In this document: piece by piece, positions 1 to 64,000 of the stretch
How the letters are laid out: every line of letters begins with the position of its first letter
Position numbering within the stretch: the stretch's first letter is position 1
Assembly: GCF_003671765.1 (NCBI RefSeq)
Contig: NZ_QPIB01000008.1
Coordinates: 186,001-250,000, forward strand
Origin: Xenophilus sp. E41
GTDB lineage: Bacteria > Pseudomonadota > Gammaproteobacteria > Burkholderiales > Burkholderiaceae_C
DNA: 64,000 nt
Reading direction: 5' to 3'
The notes under the pieces: generated by a model
The model's database searches: none
Told to the model about the DNA's origin: nothing
Seen by the model: the letters and a program-made list of their open reading frames with translations, nothing else
Program-made: the position numbers and the translations under genes

Positions 1-137
1 TGGCGCGGGGCCTCGACCGGCCCGTCCACTTCCCGCATGCCCATGCCGAACACCTGCTGGAAGAAGTCGATGTGCCAATGGATGTCCCTGACCCAGATGG
101 CAACGTGCTCCAGGTAGGATTTCTTGGGATGGATCAT
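1..137 (-). CDS. VOC (glyoxalase/bleomycin resistance) family protein, 5' part only
   Basis: Only the first 45 or so codons lie in the window; the gene runs off the left edge. The N-terminus (MIHPKKSYLEHVAIWVRDI, then HWHIDFFQQVFGM) has the first beta strand with an early His and the following helix of the VOC superfamily, which carries metal-dependent lyases, isomerases and dioxygenases. The exact activity cannot be told. The start is supported by an AGGAG-like site (GGAGACCTCCGC) just upstream. Its ATG overlaps the TGA of the ketopantoate-reductase-like gene (ATGA), so the two are probably translationally coupled and work in one pathway. Confidence 0.75.
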   Translation of the reverse strand, partial: MIHPKKSYLEHVAIWVRDIHWHIDFFQQVFGMGMREVDGPVEAPR

Positions 138-1087
138 GCGGAGGTCTCCTTGTGTGTCCGGTCGGCCATGGCGCGCTCGATGCCCTTGATGCAGGCCACG
201 AGCGTGGCGTTGACCGGCGTGGGCACGCCGTGGCGCCGTCCCCAGCGCACGACCGAGCCGTTGATGAAGTCGACCTCGGTCACCGAGCCTTTCTCCAGGC
301 TCTGCAGCATCGAGGTCTTGAAGGTGGCGGGCAGGCCCGCCGCTGCCAGCGTCCAGGCCTGCTCGGGCTCGGTCATCGACAGCCGCACGCCGGCCGCCTG
401 CGCGGCGTCGATGGCCTCCTGCACCGCGGCCAGGGCCGTGGCCTGGAGCAGCGGCTCGTCGTAGAGCTGGCCGTAGGTGAGCCCCGTGATGCCGGTGATG
501 GCGCCCGTGGCCACGTTCACCAGCAGCTTGTCCCACATGGTGCCCAGGATGTTGTCGCTGACGAGGGTGTGCAGGCCTGCAGCCTCGAAGGCGGCGGCGA
601 TCGCCTCCACGCGCGTGGTGCGCCGGCCGTCCAGTTCGCCGATGTAAGTCGCCTTGCGCGCGATGCCGGACTGGATGTGGCCCGGCCCGCGCATCACGCC
701 GCCGACGTAGGTCTTGCCGGCCAGCAGGCGTTCGCGCCCCACGATGTCGGCCAGCAGGTCTTCGTGCCCCAGGCCGTTCTGAAGCGACAGCACCATCGTG
801 TGCGGGCCCACCAGGCTCAGCGCACCGCGCATGGCCGCGTCGGTGTGGAAGGATTTGACCAGCACGACGACCAGGTCCACCACGCCGGCGTCGGCCGCCG
901 CCGTGGCCGCCTTCACCGCCACGTGGCGGGTGCCGGCGGCATCGTCCACGCGCAGCCCGTCGCGCCGCATGGCCTCGACGTGGGCAGCGGAGCGGTTGAG
1001 CAGCCAGGTCTCGTGGCCCGCTTCGGTCAGCGCGGCACCAATGGCACAGCCGAGTGCACCCGCACCCAGGATCGCAATCTTCACCAT
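134..1087 (-). CDS. 2-dehydropantoate 2-reductase family oxidoreductase (PanE/ApbA-like)
   Basis: NAD(P)H-dependent reductase family of 317 residues. The N-terminus MVKIAILGAGALG is the Rossmann nucleotide loop. A DKLLVNVA segment in the middle matches the family's catalytic Lys region, and TEVDFINGSVV near the C-terminus matches the substrate loop containing the conserved Glu. The start at MVKIAIL is chosen over an upstream in-frame ATG because AAGGAGAC sits directly before it and the Rossmann fold begins there. The gene is divergent from a LysR regulator and overlaps a VOC gene by four bases. That catabolic setting suggests a paralogue acting on another 2-oxo acid rather than pantothenate synthesis. 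This is inference; true PanE is not excluded. Confidence 0.8.
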   Translation of the reverse strand: MVKIAILGAGALGCAIGAALTEAGHETWLLNRSAAHVEAMRRDGLRVDDAAGTRHVAVKAATAAADAGVVDLVVVLVKSFHTDAAMRGALSLVGPHTMVLSLQNGLGHEDLLADIVGRERLLAGKTYVGGVMRGPGHIQSGIARKATYIGELDGRRTTRVEAIAAAFEAAGLHTLVSDNILGTMWDKLLVNVATGAITGITGLTYGQLYDEPLLQATALAAVQEAIDAAQAAGVRLSMTEPEQAWTLAAAGLPATFKTSMLQSLEKGSVTEVDFINGSVVRWGRRHGVPTPVNATLVACIKGIERAMADRTHKETSA

Positions 1088-1131
1088 GTCTCCTTGAGGA
1101 GCCGTGACGATAGGCATCGCGATCGGTGCCG

Positions 1132-1171
1132 GCAATGCAATGATTGCAATAGCTTCATTGCCTGGTGCAAT
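1132..1171. promoter_or_regulatory. Cluster of GCAAT/ATTGC repeats, probable LysR operator region
   Basis: In the short gap between the divergent reductase and LysR genes, GCAAT occurs at 1132-1136, 1137-1141, 1146-1150 and 1167-1171, and its complement ATTGC at 1143-1147 and 1157-1161. They form two inverted repeats: GCAAT-G-ATTGC (1137-1147) and GCAAT-N6-ATTGC (1146-1161). LysR regulators usually bind dyads between themselves and a divergent target, so the position fits. Binding itself is inferred. Confidence 0.6.
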
Positions 1172-1179
1172 ATCGGTCC

Positions 1180-2091
1180 ATGGCCGCCACCGACCTTCCC
1201 GAGCTCAAGCTGCTGCAGCTCTTCGACCTGCTCTACGACGCCCGCAGCGTCACGCGCGTGGCCGAGCAGCTGGGCCAGAGCCAGCCCACGGTCAGCATCT
1301 GGCTCAACCGCCTGCGCGCGCACCTGAAGGACCCGCTCTTCGTGCGCACGCCGGGCGGCATGGCGCCCACGCCGCAGGCCGACGCGCTCATCGGCCCCTG
1401 CCGCGCCGCGCTGGAGTCGGTGCGCCGGCTGACCTCATGGGAGCCCGACTTCGATCCGGCCACCGCCCGCCGGCGCTTTCGCATCTGCATGACCGACGCC
1501 AGCCATGTGGCGCTGCTGCCCCGCCTGCTGGCGCACGTGCGAGGCCAGGCGCCGGGCGTGCGGCTGGAAGCGGCCCGCATCGATGGCAACACCGAGCGGG
1601 CGCTGGAGTCGGGGGAGGCGGACCTGGCCATCGGCTACGTGCCCTGGCTGGGCAACGGCGTGTACCAGCAGCAGCTCTACGAACAGGACTGGGTCTGCCT
1701 GGCCAACGCGAACCATCCCCGCCTGCGGCGCCGGCTGGGCATCCGGCAATACGCCGCCGAGGGCCACGTCACCATCGCGGCAGGCACGGGGGCGCAGTTG
1801 CTGGAGCTGGCGCTGGCGCGTGCGCGCATCGAGCGCGACGTGGTGCTGGAACTGCCGGGCTTTCTGGGCCTGGGCGCGATCATCCGCAGCACCGACCTCA
1901 TCGCCACGCTGCCGCGCCATATCGGGGAGACCCTGGCGCGGTCCAATGGCTTGTCGGTGTTCCGCTGCCCCGTGGCGGTGGAGGGTTTCGCCGTGCGCCA
2001 GCACTGGCATGCCCGCTACCACCAGGATGCGGCCAACCGCTGGCTCAGGGCTACGGTGGTGGCGCTGTTCGGCTCGGGCGCCGCGCGCTAG
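1180..2091 (+). CDS. LysR-family transcriptional regulator
   Basis: A 303-residue protein with an N-terminal winged helix-turn-helix (about residues 8-65; core SVTRVAEQLGQSQPTVS, then DPLFVRTPGGM) and a periplasmic-binding-protein-like effector domain after about residue 90. Size and layout are standard for LysR regulators. The ATG at 1180 is preferred over the in-frame GTG at 1165, which lies in the operator repeats. It is transcribed away from the reductase/VOC pair, the usual arrangement in which the regulator controls the neighbour and itself. The effector is unknown. Confidence 0.88.
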   Translation: MAATDLPELKLLQLFDLLYDARSVTRVAEQLGQSQPTVSIWLNRLRAHLKDPLFVRTPGGMAPTPQADALIGPCRAALESVRRLTSWEPDFDPATARRRFRICMTDASHVALLPRLLAHVRGQAPGVRLEAARIDGNTERALESGEADLAIGYVPWLGNGVYQQQLYEQDWVCLANANHPRLRRRLGIRQYAAEGHVTIAAGTGAQLLELALARARIERDVVLELPGFLGLGAIIRSTDLIATLPRHIGETLARSNGLSVFRCPVAVEGFAVRQHWHARYHQDAANRWLRATVVALFGSGAAR

Positions 2092-2112
2092 CGGCAGGGC
2101 CGCGCAAGCGGC

Positions 2113-2433
2113 TCAGAGCCCTTCGGGCCGCGAAGGAATGTCGCCCAACGCCTCGTCGTTGCGCAGCTCGCTCGCCGCCTTGAGCACGCCGAGCGACAGG
2201 CCGTTCTCCTGGCTGGCGAAGCCGCCGGCGATGCCTTCGAGCACGTTGGCCAGCGGCTGGTCGCCGTCGTTCTGCGCGATCAGGCTGAGGTTGAGCACGC
2301 GCGCGGCCATCTGCCGGTAGCTCACGGCTCCCGCGCGCTCGAGCACGGCGACGAGGTCGAGGTACAGCGCCAGTTGCAGATCGAAGACCAGCTTGTCGGT
2401 GATCTTCAGGCCGTCGATGGGATCGTGCTCCAT
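2113..2433 (-). CDS. Conserved hypothetical protein, 106 aa
   Basis: I do not recognise a family. It is a small soluble protein predicted to be mostly helical (core ITDKLVFDLQLALYLDLVAV, then AARVLNLSLIAQ), with no signal peptide, membrane span or Cys. It starts 58 bases after the stop of rlmB on the same strand, so cotranscription with that rRNA methyltransferase gene is likely. Codon use matches the neighbours. It could be a housekeeping accessory protein, but nothing in the sequence gives a function. Confidence 0.7.
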   Translation of the reverse strand: MEHDPIDGLKITDKLVFDLQLALYLDLVAVLERAGAVSYRQMAARVLNLSLIAQNDGDQPLANVLEGIAGGFASQENGLSLGVLKAASELRNDEALGDIPSRPEGL

Positions 2434-2491
2434 GGTTCTCTATGCTCCCGCTGCTGGATGTGGTTGGGATGTTAGTGCGTCGATGTGACGC

Positions 2492-3250
2492 TCAGGCCGG
2501 GATGGGCTGGCGCTGCCGCAGGGCTTCGTACAGGCACACGCCGCTGGCGACGGAGACGTTCAGGCTCTCGACCGCGCCGGCCATGGGGATGCTGACCAGT
2601 TCGTCGCAGGTCTTGCGCGTGAGCTGACGCATGCCCTGCCCTTCGGCACCGAGCACCAGCGCCAGCGGCCGCCTGAAGTCGCACTGGTAGAGCGTGCCGG
2701 GCGCATCGTCGCTGGTGCCCACGCACCAGATGTTGCGCTCCTTCAGCTCGTTCAGGGTGCGCGCGAGGTTGGTGACCATGAAATACGGCACCGTCTCGGC
2801 CGCACCGCTGGCCACCTTCGCCACCGTGGCGTTGATGCCGGCGGCGTGGTCCTTGGGCGCGATGACGGCATGGGCACCCGCGCCGTCGGCCACGCGCAGG
2901 CAGGCGCCGAGGTTGTGCGGGTCGGTCACGCCGTCGAGCACCAGCAGCAGCGGCACAGTGCCCGCGGCCTCGAGGCCATCGAGCAGGTCGTCGAGGGAGT
3001 GGGTCTGCGCAACGGCCTCCACGCGCGCGGCCACACCCTGGTGGCCGTGGCTGCCGGCCAGCTTGGCCAGGCGGATGCCGTCGGCCTCGATGAGGCGCAC
3101 GCCGGCCTCCTGTGCGCGGGCGATGAACTGCTTCATGCGCGCATCGCGCCGGCTGGCATCGAAGAGCACCTCGATCACCGAGGCCGGTGCCGTCTTGAGC
3201 CGCACGCCGACGGCGTGGAAGCCGAAGATCACTTTGGGGGAGGAAGCCAT
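2492..3250 (-). CDS. rlmB: 23S rRNA (guanosine-2'-O-)-methyltransferase RlmB
   Basis: SpoU/TrmH-family enzyme that methylates the 2'-OH of G2251 in 23S rRNA using S-adenosylmethionine. At 252 residues it has the usual RlmB length. An N-terminal L30e-like substrate domain (about 1-75) is followed by the SPOUT domain with all three motifs: DPHNLGACLR (motif 1, with the catalytic Arg), LVLGAEGQGM (motif 2) and SLNVSVASGVCLYE (motif 3), which form the knotted SAM site. The start MASSPKVIFGFHAV matches family N-termini. Confidence 0.95.
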   Translation of the reverse strand: MASSPKVIFGFHAVGVRLKTAPASVIEVLFDASRRDARMKQFIARAQEAGVRLIEADGIRLAKLAGSHGHQGVAARVEAVAQTHSLDDLLDGLEAAGTVPLLLVLDGVTDPHNLGACLRVADGAGAHAVIAPKDHAAGINATVAKVASGAAETVPYFMVTNLARTLNELKERNIWCVGTSDDAPGTLYQCDFRRPLALVLGAEGQGMRQLTRKTCDELVSIPMAGAVESLNVSVASGVCLYEALRQRQPIPA

Positions 3251-3411
3251 ATCGCGGCCGATTATCGAGGCAGCGCCTGGCGACCCCGTGTAGGCTGCAG
3301 GCGCCGGTCTCGGGCCATCGGTGGTGCGGGCGGATGAAGCGGTCGATGCGTGTGCACCGCTTGCAGCGACGCGCTGCTAGAGGTGGCCTTCGGCCCAGCA
3401 GGCGGGAACGA

Positions 3412-3528
3412 TCATCGCTGGTGGAGAAAGCCGCGCGCCAGTTCGTACAGCAAGCCGATGGCGATCACGGCCACGACCACCGCTGCGGGCCGCGGATGCA
3501 TGCGGCCTGCGTCTCCCGCCTCCAGCAT
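3412..3528 (-). CDS. Putative single-span membrane microprotein, 38 aa
   Basis: A short ORF coding for 38 residues that begins with an ATG overlapping the TGA of the tandem L7/L12-like gene by one base (TGATG). A hydrophobic run follows a short charged start (AAVVVAVIAIGLLYELA, about residues 15-31), and the end is basic (RGFLHQR). It can be read as a one-span membrane protein whose translation is coupled to the upstream gene. No homologue is recognised. Coding status is inferred from overlap and hydrophobicity and could be chance in GC-rich DNA. Confidence 0.45.
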   Translation of the reverse strand: MLEAGDAGRMHPRPAAVVVAVIAIGLLYELARGFLHQR

Positions 3529-4019
3529 CACCGGGCGAACACCGCCCACAGGGCCAGCAGGGCACACAGCAGCACGACCACCAGCAGCGCGACCCTGGCG
3601 CCGCCACCTCGCACGCGACCCGGCTCGTGCATCGGGTCGAAGGTGGCACCGGCGGCGGCGAGGCCGGGCACCGACCCGTCCGCGGCGCGCGCCGCGTCGA
3701 CCAGGTCCTTGGCCTCCTTCAGGCCCAGGCCGGTGGCTTCGCGCGTGAGCTTGATGGCCTCGAGCACCTGCCCCCGCTGCAGCGCGGCGCGCGCGGCCGC
3801 GGGCAGTGCCGACGCGGGGGTGGGATGTCCTTGCAGCAGGTGCTCGAACTCGTCTGCGTCCTCGGGGGTGTCGACGCCGGCCTCGCCGTTCGCGTAGCGC
3901 TCGACCAGGTCCTTCGACTCCTTCAGGCCCAGGCCGGTCGCCTCGCGCGTGCGCTTGATGGCATCGATGAGGTTGCCGCGTTCCAGGGCGGCGATGGCAT
4001 CGGGGGGCGGTCGGTTCAT
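3528..4019 (-). CDS. Membrane-anchored protein with two tandem ribosomal L7/L12 C-terminal-like domains
   Basis: A 163-residue protein with two copies of the motif typical of the L7/L12 C-terminal domain: [20 protein letters not shown] (about residues 21-40) and [20 protein letters not shown] (about 89-108). Each is preceded by a similar helix ([10 protein letters not shown] / [10 protein letters not shown]). After a linker comes a C-terminal membrane span (about 142-161, [19 protein letters not shown]). There is no L7/L12 dimerisation domain, so it is not the ribosomal stalk protein. In L7/L12 this domain binds GTPase factors; here that role is only a guess. It is followed by a one-base-overlapping microprotein gene and lies downstream of the ybbA-like gene. 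Confidence 0.75.
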
Positions 4020-4041
4020 GGCGTGTGCGGTGCTCCGCGTC

Positions 4042-4818
4042 TCAGGGTGCTACGGAATTGATAGCTGCCTGCGCACTGTCCACGGGGGCTTCAGGCCAAT
4101 CCGGCTCGGAAGATTCGTTGCTGGACACGCGGCCCGCCTCGATGGTGATGCGCCGCTCGCACTGGGCCGCGATGCCGCGGTCGTGCGTGACCAGCACGAG
4201 CGTGGTGCCCAGCTCGCGGTTGAGGTCGAACATCAGCCGCATCACCTGCTCGCCGGTGGCGAAGTCCAGGCTGCCGGTGGGCTCGTCGGCCAGCAGCAGC
4301 TGCGGCTGCACGACGAAGGCCCGCGCCAGCGCGACGCGCTGCTGCTCGCCGCCCGAGAGCACCTTGGGGTAGTGCGACAGGCGCTGGCCCAGGCCGACGC
4401 GGCCCAGCATCTCGGTGGCGGCCTTGCGCGCCGTTCGCTGCACCTCGGGGCGGTCGGACAGCTCCAGCGGCAGCATCACGTTCTCGAGCGCGGTGAGATT
4501 GCCGAGCAGCTGGAAACTCTGGAACACGAAACCGATCTGTCTGGCACGCAGCGCGGCGCGTTCGTCCTCGTCGATGGCGAAGAGGTCGTCGCCCGCGATG
4601 CGCACGGTGCCGCGCGAAGGGACGTCGAGGCCGGCCACGATGGACAGCAGCGTGCTCTTGCCGGAGCCCGAGGCGCCGACGATGGCGGCCGTTTCCCGCG
4701 CGCCGAGGGTGAAATCGATGTCGCGCAGAATGTCCAGCGTGCCCGCCGAATCGGTGACGGACTTGAACACATGCTCGACGCTGACGATCGGCGATGCGGA
4801 AGCGGGGCTCGAAGACAT
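4042..4818 (-). CDS. ybbA: ABC transporter ATP-binding protein, YbbA/LolD type
   Basis: A 258-residue ATPase with Walker [10 protein letters not shown] (48-56), signature [15 protein letters not shown] and Walker [13 protein letters not shown], all of the LolD/MacB/YbbA class. In E. coli, ybbA is divergent from tesA and followed by the large permease gene ybbP. Here the tesA divergence is kept, with only 24 bases between the start codons, but no permease gene follows; the next gene codes for the L7/L12-like protein. The start [10 protein letters not shown] follows a long shadow extension that overlaps tesA. The last 20 or so codons come from a dispersed repeat (4049-4110), which gives an unusual C-terminal tail. 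Confidence 0.88.
4049..4110. repeat. Dispersed Comamonadaceae-type repeat, copy 1 (inside the 3' end of ybbA)
   Basis: Begins GCTACGGAATTGATAGCTGC and ends near CAGGCCAATCCGG. It matches the copies at 8659, 26824, 34794 and 56290: a GCTAT-like/ATAGC dyad around GAATT, then a GC-rich middle, then a GCxxCAGGCC-type end. It encodes the C-terminal tail of the ybbA product. Confidence 0.7.
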
Positions 4819-4842
4819 GAAAGGATGCAAGTGATCGGCTGG

Positions 4843-5514
4843 ATGAATCGACGTGACTTTAGCCTGCGCAGCGCGCTTGCCGCGGTGGCGGCCGCCGCCG
4901 TGGGGTCTTCCGCCTGGGCGCAGGCCCCGGCGGCGCCCGCACCGGCGCGGCCGCTGGTCCTGGTGGTGGGCGACTCGTTGTCGGCCGAATACGGCCTCAA
5001 GCGCGGCGACGGCTGGGTGCCGCTGCTGCAGAAGCGCCTGGCCGAGCAGAAGGTGACGGCCGGCGTGGTCAACGCCAGCATCAGCGGCGACACCACCTCG
5101 GGCGGCCGCGCCCGGCTGCCGGGCCTGCTGGCGCAGCACAAGCCCGACATCGTGGTGCTCGAACTGGGCGCCAACGATGCGCTGCGCGGCCTGCCGCTGC
5201 CCAGCACCGAGGACAACCTGACGCAGATGGCCAGGGCCTCGCAGGCCGCGGGCGCCAAGGTGCTGCTGGTGGGCATCCAGGTGCCGCCCAACTACGGCAC
5301 CGACTACACGCGCCGCTTCGGCGAGGTGTTCCCGAAGGTGGCGGCGGCCACGAAATCGGCGCTGGTGCCCTTCCTGCTCAAGAACGTGGCGGACGCGCCC
5401 GACTCGGCGAACCTGTTCCAGGCCGACCGCATCCACCCGCTGGCGGTGGCGCAGCCGCGCATGCTGGACAACGTGTGGCCCGAGCTGCGCAAGCTGATCC
5501 AGAGCGCCCGCTGA
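4843..5514 (+). CDS. tesA: SGNH-hydrolase arylesterase / lysophospholipase L1 (TesA-like), exported
   Basis: A 223-residue GDSL hydrolase with block I GDSLS (Ser45), block II Gly in SGDTTSGG, block III GANDA (Asn111) and the ADRIHPLA block with Asp195 and His198. The residues for a Ser-Asp-His triad and oxyanion hole are all present. The N-terminus starts MNRRDFSLRSALAAVAAAA and ends SSAWAQA: a twin-arginine-type export signal (RRDFSL) with a signal peptidase site, so the enzyme probably acts in the periplasm. An ATG at 4825 is in frame; 4843 is preferred because the signal begins there, although neither has a good ribosome site. It is divergent from ybbA. Confidence 0.88.
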   Translation: MNRRDFSLRSALAAVAAAAVGSSAWAQAPAAPAPARPLVLVVGDSLSAEYGLKRGDGWVPLLQKRLAEQKVTAGVVNASISGDTTSGGRARLPGLLAQHKPDIVVLELGANDALRGLPLPSTEDNLTQMARASQAAGAKVLLVGIQVPPNYGTDYTRRFGEVFPKVAAATKSALVPFLLKNVADAPDSANLFQADRIHPLAVAQPRMLDNVWPELRKLIQSAR

Positions 5515-5541
5515 GCGCGTCGGGACGATTCACGGCGCTCC

Positions 5542-5578
5542 AAAAAAAGAACCGCTGCCGGCCTGGCCAGCAGCGGTT
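5542..5578 (-). terminator. Rho-independent terminator
   Basis: The stem AACCGCTGC (5550-5558) pairs with GCAGCGGTT (5570-5578). Read on the minus strand it is followed by a run of seven T. It ends the small leftward gene at 5624-5815 and probably also serves the convergent tesA. Confidence 0.8.
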
Positions 5579-5623
5579 GCATGTCTTTGCAGGCCGTACC
5601 CGGGGTGGACAGCCGTGCGGCGC

Positions 5624-5815
5624 TCAATCGTCCTGGGGCGGCGTTCCCGGGGTGGCGGGGGCGTCCTGCTCGAGGGAAGCCGCATCACCGTCCGCACCGT
5701 CGGGGCTGCCCGGATTGAGCTTGCGTTCGGCCTTGGCGCGCAGCTTGTCTTCCTTCTTCTTCTTCTTGGCGAGCTCCTTCTGGCGCTTCTCGTATCCGTA
5801 GTTGGGTGTGGCCAC
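5624..5815 (-). CDS. Small Lys-rich hypothetical protein, 63 aa
   Basis: Starts with GTG (read as MATPNYGYEKRQKELAKKKK) seven bases after AGGAG. The longer in-frame reading from 5887 lacks such a site. The first half is a strongly basic helix (EKRQKELAKKKKKEDKLRAKAERK); the second half is Pro/Asp/Gly-rich and probably unstructured. I recall similar short proteins starting ATPNYGYEKRQKE from related genomes, but no function is known to me. The charge pattern suggests binding to nucleic acid or ribosomes, which is a guess. A terminator follows. Confidence 0.72.
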   Translation of the reverse strand: MATPNYGYEKRQKELAKKKKKEDKLRAKAERKLNPGSPDGADGDAASLEQDAPATPGTPPQDD

Positions 5816-5911
5816 TTTGGCTCCTGTGTCGATGTGCCCCGGGGTCGGGACCGCCCTGCGGTGCAATGTAAGCGATAAAACCGACACCGCCTACGCGATG
5901 CGGCGCGGCGT

Positions 5912-7105
5912 TCAGAGCCGCGCCAGCGCCTGCGCCAGGTCGGCGCGCAGGTCGTCCACATCCTCCAGCCCGATGGAAAAGCGCACCAGCGTGCCCTTGT
6001 GCGGCCAGCGCGCCACCGAGGCGTCGCGCATCAGGCCGATGTCGTAGGGCACCACGAGGCTGGTCGGGCCGCCCCAGGAATAGCCCAGCCGGAACAGCCG
6101 CAGGCTGTCGCAGAAACGGTCGACCGATTCGGTGCCGTAGCGCTCGTCGAAGACGATCGAGAACAGGCCGGCGGCCAGGTCGGCGGGGCCGCACAGCGCC
6201 TTCCAGTGCGCATGGCCCGGCGAGCCTTCCAGCGCCGGATGCAGCACCTGCGCCACCTCCTCGCGCTCCGCCAGCCAGTTCGCCAGCTCGCGCGCCGCGC
6301 GATCGTGCGCCGCGTAGCGCAGCGGCAGGCTGGGCAGGGAGCGCAACACCGTCTCGACGTCGTTCACGCCGATGCCGTAGCCCATGCGCATGTGGGTGAG
6401 CTTGAGCTTCAGGTGCAGCGCCGCATCGCGCGTGACCACGCTGCCCATCAGCACGTCGCCACCGCCGCTCGGGTACTTGGTCAGTGCATGCACCGAGATG
6501 TCCACGCCCTCCCCGCTGCCGGCCAGGTCGAAGGGATCGAAGGCGAGGCCTGCGCCCCAGGTGTTGTCCAGGGCCACCAGCACGCCGCGCGCGCGGCAGG
6601 CGGCGACCAGCGCACGCAGGTCGGGAAACTCCATGGTCACCGAACCGGGCGCCTCCACCCACACGAGGCGGGTGCGCTCGGAGATCCTGGCGGCCAGGTC
6701 GGCTGCATTCATCGCGTCGTAGAGCCGGTGCGTGATGCCGAAGCTGGCCAACTCGCCGGTGGCCAGCGCCTTGTTGGGGCCGTAGGCGTTGTCGGGGATG
6801 AGCACCTCGTCGCCGCGCTTGAGCAGCGCGAAGTCCGTCAGCGCGATCGAGGCGAGGCCGCTGGGCACCAGCAGGCACTCGGTACCGCCTTCCAGCGTGG
6901 CGAGGCGCTCCTCCAGCGTGAAGGTGGTGGGCGTGCCGTGCAGGCCGTAGGTGTAGCCGGCCTTGGTTCGCCAGTCCCGTGCCCGCATCGCCGCCACATC
7001 CTTGAAGAAGACGGTGGACGCCTTGAAGACGCCGGGCTGTGGGGCATCGAAGGTATCGGGTGGCGTGTAGGGGTGGTGGATCAGGTCGGTCGCAGGCTTG
7101 GTCAT
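5912..7105 (-). CDS. metC: Cystathionine beta-lyase / PLP-dependent Cys-Met metabolism enzyme
   Basis: A 397-residue fold-type I PLP enzyme of the Cys/Met metabolism family. The cofactor Lys is K210 in HALTKYPSGGG, the pyridine-N Asp is D180 in VALDNTW, and YTYGLHGTPT matches the subunit-contact Tyr region. These features fit cystathionine beta-lyase, which splits cystathionine into homocysteine, pyruvate and ammonia in methionine synthesis. Related gamma-synthases and lyases share the fold, so substrate is inferred from overall similarity. It stands alone on this strand, convergent with nothing and divergent from the hydrolase gene at 7175. Confidence 0.82.
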   Translation of the reverse strand: MTKPATDLIHHPYTPPDTFDAPQPGVFKASTVFFKDVAAMRARDWRTKAGYTYGLHGTPTTFTLEERLATLEGGTECLLVPSGLASIALTDFALLKRGDEVLIPDNAYGPNKALATGELASFGITHRLYDAMNAADLAARISERTRLVWVEAPGSVTMEFPDLRALVAACRARGVLVALDNTWGAGLAFDPFDLAGSGEGVDISVHALTKYPSGGGDVLMGSVVTRDAALHLKLKLTHMRMGYGIGVNDVETVLRSLPSLPLRYAAHDRAARELANWLAEREEVAQVLHPALEGSPGHAHWKALCGPADLAAGLFSIVFDERYGTESVDRFCDSLRLFRLGYSWGGPTSLVVPYDIGLMRDASVARWPHKGTLVRFSIGLEDVDDLRADLAQALARL

Positions 7106-7174
7106 GCGGCCATCCTAGCCCGGATGCGGCGCGACTTCGGCCGCTGCGGCGATGCGGCGCGGCACAATGGACGG

Positions 7175-8050
7175 ATGCCTCTGCCCCTGCCCCACGGTTT
7201 CGAGAGCCTGCAGGCGATCGACGAAGCCTACAACCCGCGCCTGCGTGTGGCGGACGTCGATGGCGCAGCGCGGCGCCAGACACAACGCAGCGCGCAGGCG
7301 CAGGCCGAGCTCCCCTACCGGGCGAACCTGCCGTACGGCCCGACGCTGGCCGAGACCGTCGACATCGTGCCCGCCCGGCGGCCCGGCGCGCCGGTCTTCT
7401 TCTTCATTCACGGGGGCTACTGGCGAGCCAACGCCGCGCGCGATTTCGCGCAGGTGGCCTTCGGGCCGCATGCGATGAACTTCACCACCGTGCTGGTCGA
7501 CTACGCGCTGTGCCCCGCCGTCACGCTCGACGAGATCGCGCGCCAGGTGCGTGCCGCGGCCGCCTGGGTGCTGCGCCACATCGGCGAGCACGGCGGCGAC
7601 CCGCGCCGCGTGGTGATCGGCGGCCACTCGGCGGGCGGCCACCTTGGCGCAATGCTGCTGAACACGCCCTGGCAGGCGCAGTACGGGCTGCCGGACGATC
7701 CCTTCGCCGGCGCGGTGCTGGTCAGCGGCCTGTACGACATCGCGCCGCTGCGCTACAGCTATCTGCAGCCTGCCATCCAGCTGGACGACGGCATCGTGCA
7801 GCGCAACTCACCCGTACACCATGTACGCCGCTGCAGCACACCGGTGGTGCTGACCTGGGGCGAGCGCGAGCAGCCGGCCTTCGAGCAGCAGTCCACGCGC
7901 ATGCTCGACGCCTGGCGCGCCGCAGGCAACACGGGTGAGCTGATGCCGCAGCCGGGCGCCGATCACCTGAGCGCCATCCATGGCTTCGAGGACGCGGCGA
8001 GTCCGCTGTGCGCGGTCGTGCGACGGTTGGCGGAGGCAGCTACCTCCTGA
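7175..8050 (+). CDS. Alpha/beta hydrolase, arylformamidase-like (HGGxW motif)
   Basis: A 291-residue alpha/beta hydrolase. FFFIHGGYWRAN (HGGYW at 79-83) supplies the oxyanion hole and GGHSAGGHLG carries nucleophile Ser152. A late Asp and the His in GADHLSAIHG complete a plausible triad. HGGxW is typical of kynurenine formamidase and related carboxylesterases. No tryptophan-catabolism genes lie nearby, so the substrate is open. The ATG at 7175 is preceded by a strand of non-homologous shadow ORF. A bidirectional terminator separates it from the convergent phosphoribosyltransferase gene. Confidence 0.8.
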   Translation: MPLPLPHGFESLQAIDEAYNPRLRVADVDGAARRQTQRSAQAQAELPYRANLPYGPTLAETVDIVPARRPGAPVFFFIHGGYWRANAARDFAQVAFGPHAMNFTTVLVDYALCPAVTLDEIARQVRAAAAWVLRHIGEHGGDPRRVVIGGHSAGGHLGAMLLNTPWQAQYGLPDDPFAGAVLVSGLYDIAPLRYSYLQPAIQLDDGIVQRNSPVHHVRRCSTPVVLTWGEREQPAFEQQSTRMLDAWRAAGNTGELMPQPGADHLSAIHGFEDAASPLCAVVRRLAEAATS

Positions 8051-8075
8051 GCCCTCCGCGCCGCCGGGGGCCAAG

Positions 8076-8105
8076 AAAAAGCCGCTCGAAGGAGCGGCTT
8101 TCTTC
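8076..8105. terminator. Bidirectional rho-independent terminator
   Basis: AAAGCCGCTC-GAAG-GAGCGGCTTT is a perfect 10-bp stem with A and T tracts on its two sides, placed between convergent genes. Confidence 0.88.
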
Positions 8106-8125
8106 ATCGTCGGCGAAAGGTGGCT

Positions 8126-8650
8126 TCAGACCGACCACTTCGCCAGCAGCTTCGCCGGCGTCATGTTGTCGTAGCCCTCGAAGGGCTGGTGGATCCACGG
8201 GTTGGTCGGCAGGAACTCCACCGAATAGTCGGGCGTGAAGTTCGACAGGCCCTTGGTCCACAGCACCGCGCTGCGCAGCTCGGTGATGGGCGCGTACTTG
8301 GTCTTGAGCAGTTCGACCACGGCGTTGAGCGTGTGGCCCGAGTCGGCCAGGTCGTCGACCAGCAGCACCTTGCCCGCGATCTCGCCCTTGGGCGTGGTGA
8401 TGTAGTGGGCGATGTCGAGGTGCCCCTGCACCGTGCCGGCCTCGGCGCGGTAGGAGCTGGTCGACATGATGGCCAGCGGCTTGTCGAAGATGCGCGACAG
8501 CACATCGCCCGGCCGCATGCCGCCGCGCGCCAGGCACAGGATGTTGTCGAACTCCCAGCCCGACTGGTGCACCTTGATCGCGAGCTTCTCGATCAGGTTG
8601 TGGTACTCGTCATAGCTCACGTAAAGGTGCTTGCCGTCTTCGGTCAACAT
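8126..8650 (-). CDS. Purine (xanthine-guanine type) phosphoribosyltransferase
   Basis: A 174-residue type I phosphoribosyltransferase. VLLVDDLADSGHT (about 95-107) is the PRPP-binding loop. ARGGMRPGDVLS earlier in the chain forms the second nucleotide contact. The overall form resembles Gpt/hypoxanthine-type salvage enzymes that join a purine base to PRPP. Base preference cannot be read from sequence. It lies downstream of purA on the same strand but is separated by about 200 bases of repeats. Its leader (8651-8730) contains one copy of the dispersed repeat. Confidence 0.85.
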   Translation of the reverse strand: MLTEDGKHLYVSYDEYHNLIEKLAIKVHQSGWEFDNILCLARGGMRPGDVLSRIFDKPLAIMSTSSYRAEAGTVQGHLDIAHYITTPKGEIAGKVLLVDDLADSGHTLNAVVELLKTKYAPITELRSAVLWTKGLSNFTPDYSVEFLPTNPWIHQPFEGYDNMTPAKLLAKWSV

Positions 8651-8658
8651 GGGGCGTT

Positions 8659-8718
8659 TGCTCCTGATTTGATAGCTGGTGGCGCAGGTGGGGTGGGCGT
8701 TTCAGGCCGATCTGACTT
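8659..8718. repeat. Dispersed repeat, copy 2 (intergenic)
   Basis: TGCTCCTGATTTGATAGCTG, then GGCGCAGG, then GGGCGTTTCAGGCCGATCTG. The same succession of blocks is seen at 4049-4110. It lies in the leader of the phosphoribosyltransferase gene. Confidence 0.7.
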
Positions 8719-8731
8719 CAAAAACCGGACC

Positions 8732-8843
8732 TCCGTACGCGAAGGGCGCGAAAGTTGCGCGAAGGACGCGAAGAAATCAGGAATAAAAATTTCGGCTGTT
8801 CTTTCGCGACCTTCGCGCAATCTTCGCGCCCTTCGCGTACGGA
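8732..8843. repeat. 112-bp near-perfect inverted repeat
   Basis: Arms 8732-8772 and 8803-8843 are each 41 bases. Both begin TCCGTACGCGAAGGGCGCGA when read inward and pair with only three mismatches. The 30-base loop is AT-rich. The arms contain several GCGAAGG units. The element starts 9 bases beyond the purA stop, with no T tract, so it looks like a mobile palindromic unit or an mRNA-stabilising hairpin more than a terminator. Confidence 0.85.
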
Positions 8844-8852
8844 TGTCCGCAT

Positions 8853-11361
<2,509 letters not shown>

Positions 11362-11439
11362 GGGAAACGGGGCCGTGGTTAAAAACGGATTCTAACGGGC
11401 GCGGGTGACCGCAGCCCCTTCACACGGCCAGGGCGCCGA

Positions 11440-11628
11440 TCAGCTGGCGAGCCAGAGCAGGACCAGCCCGGCGACGATGCTGCACAGCCCGAAGAAGCGC
11501 AGCTGACCGTCGCGCAGCTGCATGAGCTGGCTGAAGCCGCGCCGCCACCCGCCGGGCGACACGAAGGGCAGGATGCCCTCGATCACCAGGACGAGCGCCA
11601 CGGCGCTCCAGAAGGCATCGCTGCTCAC
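11440..11628 (-). CDS. DUF2065 small membrane protein (YjeT-like)
   Basis: A 62-residue protein with two hydrophobic helices (about 7-25 and 44-61) joined by a basic loop, WRRGFSQLMQLRDGQLR. This is the DUF2065/YjeT pattern usually found right after hflC, as here. It is an inner-membrane protein of unknown role, and its position suggests a link to HflKC. It begins 21 bases after the hflC stop. Confidence 0.85.
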   Translation of the reverse strand: MSSDAFWSAVALVLVIEGILPFVSPGGWRRGFSQLMQLRDGQLRFFGLCSIVAGLVLLWLAS

Positions 11629-11649
11629 GGCCGGACCCAGCGCCGCGAC

Positions 11650-12555
11650 TCAGCGCCGCGGCGGCTGGCTGCCGGCTGCGCCGGACCCCTGCATCGCGCG
11701 GAAGAAGTCCGACTGCGAAGGGTCGAGCACCAGCACGTCGCTCTTCTTGTTGAAGCTCTGCTTGTAGGCCTCGAGGCTGCGGTAGAACTGCGCGAATTGC
11801 GCGTCCTTGCCGAAGGCATCGGCATACGCGGCGGCGGCCTGGGCGTCGCCCTCGCCCTTGATCTTCTGTGCGTCGCGGTAGGCGTTGGCCACCGTGACCT
11901 CGCGCTGGCGGTCGGCATCGGCGCGGATCTTCTCGCCCTCGGCCTGGCCGGTGGAGCGCAGCTCGTTGGCCACGCGCTTGCGCTCGGCCTCCATGCGGCG
12001 GTAGACCGATTCGGTGATGGCCTCGACGTAGTCGATGCGCGTCACGCGCACGTCGACGATGTCGACGCCCCACGGGTTGCCGCCCTTCACGACCGAGAGG
12101 ACTTCACGCTTGACGTCGTTCATCACGTCGTCGCGGCGGGTGGAGATCAGCTCGCGCACGGTGCGCTTGTTGATGTTCTCCTGGAAAGCGTTGCGCACCA
12201 CGCGGTTGAGCTGCACCGCACCGGCGTTCTCGTCCAGGCCCACGTTGCGGATGTAGGCCTGCGGGTCGACGATGCGCCAGCGCACGTACCAGTCGATGAC
12301 CACGCGCTGCTTCTCGGCCGTGAGCATGGGCTCGGTGTCCAGGCTGGAGAGCGTCAGCAGCCGCTTGTCGATGTACGACACGTTCTGGAACGGGGGCGGC
12401 AGCTTGAACTTCAGGCCCGGCTCGGTGATGACTTCCTTGATCTGGCCCAGGGCGTAGACCACGCCGAACTGGCGCTGGTCGACGACGAAGAGCATGGAGC
12501 TGGCCAGCACGAGCAGCACGAGCAGCGAGGCGCCGATGAATCCGATTCTGTTCAT
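11650..12555 (-). CDS. hflC: Membrane protease modulator HflC (SPFH/prohibitin family)
   Basis: A 301-residue protein with an N-terminal membrane span (about 5-24) and an SPFH/Band 7 domain (DQRQFGVVYALG onward), then a long coiled region (RMEAERKRVANELRSTGQAE). With HflK it forms the large cage that surrounds and tunes the FtsH protease in the inner membrane. It begins 17 bases after the hflK stop, in the standard hflX-hflK-hflC order. Confidence 0.95.
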   Translation of the reverse strand: MNRIGFIGASLLVLLVLASSMLFVVDQRQFGVVYALGQIKEVITEPGLKFKLPPPFQNVSYIDKRLLTLSSLDTEPMLTAEKQRVVIDWYVRWRIVDPQAYIRNVGLDENAGAVQLNRVVRNAFQENINKRTVRELISTRRDDVMNDVKREVLSVVKGGNPWGVDIVDVRVTRIDYVEAITESVYRRMEAERKRVANELRSTGQAEGEKIRADADRQREVTVANAYRDAQKIKGEGDAQAAAAYADAFGKDAQFAQFYRSLEAYKQSFNKKSDVLVLDPSQSDFFRAMQGSGAAGSQPPRR

Positions 12556-12572
12556 GGTTGTGGTCTCCCGGC

Positions 12573-14027
12573 TCAGCGTGCGTCGCGGTCGCGCGAGCGG
12601 CCGCTGTCGCGGGCGCGCGAATCGCTCGGGGCGACGGGAATGGACGAGGACTGCGGCGGCGCCGTGCCGGCCACGCTCGGCGGCGCGCCGTCGGCGGGCG
12701 CAGCGGCTGCGGCGCCGGAGGATTGCATCAGCTTGTCGAGCGGCAGGTACAGCAGGTTGGACCCCTGTTTCGTCTCCACCAGCACCTTGGTGGTGTTGTT
12801 GTAGATCTGTTGCATGGCGTCGGTGTACATGCGGTCGCGCGTCACCTGCGGCGCCTTCTGGTATTCGGTGAGCACCTGCGCGAAGCGCTGCGCATCACCC
12901 TGCGCCTGCGCCACCACGCGGGCCTTGTAGGCTTCGGATTCTTCCTTCAGCCGCGAGGCGGTACCGACGGCGCGGGGCACCACGTCGTTGGCATAGGCCT
13001 GGGCCTCGTTCTTGGCCCGCTCGCGCTCCTGACCCGCCTTGAGCACGTCGTCGAAGGCCGCCTGCACCTGCTCCGGCGGGCGCACACCGCCCTGCTGCAG
13101 GTTGATGCCGACGACCTCGACGCCGACCTTGTAGCGGTCCAGGATGCTCTGCATGAGCTGGCGCACGCGCGGCGCGATCTGGTCGCGCTCCTCCGCCAGC
13201 GCGGCGTCCATCCGCATCTTGCCGACCACCTCGCGCACGGCCGTCTCGGCCACCTGCACCACCGTCTCGCTCGGGCTCTTGCTCTCGAAGAGCCAGGCGC
13301 GGGCGTCGTTCAGGCGGTACTGCACGGCGAACTTGATTTCGACGATGTTCTCGTCCTCGGTGAGCATGGCCGACTCGCGCAGGCCGGTGGAGCGCACGAT
13401 GCTGTCGCGGCCCACGTCGGTCGAGCGGATCTGCGTCACCACCACCAGTTCATGGCGCTGGATTGGGTACGGCAGTCGCCAGTTGAAGCCGGCGCCCACG
13501 GTTTCCTTGTAGCGGCCGAACTGGGTGATCACGGCCTGCTGGCCTTCGTTGACGATGAAGAAGCCCGTGCCCAGCCAGATCAGCACCGCCACGGCGGCGA
13601 TCAGGCCGATGCCGAAGCCGGCGTTCTTCATGTCGGGCTTGTAGTTGTTGCCGCCCCCGCCATTGCCGTTGGGTCGCGGGCCGCCGCCGCGACCGCCGCC
13701 GAACATGCCGCCGAGCTTGCGGTTGAAGTCGCGCCACAGTTCGTCGAGGTCGGGCGGGCCCTGGTTGGGGCCTTGGCCACGCGGGCGGTTGCCGTTGTTG
13801 CCCGACGGAGGGGACGGATCGTTCTCGGGCGGTCGGCTCGGTGCCGGGCGCTCGCCGTCGGAGGAGGACGGCTCGTCGCTGCGGCCCCAGCGACCGTCGT
13901 TCAGGTTGAACATGCCCGGAAACCGGCTGGCGAGAAAACGCAGCACCGCTCCCCGTCGTTCTGTCTTCCTCGGGGGCTGCGCCGGCAGCAATCCGGGTCG
14001 GGGCGCGCTCTCTGGCATGGACGTCAT
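12573..14027 (-). CDS. hflK: FtsH protease regulator HflK
   Basis: A 484-residue partner of HflC. A long cytoplasmic head rich in Gly/Asn/Pro (about 45-130) precedes one membrane span (about 137-155, GFGIGLIAAVAVLIWLGTGF), then the SPFH domain (NEGQQAVITQFGRYKETV) and coiled coil, and ends in an Arg/Ser/Asp-rich tail (RDSGRSRDRDAR). Start choice is uncertain: ATGs at 14027 and 14018 lack a good ribosome site, and MFNLNDGRWGR (13913) is a recurrent HflK N-terminus in this group, so the true protein may be about 38 residues shorter. Confidence 0.93.
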   Translation of the reverse strand: MTSMPESAPRPGLLPAQPPRKTERRGAVLRFLASRFPGMFNLNDGRWGRSDEPSSSDGERPAPSRPPENDPSPPSGNNGNRPRGQGPNQGPPDLDELWRDFNRKLGGMFGGGRGGGPRPNGNGGGGNNYKPDMKNAGFGIGLIAAVAVLIWLGTGFFIVNEGQQAVITQFGRYKETVGAGFNWRLPYPIQRHELVVVTQIRSTDVGRDSIVRSTGLRESAMLTEDENIVEIKFAVQYRLNDARAWLFESKSPSETVVQVAETAVREVVGKMRMDAALAEERDQIAPRVRQLMQSILDRYKVGVEVVGINLQQGGVRPPEQVQAAFDDVLKAGQERERAKNEAQAYANDVVPRAVGTASRLKEESEAYKARVVAQAQGDAQRFAQVLTEYQKAPQVTRDRMYTDAMQQIYNNTTKVLVETKQGSNLLYLPLDKLMQSSGAAAAAPADGAPPSVAGTAPPQSSSIPVAPSDSRARDSGRSRDRDAR

Positions 14028-14065
14028 TCGTTTCGCTTCTTATAGAAGGCAGCTATTGTGCCCAA

Positions 14066-15244
14066 TCAGTGCGTGGCGCCCTGCAATTCGGTGTGCTCGG
14101 CTGGGGGCATGCTCTCGTCCTGTGCGGCCGCCTGCGCCGCGCGCTGCGCCAGCAGCTCGCGCAGCGCCGGCAGACCCTCGCCCGAGTGGGCACTGAGGAA
14201 GAGCCGCGGCACGCGCTGGCCGTCGATCTCCATCTCGTCGGCCAGGGCGTGCGGCCGGTGGTCCGCATCCAGCGCATCGAGCTTGTTGAAGACCAGCAGC
14301 TGCGGCACATCGCCGGCGCCGATGTCCTGCAGCACCTGCTGCACTTCGGCGATCTGCTCGGGGTGGTGCGGGTTGGAGGCATCGACCACGTGCAGCAGCA
14401 GGTCGGCATCGACGGCCTCCTGCAGCGTGGCCTTGAAGGCATCCACCAGGCCGTGCGGCAGTTCGCGGATGAAGCCCACGGTGTCGGAGATCGACACGCG
14501 CCGCCCAACGTCGCCCAGGTACAGGTGGCGCGTCGTGGTGTCGAGCGTGGCGAAGAGCTGGTCGGCCGTATACGCTCGGGCCTTGACCAGCGCGTTGAAC
14601 AGCGAGGACTTGCCGGCGTTGGTGTATCCCACCAGCGAGATGTTGAAGGTGTCGCGACGCTCGCGCTGGCGGCGCTGCGTGCCGCGCTGCTTCTGCACCT
14701 TGGACAGGCGCTCTCGTGTGCGCTTGATCGACGCGTCGATCATGCGGCGGTCGAGCTCGATCTGCTTCTCGCCCGGGCCGCCGCGCACGCCGGCGCCGCC
14801 GGTCTGGCGCTCCAGGTGGGACCAGCGACGGACGAGCCGCGTGCTGAGGTACTGCAGGCGCGCCAGTTCGACCTGCAGCTTGCCCTCGTGGCTGCGCGCG
14901 CGCTGGGCGAAGATCTCGAGGATCAGGAAGGTGCGGTCGTAGACGGCCACGCCGAGCGCGCGCTCGAGGTTGCGTTGCTGGGCCGGCGAGATGGCCTGGT
15001 CGAAGATGACTTCGCTGGCGCGATGCAGTTCGGCGAGTTCGCGGATCTCGTCGGCCTTGCCGCTGCCGACGAAGAGCGCCGCATCGGGCGCCTTGCGTTT
15101 GCAGATGAGGCGGGCGACGGGCTCGAGGCCGGCGGTCTGCGCGAGCAGGCCGAGCTCCTCGAGGTCGCTGTCGAAATGGGGGTGGCCGAAATCGACGCCG
15201 ACGAGGATGACGGCGCCGTCCTGGCGGGGAATGGGTTCAGACAA
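14066..15244 (-). CDS. hflX: Ribosome-associated GTPase HflX
   Basis: A 392-residue GTPase. It has an N-terminal HflX domain (about 1-180, including FVGSGKADEI and GGAGVRGGPGEKQIELDRR), then the G domain with GYTNAGKSSLFNA (G1), DTVGFIRELPH (G3) and NKLD (G4). HflX splits stalled 70S ribosomes, notably under heat stress. It sits between hfq and hflK. A hairpin terminator precedes it, so much of its transcription may be attenuated or come from its own promoter. Confidence 0.95.
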   Translation of the reverse strand: MSEPIPRQDGAVILVGVDFGHPHFDSDLEELGLLAQTAGLEPVARLICKRKAPDAALFVGSGKADEIRELAELHRASEVIFDQAISPAQQRNLERALGVAVYDRTFLILEIFAQRARSHEGKLQVELARLQYLSTRLVRRWSHLERQTGGAGVRGGPGEKQIELDRRMIDASIKRTRERLSKVQKQRGTQRRQRERRDTFNISLVGYTNAGKSSLFNALVKARAYTADQLFATLDTTTRHLYLGDVGRRVSISDTVGFIRELPHGLVDAFKATLQEAVDADLLLHVVDASNPHHPEQIAEVQQVLQDIGAGDVPQLLVFNKLDALDADHRPHALADEMEIDGQRVPRLFLSAHSGEGLPALRELLAQRAAQAAAQDESMPPAEHTELQGATH

Positions 15245-15260
15245 TCGGAACGGACTTCAG

Positions 15261-15287
15261 AAAAAGGCGGGGCGGCCGAAGCCGCCC
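15261..15287 (-). terminator. Rho-independent terminator between hfq and hflX
   Basis: On the minus strand GGGCGGC-TTCG-GCCGCCC is a 7-bp stem closed by a stable UUCG tetraloop, followed by CGCC and a TTTTT run (15261-15265). It would end or attenuate hfq transcripts before hflX. Confidence 0.85.
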
Positions 15288-15300
15288 TGCCCTGCGCCGT

Positions 15301-15546
15301 TCAGCCGCCTGCGTCGTCGTTCTCGGTGACCGAGAAGTTGACCGCGCGGCCCGGCACGATGGTGGAGATGGCGTGCTTGTAGACCATTTGCGTCACTGTG
15401 TTGCGAAGCAGAACGACGTACTGGTCGAACGATTCGATCTGGCCCTGCAGCTTGATGCCGTTGACCAGATAGATCGAGACCGGCACGTGCTCGCGACGCA
15501 GCGTGTTCAGAAACGGGTCTTGTAGGAGTTGCCCTTTGTTGCTCAC
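15301..15546 (-). CDS. hfq: RNA chaperone Hfq
   Basis: An 81-residue Sm-like protein that forms a hexamer and pairs small RNAs with mRNAs. The Sm1 region ([20 protein letters not shown]) and Sm2 ([12 protein letters not shown]) are intact, including the YKH motif. The GTG start at 15546 (read as [14 protein letters not shown]) follows GGAGAAT at proper spacing and matches known Hfq N-termini. The ATG six codons earlier would add NTENI and is less likely. The C-terminal tail is short (ENDDAGG). Confidence 0.95.
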
Positions 15547-15702
15547 GATATTCTCCGTGTTCAAAAAGAAGTTGTTGGACCGGGCACCTTAACACAGCGT
15601 TTCCGCGCTGCAGCAAGGTTTCCGAATGGCCTTCGAAAATTGACGGTTGCGACCGACAGCCGCGAAGGCAGAACGCAGCAGGTGGGCACGCTGCCGCCCG
15701 TT

Positions 15703-17055
15703 TCAAGCCCCTGGCTTGTCGGCGTACGGGTTGTGCGAGGTCTTGAACTCGATCCGAAGCGGCGTGCCGACCAGGTCGAACTCCTTGCGGAAGCGCGCCT
15801 CGAGAAAGCGCCGGTAGCTCTCGCTCACGTGCTCCAGCGAATTGCCGTGCACCACGATCACGGGCGGGTTCATGCCGCCCTGGTGGGCATAGCGCAGCTT
15901 GGGCCGGAACATGCCGCTCTTCTTGGGCGCCTGGAACTGCACGGATTCGAGCAGCAGGCGTGTCAGCACCGGCGTGGACATCTTGCGCATCGCCGAGCGG
16001 TGGGCCTGGACGATCGATTGCCAGACCGGCCCGAGGCCGAGGCGCTTCCTGGCCGAAATGAAATGCACCGCGGCGAACTTCAGGAAGGGCAGCCGGTTCT
16101 CGAGCTGGCGCTGGATCTGCTCGCGCTGGTAGCTGTCGACGGCATCCCACTTGTTGATCGCGACCACCACCGCGCGCCCGGCCTCGAGGACGAAGCCCGC
16201 GATGTGGGCGTCCTGGTCGGTCACGCCCTCGGTGGCATCGATGAGCAGCAGCACCACGTTGGCCGACTCGATGGCCTGCAGCGTCTTGACGACCGAGAAC
16301 TTCTCGATCGCCTCGAACACGCGCCCCTTGCGGCGCAGCCCCGCGGTGTCGATGAGTTCGAAGCGCTGCCCGTTGCGCTCCAGAGGCACGCTGATCGCAT
16401 CACGCGTGGTGCCGGGCAGGTCGAAGGCGACCAGCCGTTCCTCGCCCAGCCAGGTGTTGATCAGCGTGGACTTGCCCACGTTCGGCCGGCCAGCGACGGC
16501 CAGGCGGATCGGCCGGCTGGCCGGGTCGTCCGCCTCGCCCTCCTCCGGCTCGTCGGGCGGCGGCGGCAACGTGTCGAGCGCCAGTTCGATCAGCGCGCGC
16601 ACGCCCTGCCCGTGGGCCGAGGAAATCGGATGCACGTCGCCGAAGCCCAGTTCGTAGAACTCGGCCAGGCGGCTGCTGTCCTTCATGCCTTCGGCCTTGT
16701 TCACCGCCAGCAGGCAGGGCTTGCCCAGGCGCCGCAGTTCGTTGGCGATGTCGTGGTCCTGGGCCGAGAGGCCCTGTCGGCCGTCGAGCACGAAGACGAC
16801 GACGTCGGCCTCGGCCACGGCCTGGCGCGTCTGCTTGGCCATCTCGCGGTAGATGCCGCTGCCGGCGTCGGGCTCGAAGCCGCCGGTGTCGATGACGATG
16901 AATTCGCGCGGCCCGATGTGCCCGGTGCCGTAGTGGCGGTCGCGCGTCAGGCCGGCGAAGTCGGCCACGATCGCGTCACGCGTCTGCGTGAGGCGGTTGA
17001 ACAAGGTCGACTTGCCCACGTTCGGGCGGCCGACCAGGGCGATGACGGGTTTCAT
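15703..17055 (-). CDS. der: Ribosome biogenesis GTPase Der (EngA)
   Basis: A 450-residue GTPase with two consecutive G domains, each with its own P-loop ([13 protein letters not shown] near the start and [13 protein letters not shown] near residue 190), and a C-terminal KH-like domain. It is essential for assembly of the 50S subunit. The start [10 protein letters not shown] is the family N-terminus; an upstream in-frame start is ignored. A terminator separates it from bamB upstream, so der probably has a promoter in the 132-base gap. Confidence 0.96.
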
Positions 17056-17095
17056 GGGCTGACTGTATCCCGCGGACGCGCACAACGCGGCCGGC

Positions 17096-17122
17096 AGAAA
17101 AAAGACGCCGCAGGGCGGCGTC
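17096..17122 (-). terminator. Rho-independent terminator after bamB
   Basis: GACGCCGC-N3-GCGGCGTC (17104-17122) is a perfect 8-bp stem followed on the minus strand by six or more T. It ends the transcript of bamB and upstream genes. Confidence 0.87.
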
Positions 17123-17187
17123 GTTTGGAAGGCCGGATTTGCAGCCGGCGCGGCAGGAAGATGGGCGGCGCAGCCGCCGTACCGGAC

Positions 17188-18342
17188 CTATTCGGGCCGG
17201 TAGCCGAAGACCCCGCCGTTGCGGGTCACGACCACCACGGTGTTGGCGGCCAGCACCGGCGCGGCCGCGATGGCCGAGCCATCGGGTGCCAGGCGGTTGA
17301 GCGGCGAGCCATCCTCGCGCGACAGGAAGTGCACGGTGCCGGTGTCTTCGCCGACCACGAGCGTGCGACCCACGGCCAGCGGCGCGGTGAGCGTGCGCAG
17401 GCGCAGCCGGTCGGAGGTCCACATCACGTTGCCGTCGGTGCGGCGCCAGGCGACCACGCTGCCGTTCGAATCGGTGCCGTACACCGCGCGCTCGTCGCCG
17501 CCCACGCCTTCGGCGCCGACGGAGGGCTTGTTCCACAGCAGCGTGCCGCGGGTGGTGTCGACGCAGCCGACGGCCGCGTAGTAGGCGCGCGCGCAGACGG
17601 TCTCGCCGACACGGCTCACGGTGCCGGTCAGGTCGACCAGGCGCTCGACGTCGTTGGTGCCACGGGGCGAGGCGATGGGGACTTCCCAGCGCGAGACGCC
17701 GTTGTTCGGGTTCATGCCCACCATGCGCGCGCCCACGCCGGCGACCAGGGTGTCGCCGATCGGGAACATCACGCCGGGCTTGCGCAGCACCAGCGCGTCG
17801 CCGGCGGCACGGGTCTGGGTCCAGAGGCGGCGGCCGCTCTGCCCGTCGAAGGCGGTGGTGCTGCGGTCGGCGGTCTGTGCGAACACGCGGCGGCCGGCCA
17901 CCAGCGGCGCGGTGTAGGTTTCGGCAGGCAGGCGCTCCTTCCAGAGCACCTTGCCGCCCTGCAGGGCCACCAGTTCGTTGTTGGCCGTGACCACCGCGGC
18001 CAGCGAACCGTCGCTGCCGACGCCGGCGATCAGGGGCGCGCCCACGCTGGCGCGCCACTGCTCGGCGCCGGTGCGGGCATCGATCGCCACCACGGTGCCG
18101 TCGGCCGCGGCCACCGTGACGGTGTCGCCACTGACCGCCGTCTGCAGCGGGAAGGCCACCGAGGGCAGCTTGGCGGTCCAGGCCTGGCGAACGCCCATCA
18201 AGGCGTTGTTGGGCGGCAGTTCGGCCGGCTTGGGCTTGGCCGTGCCCGAGCAGGCCGCGATGCTGGCGGCGACCGCTATCAAAACCATAGCTGCTCCCGC
18301 ACGAAGGACGGGCGCTGGAGCACTAAAACGCTTGAAATTCAT
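17188..18342 (-). CDS. bamB: Outer membrane protein assembly factor BamB (lipoprotein)
   Basis: A 384-residue lipoprotein: a signal sequence with lipobox IAAC (Cys31), then an eight-bladed beta-propeller made of PQQ-like repeats (AIDARTGAEQWR, ALQGGKVLWKE, AFDGQSGRRLWTQ, CVDTTRGTLLWN). BamB scaffolds BamA in the machine that inserts outer-membrane beta-barrels; bamD lies in the same window. Part of the signal-peptide coding sequence is a copy of the dispersed repeat (18275-18333). It follows the yfgM-like gene by 11 bases in the conserved hisS-yfgM-bamB-der order. Confidence 0.95.
   Translation of the reverse strand: MNFKRFSAPAPVLRAGAAMVLIAVAASIAACSGTAKPKPAELPPNNALMGVRQAWTAKLPSVAFPLQTAVSGDTVTVAAADGTVVAIDARTGAEQWRASVGAPLIAGVGSDGSLAAVVTANNELVALQGGKVLWKERLPAETYTAPLVAGRRVFAQTADRSTTAFDGQSGRRLWTQTRAAGDALVLRKPGVMFPIGDTLVAGVGARMVGMNPNNGVSRWEVPIASPRGTNDVERLVDLTGTVSRVGETVCARAYYAAVGCVDTTRGTLLWNKPSVGAEGVGGDERAVYGTDSNGSVVAWRRTDGNVMWTSDRLRLRTLTAPLAVGRTLVVGEDTGTVHFLSREDGSPLNRLAPDGSAIAAAPVLAANTVVVVTRNGGVFGYRPE
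18275..18333. repeat. Dispersed repeat, copy 3 (inside the bamB signal sequence)
   Basis: GCTATCAAAACCATAGCTGC, then TCCCGCACG, then GGGCGCTGGAGCACTAAAAC. It keeps the GCTAT/ATAGC dyad and the GCGCTGGAG-type second half but has AAAACC in place of GAATT. It encodes part of the BamB hydrophobic signal. Confidence 0.6.
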
Positions 18343-18353
18343 GGTGCGTGCGA

Positions 18354-19037
18354 TCAGGGGTTGGTCTTGGCCGGAGCCGCGGTTGCTTCGAGGGTCTTCG
18401 GGTCCACGCCCACGGCATTGAGCTTGATCTCCACCAGACGGCGGTATTCGGAGCCGGTGCCGAGCGCCTTCCAGGCCTTTTCGTACTCGGTGCGTGCCTC
18501 GTCGCGCTTGCCCTGCGCGGCGTAGATGTCGCCGCGGCGGTCGGCCACAAGGCCTTCGAAGGGTTGGGGCACGCTGGCCGACAACTGCTTGAGCGCCTCG
18601 TCCCAGGCCTTGGTGTCCATGAGTTCGGCGGCCAGGCGCAGCCTTGCGATCGCCTGGTAGCCGGGATCGACGGCGTTCTCGGCCACCCAGGCCAGGGCCG
18701 CGCGCGAGGCCTCGGGCTTGCCCTTGTCGGCCAGCGACTTCGCGGCCAGCAGGCCGGCCTGCTGCGCGTAGGCCGTGCGGGCAAAGCGGCTCTTGACGTC
18801 GCCGAAGGCGCGCTCGACGCGATCCGCATCGCCGGCCTGCACCGCCTGTTCCAGCGTGTCGTAGAGCGCTGCGGCCTGCGCCGCCTGGTTGCGCTGGTAG
18901 AACTGCCAGCCGTTCCACGCCACCACGGCACCGGCGACCAGCAGCACGACCCAGGTGATCAGCGTGCCGTACTTGTTCCAGAAGTGCTTGAGCTGGTCGA
19001 GCTGTTCCTGTTCTTCGAGATCGAGATGGGTCGCCAT
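18354..19037 (-). CDS. yfgM: YfgM-like membrane-anchored TPR protein
   Basis: A 227-residue protein with a short cytoplasmic start (MATHLDLEEQEQLDQLKHFW), one membrane span (about 24-42, GTLITWVVLLVAGAVVAWNG) and a periplasmic tetratricopeptide domain. In E. coli YfgM is an ancillary SecYEG-PpiD subunit that hands over periplasmic proteins. Family and position between hisS and bamB agree. The C-terminus is Ala/Pro/Lys-rich. Confidence 0.9.
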   Translation of the reverse strand: MATHLDLEEQEQLDQLKHFWNKYGTLITWVVLLVAGAVVAWNGWQFYQRNQAAQAAALYDTLEQAVQAGDADRVERAFGDVKSRFARTAYAQQAGLLAAKSLADKGKPEASRAALAWVAENAVDPGYQAIARLRLAAELMDTKAWDEALKQLSASVPQPFEGLVADRRGDIYAAQGKRDEARTEYEKAWKALGTGSEYRRLVEIKLNAVGVDPKTLEATAAPAKTNP

Positions 19038-19063
19038 GCGTTGTCGTTATGTGAGAGAGAGCC

Positions 19064-20395
19064 TCAGGACGTGGCGCCCTGGGCAGCCGCGGATTGTAGG
19101 GTGGCGGCCCAGCCGGCCACATCGGCCAGCGGCCGGGCGACCTGAGCGCCGCTGCCGTCGCGCAGCGACTTGACGGTGACCTCGCCGCGCGCCATTTCGT
19201 CGTCGCCGAAGATGAGCGCGAAGCGCGCGCCGCTGGCGTCCGCCTTCTTGAACTGGGCCTTCATCCCGCCGCCGCCGGCGTGCTGGACCACGGCCACCCC
19301 GGCCGCACGCAGTTGCTCGAGCGCGACCATGGCGCGCGGCAGCGCGGCCGCCGAAGGCACGATCGCGTACGCGGCGGGCGCCGTCGACGGCACGGCCAGG
19401 CCCAGCTCCTGCACCAGCAGCAGCAGGCGCTCGATGCCCAGGCCGAAGCCGACGGCCGGGGCCGGCTTGCCGCCCATCTGGCCGATCAGGCCGTCGTAGC
19501 GGCCGCCGCCGCACACCGTGCCCTGGGAGCCGAGCTGGTCGGTGACCCACTCGAACACGGTGAGGTTGTAGTAGTCCATGCCGCGCACCAGGCGCGGGTT
19601 GATGCGGTAGGCCAGGCCGGCAGCGTCGAGCACGGCGCGCACCGCGTCGAAGTGCGCGCGCGACTCCTCGCCGAGGAAGTCCATGAGCTGGGGCGCGGCC
19701 TCGACCATGGCCTGCATCGCCGGGTTCTTGGTGTCCAGGATGCGCAGCGGGTTGCTGTGCAGGCGGCGCTGGGCATCGGCGTCGAGCAGCTCGGCATGCG
19801 CCTCGAAGTGGCGGATCAGTGCTTCGCGGTGCGCCTGGCGCTCGGCGGGCTGGCCGAGGCTGTTGATCTCCAGGCGGACGTGCTGGCCTTCGACCAGGCC
19901 CAGCTCGCGCCAAAGCGCACGCACGAGCAGGATCAGCTCCGCGTCCACGTCCGGCCCGGCAAAGCCCAGGGCCTCGACGTCGAGCTGGTGGAACTGCCGG
20001 TACCGGCCCTTCTGCGGCCGCTCGTGGCGGAACATCGGGCCCATCGTCCACAGGCGCAGCGGGCCGTTGTACAGGGCGTTGTGCTCGACCATCGCCCGCA
20101 CGATGCCGGCCGTGGCCTCCGGGCGGAGGGTGAGCTTGTCGCCGTTCATCGAGTCGGTGAAGGAGTACATCTCCTTCTCGACGATGTCGGTCACCTCGCC
20201 CAGCCCGCGCACGAAGAGCGCCGTCGGCTCCACCACCGGCGTGAGGATGTAATGGTAGCCGTAGCGCGCGAGCACGGTGCGCACCGTGGATTCGAACCAG
20301 TGCCACAGGGCGGAGTCGGGGAGCTTGTCCGTGCGCGGCACGCTCGCCGGCAGGATGTCGTTCATGCCTTTGACGGCACTGATCTTGTCAGCCAT
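19064..20395 (-). CDS. hisS: Histidyl-tRNA synthetase
   Basis: A 443-residue class II synthetase charging tRNA-His. It has N-terminal KGMNDILP, motif 2 ([18 protein letters not shown]), the histidine loops [15 protein letters not shown] and GGGRYDGL, and motif 3 (GFGLGIERL), followed by a C-terminal anticodon-binding domain. The start [10 protein letters not shown] matches the family; the extension seen further upstream is a shadow of ispG. It begins 12 bases after the ispG stop. Confidence 0.97.
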
Positions 20396-20406
20396 GGAAG
20401 AGGAAC

Positions 20407-21699
20407 TCAGGCGGCATCGGCGGCCTGGGGCTGGCCGAAGCGCTTCTCGATGTAGTTTTCGACGATCTGGTGGAACTCGGTGGCGATGTTCTCGCCGCGC
20501 AGCGTCAGCGCCTTCTCGCCGTCGATGAAGACGGGCGCGGCCGGTGCTTCGCCGGTGCCGGGCAGGCTGATGCCGATGTCGGCATGCTTGCTCTCGCCGG
20601 GGCCGTTGACGATGCAGCCCATCACGGCCACCTTCATGGCCTCGACGCCGGGGTACTTGTGGCGCCACACGGGCATCTGCATGCGCAGGTAGTCGTCGAT
20701 CTGCTTGGCCAGTTCCTGGAAGGTGGTGCTGGTGGTGCGACCGCAGCCGGGGCAGGCCGTGACGCTCGGCACGAAGACGCGCAGGCCGAGCGCCTGCAGG
20801 ATCTCCGAGGCGATCACGACTTCCTGCGTGCGCGACTCGCCGGGCTGCGGTGTGAGCGACACGCGGATGGTGTCGCCGATGCCCTCCTGCAGCAGGATCG
20901 ACAGCGCCGTCGCCGATGCCACGGTGCCCTTGGTGCCCATGCCGGCCTCGGTCAGGCCCAGGTGCAGCGCGTAGTCGCAGCGGCGGGCCAGTTCGCGGTA
21001 GACCGAGATCAGGTCCTGCACCCCGCTGACCTTGCAGCTGAGGATGATCTGGTTGCCGTCCATGCCCATCGATTCGGCGAGCCTGGCGGAATCGATGGCG
21101 GAGCTGACCAGCGCCTCGTACATCACGCTCTTGGCGTCCCAGGGCTGGGCGCGGCGGCTGTTGATGTCCATCAGGCTGGCCAGCAGCTCCTGGTCGAGGC
21201 TGCCCCAGTTGACGCCGATGCGAACGACCTTGTTCCAGCGCATCGCGGCCTCGATCATCTGGCCGAACTGGCGGTCCTTCTTGTCGCCCTTGCCCACATT
21301 GCCGGGGTTGATGCGGTACTTCGACAGCGCCTCGGCGCAGGCCGGGAACTCCGTGAGCAGGCGATGCCCGTTGTAATGGAAGTCGCCCACCAGCGGCACG
21401 TCGACCCCCATGCGGTCGAGCTGCTCGCGGATGTAGGGCACCTGCGCGGCAGCCTCGGGCGTGTTGACGGTGATGCGCACCATCTCCGAGCCGGCCTGGG
21501 CCAGTTCCTTGACCTGGATCGCGGTGCCGATGGCATCGACCGTGTCGGTGTTGGTCATCGACTGCACGCGCACCGGCGCGTCGCCCCCCACGGTGACCAC
21601 CCGCGGGCCCCAGACCACGCGCGCCTGGCGCGAGCGGCGCGCCGCCGGCGCCGCCGGCGCGATGGGGCCGTCTGGCAGCTTGTCCATGCGATCGGTCAT
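20407..21699 (-). CDS. ispG: 4-hydroxy-3-methylbut-2-enyl diphosphate synthase IspG
   Basis: A 430-residue Fe-S enzyme of the MEP pathway for isoprenoids that reduces methylerythritol cyclodiphosphate to HMBPP. It has an N-terminal TIM-barrel ([35 protein letters not shown]) and C-terminal cluster ligands in [11 protein letters not shown] and [10 protein letters not shown]. The short N-terminal Ala/Arg-rich extension makes the start slightly uncertain. It is placed after rodZ and before hisS as in most proteobacteria. Confidence 0.96.
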
Positions 21700-21733
21700 C
21701 TGCAGCTCCTTCGCAGCGCGCAGACGCGCCGCG

Positions 21734-22654
21734 TCAAGATTTGACCTCGAAGCGCGCCACGCCGCCCGACTTGGCGAGCGGCGCCAGGTCGAAAGCCTTG
21801 CCGCGCACGAGCACGTCGACGTTGCCGGCCCGGCCGACCACCACCGACAGCGGCAGGCTGCCCGATAGCTTGACCGTCTCGCCCGACGCCACCAGCCTGC
21901 GCAGCAGCACCTTGCCGCCCGCCTCGGTGACGGTGATCCAGGATTCGCCGCGCGCAGCCGTCAGCACCAGCATGTCGCTGGGGGCCGTGGCGACCGGCTC
22001 CGGCGCCGGAGCCGGTGCGGAAGGCGCCGCGTCTGCGGGCGCCGCCGCGGCCGTCGGCGCGGCCACCACGGACTCGACCACTGTGCCGGGCTGTGCGGCG
22101 GGCGCCGCTGCGCCGTCCGACGACGCGGTCGCCGACGACGTGCCTTGCCGATCCGTCAATTTGCCCAGCCATGCGCCGGCGCCGTCGAAGACCGACTGCG
22201 GCAACCAGAACACCGCCGCTGCGCCGATGAGCAGCACCGCCACCAGCGCCAGCAGCGGCCTGGGGAGCAGGCGGCCCTGCGGCTGGCGGCCGGCACCGCG
22301 GTGCGGATGCTGGCGGATGTTGCCGCTCATGCTGCGGTCGGCCTCGGCCAGGGCGGCCTGCGGCGCGCCGGGCAGCTTGGCGAGCACCGGCGCGGGATCG
22401 ATGCGCAGCGCGCGCGCCACGCTGGCGGCCAGGGCACGCGCGAACACCGGGTCGGGCAGCGCGTCGATGTCGTCGGCCTCCAGGGCCTCGAGCTTCTGCG
22501 GCGGCACCTTGAGGGCCGCGGCCACCACTTCCACATGCAGGCCATGCGCCTCGCGGGCCTGCCGCAGCATGTCGCCCGCGCTCATGTGCGTGGTATCGCC
22601 CGGCGTCAGCGGCACGGCCGCCGACGCGCCGAATTCACTGGCCCGCTCAATCAT
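21734..22654 (-). CDS. rodZ: RodZ-like cytoskeletal/transmembrane HTH protein
   Basis: A 306-residue protein with a cytoplasmic helix-turn-helix (about 25-92; [20 protein letters not shown]), a linker, one membrane span (about 133-150, [18 protein letters not shown]), a Ala/Pro/Thr-rich periplasmic stretch and a C-terminal DUF4115 beta domain ([17 protein letters not shown]). RodZ ties MreB filaments to the membrane in rod-shaped cells. Its start overlaps the end of pilF by 8 bases, so the two are coupled. The gene order pilF-rodZ-ispG-hisS is conserved in beta- and gammaproteobacteria. Confidence 0.88.
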
Positions 22655-23495
22655 TGAAGTTGCCGCGCTCGTACGCCAGCGCCTCGCGCGATTGGGGGAA
22701 GCGGCGCTGCAGCTGGCTGGCCAGCTGTGCCATGGCTTCGCGGTTGCCCAGGCGGCGCTCGGTCTTCACGCCGAGCCACAGCGACTCGGCATTGGCCTGC
22801 TGGCCGTTGTTGATGCGGCGGACGTAGAACTGCGCCCGCGTGTAGTCCTCGCGCTGGAACAGCAGCGACGCGAGGTTGTAGCCGATGACCGGGTTGCCGG
22901 CGTCCATCTCGTAGGCCTGGGTGAGGCTCTTCTCGGCCGCGGCGCGATCGCCGGCCTGGATCTGGCACACGCCCTGCGTCATCAGCGTCTTGGCGGCGTC
23001 CTGGTAGGTGGGCACGGCGAGCGCGGCGCCGAACTGGGCCATCGCGTCGCCGTAGCGCTTCTGCTGGCACAGCAGCCAGCCGTAGTTGTGGCGCGTGTCG
23101 GGGTCGCGCGGCTTGAGCGCGATCGCGCGGCGGAAGCTGTCCTCGGCCTGGGCCGCATCGTCCTGGCGCATGTAGATCAGGCCGCGCAGGTTGTAGGCAT
23201 CGGCGTAATTGGGGTCTGCCGCCAGCGCCTGGTTGATCTCCTGCATCGCGACCTCGGTCTGGCCGTGCTGGAAGTAACCGACCGCGAGCTGCAGGCGCAG
23301 TTCGGCGCGCCGCTGCGCCTGCGCCTGCGCCGACTCGGCCGCCACCGTCGTGGGCGGGCTGTTCTTCATGTCGGCGAAGGAAGTGGTCGTCGTGGTGGTC
23401 GTCGTGCAGCCGGCGAGCGCCAGCGCGACCACCCCTGCGCCGCTCCACAGCCAGCGTGGCGAACGCCGCGCCGCGGTCAGGGAGTGTTCTGTCAT
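22647..23495 (-). CDS. pilF: Type IV pilus biogenesis lipoprotein PilF/PilW (TPR)
   Basis: A 282-residue outer-membrane lipoprotein with a signal sequence and lipobox ALAGC (Cys30), then TPR repeats (ADAYNLRGLIYMRQDDAAQA, DTRHNYGWLLCQQKRYGDAM). PilF guides the assembly of PilQ secretin rings. Eight Thr residues follow the lipid-bearing Cys directly (31-38), coded by a run of ACN codons. The start at 23495 is chosen because MTEHSLTAARRSPRW gives a normal signal n-region; eight more residues are possible upstream. No other pilus genes are in view. Confidence 0.9.
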   Translation of the reverse strand: MTEHSLTAARRSPRWLWSGAGVVALALAGCTTTTTTTTSFADMKNSPPTTVAAESAQAQAQRRAELRLQLAVGYFQHGQTEVAMQEINQALAADPNYADAYNLRGLIYMRQDDAAQAEDSFRRAIALKPRDPDTRHNYGWLLCQQKRYGDAMAQFGAALAVPTYQDAAKTLMTQGVCQIQAGDRAAAEKSLTQAYEMDAGNPVIGYNLASLLFQREDYTRAQFYVRRINNGQQANAESLWLGVKTERRLGNREAMAQLASQLQRRFPQSREALAYERGNFND

Positions 23496-23499
23496 CGGT

Positions 23500-24651
23500 T
23501 CAATGCTCCTGCGTCGCATCGGCCGCCACTCCCGGGCGCGCCTTGTGGAGCACCACGGTGCGCCGCTGCGCCATGCGCTCGGCGGCCCGGGTGCGATCCT
23601 TCACGTCGCCGGCCAGCTGGCCGCAGGCGGCGTCGATGTCGTCCCCGCGCGTCTTGCGCACGGTGGTCACGATGCCGGCGTCGCCCAGCGCCCGGGCGAA
23701 GGCCTGCACGCGCGCCTGCGGCGAGCGCAGCAGGCCCGAGGCCGGGAACGGATTGAAGGGAATCAGGTTGAACTTGCACGACACGCCCTGCGAGCGCACC
23801 AGCTCGACGAGCTGCTGCGCATGTTCGGGCTGGTCGTTCACCCCGTCGAGCATGCAGTACTCGAAGGTGATGAAGTCGCGCGGCGCATGCGCCAGGTAGC
23901 GCTTGCAGGCCGCGAGGAGCTCCTCGAGCGGGTACTTGCGGTTCAGCGGGACGAGGTCGTCGCGCAGCGCATCGTTGGGTGCGTGCAGCGACACCGCGAG
24001 CGCGACCGGGCAGTCCTGGCCCAGGCGGTCGATCATCGGGACCACGCCGGAGGTCGACACCGTCACGCGGCGGCGCGACAGGCCGTAGGCGTTGTCGTCG
24101 AGCATGGTGCGCAGTGCGGGAACGAGGGCTGCGTAGTTCTGCAGCGGCTCGCCCATGCCCATCATGACGACGTTCGAAATGATGCGTTCGTCGCGGTTCA
24201 GGTGCTTGCGCAGGAAATGCTCGGCGAACCACAGCTGGGCGACGATCTCGCCGGTACTGAGGTTGCGGCTGAAACCCTGGTGGCCGGTGGAGCAGAAACG
24301 GCAGCCCACCGCACACCCGGCCTGGGACGACACGCACAGCGTGCCGCGGTCATCCTCGGGAATGAAGACGGCCTCGACGGCATTGCCGTCGCCGACGTCG
24401 AACAGCCACTTGATGGTGCCGTCGGCGGACAGCTGCTGCGAAATGACCGGCAGCGCCGTCACGTGCGCCGTGCCGGCGAGCTTGCCGCGCAGCGACTTCG
24501 CCAGATCGGTCATCTGCTCGAAGTCGCTCGCGCCCCGCTGGTGGATCCAGCGGAACAGCTGCGTGGCGCGGAAGCGCTTCTCGCCGAGCGCCTCGCAGAA
24601 CGCGGCCAGCCCCTCGAGGTCGAAGTCGAGCAGGTTGGTGCTTGCGTTCAT
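23500..24651 (-). CDS. rlmN: Dual-specificity RNA methyltransferase RlmN
   Basis: A 383-residue radical-SAM enzyme that methylates C2 of A2503 in 23S rRNA and A37 in some tRNAs. The cluster motif is CAVGCRFC. The second catalytic Cys falls in the segment [17 protein letters not shown] near the C-terminus. [11 protein letters not shown] and [10 protein letters not shown] are further signatures. It starts 25 bases after the ndk... side of the block and its stop lies 4 bases from the pilF start. Confidence 0.95.
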
Positions 24652-24676
24652 GCGGCGGCCCGGCCCGGTGGCGGGC

Positions 24677-25090
24677 TTACTTCAGGTTGGGGAAGAAGAA
24701 GGCGATCTCGGCCTTGGCCGTCTCGGGGGCATCCGAGCCGTGCACGGCGTTGGCATCGATGCTGTCGGCGAAGTCGGCGCGGATGGTGCCGGGCGCAGCC
24801 TTCTTGGGGTCGGTGGCGCCCATCAGGTCGCGGTTCTTGGCGATGGCGTTGTCGCCCTCGAGCGCCTGCACGAAGACCGGGCCCGACACCATGAAGCTCA
24901 CCAGGTCCTTGAAGAAGGGACGCTCCTTGTGCACGGCGTAGAACTGCTCGGCCTGGGCCTGCGACAGCTGCATGTACTGGGCAGCGACGATCTTCAGGCC
25001 AGCGGCTTCGAAGCGGGAAACGATCTTGCCTATGACGTTCTTGGCGACGGCGTCGGGCTTGATGATGGAGAGGGTGCGTTCGATGGCCAT
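24677..25090 (-). CDS. ndk: Nucleoside diphosphate kinase
   Basis: A 137-residue kinase that balances NTP pools by passing phosphate from ATP through an active-site His (NAVHGSDA). It has the N-terminus [15 protein letters not shown] and the Kpn-loop region of the family. It is a few residues shorter at the C-terminus (FFFPNLK) than the usual 141-143. The ATG at 25090 is the family start; 17 upstream codons in frame are discarded. A -10-like TAAAAT (25193-25198, minus strand) and a small hairpin (25148-25166) lie in its leader. Confidence 0.96.
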
Positions 25091-25234
25091 GGAGTGCTTT
25101 CTGAGCGGATGTTGATCTTGAATGAGCTGTCGAACCGGCACGAAGTTGCATCGCCTGAAACGATGCGTGTGCCAGTCTTGACAAAGCCTTGCATTTTAAC
25201 CGGGGCGAATGACCGATTCGCGCCATCCCGCTGC

Positions 25235-25267
25235 AAAAACCGCAGGCAGCCCCATGGCTTGCCTGCG
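25235..25267 (-). terminator. Rho-independent terminator after rluB
   Basis: On the minus strand CGCAGGCA-N11-TGCCTGCG is followed by GTTTTTG. It lies 14 bases beyond the rluB stop and separates rluB from ndk. Confidence 0.8.
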
Positions 25268-25280
25268 TCGGTGCCCGCCT

Positions 25281-26936
25281 TCAGCGCGGACGTGAACGCC
25301 GGCCGCGGCCACCGCCGCCGCCCGGGGCGCCGCCACCGCCACCGCCACCACCGCCGGAGCCGCCGCCGCGACGAGGATCCTTGCGCTGGCGCGAGAAGCT
25401 GTCGGCCCCGATGTAGCCGAAGGAGGTCTTCATCGGGTCGGGCTGCCCGCCCCCTGCCCCGCCGCCGGCCTTGGGACCGCGGTCGTTGCCGCGCTTCTTC
25501 CTGCCGCCGGGGCCGCCGGCGTTGCCGCCCTGCGGGTTGCCACGGGTGGCGAGGGGGTTCGGCTGGCGCGGGCCGTTGCCCCCACCACCGCCACCGCCGG
25601 CGCCCTTGTTCGCGCCGCCGCGGCGGCGCTTCTTGCCACGGTCGCTGGCGCCGCGGCCGGGCCCGTCCTCGCGCTGGCGCGGCGCCGGCATGTCGGCACC
25701 GGCCGCCTGCGTGAGGGCGCGGATGTCGCGCTCGTCCAGCTCCAGCCAGGCGCCGCGCCGCAGGCCGCGCGGCAGCACCATGGCGCCGTAGCGGATGCGG
25801 ATCAGGCGGCTCACGGCATGGCCGACGGCCTCGAACAGGCGGCGCACCTCGCGGTTGCGGCCCTCCGAGATGGTCACGCGGTACCACTGGTTCGAACCCT
25901 CGCCACCGCCATCCTCGATGGTGCCGAACTGCGCCATGCCATCGTCGAGCCGCACGCCGTCGAGCAGGCGCTGCTTCTCCTCGTTGCTCAGCGCGCCGAG
26001 CACGCGCACGGCGTACTCGCGCTCCAGCCCGAATCGCGGGTGCATGAGCCGGTTGGCCAGCTCGCCCGAGCTGGTGAAGAGCAGCAGGCCTTCGGTGTTC
26101 AGGTCGAGCCGTCCGACCGACTGCCACTTGCCCTGCACCAGGCGCGGCAGCTTGCGGAAGACCGTGGGGCGATTCTGCGGATCGTCGTGCGTGACCACCT
26201 CGCCCACCGGCTTGTGGTACGCGATGACGCGCGGCGGCGGGGGCGCGATGCGGTAGCGGATCGGCTTGCCGTTGACCTTGACCTGGTCACCGTACTGGAT
26301 GCGCTGGCCGATGTGCGCCGGTTCGTTGTTGACGGAGATGCGGCCCTCGAGGATCAGGCGCTCCATCTCCAGGCGCGATCCGAGCCCGGCCTGGGCCAGC
26401 ACCTTGTGCAGCTTGGGCGCATCGGCCTGCGGCAGCAGCACGCGCTTGAGCGGCGCCACGTCGGGGCTGGTCTCGTCGGCATCGAACTGGCCAGAGACGA
26501 CGTCGGCGAACTGGATCGGCTCCGGCGGCGGCGCGTTGCGCTGTTCGCGCTCGGCAGCGCGGCGGGCGCGGTCGAACTCGTCCTCGTCTTCGTCGTCCTC
26601 GTCGTCCTCTTCTTCCTCGGCCTCATCGTCGCCGTCCAGGACGGCACCGTTGTCGCTGGGCACGGGCGCCGCAGGAGACGTCGGGGGCTCGGCAACAGCA
26701 GGCGCGGCGACCGGCTCGGGTGCGGCAACGGGCTCGGCGTCAGCGGCAGCCGCCGACGCATCGGCGGCCTCCGCCTTGGGCTTGCGCGGACGACGCTTGC
26801 GGGCCGGCGCCACCGCCCCGTCTGCTATGGATTCGGTAGCGGTCTGCGCAGGCTGGACGGGGGCTGCGGCCACTTTTTCTTCTGACTCCGCAGGCGCACC
26901 GGAGGGGGGGACGTCGTCGTGGTCGGGTGCGCTCAT
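25281..26936 (-). CDS. rluB: Ribosomal large subunit pseudouridine synthase B-type (RluB) with long disordered ends
   Basis: A 551-residue pseudouridine synthase of the RsuA/RluB/E/F family; E. coli RluB has about 290. An N-terminal tail of about 170 residues is Ala/Pro-rich and then strongly acidic (about 101-122). It is followed by the S4 domain (about 175-225), the catalytic domain with [10 protein letters not shown] (Asp278) and a C-terminal tail of about 150 residues rich in Gly, Arg and Lys. It acts on 23S rRNA, probably U2605. Residues 21-40 come from a dispersed repeat copy. Its ATG overlaps the scpB stop (ATGA). Confidence 0.92.
26824..26890. repeat. Dispersed repeat, copy 4 (in frame near the 5' end of rluB)
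   Basis: GCTATGGATTCGGTAGCGGT, then CTGCGCAGG, then GGGGGCTGCGGCCACTTTTT. The block order matches copy 1 closely. In the rluB frame it encodes a [17 protein letters not shown]-type peptide, like those in the ybbA tail and the aceF linker. Confidence 0.72.
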
Positions 26937-27754
26937 GAGGGGGTTCCGGAAGAGGAGTCAGGGGAGGAGGAAGGTGGGAGCGGCTCGCCGGCGGGAAGAC
27001 CGCGCGCCGGTGTGGCGTCGGCTTGTGCCGTGCGCGAAGGTTCATCGCCTTCCGGGTCTGCAGCAGTCGCCAAGGGCGCTTCATGCGGTGGCGTGGACTC
27101 GGCAGCCGCATCGGCCTGCGCAGGCGTCGTGGGGTCGGCACCCTCCCCGCCTGTCTCGGTCGCATCGGGCTCGCCGATCGGCAGCCCGGGCTGGTCGGCA
27201 TCGACGCCACGGGACAGCGCCTCGGCCATGGCCTGGGCATGCTGCGGCGCCTCGATCATCGGCAACTGGTCGAGCGAAGCCAGGCCCAGGTCGTCGAGGA
27301 ACTGGCGCGTGGTGGCGTAGAGCGCCGGGCGACCGACCGTCTCGCGGTGGCCGATGACCTCGACCCAGCCGCGGTCCTCGAGCTGCTTGAGGATCATCGA
27401 GTTGATGGTCACGCCGCGGATGTCCTCCATGTCGCCGCGGGTCACGGGCTGGCGGTAGGCAATGATGGCCAGCGTCTCAAGGGCGGCGCGCGTGTAGCGC
27501 GGCGGCTTCTCCGGGTGCAGGCGATCCAGGTGGTCGCGCATCTCGGGCCGGCTCTGGAAGCGCCAGCCGGTGGCGACGTTGACCAGTTCCAGGCCGCGCT
27601 GCGACCAGTCGTCCTGCATCTCGTGCAGCAGCGACTTGATGGTGTCGGCGCCGATTTCGTCGTTGAACAGCACGCGCAGTTCGCGCAGGGGCAACGGCTG
27701 GGCCGAACAGATCAAGGCGGTTTCAAGAATGCGCTTCGCATCCGCCGTATTCAT
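26933..27754 (-). CDS. scpB: Segregation and condensation protein ScpB
   Basis: A 273-residue kleisin-associated subunit of the SMC-ScpAB complex for chromosome organisation. The N-terminal 175 or so residues form two winged helices ([20 protein letters not shown] is a signature). The last 95 are Thr/Pro/Ala-rich and probably unstructured, longer than in most ScpB. scpA is not in the window. It overlaps rluB by four bases; linkage of scpB with rluB is common. Confidence 0.93.
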
Positions 27755-27890
27755 GGTTCGCGGTGTCCGGGAAGAGGCGCCGCCAGGGGCGCACGTTCAG
27801 AACAGAGAGGGGATCGGCGAGGCGTTGCGGGCCAGGGCCGGCGAAGCAACGCGGTCCGGGCCCGAGGGGCGCCGGGACGGCAGGACACCG

Positions 27891-28916
27891 TCAGGCGGGA
27901 TTGTAGTCCAGCCCCCATGCGCGGGCGGCATGGGCCAGGTCGTCCGGCACGGGCGAGCGCAAGTCCAGCGCCTGCTGCGTGACGGGATGCACGAAGGCCA
28001 GGCGGAAGGCGTGCAGGCCCTGTCGCGTCAGCCCGTTCGCTGGCGCGCCGCCATAGGTCTCGTCCCCGACCAGGGGGTGGCCGATGGACGCCATGTGGAC
28101 GCGGATCTGGTGCGTGCGCCCGGTCTCCAGCGTGCAGCGGACCAGGCAGCCAGCGTCGTGGCTGCCCAGGGACTCGATCAGCGTGCGCGCCGGCTTGCCG
28201 GGGTGCTGGCGCAGGTCGACCACCGCCATGCGCAGCCGGTTGCGCGGATCGCGGCCGATCGCCGCATCGACCTGGCGGCTGGGCGCCCCCTCCCAGCGCC
28301 GGTGCGCCAGGGCCACGTACTGGCGGGTGACCTCGCGCGCCGCGATCATGCGCACCAGCGCCTCCATGGCCAGGCGGCTGCGGGCCACCACCATCAGGCC
28401 GCTGGTGTCGCGGTCGAGCCGGTGGACGATGCCGGCGCGCGGCAGTTGCGCGGCGCGCGGGTCGCGCGCCAGGAGGCCGTTGAGCAGCGTGCCGCTCCAG
28501 TGGCCCGGCGCCGGGTGCACCACCAGTCCGGCGGGCTTGTCGATCACGCACAGGTGCTCGTCCTCGTGCACCACCACCAGCGGCATCGGCTCGGGCCGGA
28601 AGGCCTGGCTCTGTGGCGTCGGGCGCAGCTCGACCTGGCCGGCGTCGCCGACGCGCACCGCGACGGAGGGCTTGCGTACGACGCGGCCCTGCAGGAGCAC
28701 CGCGCCGTCCTCGATGAGCTGCTGCAGGTAGCTGCGCGAGAACTCGGGCACCAGCAGAGCCAGGGCCCGGTCCAGCCGCTGGCCGTGCAATGCCGCAGCA
28801 ATGGCAAAGGGGCGGATCTCGCTGCCTTCCGCGGCGTCGCCGCCCTCCTCTCCTTCCACCGCCGCGCCCCCGGGGTCCGGAGGGGGCGTCGATATAATTG
28901 GAAGGACCTGTTTCAA
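27891..28916 (-). CDS. rluD: Ribosomal large subunit pseudouridine synthase D
   Basis: A 341-residue RluA-family enzyme that makes pseudouridines at 1911, 1915 and 1917 of 23S rRNA helix 69. It has an S4 domain after an acidic start (about 45-105) and the catalytic motif HRLDRDTSGLMVVA. The start codon is only 14 bases from that of divergent bamD, as in other proteobacteria where rluD and bamD face away from each other. The promoter of each must lie inside the coding sequence of the other or in this short gap. Confidence 0.94.
   Translation of the reverse strand: MKQVLPIISTPPPDPGGAAVEGEEGGDAAEGSEIRPFAIAAALHGQRLDRALALLVPEFSRSYLQQLIEDGAVLLQGRVVRKPSVAVRVGDAGQVELRPTPQSQAFRPEPMPLVVVHEDEHLCVIDKPAGLVVHPAPGHWSGTLLNGLLARDPRAAQLPRAGIVHRLDRDTSGLMVVARSRLAMEALVRMIAAREVTRQYVALAHRRWEGAPSRQVDAAIGRDPRNRLRMAVVDLRQHPGKPARTLIESLGSHDAGCLVRCTLETGRTHQIRVHMASIGHPLVGDETYGGAPANGLTRQGLHAFRLAFVHPVTQQALDLRSPVPDDLAHAARAWGLDYNPA
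28893..28898 (+). promoter_or_regulatory. Candidate -10 element of bamD
   Basis: A perfect TATAAT hexamer 32 bases before the bamD ATG, lying inside the first codons of rluD. No clear -35 is seen 17 bases upstream in the GC-rich rluD sequence. Confidence 0.5.
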
Positions 28917-28930
28917 GAAAGCTGCCTCAG

Positions 28931-29740
28931 ATGTTTCGCACCCAATTATCGGCCGTCCCCGTCTGGCTCGCCCTCGCAGCAGGGGTCGCCCTGACGGCCG
29001 GGTGCTCGTCGACCAAGGAAGACCGCACGGCGAACTGGAGCCCCAACCGGATCTATGCCGAGGCCAAGGAAGAAGCCGACGGCGGCTCCTACGACAAGGC
29101 CGTGCCGCTGTACGAGAAGCTCGAGGGCCGCGCCGCAGGGACGCCGCTGGCCCAGCAGGCGCAGCTGGACAAGGCCTACGCCCAGTACAAGGGCGGCGAC
29201 CGGACCCAGGCGATCGCCACGCTCGACCGCTTCATGAAGCTGCACCCGGCCAGCCCCGCACTGGACTACGCGCTGTACCTCAAGGGCGTGGTGAACTTCA
29301 ACGACGACCTGGGCATGTTCTCGTGGCTCACGCGCCAGGACCTGTCGGAGCGCGACCAGAAGGCGGCCAAGGAATCGTTCCTGGCCTTCAAGGAACTGGT
29401 CGAGCGCTTCCCCGATTCGCGCTACGCGAAGGATGCGCGCGACCGCATGCGCTACATCGTCAACTCGCTGGCGCAGTACGAAGTGCACGTGGCGCGCTAC
29501 TACTACTCGCGCGGCGCCTACCTGGCGGCCATCAACCGCGCGCAGATCGCGCTCGCCGACTACCGCGAAGTGCCGGCCCTCGAAGAAGCGCTCTACATCA
29601 TGGTGCAGTCCTACGACGCGCTGGGCATGACCCAGCTGCGCGACGATGCCAAGCGCGTGCTGACGACCAACTACCCCAACAGCGAATACCTGGTGAGCGG
29701 CTTCAAGCGCAAGGACGATCCCTGGTGGAAGCTCTGGTGA
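28931..29740 (+). CDS. bamD: Outer membrane protein assembly factor BamD (lipoprotein)
   Basis: A 269-residue essential lipoprotein of the BAM complex. Lipobox LTAGC (Cys25) is followed by five TPR-type repeats (SPNRIYAEAKEEADGGSYDK, SPALDYALYLKGVVNF, YYYSRGAYLAAINRAQ). BamD binds BamA and the C-terminal signal of outer-membrane proteins. Start MFRTQLSAVP is chosen because it gives a normal lipoprotein signal; eleven upstream codons belong to the promoter region. A terminator follows. Confidence 0.95.
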   Translation: MFRTQLSAVPVWLALAAGVALTAGCSSTKEDRTANWSPNRIYAEAKEEADGGSYDKAVPLYEKLEGRAAGTPLAQQAQLDKAYAQYKGGDRTQAIATLDRFMKLHPASPALDYALYLKGVVNFNDDLGMFSWLTRQDLSERDQKAAKESFLAFKELVERFPDSRYAKDARDRMRYIVNSLAQYEVHVARYYYSRGAYLAAINRAQIALADYREVPALEEALYIMVQSYDALGMTQLRDDAKRVLTTNYPNSEYLVSGFKRKDDPWWKLW

Positions 29741-29773
29741 GAGCGCCCGCTGCTCGGCGCCCCACCTGATTCC

Positions 29774-29804
29774 ACGGCCGCCCTGTGCGGCCGTCGTGCT
29801 TTTT
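29774..29804 (+). terminator. Rho-independent terminator after bamD
   Basis: ACGGCCGC-N5-GCGGCCGT is followed by CGTGC and a TTTTT run, 33 bases after the bamD stop. Confidence 0.85.
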
Positions 29805-29830
29805 CATCGCCGGGCCGCCCCAAGATGGAA

Positions 29831-29885
29831 AAGGCGCCCCCTCGGGGGGCAGCGGACCTCGCCAAGCGGGGGAGCGTGGGGGCCT
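29831..29885. repeat. GC-rich intergenic repeat (GCCCCCTCGGGGGGC type)
   Basis: A hairpin GCCCCCTCGGGGGGC, then GCAGCGGACC, then GGGGGAGCGTGGGGGCC. I recall similar blocks between genes in related Comamonadaceae genomes (unverified). It lies between the convergent bamD and dinG genes. Confidence 0.55.
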
Positions 29886-29890
29886 TCTTC

Positions 29891-31903
29891 TCATGGAGCC
29901 GATGCGAGCAAGTCGTCGAATGCCGCGTCGAGTGCCTGGGCGTCGTCCAGGCGCCGCATCGGCGGCAGGGCCTGCAGCAGGCGGCGGCCGTAGCCCATGG
30001 CGGTCAGGCGCGTGTCGCACACCGCGAGCACCCCGCGGTCGCTCTCGCGCCGGATGAGGCGCCCCGCGCCCTGCTTGAGCGCCACGGCAGCCTCCGGAAC
30101 GAAGTAGTCGTTGAAGCCGCTGCGCCCTTGCGACTCCAGCCGCCTGGAGCGCGCCTCGACCAGCGGGTCGTTGGGCGGCGGAAAGGGCAGCTTGTCGATC
30201 ACCACGAACTGCAGCGCATCGCCCGGCGCATCGAAGCCCTCCCAGAACGAGGCCGAAGCGACCAGCACGCAGCCCTTGCGGCCGGCCGAGGCACCCTCGC
30301 GGAAGCGCTCCATCAACACCCGCTTGGGCAACTCGCCCTGCACGAGCACTTCGAGGTCGGCCCCGCCGGTCTGCGCCCTCTGGCGCAACAGATCACCGAT
30401 CGTCCGTAGCGCGCGCAAGGTGGTCGTCAACACGAGGGTGCGGCCGCCGAGCCGTTCGGCGCCGTGCGCCGCGAGCCGGGCCACCTCGGCACTGTGCGCG
30501 GGATCGTTCGGCTTCGGAAAGCTGCGCGGCACGTAGAGCGCGGCCTGCTCGCCGTAGTCGAAGGGGCTGCTCACGCGCAGGATCTGCGCGTCGCTCAACC
30601 CGCAGGGCTCGGTGAACCAGCGCAGGCGCGGGTCGTCGCCGAGGGTGGCGGAGGTGAAGATCCAGGCCCGACCGTCGGCGGACGCATCACCGTCCTGCGG
30701 CGCGCGGTCGGTCTTGAGCACTCGCTTGCGCACCGCATCCGCGATGTCCAGCGGCGATTCGACCAGCCGCAGCTGCGTGCCCACGTCGACCCAGCGCACC
30801 GCCTCGGGCGCGCACGGCTGGGCGAGCCGCTCGGCGCGCTCGAGCATCTGGGCGGCGCGCTCGTGCAGGCGCACGAAGTCCGGCGCGATCTCGCTGACCG
30901 TGTCCAGGGCTTCCATGGAGTCATGAAGGCTGCGGCGCAGTGCTTCCAGGCTCTCCTGCCATGGCCTCTCGGCGACGCCTTCGGGCGCGGGCCCGGCCCA
31001 GCGCAGCTTGGCGCCCGGCCATGACTTGCCGACGGACAGCCGCAGTTCGCGCGCGGCCCGGTCCAGGCTCGCCACGACCTGCTGCCAGTCGGCCAGGCCG
31101 CGCGCCTGCTGCAGGCCCGCGGCCAGCACGTCGCGCGCGAAATCGAGGACCTGTCCCGTGCCCAGCTGCAGCCCGAGGAACTGGACGCCGGTCTCGTTGA
31201 GCTGGTGCGCCTCGTCGAACACCACGACGCGCACGCTCGGCAACAGCTCGGCCATGCCCGACTCGCGCACCGCGAGGTCGGCGAAGAAGAGATGGTGGTT
31301 GATCACGACCACGTCAGCGGCCAGCGCCTCGCGGCGCGCGAGGTTCACATGGCAGGCCTTGAACTGCGGGCACTGCGCGCCCAGACAGTTGTCGCGGGTG
31401 GAAGTCACCAGCGGAATCACGGGCGAGCGCTCGTCGAGACCAGGCAGCTCGGCCAGGTCGCCGGTGCGTGTGCCCAGCGACCACTGCTCGATCTTGCCCA
31501 GGGTGCGCGCCATGCCGCGCTCCACGCCTGCGTCGTGCCGGGCCAATCCCAGGCGGTGCAGGCACAGGTAGCTCGCGCGCCCCTTGAGCAGCGCCGTCTT
31601 CAGTGGCAGGCCCAGCGCCTCGACCAGGCGCGGCAGGTCGCGGCCGAACAGCTGGTCCTGCAGGGCCTTGGTGGCCGTCGACAGCAGCACGCGTTCGCCG
31701 CTGAGCAACGCCGGCACCAGATAGGAAAAGGTCTTGCCGACACCGGTGCCGGCTTCGGCCACCAGGACGCCGCCGCGGTCGATGGTGTCGGCCACCGCCA
31801 GCGCCATCTGCGTCTGGCCGCTGCGCACGCGAAAGTGCTCGGCCGCGCGCGACAGCACGCCGTCCTCGGCAAAAGCGCCTTCGACCTCGTCGCGCAGCGC
31901 CAT
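29891..31903 (-). CDS. dinG: ATP-dependent DNA helicase DinG-type (XPD-like, Fe-S)
   Basis: A 670-residue superfamily 2 helicase. Walker A is EAGTGVGKT (about 50-58) and Walker B is VVFDEAHQLNE. Four Cys between motifs Ia and II (SYLCLHR, CLGAQC and KAC) match the XPD/DinG 4Fe-4S site. Family members unwind R-loops, D-loops and G4 with 5'-3' polarity. E. coli YoaA is a close alternative. Its ATG overlaps the stop of the DUF465 gene by one base (TGATG). Confidence 0.9.
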   Translation of the reverse strand: MALRDEVEGAFAEDGVLSRAAEHFRVRSGQTQMALAVADTIDRGGVLVAEAGTGVGKTFSYLVPALLSGERVLLSTATKALQDQLFGRDLPRLVEALGLPLKTALLKGRASYLCLHRLGLARHDAGVERGMARTLGKIEQWSLGTRTGDLAELPGLDERSPVIPLVTSTRDNCLGAQCPQFKACHVNLARREALAADVVVINHHLFFADLAVRESGMAELLPSVRVVVFDEAHQLNETGVQFLGLQLGTGQVLDFARDVLAAGLQQARGLADWQQVVASLDRAARELRLSVGKSWPGAKLRWAGPAPEGVAERPWQESLEALRRSLHDSMEALDTVSEIAPDFVRLHERAAQMLERAERLAQPCAPEAVRWVDVGTQLRLVESPLDIADAVRKRVLKTDRAPQDGDASADGRAWIFTSATLGDDPRLRWFTEPCGLSDAQILRVSSPFDYGEQAALYVPRSFPKPNDPAHSAEVARLAAHGAERLGGRTLVLTTTLRALRTIGDLLRQRAQTGGADLEVLVQGELPKRVLMERFREGASAGRKGCVLVASASFWEGFDAPGDALQFVVIDKLPFPPPNDPLVEARSRRLESQGRSGFNDYFVPEAAVALKQGAGRLIRRESDRGVLAVCDTRLTAMGYGRRLLQALPPMRRLDDAQALDAAFDDLLASAP

Positions 31904-32115
31904 CAGGCGGGCTCGGGCGGCACGAGCAGTTGCTGGGTCTTCTGGATCTCGTCGCGCAGGGCCAGGCGGCGCTTCTTCAACCGGCGCAACAGCAGCTCGT
32001 CCTGTGGCCGGGCTTCGCCCAGGCGATCAATGCTGGCATCGAGGTCGGCATGCTCGATGCGCAGCTCGATCAGACGGCGTGACAGGGAATGAAGATCGGA
32101 ATCCAAAGAGGCCAT
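31903..32115 (-). CDS. DUF465 (YdcH-like) small coiled-coil protein
   Basis: A 70-residue protein, all helical and charged (LDSDLHSLSRRLIELRIEHA, then LLLRRLKKRRLALRDEI), of the DUF465/YdcH type with an antiparallel coiled-coil hairpin. Its role is unknown. The start at MASLDSDLHSL is preferred because the longer frame reads through an AT-rich promoter region. It is translationally coupled to dinG. Confidence 0.82.
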   Translation of the reverse strand: MASLDSDLHSLSRRLIELRIEHADLDASIDRLGEARPQDELLLRRLKKRRLALRDEIQKTQQLLVPPEPA

Positions 32116-32221
32116 CAGTGTGAAAAAAGACCACCGATGTTCAACAGATAATACGCGCTCCTCCTTGGCCTTCCGGCCGGTGCGCACATCCGGTCTCGCC
32201 ATCCTCACCGCCCTCCCCCCG

Positions 32222-32995
32222 ATGCCCCGAGGCTTCCGACTCACTGCGGCCACCGGCCTCCATCAAGGCGACCGGCCCTACCAGCAGGACCAGGTCCTGC
32301 TGATCGCGCATCCGCGCGTGCCCGGCTGCATCCTGGCCGTGGTGGCCGACGGCATGGGCGGGCGCAGTGGCGGGCGCAAGGCCTCGGACCAGGTGCTGCT
32401 CACCGCACGCCAGCTCTTCGAGCGCTACGCGCCCGATGCGCAGCCGGCGTCGGCCCTGCTGCGCCAGGTGGTGGAGGACGCACACACGGTCATCAAGCTC
32501 ACGGCGATCTCGAGCGAGCAGGAGCCGCACAGCACGGTGGCGGGCTTCCTGCTCAACCCGGGGGGCGACGGCGCGTGGATCCATGCCGGCGACTCGCGGG
32601 TCTACCTGTTCCGCAAGGGTCGGCTGGTGCGGCGCACGCGCGACCATTCCTATGTCGAAGTGCTGATCGAGCGCGGTGAGCTGACCGAAGACGAGGCGAT
32701 GCGCCACCCCCAGGCCAACATCCTGGTCGGCTGCCTCGGGATGCACGCCACGCCGCCGCCGATCGACGTGCATGAGATGGAGCCCCTCGGCGCCGGTGAC
32801 GCGCTGCTGGCCTGCAGCGATGGCCTGTGGCACTACTTCACGCCCGAGGAACTGGGCGCGGTGATCGCCGAACAGTCGCCGCGCGAGGCGGTGGCGCTGC
32901 TGGTGTCGGAGGCGCGCCAGCGGGCGCACGGCACGGGCGACAACCTCTCGCTGGCCCTGCTCAAGCTCGAGGCGCTGCCCAGCGCGGCCGGCTGA
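32222..32995 (+). CDS. PP2C-family serine/threonine protein phosphatase
   Basis: A 257-residue PPM/PP2C phosphatase of the bacterial Stp type. Metal-binding Asp residues fall in DRPYQQDQ, VVADGMGG (Asp43), SDGLW and GTGDNLS, so the di-Mn site is complete. The substrate kinase is not in the window. Start is uncertain: a GTG at 32120 would add 34 non-homologous residues across the promoter region, whereas MPRGFRLTAATGLHQG begins with the fold. It is divergent from the DUF465/dinG pair and ends 6 bases from the convergent 33002 gene. Confidence 0.85.
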   Translation: MPRGFRLTAATGLHQGDRPYQQDQVLLIAHPRVPGCILAVVADGMGGRSGGRKASDQVLLTARQLFERYAPDAQPASALLRQVVEDAHTVIKLTAISSEQEPHSTVAGFLLNPGGDGAWIHAGDSRVYLFRKGRLVRRTRDHSYVEVLIERGELTEDEAMRHPQANILVGCLGMHATPPPIDVHEMEPLGAGDALLACSDGLWHYFTPEELGAVIAEQSPREAVALLVSEARQRAHGTGDNLSLALLKLEALPSAAG

Positions 32996-33001
32996 TCCGG
33001 T

Positions 33002-33673
33002 TCAGGGCGCCGGCGGCAGCGGCGCGGCCGGCGGCTTGGTCTGGCTGGCGTTGCGGCGATCACGCTCGGCACGGCGGCGCTCGGCCGCAGCCTGCTTGCG
33101 CTGGTAGCGGTCGAGCTGCACCGGCGCCTGGGCGGCCCGGCCGGCGGCCTTGGCCTCGTCCTGCACATGGCGCTGCTGCTTGTTCTCGAAGGCCTGCTCG
33201 CGCTGCTGCGCTTGCGCCGCGGTGTTCGCACGGCTCTGTGCGTGGTCGGCCGCGCGTTGCTCGCGGTCGCGCTGAGCCTGGCGAGCCTGCTCCTGCTGCT
33301 CGGGGCGGTCCTGCGTGCGCGGCGTGGCCTGCTTCTGATCCAGCCGCCGCAGCTGCTCGGCCCCGCGGCGCTTGCGTTCGATGTCGTTGATCGCCGCTTC
33401 CTGGCGCTTCAGGTCATCGGTCTGGGCACGGCGCCGGGCGCGGCTGTCGCGCAGGCAGTTGTCGACGGCGAAGCGCTGGTAGCAGGCGGCCTCTTCCTGC
33501 TGGAAGCGCGCCTCGATGGCCTTTCGCTCGGCCGCGATGCGATCGCGTTCGGGCTGGTAGTTCTTCTGTGCCCCCGCCGCACCCTGCGAGCCGGCGGGTC
33601 CCGATTGGGCGAAGGCTGCGCCGGCGCCGAACGCGAGCGCCAGGAAGACGGCCAGGGAAGAACGCAGGATCAT
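33002..33673 (-). CDS. Secreted Gln/Arg-rich coiled-coil protein, unknown function
   Basis: A 223-residue protein. The N-terminus MILRSSLAVFLALAFGAGAA ending FAQS is a signal peptide. A two-Cys segment follows (ACYQRFAVDNCLRDSR), then a long helix rich in Gln, Arg, Ala and Glu (about 95-205) and a Pro-rich end (PPAAPLPPAP). The two Cys could form a disulfide in the periplasm. The ATG overlaps the zapE stop by four bases (ATGA). I do not know the family. The upstream in-frame stretch overlapping zapE is a shadow. Confidence 0.75.
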   Translation of the reverse strand: MILRSSLAVFLALAFGAGAAFAQSGPAGSQGAAGAQKNYQPERDRIAAERKAIEARFQQEEAACYQRFAVDNCLRDSRARRRAQTDDLKRQEAAINDIERKRRGAEQLRRLDQKQATPRTQDRPEQQEQARQAQRDREQRAADHAQSRANTAAQAQQREQAFENKQQRHVQDEAKAAGRAAQAPVQLDRYQRKQAAAERRRAERDRRNASQTKPPAAPLPPAP

Positions 33674-34770
33674 GTGAGGCGGGTATCGACAGTGCGGCGC
33701 TCCAGCGCCAGGAATTCGGTCGACTGCATCTCGTTGAGGCGCGACACGGTGCGCGGAAACTCGTGGGCCAGCGGGCCTTCGGTGTACAACGCCTCCGGTT
33801 CGACGGCCGCCGACATGATGAGCTTCACCCGCCGATCGTAGAACACGTCCACCAGCCAGGTGAAACGGCGTGCTTCCGAGGCCATGCGCACCGGCATGTG
33901 GGGCACGTCGGACAGCAGCACGGTGTGGAACTGGCTCGCGATCTCGAGGTAGTCGTTCATCGAGCGCGGGCCGCCGCACAGGGTCTTGAAGTCGAACCAC
34001 ACCACGCCGCCGGCGCGGCGCCGCGCGCGGATCTCGCGCTGCTCGATGTGCAGGATCGGGCTGTCGTCGCCCTTCTCGGCCAGCTTGTCGAACAGGTGGC
34101 GCATCTCCTTCTCGGCCGCCGCATCGTTGGGCGTGAGGTACAGGCGCGCCTGCTCCAGCGTACGGCGCCGGTAGTCGGTGCCGTTGTCGACGTTGATGAC
34201 CTCCAGCTTTCGATTCAGCAGTTCGATGGCCGGCAGGATGCGGTCACGGTGCAGGCCGCCAGGGTACAGGTCGTCGGGCTTGAAGTTGGAGGTGGTGACG
34301 AAGCCCACCCCGTTGTCGAACAGCGCCACCAGCAGGCGATGCAGGATCATCGCGTCGGTGATGTCGGCGACGTGGAACTCGTCGAAGCAGATCAGCTTGA
34401 AGCGCTTGGCGATGCGCTTGCCCAGCTCGTCGAGTGGGTTCTGGATGCCCTGCAGGTCCGCCAGCTCGCGGTGCACCTCACGCATGAACTCGTGGAAGTG
34501 CAGGCGCGTCTTGCGGTTCAGCGGCACCGCGTTGAAGAAGCAGTCCATCAGGAAGCTCTTGCCGCGGCCGACGCCACCGTACATGTAGACCCCGCGCGGG
34601 ATCTCCGGCCGGTGGATCAGCTTCTTGAACGCGTTGGAACGCTGCGTCTTGTACTCGGCCCATTCACGGGCGCAGCGGTCGAGCGCTTCCACGGCACGCA
34701 GCTGTGCGGGATCGCTCTGGAAGCCGCGCTGCTTGAGCTCGGCCTCGTAGGCTTGCTTGACGGAGATCAC
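33670..34770 (-). CDS. zapE: Cell division ATPase ZapE (AFG1 family)
   Basis: A 366-residue AFG1/LACE1-type AAA ATPase. Walker A is GGVGRGKSFLMD and Walker B is LICFDEFHVAD. In E. coli ZapE joins the Z-ring during late division and under heat; mitochondrial AFG1 assists degradation of inner-membrane proteins. It lies immediately downstream of the 2-oxoglutarate dehydrogenase operon, separated by a repeat copy (34794-34854), and is coupled to a secreted protein gene. Confidence 0.92.
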   Translation of the reverse strand: MISVKQAYEAELKQRGFQSDPAQLRAVEALDRCAREWAEYKTQRSNAFKKLIHRPEIPRGVYMYGGVGRGKSFLMDCFFNAVPLNRKTRLHFHEFMREVHRELADLQGIQNPLDELGKRIAKRFKLICFDEFHVADITDAMILHRLLVALFDNGVGFVTTSNFKPDDLYPGGLHRDRILPAIELLNRKLEVINVDNGTDYRRRTLEQARLYLTPNDAAAEKEMRHLFDKLAEKGDDSPILHIEQREIRARRRAGGVVWFDFKTLCGGPRSMNDYLEIASQFHTVLLSDVPHMPVRMASEARRFTWLVDVFYDRRVKLIMSAAVEPEALYTEGPLAHEFPRTVSRLNEMQSTEFLALERRTVDTRLT

Positions 34771-34793
34771 CAGGATGCAGGCACGGCGAGACC

Positions 34794-34854
34794 GCTATGA
34801 ATTCATAGCTGCACGCGCCCGTTGGGCGGGCGCTGCAGCCCGATTTCACTCGAA
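34794..34854. repeat. Dispersed repeat, copy 5 (intergenic, best palindrome)
   Basis: It contains the perfect palindrome CTATGAATTCATAG (34795-34808) followed by GCGCCCGTTGGGCGGGCGC, which can fold as a second hairpin, then TGCAGCCCGATTTCA. It lies between lpdA and zapE and may be the cleanest reference copy of the family. Confidence 0.75.
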
Positions 34855-34871
34855 TCCCGCCGACACGCCGA

Positions 34872-36305
34872 TCAGAAGTTCAGCGTGCGCTTGTCCACGG
34901 CCAGGGCCGCTTCCTTGGTCGCTTCCGACAGCGAGGGGTGCGCATGGCAGATGCGCGCGATGTCCTCGCTGCTCGCCTTGAACTCCATCGCCACCACGGC
35001 TTCCGAGATCAGCTCGCTGACCTGTGGGCCGACCATGTGCACGCCGAGGATCTCGTCCGTCGTCGCGTCGGCCAGGAACTTGACCATGCCGGTGGTGTCG
35101 CCCAGCGCGCGTGCGCGGCCGTTGGCCAGGAAGGGGAAGGTGCCGGCCTTGTAGGCGCGGCCACTGGCCTTGAGCTGCTGCTCGGTCTGGCCGACCCACG
35201 CGATCTCGGGGCTGGTGTAGATGACCCACGGGATGGTGTTGAAGTTGACGTGCCCGTGCTGGCCCGCCATGCGCTCGGCCACCGCCACGCCCTCTTCCTC
35301 GGCCTTGTGCGCGAGCATCGGGCCGCGCACCACGTCGCCGATCGCCCAGACGCCCGGCAGGTTGGTCTTGCACTCGTCGTCGACCACGATCGCGCCGCGG
35401 TCGTCGAGCTTCAGGCCCACCGCTTCGGCATCGAGGCCGATGGTGTTGGGCACGCGACCGATGGAGACGATCAGCTTGTCGACCTCCAGCGTCTGCGCTT
35501 CGCCCTTGGCGTTGGTCCAGGCGATCGACACGCCCTTCTTGCCCGAGCTGATCTCGCCGACCTTCACGCCGAGTTCGATCTTCAGGCCCTGCTTGTCGAA
35601 GGCCTTCTTCGCTTCCTTGGCGATCTGCTCGTCGACGGCGCCCAGGAAGCTGGGCAGCGCCTCGAGCACCGTCACCTCGGCGCCCAGGCGGCGCCACACG
35701 GAGCCCATCTCCAGGCCGATCACGCCGGAGCCGATGAGCGCCAGCTTCCTGGGCACGGCACCGATGCGCAGCGCGCCGTCGTTCGAGAGGATGTTCTCCT
35801 CGTCGAAGGGCGCCCCGGGCAGTGCACGCGCGTTGGAGCCCGTGGCCACGATGATCTGCTTGCCGACGATGGACTCCTCGGCCGCGCCGGTCACCTTGAT
35901 CTCGTAGCCGGCATCGGACGCCTTCACGAAGGCGCCGCGGCCGTGGAAGAACGTGACCTTGTTCTTCTTGAACAGGTACAGGATGCCGTCGTTGTTCTGC
36001 TTCACGACCGCGTCCTTGCGCGCCAGCATCTTGCCCACGTCCAGCCCGAGGCCCTTGACCTCGATGCCGTGCTCGGCGAAGTGCTTGCCCGCGTGCTCGT
36101 AGTGCTCCGAGGACTGCAGCAGCGCCTTCGAGGGGATGCAGCCCACGTTGGTGCAGGTGCCGCCCGGTGCGGGCTTGCCGTCCTTGTTCTTCCACTCGTC
36201 GATGCAGGCGACGTTGAAGCCCAGTTGCGCGGCGCGGATGGCGGCGATGTAGCCGCCGGGGCCGCCGCCGATGACGATAACGTCGAATTGCTTGGTGTCA
36301 GCCAT
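34872..36305 (-). CDS. lpdA: Dihydrolipoamide dehydrogenase (E3 of 2-oxoglutarate dehydrogenase)
   Basis: A 477-residue FAD disulfide oxidoreductase. FAD site [14 protein letters not shown], redox disulfide in [16 protein letters not shown] site [17 protein letters not shown] and C-terminal active-site His in [10 protein letters not shown] are all present. It reoxidises dihydrolipoyl groups of E2. It is third in odhA-odhB-lpdA, 11 bases after odhB, so it serves 2-oxoglutarate dehydrogenase; a second, lipoyl-fused E3 gene lies in the pyruvate dehydrogenase operon. Confidence 0.96.
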
Positions 36306-36316
36306 CTGCCTGGTCC

Positions 36317-37591
36317 TCAGATATCGAAGAGCAGGCGCGACGGATCTTCCAGCGCGTCCTTCATCGCCACCAGGCCCAGCACGGCTTCGCGGCCGTCGAT
36401 GATGCGGTGGTCGTAGCTCATGGCCAGGTAGTTCATCGGGCGGATGACGATCTGGCCGTTCTCGACCACGGCGCGGTCCTTGGTCGCGTGCACGCCCAGG
36501 ATGGCCGACTGCGGCGGGTTGATGATCGGGGTCGACAGCATCGAGCCGAAGGTGCCGCCGTTGGAGATGGAGAAGGTACCACCGGTCATCTCCTCGATGC
36601 CGAGCTTGCCTTCCTGGGCCTTCTTGCCGAACTCGGCAATCTTCTTCTCGATGTCGGCGAAGCTCATCTGGTCGGCATTGCGAAGGATCGGCACCACCAG
36701 GCCGCGCGGCGAACCGACGGCGATGCCGATGTCGAAGTAGCCGTGGTAGACGATGTCGTTGCCGTCGACCGAGGCGTTGAGCACCGGGTACTTCTTGAGG
36801 GCGTGCACGGCCGCCTTGACGAAGAAGCTCATGAAGCCGAGCTTGGTGCCGTGTTCCTTGGTGAAGGCGTCCTGGAACTTCTTGCGCAGTTCCATCACCG
36901 GCGCCATGTTGACCTCGTTGAAGGTGGTCAGGATGGCGTTGGTGGATTGCGACTGCAGCAGGCGCTCGGCGATGCGTGCGCGCAGGCGGCTCATCGGCAC
37001 GCGCTCCTCGGGGCGGTCGCCCAGGTCCTGGCCCTTGGGCGCAGACACCTGCGGCAGCGCGGTCTTGGGCGCGCCGGTCGGAATCTGCACGGCCGGCGTG
37101 GCGGCCGGTGCGCCGGCGCCCCTGGCCACGGCCGAGAGCACGTCGCCCTTGGTCACGCGGCCGTCCTTGCCGGTGCCGGCGACGTCGTTCACGGTGAGGT
37201 TGTTGTCGGCCAGCAGCTTGGCGGCCGAGGGCATGGCGACATCCGACTTGGCGCCGCCGGCCGGGGCAGCCGCCGCGGCGGGTGCGGGCGCTGCGGCGGC
37301 GGGCGCCGGCGCGGCAGCAGCGGGCGCGGGCGCGGCGGCAGCGGCCTTGCCTTCGGTGTCGATCTTGGCGATCAGCTGGTCGGCCACCACGGTGGCGCCG
37401 TCGCCCTGGACGATCTCGGCCAGCACGCCGGCGGCGGGCGCCGGCACTTCGAGCACGACCTTGTCGGTCTCGATCTCGATCAGGATTTCATCGGCCGCGA
37501 CGGCTTCGCCGGCCTTCTTCTTCCACTGGAGCATCGTGGCTTCGGCCACGGATTCGGACAACTGGGGAACCTTGACTTCAACGATGGACAT
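36317..37591 (-). CDS. odhB: Dihydrolipoamide succinyltransferase (E2 of 2-oxoglutarate dehydrogenase)
   Basis: A 424-residue E2 with one lipoyl domain (Lys44 in [11 protein letters not shown]), an Ala/Pro linker, a peripheral-subunit-binding domain ([20 protein letters not shown]) and the catalytic domain ending [13 protein letters not shown] with the active His and Asp. The core forms a 24-mer that takes the succinyl group from E1 to CoA. The single lipoyl domain and E2o-type [11 protein letters not shown] separate it from the two-lipoyl aceF product in this window. Confidence 0.96.
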
Positions 37592-37656
37592 TTTTTATCT
37601 CTGTCTGTTCATTTCTGGGGAGCGGTACCGGCGCGGGGCTCGGCGCACATGGACGC

Positions 37657-37681
37657 GGGCCGGCGCGCGATGCGCCGGCCC
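37657..37681 (-). other. Strong intergenic hairpin between odhA and odhB
   Basis: GGGCCGGCGC pairs perfectly with GCGCCGGCCC over a 5-base loop, 10 bases after the odhA stop. No T tract follows closely on the minus strand. It may mark an mRNA processing or stability site that sets the ratio of E1 to E2/E3. Confidence 0.6.
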
Positions 37682-37691
37682 CTTGCCCGTC

Positions 37692-40571
37692 TTACTTGGT
37701 CAGCACGAAGCCCTTCAGCTTGCCGAAGGCGCCGTCGACCAGCGCCTTCTGCTGTTCCTGGTGCAGGTGCGAATAGCCCACGGCCGGCGAGGCCGAGGCG
37801 GCACGGCCGGCATAACCCAGCTTCTGCCCGTCGAGCATGTTCTCGTGGATGTAGTGCTGCACGAAGAACCAGGCACCCTGGTTCTGCGGCTCGTCCTGGC
37901 ACCACACGATCTCGGTCGCGTTGGCGTACTTCTTGATCTCGGCCGCGAAGGCCTTGTGCGGGAAGGGATAGAGCTGCTCGACGCGCAGCAGGGCCACGTC
38001 GTCGGCGCCCTTCTCCTCGCGCTTCTTGGCCAGGTCGTAGTACACCTTGCCCGAGCAGGCGACGATGCGCTTGACCTTCTCGGCCTTGAGTTCCTTGCTG
38101 TCGGGGATGACGGTCTGGAAGCCGCCCTTGATGAACTCCGACAGCGGGGAGGTCGCGTCCTTGTTCCGCAGCAGCGACTTCGGCGTCATGATGACCAGCG
38201 GCTTGCGCAGGTTGCGGATCTGCTGACGGCGCAGCACGTGGAAGATCTGGCTGGCCGTGGTCGGCTGCACGACCTGCATGTTGGTGTCGGCCGCGAGCTG
38301 CATGAAGCGCTCCAGGCGCGCCGAGCTGTGCTCGGGGCCCTGCCCTTCATAGCCGTGCGGCAGCATCAGCGTCAGGCCGTTCACGCGGCCCCACTTCACT
38401 TCGCCGGAGGCGATGAACTGGTCGATCACCACCTGGGCGCCGTTGACGAAGTCGCCGAACTGCGCTTCCCAGATCACGAGGGTGCTCGGGTCGTTGGAGG
38501 CGTAGCCGTATTCGAAGGCCAGCACCGCCTCTTCGGACAGGATGGAGTCGATGACGACGAACGGTGCCTGGTTCTCGGCCACGTTCTGCAGCGGCACGTA
38601 GGTGCCTTCGTCGAACTTCTCGCGGTTCTGGTCGTGCAGCACCGCATGGCGGTGCGTGAAGGTGCCGCGGCCGGAGTCCTCACCCGACAGGCGCACCGGG
38701 TAGCCGCTGGCCACCAGCGAGGCGAAGGCCATGTGCTCGCCCATGCCCCAGTCGACGTTGACGTCGCCTCGGCCCATGGCGGCGCGGTCGTCCAGCACCT
38801 TCTTGACCAGCGGGTGCACGGTGAAGCCCGACGGCACCGTGGTGATCTTCTCGGCCAGGCGCTTCCACTCGGCGAGCGGGATCGCCGTGTCGGCGGCATC
38901 GGTCCACTTCTTGTTGAGGTAGGGGCTCCAGTCGACCGCGTACTTGCTCTTGAAGTTGGTGAGCACCGGGTCGGAAGTGTTCTTGCCGGCGTCGAAGGCG
39001 GCGCGCTGCGCCTTGACCATGTCGTCGCCCAGCGTGTCGCCCAGGCCCTGCGCGGCCAGCTTGTCGGCGTACAGCTTGCGCGTGCCGGGGTGGGCCGCGA
39101 TCTTCTTGTACATCAGCGGCTGGGTGAGGGACGGGGTGTCCTGCTCGTTGTGGCCCAGCTTGCGGAAGCAGACGATGTCGACCACCACGTCCTTGTTGAA
39201 CTCCTGGCGGTACTCGAGGGCGAGTTGCGTGCACAGCACCACGGCTTCGGGATCGTCGCCATTCACGTGCAGAACCGGCGCGTCGATCATCTTGACCACG
39301 TCGGTGCAGTACAGCGTCGAGCGGCTGTCGCGCGGGTCGCTGGTGGTGAAGCCGATCTGGTTGTTGATGACGATGTGGACCGTGCCGCCGGTGTAGTAGC
39401 CGCGGGTCTCGGCCAGCGCCAGCGTTTCCATCACGACGCCCTGGCCGGCGAAGGCCGCATCGCCGTGCACCAGCACGGGCAGGACCTGGTCGCCTTCCTT
39501 GTCGCCGCGGCGGTCCATGCGTGCACGCACGGATCCTTCGACGACCGGGTTCACGATCTCGAGGTGCGAGGGGTTGAACGCCAGCGACAGGTGCACCGGG
39601 CCGCCAGGGGTGCTGACGTCGGAGCTGAAGCCCTGGTGGTACTTCACGTCGCCGCTGGGCAGATCTTCGGGCGCGGTGTGGTCGAACTCGGCGAACAGGT
39701 CCTTGGGCATCTTGCCCAGGGTGTTGACCAGCACGTTCAGGCGGCCGCGGTGGGCCATGCCGATGACGATCTCCTGCACGCCCTTCTCGCCGGCGCGGTT
39801 GATCAGCTCGTCCATCGAGACGATGAAGCTCTCGCCGCCCTCGAGCGAGAAGCGCTTCTGGCCGACGTACTTGGTGTGCAGGAAGCGCTCCAGGCCTTCG
39901 GCGGCCGTGAGGCGGTCGAGCACGCGCTTCTTCTGCTCGTTGCTCAGCTTGGGATTCGTGCGGGCGCTTTCCAGCTTTTCCTGCCACCAGCGCTTCTGCG
40001 CCTGGTCGGTGATGTACATGTACTCGGCGCCGATGGTGCCGCAGTAGGTTTCACGCAGCGCATTCAGCAGCTCGCGCAGGGACATCGTGTCCTTGCCGAA
40101 GAAGGTGTTGCTGGTGTTGAAGACGGTTTCGAGGTCGGCGTCGGAGAAGCCGTAGAAGGACGGCTCGAGCTCGGGAATGGCCGGGCGCTCGGTGCGCTTG
40201 AGCGGGTCGAGGTCGGCCCAGCGGGCGCCGACGTTGCGGTACGCGGCGATCAGCTGCTGGACGGCGGTGCGCTGGCGGCCCAGTTCGGAATCGGCGCCGC
40301 TGGCCTGCACGACCTTCGTGGTGCCCTGCTTCGCACGCTCGGCGAAGGCGTTGATGACCGGAAGATGGGGGACGTCCTTCGTGTTGCTGCCGTCGGTGGC
40401 AGGCACGTGCTGGAGTGCGTCGAAGTAGGAGCGCCAGTTGTCGGGCACGCTGCCCGGGTTGGCGAGGTAGTTCTCGTACATCTCTTCGACATAGGGCGCG
40501 TTGCCGCCGAAGAGGTAGGAGTTGCCTTGATAGGCGGTGTAGACCGTCGATGGAGACGAAGAATCGCTCAT
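37692..40571 (-). CDS. odhA: 2-oxoglutarate dehydrogenase E1 component
   Basis: A 959-residue thiamine-diphosphate enzyme, the first and rate-controlling part of the complex in the citric acid cycle. The N-terminal segment (YLFGGNAPYVEEMYENYLAN) is the E2-docking region. GMAHRGRLNVLVNTLGK and HGDAAFAGQGVVMET lie in the ThDP/Mg domain. The C-terminus ends with the EE/PYR-type region KALVDGAFG. It heads the odhA-odhB-lpdA operon. The 254 bases upstream, to the prpE stop, hold no gene; a short GCTTCC/GGAAGC dyad lies just before the start codon. Confidence 0.97.
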   Translation of the reverse strand: MSDSSSPSTVYTAYQGNSYLFGGNAPYVEEMYENYLANPGSVPDNWRSYFDALQHVPATDGSNTKDVPHLPVINAFAERAKQGTTKVVQASGADSELGRQRTAVQQLIAAYRNVGARWADLDPLKRTERPAIPELEPSFYGFSDADLETVFNTSNTFFGKDTMSLRELLNALRETYCGTIGAEYMYITDQAQKRWWQEKLESARTNPKLSNEQKKRVLDRLTAAEGLERFLHTKYVGQKRFSLEGGESFIVSMDELINRAGEKGVQEIVIGMAHRGRLNVLVNTLGKMPKDLFAEFDHTAPEDLPSGDVKYHQGFSSDVSTPGGPVHLSLAFNPSHLEIVNPVVEGSVRARMDRRGDKEGDQVLPVLVHGDAAFAGQGVVMETLALAETRGYYTGGTVHIVINNQIGFTTSDPRDSRSTLYCTDVVKMIDAPVLHVNGDDPEAVVLCTQLALEYRQEFNKDVVVDIVCFRKLGHNEQDTPSLTQPLMYKKIAAHPGTRKLYADKLAAQGLGDTLGDDMVKAQRAAFDAGKNTSDPVLTNFKSKYAVDWSPYLNKKWTDAADTAIPLAEWKRLAEKITTVPSGFTVHPLVKKVLDDRAAMGRGDVNVDWGMGEHMAFASLVASGYPVRLSGEDSGRGTFTHRHAVLHDQNREKFDEGTYVPLQNVAENQAPFVVIDSILSEEAVLAFEYGYASNDPSTLVIWEAQFGDFVNGAQVVIDQFIASGEVKWGRVNGLTLMLPHGYEGQGPEHSSARLERFMQLAADTNMQVVQPTTASQIFHVLRRQQIRNLRKPLVIMTPKSLLRNKDATSPLSEFIKGGFQTVIPDSKELKAEKVKRIVACSGKVYYDLAKKREEKGADDVALLRVEQLYPFPHKAFAAEIKKYANATEIVWCQDEPQNQGAWFFVQHYIHENMLDGQKLGYAGRAASASPAVGYSHLHQEQQKALVDGAFGKLKGFVLTK

Positions 40572-40825
40572 GTTCCGCTGACCTCCGCTTCCCTGAAGGA
40601 AGCATTAGCTGGTTTGAAAACCTTCCGCGACACGGCTGAACCGATTGGCGGATGCGACTGTGGCTGGGGAAGGGCCTGAGTACCATCGCATTGTGCCACG
40701 TCAAGCATGTGACGCCGGACGGCGCCCAATACAAGTGTCGGCAGTGCAGTCATCCGCGCGTGCAGAAATCGACCATTCTTGGCATGCCGGACCGGCGCGG
40801 CAACCGGGATGACCCGGCCCGCCTT

Positions 40826-42739
40826 TCAACCCGCCGCCACGGCGGTGCGCACGGCCTGCAGCGTGGCGGGGTCGTCGAGCGTGGTCAGGTCGCCCGGGTC
40901 GCGCTGCTCGCACACGGCCTGGATGGCGCGGCGCAGCAGCTTGCCGCTGCGCGTCTTGGGCAGGCCGGGCACGAAGCGCACGCGCGCCGGCCGCGCCAGC
41001 GCACCGAGGTCGTCGGCCACCCGCTTCATGATCTCGCCCTCGAGCTTCATCGCCTCGGCGCTGTCGGTCGCAGCGTTGCCCGTCCTGGGCACCACGAAGG
41101 CCATCGCGACCTGCCCCTTGAGCGCATCGGCGACGCCCACCACCGCGACCTCGGCCACGTTGGCATGGCCGGAGATGGCCTCCTCGATCTCGCGCGTGCC
41201 CAGGCGGTGGCCGGCGACGTTGATCACGTCATCGGTGCGCCCGAGGATGTAGTAGTAGCCCTCCACGTCGCGGATGCCCCAGTCGAAGGTGGAGTACACG
41301 AGCTTGCCGGGGATGCTCTTCCAGTAGGTGTTGACGAAGCGCTCGTCGTCGCGCCACACGGTCTGCATGAAGCCCGGTGGCGTCGGTCCTTCGATCACGA
41401 CCACGCCCTTCTCGTTGGGCGCCGTGAGTTCCTCGCCCGTGGTCTCGTGCACGATCTTCACCTTGTAGCCGTACATCGCGATGCCCGGGCTGCCGAACTT
41501 CGCCGGCCGACGCTCCACGCCGCTGGGCAGCGTGATGATCGGCCAGCCCGATTCGGTCTGCCAGTAGTTGTCGATGATCGGCACGCCCAGGCCCTCGCTG
41601 ATCCACCGGGCCGTGGGTTCGTCCAGCGGCTCACCGGCCAGGAAGAGCGCGCGCAGGCTCGACAGGTCGTACTTCCTGAGCAATGCCGGGTCCTGCTTCT
41701 TGAGCACGCGCACGGCCGTGGGCGCGCTGAACATCACTGTCACCTTGTACTTCTCGACCAGGCGCCACCAGATGCCGCCATCCGGCTGGCGGTCCATGCC
41801 CTGCGTGGGCAGACCCTCGTACATGATCGTGGCCATGCCGGCGATCAGCGGCCCATAGACGATGTAGCTGTGGCCGACGACCCAGCCGATGTCGCTGGTG
41901 GAAAAGTACGTCTCACCGGCTCGGCCATCGAAGATGTGCCGCATGCTGGCCGCCAGCGCGACCGCGTAGCCGCCCACGTCGCGCTGCACGCCCTTGGGCT
42001 TGCCGGTGGTGCCGCTGGTGTAGATGGTGTAGCTGATATCGGTCGCATTTAGCCAGGTACACGGCACCTGCGTTTGGGCATGGTTTTGGCCTGCAGCGGC
42101 CGCCAGATGGTCGCGACCCGCTACCAATTCCATAGCAGCGAGGCCCCGGTCGTACAGCAGCACCGCCGCCGGCTTGTGGGCCGACAGGCGGATCGCCTCG
42201 TCCAGCAGCGGCTTGTACGGCACCACCTTGCCGCCGCGCGAGCCCGCGTCGGCGCTGACGACCACCTTCGGCTGCGCGTCCTCGATGCGCGAGGCCAGCG
42301 AGCCGCTGGCGAAGCCGCCGAACACCACGCAGTGGATGGCGCCGATGCGTGCGCAGGCCAGCATCGCGAAGGCGGCCTGCGCGATCATGGGCATGTAGAT
42401 GAGCACGCGGTCGCCGCGCTGCACGCCCAGTTCGATCAGCATCGCCGCCGTGCGCTGCACCTCGGCGTGCAGTTCGCGAAAGGTATAGCTGCGCTCGCTG
42501 CCCGTCTCGGTCGAGATCGCGATGAGCGCCGGCTGCTCGCCGCGCTGGGCCAGGTGCCGGTCGACCGCGTTGTGGCACAGGTTGGTCTGGCCGCCCACGA
42601 ACCAGCGGCAGAACGGCGGCCGGCTGGCGTCCAGGATCTGCGTCGGCGCCTGGTGCCAGTCGATCAGGCGGGCCTGCTCGGCCCAGAAGGCTTCGGGATG
42701 CTCCAGGGAGCGGCGGTGGAATTCGGCGTAGCTGGACAT
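40826..42739 (-). CDS. prpE: Propionyl-CoA synthetase (acetyl-CoA synthetase-like)
   Basis: A 637-residue adenylate-forming CoA ligase. YTIYTSGTTGKPKGVQRD is the phosphate loop, and TRSGKLLRR carries the acylation-sensitive Lys near the C-terminus. DAGSRGGKVVPYKPLLDEA resembles PrpE more than Acs. It activates propionate to propionyl-CoA, feeding the methylcitrate cycle, whose genes are not here. Just before the phosphate loop, the segment AAMELVAGRDHLAAAAGQ is encoded by a dispersed repeat copy (42083-42138) and looks like an in-frame insertion. The ATG follows an AGGAGAC site. Confidence 0.9.
   Translation of the reverse strand: MSSYAEFHRRSLEHPEAFWAEQARLIDWHQAPTQILDASRPPFCRWFVGGQTNLCHNAVDRHLAQRGEQPALIAISTETGSERSYTFRELHAEVQRTAAMLIELGVQRGDRVLIYMPMIAQAAFAMLACARIGAIHCVVFGGFASGSLASRIEDAQPKVVVSADAGSRGGKVVPYKPLLDEAIRLSAHKPAAVLLYDRGLAAMELVAGRDHLAAAAGQNHAQTQVPCTWLNATDISYTIYTSGTTGKPKGVQRDVGGYAVALAASMRHIFDGRAGETYFSTSDIGWVVGHSYIVYGPLIAGMATIMYEGLPTQGMDRQPDGGIWWRLVEKYKVTVMFSAPTAVRVLKKQDPALLRKYDLSSLRALFLAGEPLDEPTARWISEGLGVPIIDNYWQTESGWPIITLPSGVERRPAKFGSPGIAMYGYKVKIVHETTGEELTAPNEKGVVVIEGPTPPGFMQTVWRDDERFVNTYWKSIPGKLVYSTFDWGIRDVEGYYYILGRTDDVINVAGHRLGTREIEEAISGHANVAEVAVVGVADALKGQVAMAFVVPRTGNAATDSAEAMKLEGEIMKRVADDLGALARPARVRFVPGLPKTRSGKLLRRAIQAVCEQRDPGDLTTLDDPATLQAVRTAVAAG
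42083..42138. repeat. Dispersed repeat, copy 6 (in frame inside prpE, opposite orientation)
   Basis: Read on the minus strand: GCTATGGAATTGGTAGC, then a GGTCGCGACC palindrome, then GCTGCAGGCCAAAAC. The outer blocks match copy 1, but the orientation on the chromosome is reversed. Confidence 0.65.
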
Positions 42740-42851
42740 GCGGTCTCCTGTCGTTCTTGTGGCGCGCCAGCCCGCGGCTGCGATGCGCGCGGGCATCGTG
42801 AGTGGCGGCGCTTTCGCGAAGCTGACGTGCCGTCCCGCGCGTCCTGCGCTC

Positions 42852-43622
42852 TCAGGACACGTCGAGACGCCGCGCGTTGGGCGGGATGAAGGATTCGAAG
42901 AAGTACAGCGGTTCGCGCCCCGCCATCGCCCCGCTCTCCAGCAGCATGCCGAGCGAACCGGCCTGCACGCCGACCGCAGCGGCTGCTTCGGCCGACAGCG
43001 CCACGAAGGCCACGCGCTGCGACACCTCGGTCACCGGCATGCTGCTTTCGCTGCCGAGCATCTGCTTCAGGTTGGCGCCGTCCAGCGCGGCCAGGGGCGC
43101 CGACGCAAGGCCGGGAAACGCCCGGGCGCTGAAGTAGAGGCGGTTGAACACGTCGAATTCGCCATTGACGCTGATGCGGCGCGAAATGCGCACCACCTCG
43201 CCGTCGGCGGGATGCAGCCAGTCGGACCAGGGCCCCGGCTCGGCCACGCGCTGGCGGTCGAGCATCTTCGGATACAGCGGCAGGAAGGCCGGCTCGTCCT
43301 CGCGTCCCAGAAAGCGCAGATGCAGCGGCGCATCGATCGCACCGCGGCCCTCGGCCACGTAAGTGCCGCTGCCGTGGGTGCGAACCACGACGCCCTCGTC
43401 CGCCAATTCGCGCAGCGCCCGCTGCACCGTGCCCAGGCTGTAGTTCGTCATCCGGGCAAGCTCGCGCTCAGCCGGCAGTTGGCTGCCGGGCTTCCAGTGG
43501 CCGCCGCGGATGGCTGACGCCAGGGTGGCACGCAGCTGCGCGTACTTCGCCAGGCCCGGAGCCGGAGGCTGGGTGAAGGGAGCGAGCGGGTCGTCGGTGG
43601 AGGGGGCGAGGCGTGCGTTCAT
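42852..43622 (-). CDS. GntR-family transcriptional regulator (HutC/UTRA type)
   Basis: A 256-residue repressor-type protein with an N-terminal winged helix (about 25-90; ELARMTNYSLGTVQRAL, then VVRTHGSGTYVA) and a C-terminal UTRA ligand domain (about 100-250). HutC-type GntR proteins usually sense a pathway metabolite and repress nearby catabolic genes. It is divergent from a Bug/TctC-type gene, and two inverted repeats overlap the facing promoter (43657-43699), so it probably controls that cluster. The effector is unknown. Confidence 0.88.
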   Translation of the reverse strand: MNARLAPSTDDPLAPFTQPPAPGLAKYAQLRATLASAIRGGHWKPGSQLPAERELARMTNYSLGTVQRALRELADEGVVVRTHGSGTYVAEGRGAIDAPLHLRFLGREDEPAFLPLYPKMLDRQRVAEPGPWSDWLHPADGEVVRISRRISVNGEFDVFNRLYFSARAFPGLASAPLAALDGANLKQMLGSESSMPVTEVSQRVAFVALSAEAAAAVGVQAGSLGMLLESGAMAGREPLYFFESFIPPNARRLDVS

Positions 43623-43656
43623 GGAGGCGTGGCCGGATGCTAACGTCGCTGGCCGT

Positions 43657-43699
43657 TTGACAAGTGCTCTATAGCACCATAGCATCCAAGCTCTTGGAT
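43657..43699 (+). promoter_or_regulatory. Promoter with two embedded inverted repeats, probable GntR operators
   Basis: TTGACA (43657-43662), a 17-base spacer and TAGCAT (43680-43685) form a good sigma-70 promoter for the binding-protein gene. GTGCT-CTAT-AGCAC (43664-43677) lies entirely between the -35 and -10. The perfect palindrome ATCCAAG-CT-CTTGGAT (43684-43699) overlaps the end of the -10 and the start region. A repressor bound to either would block RNA polymerase. Confidence 0.7.
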
Positions 43700-43745
43700 T
43701 CAGAAACCTGGCACGCCGGCAGGCGGAGGCCCCACGGAGACAGGC

Positions 43746-44726
43746 ATGCAAACACGACGACCGCTGATGGCAGCCGCCATCGGCACCGCCCTTCTGGCGC
43801 TGGCAGCGCCCGCTATCGCCGCAGACCCGGCTTGGCCGACCAAGCCGGTGCGCATCCTCTTCGGCTTTCCGGCCGCCAGTGCCACCGACGTGATCGCGCG
43901 CGCCGTGGGGCAGAAGCTGTCGGAGAAGTGGGGCCAGCCGGTGGTGATCGAGAACCGTCCCGGTGCGGGCGGCAACCTGGGCACCGAGCTGGCGGCGCGG
44001 GCGCCGGGCGACGGCTACACCATCTTCTTCGGCACGGTGGCCAACGCGATCAGCACCACGCTCTACACCAGGCTCAACTACGACTACCTGAAGGATTTCA
44101 AGCCGATCACCCTCGTGTCGATCACGCCGCTGGTGCTGGTCGCGAACCCCTCGGTGCCTTTCGGAAACGTCAAGGAATTGATCGCGCATGCGCGCGCCAA
44201 CCCGGGCAAGCTGAACTTCGGCTCGGGCGGCGTGGGCACCTCGAACCACCTGGCGGGCGAGATGTTCAAGCGCGCGACGAACACCGACCTCGTGCACGTT
44301 GCGTACAAGGGCACGCCGGCGGCCTACAACGACATGTTCAGCGGCCAGATCGCGCTGATGTTCGACAACATCGTGGCGGCCACGCCGCACGTGAAGTCCG
44401 AGCGCCTGCGCCCCCTCGCCGTCAGCAGCAAGGAGCGCGTCGAGACGCTGCCCGACGTGCCCACGCTGGCCGAGTCGGGCCTGCCGGGCTTCGAGGCCGT
44501 GTCGTGGATCGGCGCGCTCGTGCCGGCCGCCACGCCCGAACCCGTCGCCGACAAGATCCACGCCGACATGGTGGCGGTGCTGCGCGACCCCGATCTGCGC
44601 CGCCAGCTCGCCTCGGCCGGCGCCATCGTGGTCGGCAACAGCCGCCAGGAATTCGCCCGCTGGAACGAGGCCGAGATCGCCAAGTGGGCGCAGGCCGTCA
44701 AGCAGTCGGGTGCCAAGCTGGACTGA
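43746..44726 (+). CDS. Tripartite tricarboxylate transporter substrate-binding protein (Bug/TctC family)
   Basis: A 326-residue periplasmic binding protein. Signal peptide MQTRRPLMAAAIGTALLALA ends APAIAADPAW. The body has Bug-family features: KPVRILFGFPAASATDVIAR, ENRPGAGGNLGTE and VHVAYKGTPAAYNDM. It captures carboxylates for TctAB-type transport, but no TctA or TctB gene is nearby. Such orphan Bug genes are very numerous in Burkholderiales. It follows a GGAG ribosome site and probably forms an operon with the FAD oxidoreductase gene 55 bases downstream. Confidence 0.92.
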   Translation: MQTRRPLMAAAIGTALLALAAPAIAADPAWPTKPVRILFGFPAASATDVIARAVGQKLSEKWGQPVVIENRPGAGGNLGTELAARAPGDGYTIFFGTVANAISTTLYTRLNYDYLKDFKPITLVSITPLVLVANPSVPFGNVKELIAHARANPGKLNFGSGGVGTSNHLAGEMFKRATNTDLVHVAYKGTPAAYNDMFSGQIALMFDNIVAATPHVKSERLRPLAVSSKERVETLPDVPTLAESGLPGFEAVSWIGALVPAATPEPVADKIHADMVAVLRDPDLRRQLASAGAIVVGNSRQEFARWNEAEIAKWAQAVKQSGAKLD

Positions 44727-44781
44727 CCCCGTCCCACCCTCTCCCCATTCTTTTCCTCCAGACACCGCAAGGAACATCCCC

Positions 44782-46167
44782 GTGAGCCTCTCCATGATCC
44801 AGGAACCCAGCCGACACGTCCCCGTGCTGACAGAGGCCGACGTGGTCGTCGTCGGCGGCGGCACGACCGGCCCGATCGCGGCCATCGCCGCCGCGCGGCG
44901 CGGGAGCAAGGTGGTGCTGATCGAGCGCTTCGGCTCGCTCGGCGGCATCCTCACGCTGGGCCTGAACACCAAGCCCTCGGGCGCGCTGATCGGCGGCATC
45001 CCGCTGGAGATCTGGAACCTGGCGCGCGCAGCCGGCGGCGCGGGCGACGACTACATGGCCACCACCAAGACCGGCGGCGTGCGCATCGCCTCGCCCACCG
45101 ACCCGGAGATCATGAAGATGCTGCTCACGCGCCTGTGCGTGGAGGCCGGCGTGCAGATCCTGTTCGAGACCTTCGTATCCTCGCCTCACGTGGAGGACGG
45201 CACCGTCAAGGGCGTCTTCGTCGAAAGCAAGGCCGGCCGCCAGTTCGTGGCGGCCAAGGTGCTGATCGACTGCTCGGCCGACGCCGACATGGCGGCCAAG
45301 GCCGGTGCACCCTTCGTGATGGGCTCGGGCGACGCCGAGGCGCGCATGCAGCCCGTGTCGATGTACTTCATCATGAAGAACGTCGACCTGGTGCGCCTGG
45401 CGGACTGGGCCCGCGACTGCGATGACGTACCAGCCCGCGCGATCCCGGGCGATCGCGAAGGCCTCGCCTACGGCCTGTGGCTGACGGGCTTCAACGGCAT
45501 GCTCAGGCGATTCCAGGACGAGACCGGCGTCAAGCTGCAGCGCGACAACATCACGCTCAAGACGGCCGACGGCCAGATGTACGTGAACGCCACGCGCGTG
45601 CTCGGCGTAAACGTGTTCTCGCCGGCCGAGTTCACCGGTGCGATCCTCGAGTGCTACCGCCAGATCGAGGGCGTGTGCCGCTTCCTGCGCGAGCGCGTGC
45701 CGGGCTTCGAGGAGGCGCGCCTCGGCCAGGTGTCGCCCATCCTGGGCGTGCGCGAGACGCGGCACATCGAGGGCGAGTACACCTTGACCGGGGCCGACTC
45801 GCGCGGCGAAACGCATTTCGAGGACAGCATCGGCGCCGACGCCTCGGCACTCGACATCCACGACCCGAAGGGCGGCGACGTCGACTTCCAGAGCATGCCG
45901 CCCTACGAGATTCCCTATCGCTGCCTGCTGCCGCGCAAGGTCGAGCAACTGCTGGTGGCCGGCCGCTGCATCTCGGCCGACCACGACGCGCACGCCCGCT
46001 CGCGCAACATGCCGGCCTGCATGGCCACCGGGCAGGCGGCCGGCGTGGCGGCGGCGATCGCCGTGGAGACCGGCGTCAGCGTGCGCAAGGTGCCGGTGGT
46101 GCAGGTCCAGCAGGCGCTGCAGGCGCTGGGCATGCCGCTGTTCGCCCGCGACGTGCCGCAGCGCTGA
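44782..46167 (+). CDS. FAD-dependent oxidoreductase (FAD_oxidored family)
   Basis: A 461-residue flavoprotein. The dinucleotide fold begins at DVVVVGGGTTGPIAAIAAAR and continues to VVLIERFGSLGG. The C-terminal FAD segment is VAGRCISADHDAHARSRNMP with ATGQAAGVAAAIA. This pfam12831-type family is known mainly from gene clusters for breakdown of unusual carboxylates; the reaction is not known. GTG at 44782 follows AAGGAA at good spacing; the next ATG (44794) is an alternative. It lies in the GntR cluster between the binding-protein and hydrolase genes. Confidence 0.82.
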   Translation: MSLSMIQEPSRHVPVLTEADVVVVGGGTTGPIAAIAAARRGSKVVLIERFGSLGGILTLGLNTKPSGALIGGIPLEIWNLARAAGGAGDDYMATTKTGGVRIASPTDPEIMKMLLTRLCVEAGVQILFETFVSSPHVEDGTVKGVFVESKAGRQFVAAKVLIDCSADADMAAKAGAPFVMGSGDAEARMQPVSMYFIMKNVDLVRLADWARDCDDVPARAIPGDREGLAYGLWLTGFNGMLRRFQDETGVKLQRDNITLKTADGQMYVNATRVLGVNVFSPAEFTGAILECYRQIEGVCRFLRERVPGFEEARLGQVSPILGVRETRHIEGEYTLTGADSRGETHFEDSIGADASALDIHDPKGGDVDFQSMPPYEIPYRCLLPRKVEQLLVAGRCISADHDAHARSRNMPACMATGQAAGVAAAIAVETGVSVRKVPVVQVQQALQALGMPLFARDVPQR

Positions 46168-46203
46168 AGCGCACGACGCCGGCGGCGCATCCCGCGACGG
46201 GTA

Positions 46204-46809
46204 TCAGCGGATCAGCGCCTGCCACTCCCGGAACGCGGGGTGCTCGGCCGTGCGCAGCCACTCGAAGCCCACCATCTCGGTCGTGACCAGTTCGGCGCCG
46301 GCACCGGCCAGGCGGTCGAAGGCCGCGTCGCGGTTGCGCTCGGTGCGCGAGCTGCAGGCATCGGTCACCACCCAGACGTCGAATTCGTCCTCGAGCAGGT
46401 CGAGCGCGGTCTGCAGCAGGCACACATGCGCCTCGCAGCCGGCCACGACGAGGGTGTTGCGCTCCTCGGCCGGTGCCGCGGGCTTCTGCAGGTGCTTGGG
46501 CAGGCTACGCGCATTGCCGCGTGGCGCCTGCGGCGCGGGCGTGCGCAGCCACTCGCCCAAACCCTCTTCGACGCCGCTGAAGTGCATCTTGGCCAGTGTC
46601 TTGCGGCACAGGCCGCGGATCTCGGCCGGGTTCTCGCCGAGCTTGGACGGGTTCTGCTCGGTGCCCCAGGCCGGCACGTCGAGCAGCTTCGCGAGCTGTG
46701 CCAGGCGGCTGGCGTTGCGCAGCACCGCCTCGGCCTCGAAGATGGCCGGCATCAGGCGGGCCTGGTAGTCGACCAGGACGAGTTGGGATTGGGAAGCGTC
46801 GAGCAGCAT
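46204..46809 (-). CDS. Isochorismatase-like cysteine hydrolase (YcaC-type)
   Basis: A 201-residue hydrolase with the family triad: Asp14 (LVLVDYQ), Lys74 (TLAKMHFSG) and Cys130 (GCEAHVCLLQTA). The VxxCEAHVC form is close to YcaC and related amidases. About 25 residues rich in Pro/Ala (about 90-117) are inserted before the Cys strand. It is transcribed toward the FAD oxidoreductase gene, against the rest of the cluster, so it may be regulated separately. Substrate unknown; amide or imine hydrolysis is typical. Confidence 0.82.
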   Translation of the reverse strand: MLLDASQSQLVLVDYQARLMPAIFEAEAVLRNASRLAQLAKLLDVPAWGTEQNPSKLGENPAEIRGLCRKTLAKMHFSGVEEGLGEWLRTPAPQAPRGNARSLPKHLQKPAAPAEERNTLVVAGCEAHVCLLQTALDLLEDEFDVWVVTDACSSRTERNRDAAFDRLAGAGAELVTTEMVGFEWLRTAEHPAFREWQALIR

Positions 46810-46932
46810 GGCGGTCGGGAGGGAAAAGCGAAGCGAAAGCCGGACCCTACCACCGAACCCGCCCCGCGCCGGGCGGACTTGGTGCGAGCACGCTTCGATG
46901 CTGAAATGCCCCGACAACAGCAGGAGACACGT

Positions 46933-48585
46933 TTGAACGCTCCCCACGCCACCGCCGCGCTCATGACGGGCGACGACTACCGCGAATCGCTCAGGCGCCT
47001 GAACCCCACCGTCTACGTCGATGGCCGGCGGATCGACTCCATCGCCGATGCGCCCTCGCTGCAACCCGGCATCAACGCCATCGCCCTCACCTACGACTTT
47101 GCGCACCGCCCCGAGTACGCAGCGCTGATGACGGCGATGCAGCACACCAGCGGCAAGCGGGTCAACCGCATGACCCACATCGACACCGGCAGCGGCGACC
47201 TGCTCAACAAGCTGGAGGCGGTGCGGCTCATCTGCCAGGAAACCGGCTGCGCGCAGCGTTACCTCACGCACGACGCGCTCAACGCCATCGCGCAGGTGTC
47301 GGCGCGGCTCGACGATGCCGGCGGGGGCAGCGCGCACACCGAGCGCTTCACCGAGTACCTGCACCGCGTGCAGGACCAGGACCTGACGCTGGGCGTGGCC
47401 ATGACCGACGCCAAGGGCGACCGCAGCCGCCGCCCGCACCAGCAGGCCAACGTGGACAGCTACGTGCACGTGGTGGAGCGCAACGCCGTGCAAGGCGGCC
47501 AGCGCGGCATCGTCATCAGCGGCACCAAGGCGATCGTGACCGGTGCGCCCTACGTGCACGAGCTGCTGGTGATGCCATGCCGCGCGATGGGCCGCGAGGA
47601 CGCCGACTTCGCCGTCTGCTGCGCCGTGCCGCTGGACGCACCCGGCCTCACCATCGTGGCCCGCCCCGCCGGCCGCCCCGGCGAAAAGCTGGAGCACGGC
47701 GACGCGCTCTTCAGCCGCAAGTACGGCCAGAGCACCGGCGTGTGCATCTTCGACCGCGTGTTCGTGCCCGAGGCGCGTGTCTTCTACGACGGCAGCAACG
47801 GCAGCTGGGAGCACAGCAGCCACCTCACCTACAGCTACGCCACGCACCACCGCCACAGCTGCATCGGCGCGCGCGCCGGCTTCGGCGACCTGCTGATCGG
47901 CGCCGGGGCGCTGATGTGCGAGGCCAACGGCTTCGACCCGGGGCAAGAGACGCATCTTCGCGAGCAGATGGTCGAGCTCATCACCATCACCGAGAGCTTC
48001 TTCGCCTGCGGCGTGGCCGCCAGCGTGTACGCCAAGGCCGACCCGCACTGCGCCGTCTTCATGCCCGAGCCGGTGTTCGCCAACATCGGCAAGCTGCTGC
48101 TGGCCACGAAGATCTACGACATGCACCGCATCGCGCACTACGTGAGCGGCGGGCTCATCGTCACCCTGCCCGGCCCCGACGAGGACCACAACCCCGAGAC
48201 GGCCGGCCGCCTGGCCGACCTGCTGCGCGCCAACCCCGAGGTCCCATACGAGCAGCGCATCGAGACCGCCCGCTTCATCGAGGACCTCACGGCCGGCTAC
48301 CAGGGCGGGTGGTACAGCACCATCAGCCTGCACGGCGGCGGCTCGCCCGCGGCGATGAAGCAGGAGATCTGGCGCCACTACCCCGTCGGCTCGAAGGTCG
48401 AACTGGTGGAGCGGCTGCTGGAGCGCGGCATCGCCGCCGACGGCTCCGCCGCCGCCGCGCCGCACGACCCGGCCCGCGCCATCACCCGCAACCGCCAGCC
48501 GGGCCGCTGCTGCGACGCGGGCTGCGCGCCACCGGGCCAGCCGGTGATGGTGGACCTGCCCGCGCCACGTCGCGACCCGCGCTGA
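46933..48585 (+). CDS. HpaB/AbfD-superfamily flavoprotein (4-hydroxyphenylacetate 3-monooxygenase-like)
   Basis: A 550-residue protein of the family that includes two-component hydroxylase HpaB and 4-hydroxybutyryl-CoA dehydratase AbfD. MTGDDYRESLRRLNPTVYVD is the shared N-terminal block. AbfD holds a 4Fe-4S cluster with Cys99, Cys103, His292 and Cys299 (known for the clostridial enzyme). My by-eye alignment keeps the first Cys (C106 in ETGCAQRY) and the His (H306 in THHRHS), but the others are Tyr110 and Ala313, so a dehydratase cluster is unlikely. The C-terminus has CCDAGC. The TTG start follows AGGAG; an ATG at 46906 is also possible. Substrate unknown. Confidence 0.78.
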   Translation: MNAPHATAALMTGDDYRESLRRLNPTVYVDGRRIDSIADAPSLQPGINAIALTYDFAHRPEYAALMTAMQHTSGKRVNRMTHIDTGSGDLLNKLEAVRLICQETGCAQRYLTHDALNAIAQVSARLDDAGGGSAHTERFTEYLHRVQDQDLTLGVAMTDAKGDRSRRPHQQANVDSYVHVVERNAVQGGQRGIVISGTKAIVTGAPYVHELLVMPCRAMGREDADFAVCCAVPLDAPGLTIVARPAGRPGEKLEHGDALFSRKYGQSTGVCIFDRVFVPEARVFYDGSNGSWEHSSHLTYSYATHHRHSCIGARAGFGDLLIGAGALMCEANGFDPGQETHLREQMVELITITESFFACGVAASVYAKADPHCAVFMPEPVFANIGKLLLATKIYDMHRIAHYVSGGLIVTLPGPDEDHNPETAGRLADLLRANPEVPYEQRIETARFIEDLTAGYQGGWYSTISLHGGGSPAAMKQEIWRHYPVGSKVELVERLLERGIAADGSAAAAPHDPARAITRNRQPGRCCDAGCAPPGQPVMVDLPAPRRDPR

Positions 48586-48619
48586 CGCGGGCGGCGGACC
48601 GGCGGCCGATACTGCGTCG

Positions 48620-49402
48620 ATGCCGCCACGCCGCCGCTTCGCATTGCTGTCTGCCGCCACCGCCGCACTCGCCGCGGCGGGAATCCCGGGCTGCGGCTGG
48701 CTGCCGCGGGAGCCGGCAGTGCCCATGCCCGTGCGGCGCTTTGCGGCCGCCTGCGGGCCAGGCGCCGACACGCTCCTGGTGCTGCTGCCGGGCCGCGGCA
48801 TGACGCTGGGCGAACTGGAGCGCGAAGGCTTCGTCGAGGCGGTGCGTGCGCAGCGCCTGGCCATCGACGTCTGGCTGGCCGACGCCCACCTGGGTTATTT
48901 CAAGGCCCGGACGGTCGTGGATCGGCTGCACGACGACGTTGTCGCGCCGGCGCGTGCGCAGGGCTACCGGCAGGTCTGGCTCGCGGGCATCTCGCTGGGC
49001 GGCTTCGGGGCCCTGCTGTATGCCGAGGAACATCCCGCCGACATCGCCGGCACGTTGCTGCTGGCGCCCTACCTGGGCGAGCCCGACGCGACCGCCGAGA
49101 TCGCCGCAGCAGGCGGCCTGCGCCGCTGGACCGCCCCGTCGGGCGAGTTGCCCGACACGGCCTTCGACCGCCGGCTGTGGCGCGCTCTGCAGGGCCGGCT
49201 GCAGCCCGGCCGCGCGGCGACGTCGCCGATCTTCCTGGGCTATGGCCTTCAGGACCGGCTCGCCGCCAGCCATGCCGTGCTCGCGGGCGCATTGCCGCCG
49301 GAGCGCGTATTCACCGCGCCGGGGGGCCACGACTGGGACCCGTGGCGTGGCCTGTGGGCGCGGCTGCTCGCCGCTGCACCGCTGCCGCACTGCGCGGGCT
49401 GA
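48620..49402 (+). CDS. Exported alpha/beta hydrolase
   Basis: A 260-residue hydrolase with an N-terminal signal (RRRFALLSAATAALAAAGIP followed by GC, which could be a weak lipobox). The nucleophile elbow is AGISLGGFGA, with a likely acid in YGLQDR and His in GGHDW. The function is unknown; lipase, esterase or thioesterase are all possible. It begins 34 bases after the HpaB-like gene, so it may belong to the same transcript, but codon use and fold give no pathway link. A short repeat element follows its stop. Confidence 0.72.
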   Translation: MPPRRRFALLSAATAALAAAGIPGCGWLPREPAVPMPVRRFAAACGPGADTLLVLLPGRGMTLGELEREGFVEAVRAQRLAIDVWLADAHLGYFKARTVVDRLHDDVVAPARAQGYRQVWLAGISLGGFGALLYAEEHPADIAGTLLLAPYLGEPDATAEIAAAGGLRRWTAPSGELPDTAFDRRLWRALQGRLQPGRAATSPIFLGYGLQDRLAASHAVLAGALPPERVFTAPGGHDWDPWRGLWARLLAAAPLPHCAG

Positions 49403-49432
49403 GCCCTCTCGACAGGCTCAGCCCGAACGGGT
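49402..49432. repeat. Short intergenic repeat (GACAGGCTCAGCCCGAACGG type)
   Basis: GAGCCCTCTCGACAGGCTCA followed by GCCCGAACGGGTC. It resembles the widespread CTTCGACAAGCTCAGGGCGA-like repeats remembered from many proteobacterial genomes (not verified). It contains internal dyads (GAGCC/GGCTC, CCCG/CGGG) and sits between convergent genes, where it might help termination. Confidence 0.55.
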
Positions 49433-49464
49433 CTTGAGCCTTTTGAAGGGTGGCCCGCAGCCTT

Positions 49465-50571
49465 CTAGCGCGGCTGCAGGCGGACGAGCTTGCCGTCCTG
49501 GGCGTCGGTCAGCACGTAGAGCAGTCCGTCGGGACCCTGGCGCACGTCGCGGATGCGCGCGCGGCCGTCCTCCAGCAGCTTGTGTTCGGCCACGACCTTC
49601 CCGTCCTTGAGTTCCATGCGGTCGAGGTAGCCGAACTTGAGCGATCCCACGAAGAGGTTGCCCTTCCAGCCGGAACCGTAGCGGTCGCTGGTGAGGAAGG
49701 CCATGCCCGACGGCGCGATCGAGGGCACCCAGTACTTGAGCGGCTGCTCCATGCCGGCCTTGGCCGTGAGGCCGTCGCCGATCTTCCCGCCGCCATAGTT
49801 CTCGCCGTAGGTGATGACCGGCCAGCCGTGGTTGCGGCCGGCCTGCGGCACGTTGATCTCGTCGCCGCCTTGCGGGCCATGCTCGTGCATCCAGAACCTG
49901 CCATCCGGTCCCAGCGTGGCGCCCTGGCCGTTGCGGTGGCCGTAGCTCCAGATCTCCGGCAGCGCGCCGGCGCGGTTGACGAAGGGGTTGTCGGCGGGCG
50001 CCTTGCCGTCCTTCCGGATGCGGATCACCTTGCCGAGGTGGTTGTCCAGCGTCTGGGCGTCTTCCTTGCGGCTGAAGCGATCGCCCAGGGTCATGAACAG
50101 CGTGCCATCGGGCATCTCGACGATGCGGCAGCCGAAGTGATGGCGGCTGGCCACCTTCGGTTTCTGGCTGAAGAGCACCTGGACGTTCTCCAGCCGCGTG
50201 CGATCGGTCGACAGTTGCGCCTTGGCCAGCGCCGTGCTGTTGGCGCTGCCGCCGGCGTCCGGCTCCGAGTAGCAGAAGTAGACGGTCCGGTTGCTGGCGA
50301 AGGCCGAGTCGGTGACGACATCGAGCAGGCCGCCCTGCCCGCCTGCGGCGATGGGGGGCAGACCCTGCAGCGCCTCGTTCAGGCGGCCATCGGGCTCGAC
50401 GACGCGCAGCCTGCCCGGCTTCTCGGTCACAAGGAAGCGCCCGCCCGGCAGGAACGCGACGGCCCAGGGGTTCTCCAGCCCCGAAGCCACCACTTCGGGC
50501 CGCACCTGGGCCTGCGCAGTCGCCATTGCCGCCCACAGGAGCCCGATCCACATGCCGTGTCTTGCCTTCAT
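49465..50571 (-). CDS. Soluble PQQ-type aldose sugar dehydrogenase (YliI-like), periplasmic
   Basis: A 368-residue six-bladed propeller of the glucose/sorbosone dehydrogenase family. The signal peptide is MKARHGMWIGLLWAAMATAQ with AQA. GLENPWAVAFLPGGRFLVTE and EHGPQGGDEINVPQAGRNHG are the PQQ/Ca-site segments, and SRHHFGCRIVEMPDG includes the catalytic His. It oxidises aldoses in the periplasm with PQQ, if the cell makes or imports the cofactor. The ATG at 50571 gives a proper signal peptide; the 32 codons upstream run through AT-rich promoter DNA. Confidence 0.88.
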   Translation of the reverse strand: MKARHGMWIGLLWAAMATAQAQVRPEVVASGLENPWAVAFLPGGRFLVTEKPGRLRVVEPDGRLNEALQGLPPIAAGGQGGLLDVVTDSAFASNRTVYFCYSEPDAGGSANSTALAKAQLSTDRTRLENVQVLFSQKPKVASRHHFGCRIVEMPDGTLFMTLGDRFSRKEDAQTLDNHLGKVIRIRKDGKAPADNPFVNRAGALPEIWSYGHRNGQGATLGPDGRFWMHEHGPQGGDEINVPQAGRNHGWPVITYGENYGGGKIGDGLTAKAGMEQPLKYWVPSIAPSGMAFLTSDRYGSGWKGNLFVGSLKFGYLDRMELKDGKVVAEHKLLEDGRARIRDVRQGPDGLLYVLTDAQDGKLVRLQPR

Positions 50572-50750
50572 ATGCAGCCTCTTTGCAATCAGAAACCTAA
50601 ACTTTCGCGTTAACTTAGTCGCAAATGAGCGTGTGCGATCAATGACCTCAGGCAATGAAAACCGCACGTGTTACAACTTTATTTTTGCTGCACCGCAATA
50701 AGTCGAACAAAATCAATGGGTTACGCTACTTTTTGAATCAATATTCCAAA

Positions 50751-50779
50751 TTGACATCGTTCAGTGTCATCAATATCCT
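50751..50779 (+). promoter_or_regulatory. Sigma-70 promoter of the NlpC/P60 gene, possibly giving a near-leaderless mRNA
   Basis: TTGACA (50751-50756), 17-base spacer and TATCCT (50774-50779). The ATG at 50788 is only 9 bases past the -10, so transcription would start within a few bases of the start codon, and no Shine-Dalgarno site is seen. It lies in the most AT-rich stretch of the window (about 50,580-50,790), which otherwise holds no gene. Confidence 0.55.
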
Positions 50780-50787
50780 ACGCGCCC

Positions 50788-51336
50788 ATGCGTCAAATTG
50801 TCCTCACCGCTCTGGCCCTCGCTCTTGCCGCCTCTGCCTACGCAGCCCCGCAACAGAACCAGACCGATGACATGGACAAGACGCTTGCCGATCGCAGCCT
50901 CATGGGCCACATCGACAACGTGCGCCACGCGGTGAGCGACCGCACGTCCGAGCTGGTGGTCAGCGCCATGGGCTTCCTGGGCGTCCCCTACCGCCGCGGC
51001 GGCAACAGCGCCGAGACGGGCTTCGACTGCAGCGGCTTCGTGCGCGCCATGTACAACAAGTCGGTCGGCCTGCTGCTGCCGCGCCGCGCCGAAGAGCAGG
51101 CCGCCGCCACCGAGAAGATCGACCGCAGCGACCTCAAGCCCGGTGACCTGGTCTTCTTCAACACCATGCGCCGCGCCTTCAGCCATGTCGGCATCTACAT
51201 CGGCGACGGCAAGTTCATCCACTCCCCCCGCACCGGCTCCGAAGTGCGCGTCGAAGACATGAACGGCAGCTACTGGCAGCGCCGCTTCAATGGCGCCCGC
51301 CGCGTCATCGAGGACAACAAGACGGCCGGCGAATAA
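50788..51336 (+). CDS. NlpC/P60 family cell-wall hydrolase, secreted
   Basis: A 182-residue papain-like peptidase that cuts stem peptides of peptidoglycan. The signal peptide is MRQIVLTALALALAASAYAA. The catalytic Cys81 (GFDCSGFVRAMY) is followed by His133 (RAFSHVGIYIGDG) and a third polar residue, His145 (KFIHSPRTG). PGDLVFF is the usual strand before the His. The ATG at 50788 is preferred over GTG 50764, which lies in the spacer of the promoter. A strong terminator follows. Confidence 0.92.
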   Translation: MRQIVLTALALALAASAYAAPQQNQTDDMDKTLADRSLMGHIDNVRHAVSDRTSELVVSAMGFLGVPYRRGGNSAETGFDCSGFVRAMYNKSVGLLLPRRAEEQAAATEKIDRSDLKPGDLVFFNTMRRAFSHVGIYIGDGKFIHSPRTGSEVRVEDMNGSYWQRRFNGARRVIEDNKTAGE

Positions 51337-51359
51337 CCGCCCGGACCGATGCCCAGAAG

Positions 51360-51385
51360 AATCCCGCGCGCTGCGGGATTTTTTT
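51360..51385 (+). terminator. Rho-independent terminator after the NlpC/P60 gene
   Basis: AATCCCGC-N5-GCGGGATT followed by TTTTTT, 24 bases after the stop. Confidence 0.9.
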
Positions 51386-51406
51386 CGTCCGCCGGCAGCG
51401 CCGTCG

Positions 51407-52366
51407 TCAGTCTGCGCGGTAGATCAGCACCTTGAGCGCCCGTTCGGGCGCCGCGTCCGCAAACGCCGGCGGGTTGGCCAGACGCTCGACGAAGCGCAGC
51501 GCCGGCGCTTCGGCCTGCACCAGCGCCTGCAGAAACTCCGGCCCGAGTTCCGGCGCGTTGAGGCACAGCATCGCGTGCCCGCCGGGCGCCAGCAGTTCCG
51601 GCAGGCGGCGCACGATCCGCGCGTAGTCCTTGGTGGCGACGAAGCTGCCTTTCTGGAAGCTCGGCGGATCGACGATGACCAGCGCATACGGCCCCTCGCG
51701 GCCGATGCGCCCCCAGGACTTGAAGATGTCGTGCCCCAGGAAGCTCGCGCCGCCCTCCAGGCCATTGAGCCGGTGGTTCTGCTGCCCGATGGCCAGCGCC
51801 CCGCTGCTCATGTCCATGTTCAGCACCTGATCGGCCCCCGCATGCAGCGCCGCCACCGAGAAGGCGCAGGTGTAGGCGAAGAGGTTCAGCACTTTCAGGC
51901 GCGGCGCCCAGCCGCCGCCAGCGCGCGACGCGGCATCGGCGGCCACGCGCCCCGCGATGTGCTCGCGCACCCAGCGGCGGCCCGCCGCCATGTCCAGGAA
52001 GAGGCCATGGTTCTGGCCGCGCAGCACGTGCACGCGGTAGCGCAGCCCGTCTTCGGTCACCTCGTGCGGATCGGGCACCGCACCCGCCATGGGCCACGTC
52101 TCGGTGCGGCCGCCGCCTTCGCGCACCTGCAGCACCCAGTTCAGCGGCCCGGCATCGAGTTGCCGCCAACGCGCGGCCAGCGCGTCGCCGACGGCGTCGA
52201 TCTCGGCCTGGTCCATCGGCCGAAAGCTGGTGAGCAGCAGCACGGGCGGGTAGGCGTCGAGCGCCCAGTGCTCGCAGCCGGGATGCAGACCGCCGCGACC
52301 GTGGAAGAGGCGCACGGTCTCGGTGGGCCGGTCCATGCGGGCGATGGCGTCGAGCAGGGCTTGCAT
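51407..52366 (-). CDS. Class I SAM-dependent rRNA-type methyltransferase (RlmI/RlmK-like)
   Basis: A 319-residue methyltransferase. The SAM fold starts at VLNLFAYTCAFSVAALHAGA (motif I with the acidic residue in NMDMS), and the catalytic motif is VIVDPPSFQKGSF. This resembles the RlmI/RlmK family acting on 23S rRNA, but it lacks an obvious N-terminal PUA domain, so the target base is not assigned. It stands alone, between two terminators, and its own transcript converges with the NlpC/P60 gene. Confidence 0.8.
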   Translation of the reverse strand: MQALLDAIARMDRPTETVRLFHGRGGLHPGCEHWALDAYPPVLLLTSFRPMDQAEIDAVGDALAARWRQLDAGPLNWVLQVREGGGRTETWPMAGAVPDPHEVTEDGLRYRVHVLRGQNHGLFLDMAAGRRWVREHIAGRVAADAASRAGGGWAPRLKVLNLFAYTCAFSVAALHAGADQVLNMDMSSGALAIGQQNHRLNGLEGGASFLGHDIFKSWGRIGREGPYALVIVDPPSFQKGSFVATKDYARIVRRLPELLAPGGHAMLCLNAPELGPEFLQALVQAEAPALRFVERLANPPAFADAAPERALKVLIYRAD

Positions 52367-52383
52367 GTTCGAGCTTCAGAATG

Positions 52384-52415
52384 AAAAAGCCGCGCAACCC
52401 GCATCGGGATTGCGC
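52384..52415 (-). terminator. Rho-independent terminator of the pyruvate dehydrogenase operon
   Basis: On the minus strand GCGCAATCCCG-N4-CGGGTTGCGC makes a long stem (52392-52415), followed by GGC and TTTTT. It lies about 36 bases after the lpdA stop. Confidence 0.87.
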
Positions 52416-52450
52416 AGCCAGCTATCGAAAGAATAGCAGCCCAGGGCGCG

Positions 52451-54289
52451 TCAGCCGGCTTTCTTCTGCGGCGGCAGATCGGTACAGGTGCCGTGCGCCA
52501 CTTCGGCCGCCATGCCGATCGATTCGCCGAGCGTGGGGTGCGGGTGGATGGTCTTGCCGATGTCGATCTCGTCGGCGCCCATCTCGATGGCCAGCGCGAT
52601 CTCGCCGATCATGTCGCCGGCATGCGTGCCGACGATGCCGCCGCCCAGGATGCGGTGCGTCTCGGCGTCGAACAGCAGCTTGGTGAAGCCCTCGTCGCGC
52701 GTGTTGGCAATGGCACGGCCCGACGCCGTCCAGGGGAAGTGGCCCTTCTTGACCTTGATGCCCTCGGCCTTGGCCTGGTCCTCGGTCAGGCCCACCCACG
52801 CCACTTCGGGGTCGGTGTAGGCCACGCTGGGGATCACGCGGGCGTTGAAGGCGGCTGCCGCCAGCTCCTTGTTGCCCTGCTGCTCGCCGGCGATGACCTC
52901 GGCCGCGACGTGCGCCTCGTGCACCGCCTTGTGGGCCAGCATGGGCTGGCCGACGATGTCGCCGATGGCGAAGATGTTCGGCACGTTGGTGCGCATCTGG
53001 ATGTCGACCGGGATGAAGCCGCGGTCGCTCACCGTGACGCCGGCCTTGTCGGCGCCGATTTTCTTGCCGTTGGGGCTGCGGCCCACGGCCTGCAGCACGA
53101 GGTCGTAGACCTGCGGCTCCTTGGGTGCGTTGGCGCCCTCGAACATGACCTTGATGCCGTCCTTGGTCGCCTCGGCGCCGACGGTCTTGGTGGCGGTCAT
53201 GATGTTGTCGAAGCGCGGGGCGTTCATCTTCTGCCAGACCCTCACCAGGTCGCGGTCGGCGCCCTGCATGAGGCCATCGAGCATCTCGACCACGTCCAGG
53301 CGCGCGCCGAGCGTGGAATACACCGTGCCCATTTCCAGGCCGATGATGCCGCCGCCGAGGATCAGCATGCGCTTGGGGTCGGTCCCCAGCTCCAGCGCGC
53401 CGGTCGAGTCCACCACGCGGGGGTCGTCCTTGGGCATGAAGGGCAGGCTGACGGCCTGCGACCCGGCCGCGATGATGGCGTTGCGGAACTTGACGACCTT
53501 CTTGCTGCCGGTCGTTTCCGAGCCGCTGCCGGTGGTCTCGTCGACCTCGAGGTGGTAGGCATCGAGGAAGGTGCCCAGGCCGCGCACGGTGGTTACCTTG
53601 CGCATCTTCGCCATCGCGGTGAGCCCGCCGGTGAGCTTGCCCACGACCTTGTTCTTGTGCGCGAGCAGCTTGGCGCGGTCGATCTTGGGCGCGCCGAACT
53701 CGACGCCCAGGTCGGCGAAATGCTTGACCTCGTCCATCACGGCGGCGACGTGCAGCAGCGCCTTGGACGGGATGCAGCCCACGTTCAGGCAGACGCCACC
53801 GAGCGTAGCGTAGCGCTCGACCAGCACCGTCTTCATGCCCAGGTCGGCCGAGCGGAAGGCGGCCGAATAGCCGCCCGGGCCGGCGCCCAGCACCAGCGTG
53901 TCGCACTCGATGTCGACCTTGCCGGTGTAGGTGGATGCTGCGGATTTGATCGCCGGCGCCGCAGACGGGGCGGGCGCCGGCGCCGCTTTTGGCGCAGCAG
54001 CCGCAGGGGCCGGCGCCGCGGCCGGCGCGGGCGCAGGTGCCGCCGCGCTTTCGGTCGCCTCCACGGTCAGCACCACCGAGCCTTCGCTCACCTTGTCGCC
54101 GACCTTCACGGCCACCGACTTGACCACGCCGGCGTGGCTCGACGGGATCTCCATCGAGGCCTTGTCGGACTCGACGGTGATGAGCGACTGCTCGACCTTG
54201 ATCGTGTCGCCGGGCTTGACCAGCACCTCGATCACCGCGACTTCGCTGAAATCGCCGATGTCCGGCACCTTGACTTGTTGTTCGCTCAT
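52451..54289 (-). CDS. lpdA: Dihydrolipoamide dehydrogenase with N-terminal lipoyl domain (E3 of pyruvate dehydrogenase)
   Basis: A 612-residue E3. Residues 1-80 form a lipoyl domain with Lys43 in [13 protein letters not shown], identical in that motif to both lipoyl domains of the aceF product. An Ala/Pro linker follows, then the FAD domain ([17 protein letters not shown]), redox disulfide ([13 protein letters not shown]) and C-terminal His (HPHPTLGES). Lipoyl-fused E3 is known in some beta-proteobacteria and Neisseria. It is the last gene of the operon; a second E3 gene without a lipoyl domain serves 2-oxoglutarate dehydrogenase. Confidence 0.95.
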
Positions 54290-54340
54290 GTGCGCTGTCC
54301 CCTAGTCAGTGTTTGGTGTGCGGACGCCAACCTTGCGGTT

Positions 54341-54928
54341 TCAGGCGCCCTTGAGTTTGAGAGTGATGATTTCCAGCGGGCCCGCCGTGCTGCGGTCGAA
54401 CTCGCAACCCGCGGCCAGCCCCGCCTCGGCCACTTCGCGCGCGCCCTTGGCGCGACCGTAGGCGGCGTGCATGGCGCCGAGCGCGAAGCTGCGGCCCGAG
54501 CCGATGCTCCAGAATTCCTTGAACTCGAAGACCTCGCGATAGCTGTACACGCCGTAGATGCCGCTCGCGTTGGCGAGCAAAAGGCTGAACTGGCTGGACT
54601 CGTAGGGATCGTGGTCCTCCTCCTTGGTCTGGAGGAAGAAGGTCTCCTTGAGCATCGGGTGCAGCTTGGTGAAGGTGAGGAACACCTCGTCCTTGCTGCC
54701 CAGCCGGATGTCGGCCTTGGGCATGGCCGCGAGCGCATGTCGCAGCACCGGAAAGTGCGCGATCGACCCCGAGGCGGCGAACACGTTGCGCCCGTTCGCG
54801 CCGTCGATGGTGAACAGCTTGCGGTTGTCCTCGGAGCGGTGCGACAGCCGCGTGTCCCCGAAGGTCACGAGCGTGTCGGCACCGATCGCCACCTGGCCGC
54901 CCTTGCGAACGGCCACCACGGTTGTCAT
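54341..54928 (-). CDS. HslV/proteasome-like Ntn-hydrolase (possible beta-proteobacterial proteasome homologue)
   Basis: A 195-residue protein with the proteasome beta-subunit fold. After removal of Met it starts TTVVAVRKGGQVAIGADTLV, aligning without gaps to HslV ([20 protein letters not shown]). Thr1 and Asp17 are kept. The HslV catalytic Lys33 position is Asp here (SEDNRKLF, residues 31-38), with Lys at 36. GSGRSFALGAMHAAY matches the HslV GSGGPYAQAAA helix. No HslU or other ATPase gene is adjacent. It is likely the family called BPH (recalled from memory). It sits between aceF and lpdA, so it is expressed with pyruvate dehydrogenase. Whether it is an active protease is open. Confidence 0.8.
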   Translation of the reverse strand: MTTVVAVRKGGQVAIGADTLVTFGDTRLSHRSEDNRKLFTIDGANGRNVFAASGSIAHFPVLRHALAAMPKADIRLGSKDEVFLTFTKLHPMLKETFFLQTKEEDHDPYESSQFSLLLANASGIYGVYSYREVFEFKEFWSIGSGRSFALGAMHAAYGRAKGAREVAEAGLAAGCEFDRSTAGPLEIITLKLKGA

Positions 54929-54950
54929 CGGTTGTGGCCCGCGGTGAGCG

Positions 54951-56636
54951 TCAGAGGACGATGCGGCGGTAGTCCGCCAGCAGCTGGCCCAGGAACGCGT
55001 TGAAACGCGCGGCCGCGGCGCCATCGATGACGCGGTGGTCGTACGACAGCGACAGCGGCAGCACCAGGCGCGGCACGAACTGCTTGCCGTCCCACACCGG
55101 CTTCATCTGGCCCTTCGACAGGCCCAGGATGGCGACTTCGGGTGCGTTGATGATCGGCGTGAAGTGCGTGCCGCCGATACCGCCCAGCGAGCTGATCGAG
55201 AAGCAGCCGCCCTGCATGTCGGCCGAGCCGAGCTTGCCGTCGCGCGCCTTCTTGGCGAGCTCGCCCATCTCCTGGCTGATCTGGATGATGCCCTTCTTGT
55301 CCGCGTCCTTGAGCACCGGCACCACCAGGCCGTTGGGCGTGTCCGCCGCGAAGCCGATGTTGAAGTACTGCTTGTAGACGAGCGTGTCGCCGTCCAGGCT
55401 GGTGTTGAACTCGGGGAATTTCTTCAGTGCCGCGACCACCGCCTTGATGACGAAGGCCAGCATGGTCACCTTGACGCCCGACTTCTCGTTCTCCTTGTTG
55501 GTGGAGACGCGGAAGGCCTCCAGCTCGGTGATGTCGGCCTCGTCGTTGTTGGTGACGTGCGGGATCATCACCCAGTTGCGGTGCAGGTTGGCGCCGCTGA
55601 GCTTCTTGATGCGCGAGAGGTCCTTGCGCTCCACCGTGCCGAACTTGGTGAAGTCCACCTTCGGCCAGGGAATGAGGCCCAGCGCCGCGCCGTCGGCGCC
55701 GCCACCGCCGGCCGGCGCCTTGGCAGCCGAGGCCCTGGTCTGCGTGGCGCCGCTCATCACGGCCTTGGTGAAGGCCTGGACGTCGGCTTCGGTGATGCGG
55801 CCCTTGGGACCGGAACCCTTGACCTCTTCCAGCGGCACGCCGAGCTCGCGCGCGAACTTGCGCACCGAGGGCGAGGCATGCGGCAGGCTGCCGGTGGGCG
55901 CCTTGGTCGGGTCGTGCGCGGGTGCGGCCGCCGCGGGCGCCGCAGCAGCGGGCGCGGGTGCGGGCGACGTGGCCGATGCGACGGGCGCAGGCGCCGCGGC
56001 GGCGGCAGCTGCCGGCGCCGGTGCGGGCGCTGCCGAGCCCCCTGCCCCTTCGAGCACGGCGATCAGGTCGCCGATGTTGACCGTGTCGCCGACCTTGACC
56101 TTCAGCTCCTTGAGCGTGCCGGCCGCGGACGACGGGATCTCCATCGACGCCTTGTCCGACTCGACGGTGATGAGCGACTGCTCTTCCTTGATGGTGTCGC
56201 CGGGCTTGACGAGGACCTCGATCACGGCGACGTCCTTGAAGTCGCCGATGTCGGGCACCTTGACCTCGACCGGGCCGACAGCAGCGCTTGCTCCTGAATT
56301 CGTAGCAGGCTGCGCAGGCGCAGCGGGCGCTGCAGCCGCTTTCGGCTCGGAAGCCGGTGCCGCCGCAGGGGCCGGTGCGGGTGCCGCGGCGCCCGCCCCT
56401 TCGGCCTCGAGGACCAGCACGACCGAGCCCTCGCTCACCTTCGAGCCGACGTCGACCTTCAGTTCCTTCACCACGCCGGCGGCGGACGACGGAATCTCCA
56501 TCGAGGCCTTGTCCGACTCGACCGTGATCAGCGACTGTTCGGCCTTGACCGTGTCGCCCACCTTCACCAGCACCTCGATCACCGCGACTTCGTCGAAATC
56601 GCCGATGTCCGGCACCTTCACTTCAATGGCTGCCAT
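54951..56636 (-). CDS. aceF: Pyruvate dehydrogenase E2 (dihydrolipoamide acetyltransferase)
   Basis: A 561-residue E2 with two lipoyl domains (Lys43 and Lys162, both in [13 protein letters not shown]), Ala/Pro linkers, a subunit-binding domain ([20 protein letters not shown]) and a catalytic domain ending [15 protein letters not shown]. It passes acetyl groups from E1 to CoA. The linker between the two lipoyl domains (residues 97-116) is encoded by a dispersed repeat copy. The stop lies 22 bases from the HslV-like gene, so cotranscription is expected. Confidence 0.96.
56290..56352. repeat. Dispersed repeat, copy 7 (in frame in the aceF interlipoyl linker)
   Basis: TGCTCCTGAATTCGTAGCAG, then GCTGCGCAGG, then GCGGGCGCTGCAGCCGCTTT. 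The block order matches copies 1, 2 and 4. In frame it gives [16 protein letters not shown], similar to the rluB and ybbA repeat-coded peptides. Confidence 0.7.
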
Positions 56637-56680
56637 GTTCTGTGTCTCCCGCCGCTAGGCGTGTGTGTTCTGGTTGTTGG

Positions 56681-59398
56681 TTACGCGTAGAGCGGGTTGA
56701 TCTTGTCGGCCTTGATGGCGTACTTCTTGATCGCTTCGGCGACCTTGGTCGCGGGCACCGCGCCGTCGTCGGCCAGCGCACGCAGCGCGGCGACCACGAT
56801 GTAGTGGCGGTTGATCTCGAAGTGCTCGCGCAGCTTGCTGCGGAAGTCGCTGCGGCCGAAGCCGTCGGTGCCCAGCACGCGGTAGCTGCGGCCCTTGGGG
56901 ATGAAGGGACGGATCTGCTCGGCGTAGGCCTTCATGTAGTCGGTCGAGGCGACGACGGGACCGGTCGTGCCGCCCAGCTGCTGCGCCACGAAGGGCACGC
57001 GCTGCTCGTCGGTCGGGTGCAGCAGGTTCCAGCGGTCGACGTCCTGGCCGTCGCGCGCCAGCTCGTTGAAGCTCGGGCAGCTCCACACGCTCGCGGCCAC
57101 GCCCCAGTCCTTCTCGAGCAGCTCCTGGGCAAAGAAGGATTCGCGCAGGATGGTGCCGCTGCCCAGCAGCTGCACCGTGGGCACGTTCTTGCCCTTGATG
57201 GCCGGCGCCTGCTTGCTCAGGTACATGCCCTTGATGATCTGCTCCTCGGTGCCGGGCTGCAGGCCGGGCATCGCGTAGTTCTCGTTGAGCAGCGTGAGGT
57301 AGTAGTAGACGTTCTCCTGCTTCTCGACCATGCGCTTCAGGCCGTGGTGCAGGATGACGCCGACCTCGTGCGCGAAGGTGGGGTCGTAGCTCACGCAGTT
57401 CGGGATCGTGCCCGCGAGGATGTGGCTGTGGCCGTCCTCGTGCTGCAGGCCTTCGCCGTTGAGCGTGGTGCGACCCGAGGTGCCGCCCAGCAGGAAGCCG
57501 CGGGCCTGCATGTCGCCGGCCGCCCAGGCCAGATCGCCGATGCGCTGGAAGCCGAACATCGAGTAGTACACGTAGAACGGCACCATGATGCGGTTGTTCG
57601 TGCTGTAGCTCGTGGCCGCCGCGATCCAGCTGGCCATGCCGCCGGCTTCGTTGATGCCTTCCTGCAGGATCTGGCCGGCCTTGTCTTCCTTGTAGTACAT
57701 GACCTGGTCCTTGTCGACCGGGGTGTACTGCTGACCGTGCGGGTTGTAGATACCGACCTGGCGGAACAGGCCTTCCATACCGAAGGTGCGGGCCTCGTCC
57801 ACCAGGATGGGCACGACGCGCGGGCCCAGGGCCTGGTCTCGCAGCAACTGCGTGAGGAAGCGCACGTAGGCCTGCGTGGTGCTGATCTCGCGGCCCTCGG
57901 CCGTGGGCTCGAGCACCGCCTTGAAGGTCTCGAGCGCGGGCACGGTGAAGCTCTCGTCGGCCTTCACGCGGCGGTGCGGCAGGTAGCCGCCCAGGGCCTT
58001 GCGGCGCTCGTGCAGGTACTTCATCTCCGGCGTGTCGTCGGCCGGCTTGTAGAAGGGCAGCTCGGCGACCTGGCTGTCCGGGATCGGGATGTTGAAGCGG
58101 TCGCGGAAGACCTTGATGTCCTCGTCGCTGAGCTTCTTGGTCTGGTGGACGGTGTTCTTGCCTTCGCCGATCTTGCCCATGCCGAAGCCCTTGACGGTCT
58201 TCACGAGCAGCACGGTGGGCTGGCCCTCATGGTTCTGCGCGGCGTGGAAGGCGGCATACACCTTCTGCGAGTCGTGGCCGCCGCGCTGCAGATTCCAGAT
58301 CTCGTCGTCCGTCATGTTCTCGACCATCTTGGCCGTGCGCGGGTCGCGGCCGAAGAAGTGCTTGCGGACGTAGGCGCCGTCGTTGGCCTTCATGGCCTGG
58401 TAGTCGCCGTCGTTGGTCTTCATCATGAGCTCGCGCAGGGCGCCGTCATGGTCCTTGGCGAGCAGCGCGTCCCAGCCCTTGCCCCAGATCAGCTTGATGA
58501 CGTTCCAGCCCGAGCCGCGGAATTCGCCTTCGAGCTCCTGGATGATCTTGCCGTTGCCGCGCACCGGGCCGTCCAGGCGCTGCAGGTTGCAGTTGATGAC
58601 GAAGATCAGGTTGTCGAGGTTCTCGCGCGCAGCGAGGCCGATGGCGCCCAGCGATTCGACCTCGTCCATCTCGCCGTCGCCGCAGAAGACCCAGACCTTG
58701 CGGTTGGCGGTGTCGGCGATGCCGCGGGCATGCAGGTACTTCAGGAAGCGCGCCTGGTAGATGGCCATCAGCGGGCCCAGGCCCATCGACACCGTCGGGA
58801 ACTGCCAGAACTCGGGCATCAGCTTCGGGTGCGGGTAGCTCGACAGGCCCTTGCCGTCGACTTCCTGGCGGAAGTTCAGCAGTTGCTCTTCGGTCAGGCG
58901 CCCTTCGAGGTAGGCGCGGGCGTAGATGCCGGGCGAGACGTGGCCCTGGATGTAAAGCAGGTCGCCACCGTGCTTCTCGCTCTCGGCCTGCCAGAAGTGG
59001 TTGAAGCCGGCGCCGAACATGCTGGCCAGCGATGCGAAGGAGCCGATGTGGCCGCCCAGGTCGCCGCCTTCGGGCGGGTGGTGGCGGTTGGCCTTGACCA
59101 CCATCGCCATGGCGTTCCAGCGCATGTAGGCGCGCAGGCGCTGCTCGATCTCGAGGTTGCCGGGGCTGCGCGCCTCCATCTCGGGCTCGATGGTGTTCAC
59201 GTAGCCGGTGTTGGCCGAGAACGGCATGTCCACGCTGTTCTGGCGCGCGTGCTCGAGCAGCTCTTCCAGCAGGAAGTGGGCGCGTGCTGGGCCTTCGGCC
59301 TGGATGACGGCGGAGAGGGCATCCCTCCACTCCTTGGTTTCCTGCGTGTCCGCGTCGTTCGCAGCCGCGCCGAAGTGGTTCTCGGGATTCGCCGACAT
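56681..59398 (-). CDS. aceE: Pyruvate dehydrogenase E1 component (homodimeric AceE)
   Basis: A 905-residue thiamine-diphosphate enzyme that decarboxylates pyruvate and acetylates the lipoyl groups of E2. FCGDGEMDEVESLGAI and the NCNLQRLDG segment form the ThDP/Mg motif. GHIGSFASLASMFGAGFNHF is a conserved N-terminal region. AAGDMQARGFLLGGTSGRTT lies in the pyrimidine-binding part. It heads the operon, after a very good AAGGAGACACAGG ribosome site. The gap to the divergent kinase gene (59,399-59,587) holds AT-rich promoter-like DNA; I could not fix -35/-10 elements with confidence. Confidence 0.97.
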   Translation of the reverse strand: MSANPENHFGAAANDADTQETKEWRDALSAVIQAEGPARAHFLLEELLEHARQNSVDMPFSANTGYVNTIEPEMEARSPGNLEIEQRLRAYMRWNAMAMVVKANRHHPPEGGDLGGHIGSFASLASMFGAGFNHFWQAESEKHGGDLLYIQGHVSPGIYARAYLEGRLTEEQLLNFRQEVDGKGLSSYPHPKLMPEFWQFPTVSMGLGPLMAIYQARFLKYLHARGIADTANRKVWVFCGDGEMDEVESLGAIGLAARENLDNLIFVINCNLQRLDGPVRGNGKIIQELEGEFRGSGWNVIKLIWGKGWDALLAKDHDGALRELMMKTNDGDYQAMKANDGAYVRKHFFGRDPRTAKMVENMTDDEIWNLQRGGHDSQKVYAAFHAAQNHEGQPTVLLVKTVKGFGMGKIGEGKNTVHQTKKLSDEDIKVFRDRFNIPIPDSQVAELPFYKPADDTPEMKYLHERRKALGGYLPHRRVKADESFTVPALETFKAVLEPTAEGREISTTQAYVRFLTQLLRDQALGPRVVPILVDEARTFGMEGLFRQVGIYNPHGQQYTPVDKDQVMYYKEDKAGQILQEGINEAGGMASWIAAATSYSTNNRIMVPFYVYYSMFGFQRIGDLAWAAGDMQARGFLLGGTSGRTTLNGEGLQHEDGHSHILAGTIPNCVSYDPTFAHEVGVILHHGLKRMVEKQENVYYYLTLLNENYAMPGLQPGTEEQIIKGMYLSKQAPAIKGKNVPTVQLLGSGTILRESFFAQELLEKDWGVAASVWSCPSFNELARDGQDVDRWNLLHPTDEQRVPFVAQQLGGTTGPVVASTDYMKAYAEQIRPFIPKGRSYRVLGTDGFGRSDFRSKLREHFEINRHYIVVAALRALADDGAVPATKVAEAIKKYAIKADKINPLYA

Positions 59399-59587
59399 CC
59401 TGTGTCTCCTTGATGTGTGTGGGCAGTAATTTAGTGCCGCTTCCTGCGGCCGCGGCAGTGTCTCACAAAAAATTGCTCATTCCAAATGGTGCGTATTGAT
59501 TTCTTTATGTGAAATATTCGGCAGGCTTGCCATCGCGCATCAGGGTCTCGATCCACGTTGCGGAAGCCGACCCTCTACACTGGAACG

Positions 59588-62128
59588 ATGTCCGTCCCCA
59601 GCCTGCCCGTCACCCGCGATGCGGTCCCCGCTTCGCCCTTGTCGTGGTGGCGCAGGTGGTGGCGCCGGCAGACGCCGGTGATCCAGGACAGCGTCGCCAT
59701 GCTGATGCCCCTGGTGGCGGTTCTGCTGTTCCTCGCCGCGCTGGTGGCGGCGTTCTATTACCTGCGCGCCGAGGAAATGGAACGCGAGCAGGAATCCGTG
59801 AAGCGCGACGTCGAATACGCGCAGCAGCGCCTTCGCCTGCGCCTGCTCGAGCGGCAGGAACAGCTGATGCGCCTGGCGCGCGATGCCGGCAACCGCGAGA
59901 TCGACCCCAACGAGTTCGCCAGCCGCGCCGAGTCGCTGGTGAGCCAGTACCCCGAGCTCCAGGTGATCAGCTGGATCGACGACCGCCGTGCCGTACGTGC
60001 CAGCTATGCGGCGCCCAGCGTCCACCCCTCGCAACAGCATCCGCAGGGCGAAGTCCTGCGCCCCGGCGAGATCGAGAGCAACTACGCGCTCGCGCGCGAG
60101 CTGCGCCAGCCGGTGTTCTCGCAGCCGGGCGCCGGCCGCGAGCCGCCCTCCATGCTGCAACTGCACATCCCCCTGTACGACCAGGGGCTGTTCGCGGGGG
60201 TAGTGCTTGGCGAGTTCTCCATCGACGGCCTGCTGCGCTACGGCGTGCCGCCGGAGGTGTCGGCCCGCTACGCGGTGGCCCTGCTCGACGGCAAGGACGG
60301 CCTGCTGGCCGGCAACACCGTGAATCCGCGCGACGGCGCGGCGGTGCGCCTGCTGCCGTGGGCGGAACACACCAACCAGTTCGAAGTGCCCGTCTCCCCG
60401 GTGGGCAACGGGCTGGTGCTGCGCGCGCAGGCGTACCGCACCTCGCAGGGCTTGGTCGGCAATGGCCTGTTCTGGCTGGTCGCGGCGCTCAGCGTGCTCA
60501 CGAGCTGGACGCTGATCGGCATGTGGGGCCACACCCGCCGCCGGCTGGCGGCGCAGCAGGCGCTGGTGGCCGAGACCAACTTCCGGCGCGCCATGGAGAA
60601 CTCGATGCTCACCGGCATGCGGGTGCTCGACCTCTCGGGGCGCATCACCTATGTGAATGCCGCCTTCTGCGCGATGACCGGCTGGAGCGAGCAGGAACTG
60701 GTCGGCCAGACGCCGCCCTTCCCCTACTGGCTCGAAGCCGACCACGAGATCATGAGCGAGCGGCTCGAGGAAGAAATCCACGGCCGGTCGCTGCCTGGCG
60801 GCTTCCAGGTGCGCGTCAAGCGCAAGAACGGCAGCGTCTTCAACGCCCGCCTGTACGTCTCGCCGCTGATCGATGCGCACGGCCACCAGGCCGGCTGGAT
60901 GACCTCGATGACCGACATCACCGAGCCCACCCGCATCCGCGAGCAGCTGTCGGCCTCGTACGAGCGCTTCACCACCGTGCTCGAAGCCCTCGATGCCTCG
61001 GTGTCGGTCGCGCCGCTGGGCAGCCAGGAACTGCTGTTCGCCAACAAGATGTACCGCTCCTGGTTCGGCTCCGACACCGAAGGGCACCTCGACATGGTGG
61101 CGCAGGCGGGCGTGCCGAACACGCCGGCGCAGGACTCCGCCTTCGACGACGTCGACGCGCTGGCCGGACTTCCGGTGGACACGCTCACCGCCGCGCAGGC
61201 GGCCAACAACGAGATCTTCCTGCCCGAATTGGGCAAATGGCTGGAGGTGCGCTCGCGCTACCTCACCTGGGTCGACGGCCGTCTGGCGCAACTGGTGATC
61301 GCCACCGACATCACGCCGCGCCGCGACGCCGAGGAGCAGGCCGCTGCCCAGGCCGACAAGGCCCAGGCCGCCAGCCGCCTGATCACCATGGGCGAGATGG
61401 CCTCCAGCGTGGCGCACGAGCTCAACCAGCCGCTGACGGCCATCAGCAACTACTGCAACGGGATGGCCTCGCGCATCCGCAGCCACCAGATCGACGAGGA
61501 GGCGCTGCTGGCCGCGCTGGACAAGACCTCCAAGCAGGCGCAGCGCGCGGGCCAGATCATCCAGCGCATCCGCACCTTCGTGAAGCGCAGCGAGCCCAAC
61601 CGCACGCCGGCCGAGGTGTCGACGATGGTGAGCGAGGCCGTCGAGCTGGCCGGCATCGAGCTGCGCCGGCGCAACGTGCGCCTGAACCACTACGTCGCCG
61701 CGCGCCTGCCCATCCTGCGCGTGGACCGCATCCTGATCGAGCAGGTGCTGGTCAACCTGATGAAGAACGCGGCCGAGTCGATCGACCTGGCCGACCGGCC
61801 GGTGGCGCGCCGCAGCGTGGAGCTGCGGGTGGTGCCGAAGGTGGTCGATGGCCACAACGCCGTCGAGTTCTCGGTCCAGGACACAGGCATGGGCCTGGCA
61901 CCGGAGGTCATGGAGCGGCTGTACGAGGCCTTCTTCTCCACCAAGCCCGAGGGCATGGGCATCGGGCTCAACCTGTGCCGGACGATCGTGGAATCCCACC
62001 GCGGCCGGATGCAGGCGGAGAACCTCTACAATGGTCCGGATGTGGTCGGATGCCGTTTTTCCTTCTGGATTCCGGTGTCCGGCGCTATCGATTCCGTAGC
62101 AAGCGACGAGGCAAAGGTACCTGCATGA
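59588..62128 (+). CDS. PAS-domain sensor histidine kinase with periplasmic sensor (DctB/FixL-like)
   Basis: An 846-residue kinase with membrane span 1 (about 37-58), a periplasmic region of about 240 residues resembling a double-Cache sensor, span 2 (about 298-316), a PAS domain (ENSMLTGMRVLDLSGRITYV) and a possible second one. These lead to the HisKA box SVAHELNQPLTAISNYC with phospho-acceptor His610 and the ATPase domain (N box LVNLMKNAAESI, G boxes DTGMGLAP and GMGIGLNLC). ATG 59588 is preferred over TTG 59558. Its stop overlaps the response-regulator start (ATGA). It is divergent from aceE, which suggests control of pyruvate metabolism. Confidence 0.9.
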   Translation: MSVPSLPVTRDAVPASPLSWWRRWWRRQTPVIQDSVAMLMPLVAVLLFLAALVAAFYYLRAEEMEREQESVKRDVEYAQQRLRLRLLERQEQLMRLARDAGNREIDPNEFASRAESLVSQYPELQVISWIDDRRAVRASYAAPSVHPSQQHPQGEVLRPGEIESNYALARELRQPVFSQPGAGREPPSMLQLHIPLYDQGLFAGVVLGEFSIDGLLRYGVPPEVSARYAVALLDGKDGLLAGNTVNPRDGAAVRLLPWAEHTNQFEVPVSPVGNGLVLRAQAYRTSQGLVGNGLFWLVAALSVLTSWTLIGMWGHTRRRLAAQQALVAETNFRRAMENSMLTGMRVLDLSGRITYVNAAFCAMTGWSEQELVGQTPPFPYWLEADHEIMSERLEEEIHGRSLPGGFQVRVKRKNGSVFNARLYVSPLIDAHGHQAGWMTSMTDITEPTRIREQLSASYERFTTVLEALDASVSVAPLGSQELLFANKMYRSWFGSDTEGHLDMVAQAGVPNTPAQDSAFDDVDALAGLPVDTLTAAQAANNEIFLPELGKWLEVRSRYLTWVDGRLAQLVIATDITPRRDAEEQAAAQADKAQAASRLITMGEMASSVAHELNQPLTAISNYCNGMASRIRSHQIDEEALLAALDKTSKQAQRAGQIIQRIRTFVKRSEPNRTPAEVSTMVSEAVELAGIELRRRNVRLNHYVAARLPILRVDRILIEQVLVNLMKNAAESIDLADRPVARRSVELRVVPKVVDGHNAVEFSVQDTGMGLAPEVMERLYEAFFSTKPEGMGIGLNLCRTIVESHRGRMQAENLYNGPDVVGCRFSFWIPVSGAIDSVASDEAKVPA

Positions 62129-62769
62129 GTTTGATCCCCAAGAAAGGCACGGTCTATGTGGTGGATGACGACGAAGCGGTGCGCGACTCGCTGCAATGGC
62201 TGCTCGAAGGCAAGGACTACCGCGTCCGCTGCTTCGATTCCGCCGAGTCCTTCCTGTCCCGCTACGACCCGCGCGAAGTCGCCTGCCTGATCGTCGACAT
62301 CCGCATGGGCGGCATGACCGGCCTGGAACTGCAGGACAAGCTCATCGAGCGCAAGTCCCCCCTGCCGATCGTGGTCATCACCGGCCACGGTGACGTGCCG
62401 ATGGCGGTCGACTCGATGAAGAAGGGCGCCATGGACTTCATCCAGAAGCCCTTCAACGAGGAGGCCCTGGTCACGCTCGTCGAACGCATGCTCGACCATG
62501 CCCGCAGCGCTTTCGCGCAGCACCAGCAGTCGGCCAGCCGCGATGCGCTGCTGTCCAAGCTCACCGGCCGCGAGGCGCAGGTGCTCGAGCGCATCGTCGC
62601 CGGTCGCCTGAACAAGCAGATCGCCGACGACCTGGGCATCAGCATCAAGACGGTGGAGGCGCACCGCGCCAACATCATGGAAAAGCTCAACGCCAACACC
62701 GTGGCCGACCTGCTGAAGATCGCGCTGGGCCAGACGCCCGCCCCTGCTGCCAAGGCCGCGACACCCTGA
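62125..62769 (+). CDS. FixJ/NarL-family response regulator
   Basis: A 214-residue regulator. The receiver domain (1-125) has the acidic pair in VVDDDEAV, phospho-acceptor Asp58 (CLIVDIRMGG) and Lys108 (FIQKPF). The C-terminal LuxR-type helix-turn-helix is LTGREAQVLERIVAGRLNKQ, then SIKTVEAHRANIMEKL. The ATG overlaps the kinase stop by four bases, so the pair is one coupled two-component system. DNA targets unknown; the divergent aceE operon is the first candidate. Confidence 0.93.
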   Translation: MSLIPKKGTVYVVDDDEAVRDSLQWLLEGKDYRVRCFDSAESFLSRYDPREVACLIVDIRMGGMTGLELQDKLIERKSPLPIVVITGHGDVPMAVDSMKKGAMDFIQKPFNEEALVTLVERMLDHARSAFAQHQQSASRDALLSKLTGREAQVLERIVAGRLNKQIADDLGISIKTVEAHRANIMEKLNANTVADLLKIALGQTPAPAAKAATP

Positions 62770-62770
62770 C

Positions 62771-62826
62771 GCTACACATTTCATAGCTACGAGCGCCCGC
62801 CCCACCTGCGTGAGCGGGCGTTTTCA
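62771..62826 (+). terminator. Terminator made from dispersed repeat copy 8
   Basis: GCTACACATTTCATAGCTAC carries the repeat dyad, then CGCCCGC (62794-62800) pairs with GCGGGCG (62814-62820) and is followed by TTTTC. It lies between the response regulator and folD and looks like a repeat copy that works as a rho-independent terminator. Confidence 0.75.
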
Positions 62827-62853
62827 TTTGCAAGATTCAGAAAGCCCCTCGCC

Positions 62854-63705
62854 ATGACCGCCCAGCTCATCGACGGCAACGCCCTCGCCCGCCAGATCCG
62901 CGCCGACGTCTCCGGCCGCACCGCCGCCCTCAAGGCGCGCGGCATCCAGCCCACGCTGGCCATCGTGCTCGTGGGTGACGACCCGGCCAGCCAGGTCTAC
63001 GTGAAGCACAAGGTCAACGACAGCAGCGAGACCGGCCTGGTCGCGAATCTCGAGCGCTACCCGGCCGACATGGCCGAGGCCGACCTGCTGGCCCGCATCC
63101 ACGCGCTGAACGACGACCCGGCCGTGCACGGCATCCTGGTGCAGCTGCCGCTGCCGAAGCACATGGACAGCCACCAGGTGATCGAGGCCATCTCGCCCGC
63201 CAAGGACGTCGACGGCTTCCACGTCGCCAGCGCCGGCGCACTGATGGTCGGCCAGCCGGGCTTCTGGCCCTGCACGCCGCACGGCTGCATGAAGATGCTC
63301 GAATCGATCGGCTACGACCTGCGCGGCAAGCACGCTGTGGTCATCGGCCGCAGCAACATCGTGGGCAAGCCCATGGCCATGATGCTGCTGGCGCAGAACG
63401 CCACCGTCACCATCTGCCACAGCGCCACGGCCGACCTGGGCGCCATGACGCGGCAGGCCGACGTCGTGGTCGCGGCCGTCGGCAAGGTGAATCTGCTCAC
63501 GGCCGACATGGTCAAGCCGGGCGCGGTGGTCATCGACGTGGGCATGAACCGCAACGCCGAAGGCAAGCTCTGCGGCGACGTGGACTTCGCCGGCGTGAAG
63601 GAGGTGGCGGGCTGGATCACGCCCGTGCCCGGCGGCGTCGGCCCGATGACGCGCGCCATGCTGCTGGCCAACACCCTCGAGGCCGCGGAACGCGCGGCCG
63701 GCTGA
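62854..63705 (+). CDS. folD: Methylenetetrahydrofolate dehydrogenase / cyclohydrolase
   Basis: A 283-residue bifunctional enzyme that interconverts 5,10-methylene- and 10-formyl-tetrahydrofolate with NADP. It has the catalytic Tyr-Lys region ([17 protein letters not shown]), the signature [14 protein letters not shown], the NADP loop [18 protein letters not shown] and the C-terminal [15 protein letters not shown]. Complete, with a normal length for the family. It is the first gene after a terminator and so has its own promoter or relies on readthrough. Confidence 0.97.
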
Positions 63706-63797
63706 CGCGCTCCAACGGGCCACCATAGCGCGCCTCGATCGGCGCCATGCAAACGCCGGCGACTTGAAGCCACCCGCCTCGCCACAAAATGCCATTC

Positions 63798-64000
63798 ATG
63801 ACCAATCCGCTGCTCGACTTCGACGACCTGCCCCTTTTCGACCAGATCCGCCCGGAGCATGTCGCGCCGGCGGTCGACGTGCTGCTCAAGCAGGCCGAGG
63901 TCGCGCTCGAGGAAGTCACCGCGCCCGAATTCCCGGCCCGGTGGGATGCCATCGCCAAGGTGCTCGACGTCGCCACAGAGCGCTTCTCGCGCGCCTGGGG
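63798..64000 (+). CDS. prlC: M3-family oligopeptidase A (PrlC/OpdA), 5' end only
   Basis: The first 67 codons are present; the gene runs off the right edge. The N-terminus MTNPLLDFDDLPLFDQIRPE, then HVAPAVDVLLKQAE, is the oligopeptidase A start. The metalloprotease HExxH site would lie far beyond the window. An in-frame ATG three codons earlier (63789) is an alternative. Family members degrade signal-peptide fragments and short peptides in the cytoplasm. The 92 bases after folD hold no gene. Confidence 0.82.
   Translation, partial: MTNPLLDFDDLPLFDQIRPEHVAPAVDVLLKQAEVALEEVTAPEFPARWDAIAKVLDVATERFSRAW

Follow-up and report, generated by a model that had tools for sequence, protein, structure and literature searches.

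A dispersed 64-bp palindromic motif in Xenophilus sp. E41 that may be written into resident DNA rather than inserted

The window analysed here is a 64,000-nucleotide stretch of the Xenophilus sp. E41 genome (G000; contig NZ_QPIB01000008.1, positions 186,001 to 250,000). It carries scattered copies of a 64-bp, partly palindromic unit whose dyad is GCTAYNNANTNNRTAGC, whose middle is a GC hairpin and whose end is GATTTGGCTNGAAA, the layout that a first-pass annotation had described as about 60 bp of dyad, GC-rich hairpin and end block. Copies were scored with a covariance model (R1) built from 30 G000 copies, the window copy at 4049 among them, and with a weight matrix (64 columns, 55.7 bits) trained on 76 G000 copies including window copies. 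The features are as follows.

4049–4112, plus strand: motif copy (R1 66.1 bits; matrix 62.3 bits)
8660–8723, plus strand: motif copy, adjoining an inverted repeat with 47-bp arms at 8726–8849 (R1 47.8 bits; matrix 67.5)
18275–18338, plus strand: motif copy, complement of an apparent lipoprotein signal peptide (R1 46.2 bits)
26824–26887, plus strand: motif copy with orthologues in G012 and G013 and a relic in G008 (R1 52.0 bits)
34794–34857, plus strand: motif copy, apparently intergenic, its dyad one base shorter than in orthologues (R1 65.7 bits)
42073–42136, minus strand: motif copy within an acetyl-CoA synthetase-like coding sequence (open frame 40829–43030, minus strand), length unchanged (R1 31.7 bits)
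52374–52437, minus strand: extra copy, absent from the earlier list (R1 24.3 bits, E 1.2e-4; matrix 53.9)
53937–54000, plus strand: weak extra copy, absent from the earlier list (R1 20.4 bits, E 0.0013; matrix 30.9; G002 orthologue 52.1 bits)
56290–56353, plus strand: motif copy in an Ala-rich linker region (R1 47.9 bits)
62085–62105, minus strand in the R1 match: possible partial motif, a bare dyad (R1 21.3 bits, E 7e-4; matrix below 12 bits)
62771–62834, plus strand: motif copy whose hairpin is a terminator-like stem (R1 30.5 bits)

All eight copies of the first-pass annotation are present (R1 30.5–66.1 bits, E 1.7e-15 to 2.9e-6), the one it placed inverted at 42083 does lie on the minus strand, and its count of at least eight copies in 64 kb is exceeded by the two extra ones. 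Several copies were compared with the repeat-free congeners G003, G004 and G005. The copy at 18275 differs in length by +9 bp from G004, +14 bp from G003 and −3 bp from G005; that at 56290 is 15–27 bp longer than all three, every difference being a multiple of three. Terminator-like hairpins coincide with some copies (62771 and 52374 in the window), and at 62771 the stem is also found in G003 and G004, the dyad head alone being new in the alignment.

The motif is dispersed through the genome. In 5.84 Mb, GCTAYNNANTNNNTAGCTGCNNGCGC with at most two mismatches matches 350 times (177 and 173 on the two strands), and the same pattern read backwards matches neither strand (0 and 0). Hundreds of palindromic copies, which the first-pass annotation had named as a result that would support its claim, are there, in excess of chance; sampling suggests about 600 in all. 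With the weight matrix, 40 places in 304 kb of G000 score above 15 bits, 39 of them above 30 bits. On the same 304 kb reversed the maximum is 0.2 bits, so none exceeds 12 bits, and in 520 kb of G003, G004 and G005 it is 7.5 bits, with zero places above 15 bits. These controls refute a chance resemblance or a codon-usage artefact of GC-rich DNA, a reading for which we found no supporting point and to which we give practically no credence.

Copies in the scanned stretches of G000 are almost always full-length, with few partial ones, and intermediate scores are rare (3 of 114 places at 12–25 bits). Apparent head-only copies proved mostly to be the dyad in an opposite-strand reading, or copies with a one-base indel. 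A set of 81 copies was kept from 94 G000 matches, leaving out 13 weak or opposite-strand ones. It contains no near-identical copies: none of its 3240 pairs exceeds 82% identity and 2 exceed 80%. Coding and non-coding DNA are both occupied, as had been noted. Conserved genes are hit, and 47 of the 81 copies lie mainly between genes against 15% non-coding DNA, a rough figure because the gene caller often errs on strand in GC-rich DNA. By this crude measure copies are enriched between genes, yet far from confined there.

Paired covariation, proposed at the outset as support, appeared between genera but not within G000, where the 81 copies showed none worth the name. In 89 copies from eight other genera, pair 27–37 is Watson-Crick in 49 (38.9 in shuffles; 11 of 1000 as high) and pair 28–36 in 50 (37.5; 3 of 1000 as high); among all 170 copies the counts are 83 and 87, reached by 0 of 1000 shuffles, all of which ignore relatedness among copies. 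Double-change cells number 64 versus 35 shuffled in 79 hand-picked copies, a sample that omits 22 of the 89 other-genus copies and leans to good hairpins; the claim of covariation rests on the all-89-copy count. The GC hairpin co-varies between genera, and the motif has genus-specific dialects. A structural RNA was rejected, as the G000 copies lack compensatory changes, and Rfam at gathering thresholds returned nothing matching the repeat.

Among relatives the repeat is patchy, occurring in 4 of 13 congeners. Pattern matches number 350–471 in repeat-rich congeners, 51 in one whose copies are mostly decayed, and 0–4 in nine of the 13; 40 of 200 family genomes, E41 included, have at least eight. 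Four of 16 plasmid records with a motif match are from Diaphorobacter or Comamonas, in keeping with the link to Comamonadaceae that the first-pass annotation had raised. G028, from another genus, consists of a single contig; the 150 copies there show no replication-strand bias, and this mark of single-strand transposition was accordingly rejected.

Copy positions are mostly common to sister species. Segments orthologous to G000 copies score above 40 bits in 17 of 17 cases in G002, 3 of 3 in G012 and 14 of 15 in G013, and none is at background. Among these four genomes high-information columns differ by 7.7% and low-information columns by 14.4%; against G008 the values are 28.3% and 18.7%, with G013 and G008 equally distant at the fastest codon position (15.6% and 15.3%). 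Judging from these differences, the informative columns are under constraint in four species, and the constraint is lost in the fifth, G008. Identity of 87% between orthologues and 60% between paralogues rules out copy correction between copies. Rates at consensus versus non-consensus positions were set aside as confounded by recent mutation.

Close neighbours are few in G000. In 800 kb, 0 pairs lie within 1 kb and 4 within 2 kb, where 5.7 and 11.7 are expected in a calculation that includes a control for spacers (P 0.002 and 0.003), and 1.1 Mb contains none within 500 bp. The overall coefficient of variation of spacing is not below random, and G028 has three copies in a row 165–168 bp apart and one pair 126 bp apart. 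The spacing, constraint and shared positions could reflect a chromosome-organising or regulatory site, if a host DNA-binding protein required one roughly every 10 kb and natural selection had built, and still maintained, each of them; the terminator-like hairpins at 62771 and 52374 would suit this too. Such selection would, however, need to prevail over the choice of amino acids in conserved enzymes (acs, hscA), 9 of 13 congeners live with 0–4 matches, and we know of no binding protein, so that we consider a site of this kind distinctly unlikely.

Comparison of lengths bears on how copies arise. Of the 39 copies that exceed 30 bits in the 304 kb of G000, nine could be aligned to repeat-free G003, G004 or G005. 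At seven of the nine the length differs by −28 to +27 bp, that is, without a 64-bp gain; the other two show larger gains. The difference is exactly 0 for the acs-like and hscA copies, and the hscA stretch that was matched measures 1086 bp in G000 and 12 of its 13 congeners, whether or not they are rich in the repeat, the exception being G003 with 1089 bp. The folP gene, its motif state read only in G000 (motif) and G008 (relic or none), has no net indel against all nine congeners with 0–4 matches, and three solved DHPS sequences align gap-free over the motif region. Target-site duplications, which the first-pass annotation had proposed to look for, were not seen at the aligned loci. Three more loci, viewed from G013 or G002 copies, differ by −35, −13 and +154 bp. 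Presence or absence of the whole element also occurs: two loci are shorter in G008, by 69 and 90 bp, and four in G000, by 61–124 bp, one of the four being a deletion judging by the G008 relic. Another of the four, the G002 copy at 78462, is likewise absent from G004, which is 154 bp shorter there, and may be an insertion.

Most of the few testable copies thus seem, from the alignments, to have replaced resident DNA, conserved genes included, rather than to have been inserted. In-place writing is read from outgroups, because no copy birth was caught. For the intergenic copies alone an ancient insertion, since decayed in the outgroups, would also fit; support for in-place writing comes mainly from a few coding loci.

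Replacement might occur at a stroke, if a single-stranded copy, for example one excised by a RAYT-type protein, annealed to partly similar DNA at a fork and replaced about 64 bases at once. The near-absence of partial copies agrees with such templated overwriting, as does the divergence of variable element columns (48–55%) versus flanks (26–34%; two aligned segments per outgroup). It is at odds with 62771, where the dyad alone was added beside a pre-existing terminator-like hairpin, and with the bases in G008. At 7 of the 10 acs positions where G008 lacks the consensus base, and at 4 of 6 in hscA, G008 has a base in common with an outgroup and the consensus base is in no outgroup, a pattern that fits stepwise gain. 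We know of no precedent for templated overwriting and hold it to be quite improbable.

The RAYT-type transposase that was to be sought exists as one gene (Y1_Tnp, PF01797) in the genome. All 15 aligned genomes with the repeat retain its HUH motif and tyrosine, which are broken in three repeat-free ones (G005, G020 and G035). A strong homologue is found in 39 of 40 repeat-rich genomes, and on the RAYT tree the proteins from repeat-bearing genomes group together (6 changes versus 12.5 shuffled). Copies or relics adjoin the RAYT gene at 5 of 34 loci (two strong; three weak, E 0.004–0.18), probably representing two events, and an RTAG occupies motif positions 13–16, six bases before the hairpin stem that starts at 23. 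With the between-genus covariation, the whole-element differences and the close groups in G028, these observations would suit an old REP/RAYT system, whose HUH endonuclease once spread the 64-bp hairpin and whose ancient copies, conserved for a while, are now decaying. The length-neutral copies inside conserved genes, the lack of near-identical copies among the 81 and the missing close neighbours in G000 tell against it. RAYT presence, moreover, is no predictor of the repeat: strong homologues occur in 60 of the 160 family genomes that are not repeat-rich, and G008 has an intact RAYT despite its decaying copies. RAYT-type proteins as a whole are found in 195 of 200 family genomes. An account in which genomes lose the repeat because their RAYT was lost or inactivated works for G005, G020 and G035 but does not hold for G008 or for many other genomes, and the idea that catalytic residues are lost in most repeat-free congeners is contradicted by the alignment. 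We judge an old REP/RAYT system unlikely overall, though worth serious weight.

The usual REP family has near-identical, mostly extragenic and often clustered copies. The present motif shares with the GTAG family a palindrome with RTAG upstream of the hairpin, high copy number and a RAYT-type HUH/Y1 protein encoded once in the genome. The GTAG type is a 20–60 nt palindrome after a GTAG-like tetranucleotide, and the unit here is 64 bp. It departs from the family in the six-base gap between RTAG and stem, in its length-neutral copies within conserved genes and in its loose tie to RAYT presence. REP doublets or clusters are absent from the G000 stretches read, whereas G028 has its row of three and one pair. 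In P. fluorescens, 14 of 1067 REP 16-mers overlap genes (PMC3116915); the motif, with 47 of 81 copies mainly intergenic by rough calls, is not extragenic in that sense.

MITEs are likewise short, non-coding, dispersed and internally symmetric, but they require insertion, and with 7 of 9 testable copies near length-neutral and no duplications the motif does not qualify: target-site duplications were not seen at the aligned loci, and most testable sites have no clean insertion. We know of no transposon ends that match it. Of the MITE or REP-like unit first suggested, the dispersed palindrome and the RAYT gene stand, while length neutrality and the lack of duplications and near-identical copies speak against it.

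DNA uptake sequences (DUS of Neisseriaceae, USS of Pasteurellaceae) offer another comparison. Like the motif they number in the hundreds, occupy both strands and fall in coding as well as non-coding DNA, with few close neighbours (as in G000), positions mostly conserved between species, genus dialects and patchy loss. To our knowledge no uptake motif is known from Comamonadaceae, and our search of the open literature found no paper combining the two. Uptake sequences are described as evenly spaced and have been proposed to originate in pre-existing sequence rather than by insertion (PMC1939737), as the motif appears to at 7 of 9 loci and in acs, hscA and folP; many recent uptake sequences face sequence without resemblance (PMC2397512). 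For the motif, a deficit of close pairs in G000 stands beside spacing variation not below random and close groups in G028. Unlike uptake sequences it is 64 bp long with two symmetric parts and few partial matches, against a core of 9–12 bp. By analogy, it resembles DNA uptake sequences more closely than a transposon, though it is far longer.

Our tentative preference, which we hold at somewhat less than an even chance, is for a genome-wide, signal-like 64-bp motif that replaces resident DNA and afterwards stays in place, rather than for an inserting mobile unit. We favour this because of the near length-neutral loci (7 of 9, with no difference at all in two conserved genes), the mostly shared positions, the constraint seen in four species but lost in a fifth, the few close neighbours in G000 and the genus dialects with their co-varying hairpin. 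A sequence-specific reader would favour alleles that match the motif, letting them build up and persist through homologous recombination; biased DNA uptake is thought to act in this way on the uptake sequences of Neisseria and Haemophilus. Candidates for such a reader are an uptake receptor and the one RAYT-type HUH protein, to which the hairpin should appear in single-stranded form. Against replacement by such a reader, 64 bp and about 56 bits are several times longer than known uptake motifs; the whole-element presence/absence loci, the 2 of 9 larger gains and the close groups in G028 also count against it, and gradual drive should produce intermediates, which are few (3 of 114 places at 12–25 bits).

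A bolder proposal, doubtful but not far-fetched, is that the motif is a dispersed repeat of a new kind, spreading by overwriting: equal-length replacement, in conserved genes too and with amino acids changed, each site then being kept independently of other copies. If it is written in place, the family would break the usual equation of dispersed repeat with transposition. Congeners with 350–471 matches, one with 51 mostly decayed copies and nine with 0–4 would form a natural experiment, allowing tests of how long motifs spread through bacterial genomes and endure there, of whether these bacteria use uptake signalling, and of what role RAYT has where the repeat is absent.

All eight blocks that the first-pass annotation had assigned to one dispersed element were found by the element model (covariance model R1, built from 30 copies of the window's own genome, G000) at E <= 3e-6, and their listed coordinates are correct to about 1 base. 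The unit is 63-64 bp long and gap-free across 30 copies genome-wide, with a steep rise in information at GCTA and a drop past GAAA. A 64-column weight matrix was trained on 76 G000 copies, some of them from the window; copies in the congeners G002 and G013 are independent of this training. Its consensus is GCTATCGAATTGATAGC TGCTC GCGCCCG-CCGGG-CGGGCGC TGCAGGCC GATTTGGCTCGAAA. A genome-wide pattern scan gave 177+173 hits in 5.84 Mb (47 contigs) and none with the pattern read backwards. Matrix scores exceeded 12 bits at 114 places in 1.104 Mb of G000, which scales to approximately 600 copies in the genome. Maximum control scores were -3.8, -0.3 and 7.5 bits in the congeners G004, G003 and G005 (520 kb together) and 0.2 bits in G000 DNA reversed.

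Other features of the window
40576-40657 (-), SucA RNA motif (RF01070), 87.9 bits
54057-54276, 56047-56266 and 56404-56623, three 220-bp direct repeats, 77-83% identical, presumably lipoyl-type domains

We compared 304 kb of G000 around the window with stretches from seven congeners. Nine of the 39 G000 copies above 30 bits were alignable across G003, G004 or G005, whose compared stretches lack the repeat. The suggestion of a MITE or REP-like unit holds as far as a dispersed repeat is concerned, but the length differences at these loci argue against insertion of 64 bp as a general rule.

Length differences at the nine aligned loci (bp; positive, G000 longer than a congener lacking the repeat)
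hscA copy: 0/0
acs-like copy: 0/0/0
Window 18275: 9/14/-3
Window 34794: 26/3/16
Window 56290: 27/15/15
Window 53937: -9/-9/9
Window 62771: -28/-4/3
One further G000 copy, larger gain: 46/87/92
Window 8660, larger gain: 156-169 longer than G003, G004 and G005; second large palindrome adjoining

The palindrome adjoining copy 8660 (window 8726-8849) is an inverted repeat with 47-bp arms that are 91% complementary. Three additional loci, viewed from G013 or G002 copies, differ in length by -35, -13 and +154.

The coding evidence, based on home-made gene calls, comprises three genes together with linkers and signal peptides. The acs peptide is altered in place (RALAPMELTADRDHL in G005, RGLAPMELTAGRDHL in G008, RGLAAMELVAGRDHL in G000), and the acetyl-CoA synthetases shown have no insertion at the site. 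The hscA stretch measures 1086 bp in G000 and 12 of 13 congeners; the Hsp70 structures shown differ by two residues nearby. Three solved DHPS relatives align gap-free across the motif in folP, a gene compared in G000 and G008 only. At 62771, G003 and G004 have a terminator-like stem without the dyad, and sequence comparison indicates that this stem predates the motif. By eye, copies at L002 1501-1564 and L024 1501-1564 (the L318 9313 site) lie in frame as secretory signal peptides (e.g. NAIKLIAACAVLAGAGAAFAQ), where the motif appears to function as coding sequence. Given the motif's length and how few partial copies there are, it may also have overwritten resident DNA in one step.

Copies lie mostly at identical places among G000 and the repeat-rich congeners G002, G012 and G013. 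Orthologues of G000 copies scored above 40 bits in 17/17 (G002), 14/15 (G013) and 3/3 (G012) cases, and not one had fallen to background level. In the reverse direction, 61-124 bp are absent from G000 at four loci with a copy in G002 or G013; one of these absences is a deletion, because a relic is kept in G008, a congener with mostly decayed copies. G008 itself is missing 69 bp at one locus and 90 bp at another. Orthologues are 87% identical and paralogues 60%, with no clones among 81 copies; judged by their sequences, the copies evolve independently of one another.

Among the G008 counterparts of 34 G000 copies, one is missing, nine score below 0, 15 at 0-20, seven at 20-40 and two above 40 bits. 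At the fastest codon position G008 and G013 are 15.3% and 15.6% distant from G000; the element has diverged by 25% in G008 vs 13% in G013. High-information columns differ by 28.3% and low-information columns by 18.7% in G008, vs 7.7% and 14.4% among the four species (24 and 36 pairs, loci shared). Loss in G008 is greatest at A/T consensus columns (35.7%); G/C columns (19.3%) resemble the flanks (17.6%), as would be expected of a GC-rich genome in which the element decays free of constraint. Of the consensus positions that differ, 7/10 in acs and 4/6 in hscA are compatible with later gain. G008 may have lost a finished set, as the column pattern would have it, or never completed one, as the acs and hscA positions would.

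Across 13 congeners, pattern hits numbered 375-471 in G002, G012 and G013, 51 in G008 and 0-4 in the remaining nine (reversed control, 0-2 per strand). Genome-wide, G004 has two hits and G005 four, though the stretches compared in G003, G004 and G005 are copy-free. By eye, L076 (G005) and L080 (G004) each hold one genuine-looking copy from 1501; these single copies are perhaps on acquired DNA. With one mismatch allowed, the pattern hits 61 of 200 family genomes (G000 included), and 40 of the 200 have at least eight hits. Matches occur in 16 plasmid records, four of them from Diaphorobacter or Comamonas, and these few hits support a link to the Comamonadaceae; among the remainder are a catabolic plasmid of Pseudomonas and integron cassettes of enterobacteria. 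In a class 1 integron of L371 (NZ_KY913898.1), a copy at 1201-1253 overlaps a DUF1010 gene that lies between resistance cassettes. Several other plasmids have comparable hits under their DUF1010 genes, which suggests a repeat-bearing host as the source of the cassette.

The search for a RAYT-type transposase (Y1_Tnp, PF01797, HUH-type) yielded a single gene in the genome, G000:C32:153596-154288, upstream of what we take to be gltB. In the RAYT alignment, the HUH and tyrosine motifs are both intact in 15/15 repeat-bearing genomes; catalytic residues are lost in G005, G020 and G035, all without the repeat, and retained in most other repeat-free genomes. A strong homologue (E <= 1e-95) is present in 39/40 repeat-rich genomes vs 60/160 others, or 30/31 vs 59/159 with ten query-close genomes removed, an association whose P-values are not literal because the genomes share kinship. 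A copy or relic adjoins the RAYT gene at 5/34 loci (two strong, three with E 0.004-0.18), and four of these five seemingly represent one orthologous site in four congeners. The RAYT may be needed for the repeat; it does not explain it. Y1_Tnp genes are found in 195/200 family genomes and are kept even without the repeat; a few genomes keep a gene that is devoid of catalytic residues.

The copies in G000 avoid each other. In 800 kb there are no pairs within 1 kb and four within 2 kb (5.7 and 11.7 expected when positions are sampled from the called spacers and coding sequence), and the other 304 kb contain one pair 942 bp apart. This avoidance is not universal, as the 150 best matches in G028, a genome of another genus, include close groups:

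G028:C1:1018044-1018446, three copies in a row, 165-168 bp apart
G028:C1:3560417-3560612, two copies, 126 bp apart

The hairpin dialect of other genera is GCGCTTG...CAAGCGC. The expected covariation is seen between genera, where pairs 27-37 and 28-36 exchange jointly, but not at those pairs within G000. They are paired in 49 and 50 of 89 copies from eight other genera (38.9 and 37.5 expected; 11 and 3 of 1000 shuffles as high), and with all 170 copies the observed count was reached by 0/1000 shuffles, which ignore kinship of the sequences. Dialects are reportedly also a feature of DNA uptake sequences (title of PMC3630211). The GC hairpin recurs in a second dispersed family, whose dyad is GTGACGAATTCGGTCAC-type and whose end is GATTGCAC:

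L146 15107-15178 (+)
L163 ~6094-6157 (+)
L170 13457-13524
G000:C11 ~202190

In the open literature (subscription papers outside the scope), we found no paper on the repeat or its motif words, on an uptake sequence in Comamonadaceae, or on a palindromic/intergenic repeat or REP-associated tyrosine transposase in Acidovorax; among the matches listed, none concerned the 64-bp repeat by title or abstract start. The GTAG/CGTC catalogue (PMC3733652) mentions in its main text neither betaproteobacteria nor any of five Comamonadaceae genera, and none of the terms looked for occurs in that of the HuH survey (PMC6006769).

The repeat shares with DNA uptake sequences, as described in parts of PMC1939737 and PMC2397512, an apparent origin in place, occurrence on both strands and in coding and non-coding DNA, few close neighbors (in G000), conserved positions, and loss. 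REPs, unlike it, are described as chiefly extragenic and frequently in doublets, three 16-mers accounting for ~1000 exact copies (parts of PMC3116915 and PMC3733652); GTAG next to the hairpin is crucial for E. coli TnpA-REP and less so for others (part of PMC8266576). These shared habits and this contrast lead us to favor a motif that a sequence-specific machine would read and that recombination would accumulate, with DNA uptake the likeliest route.
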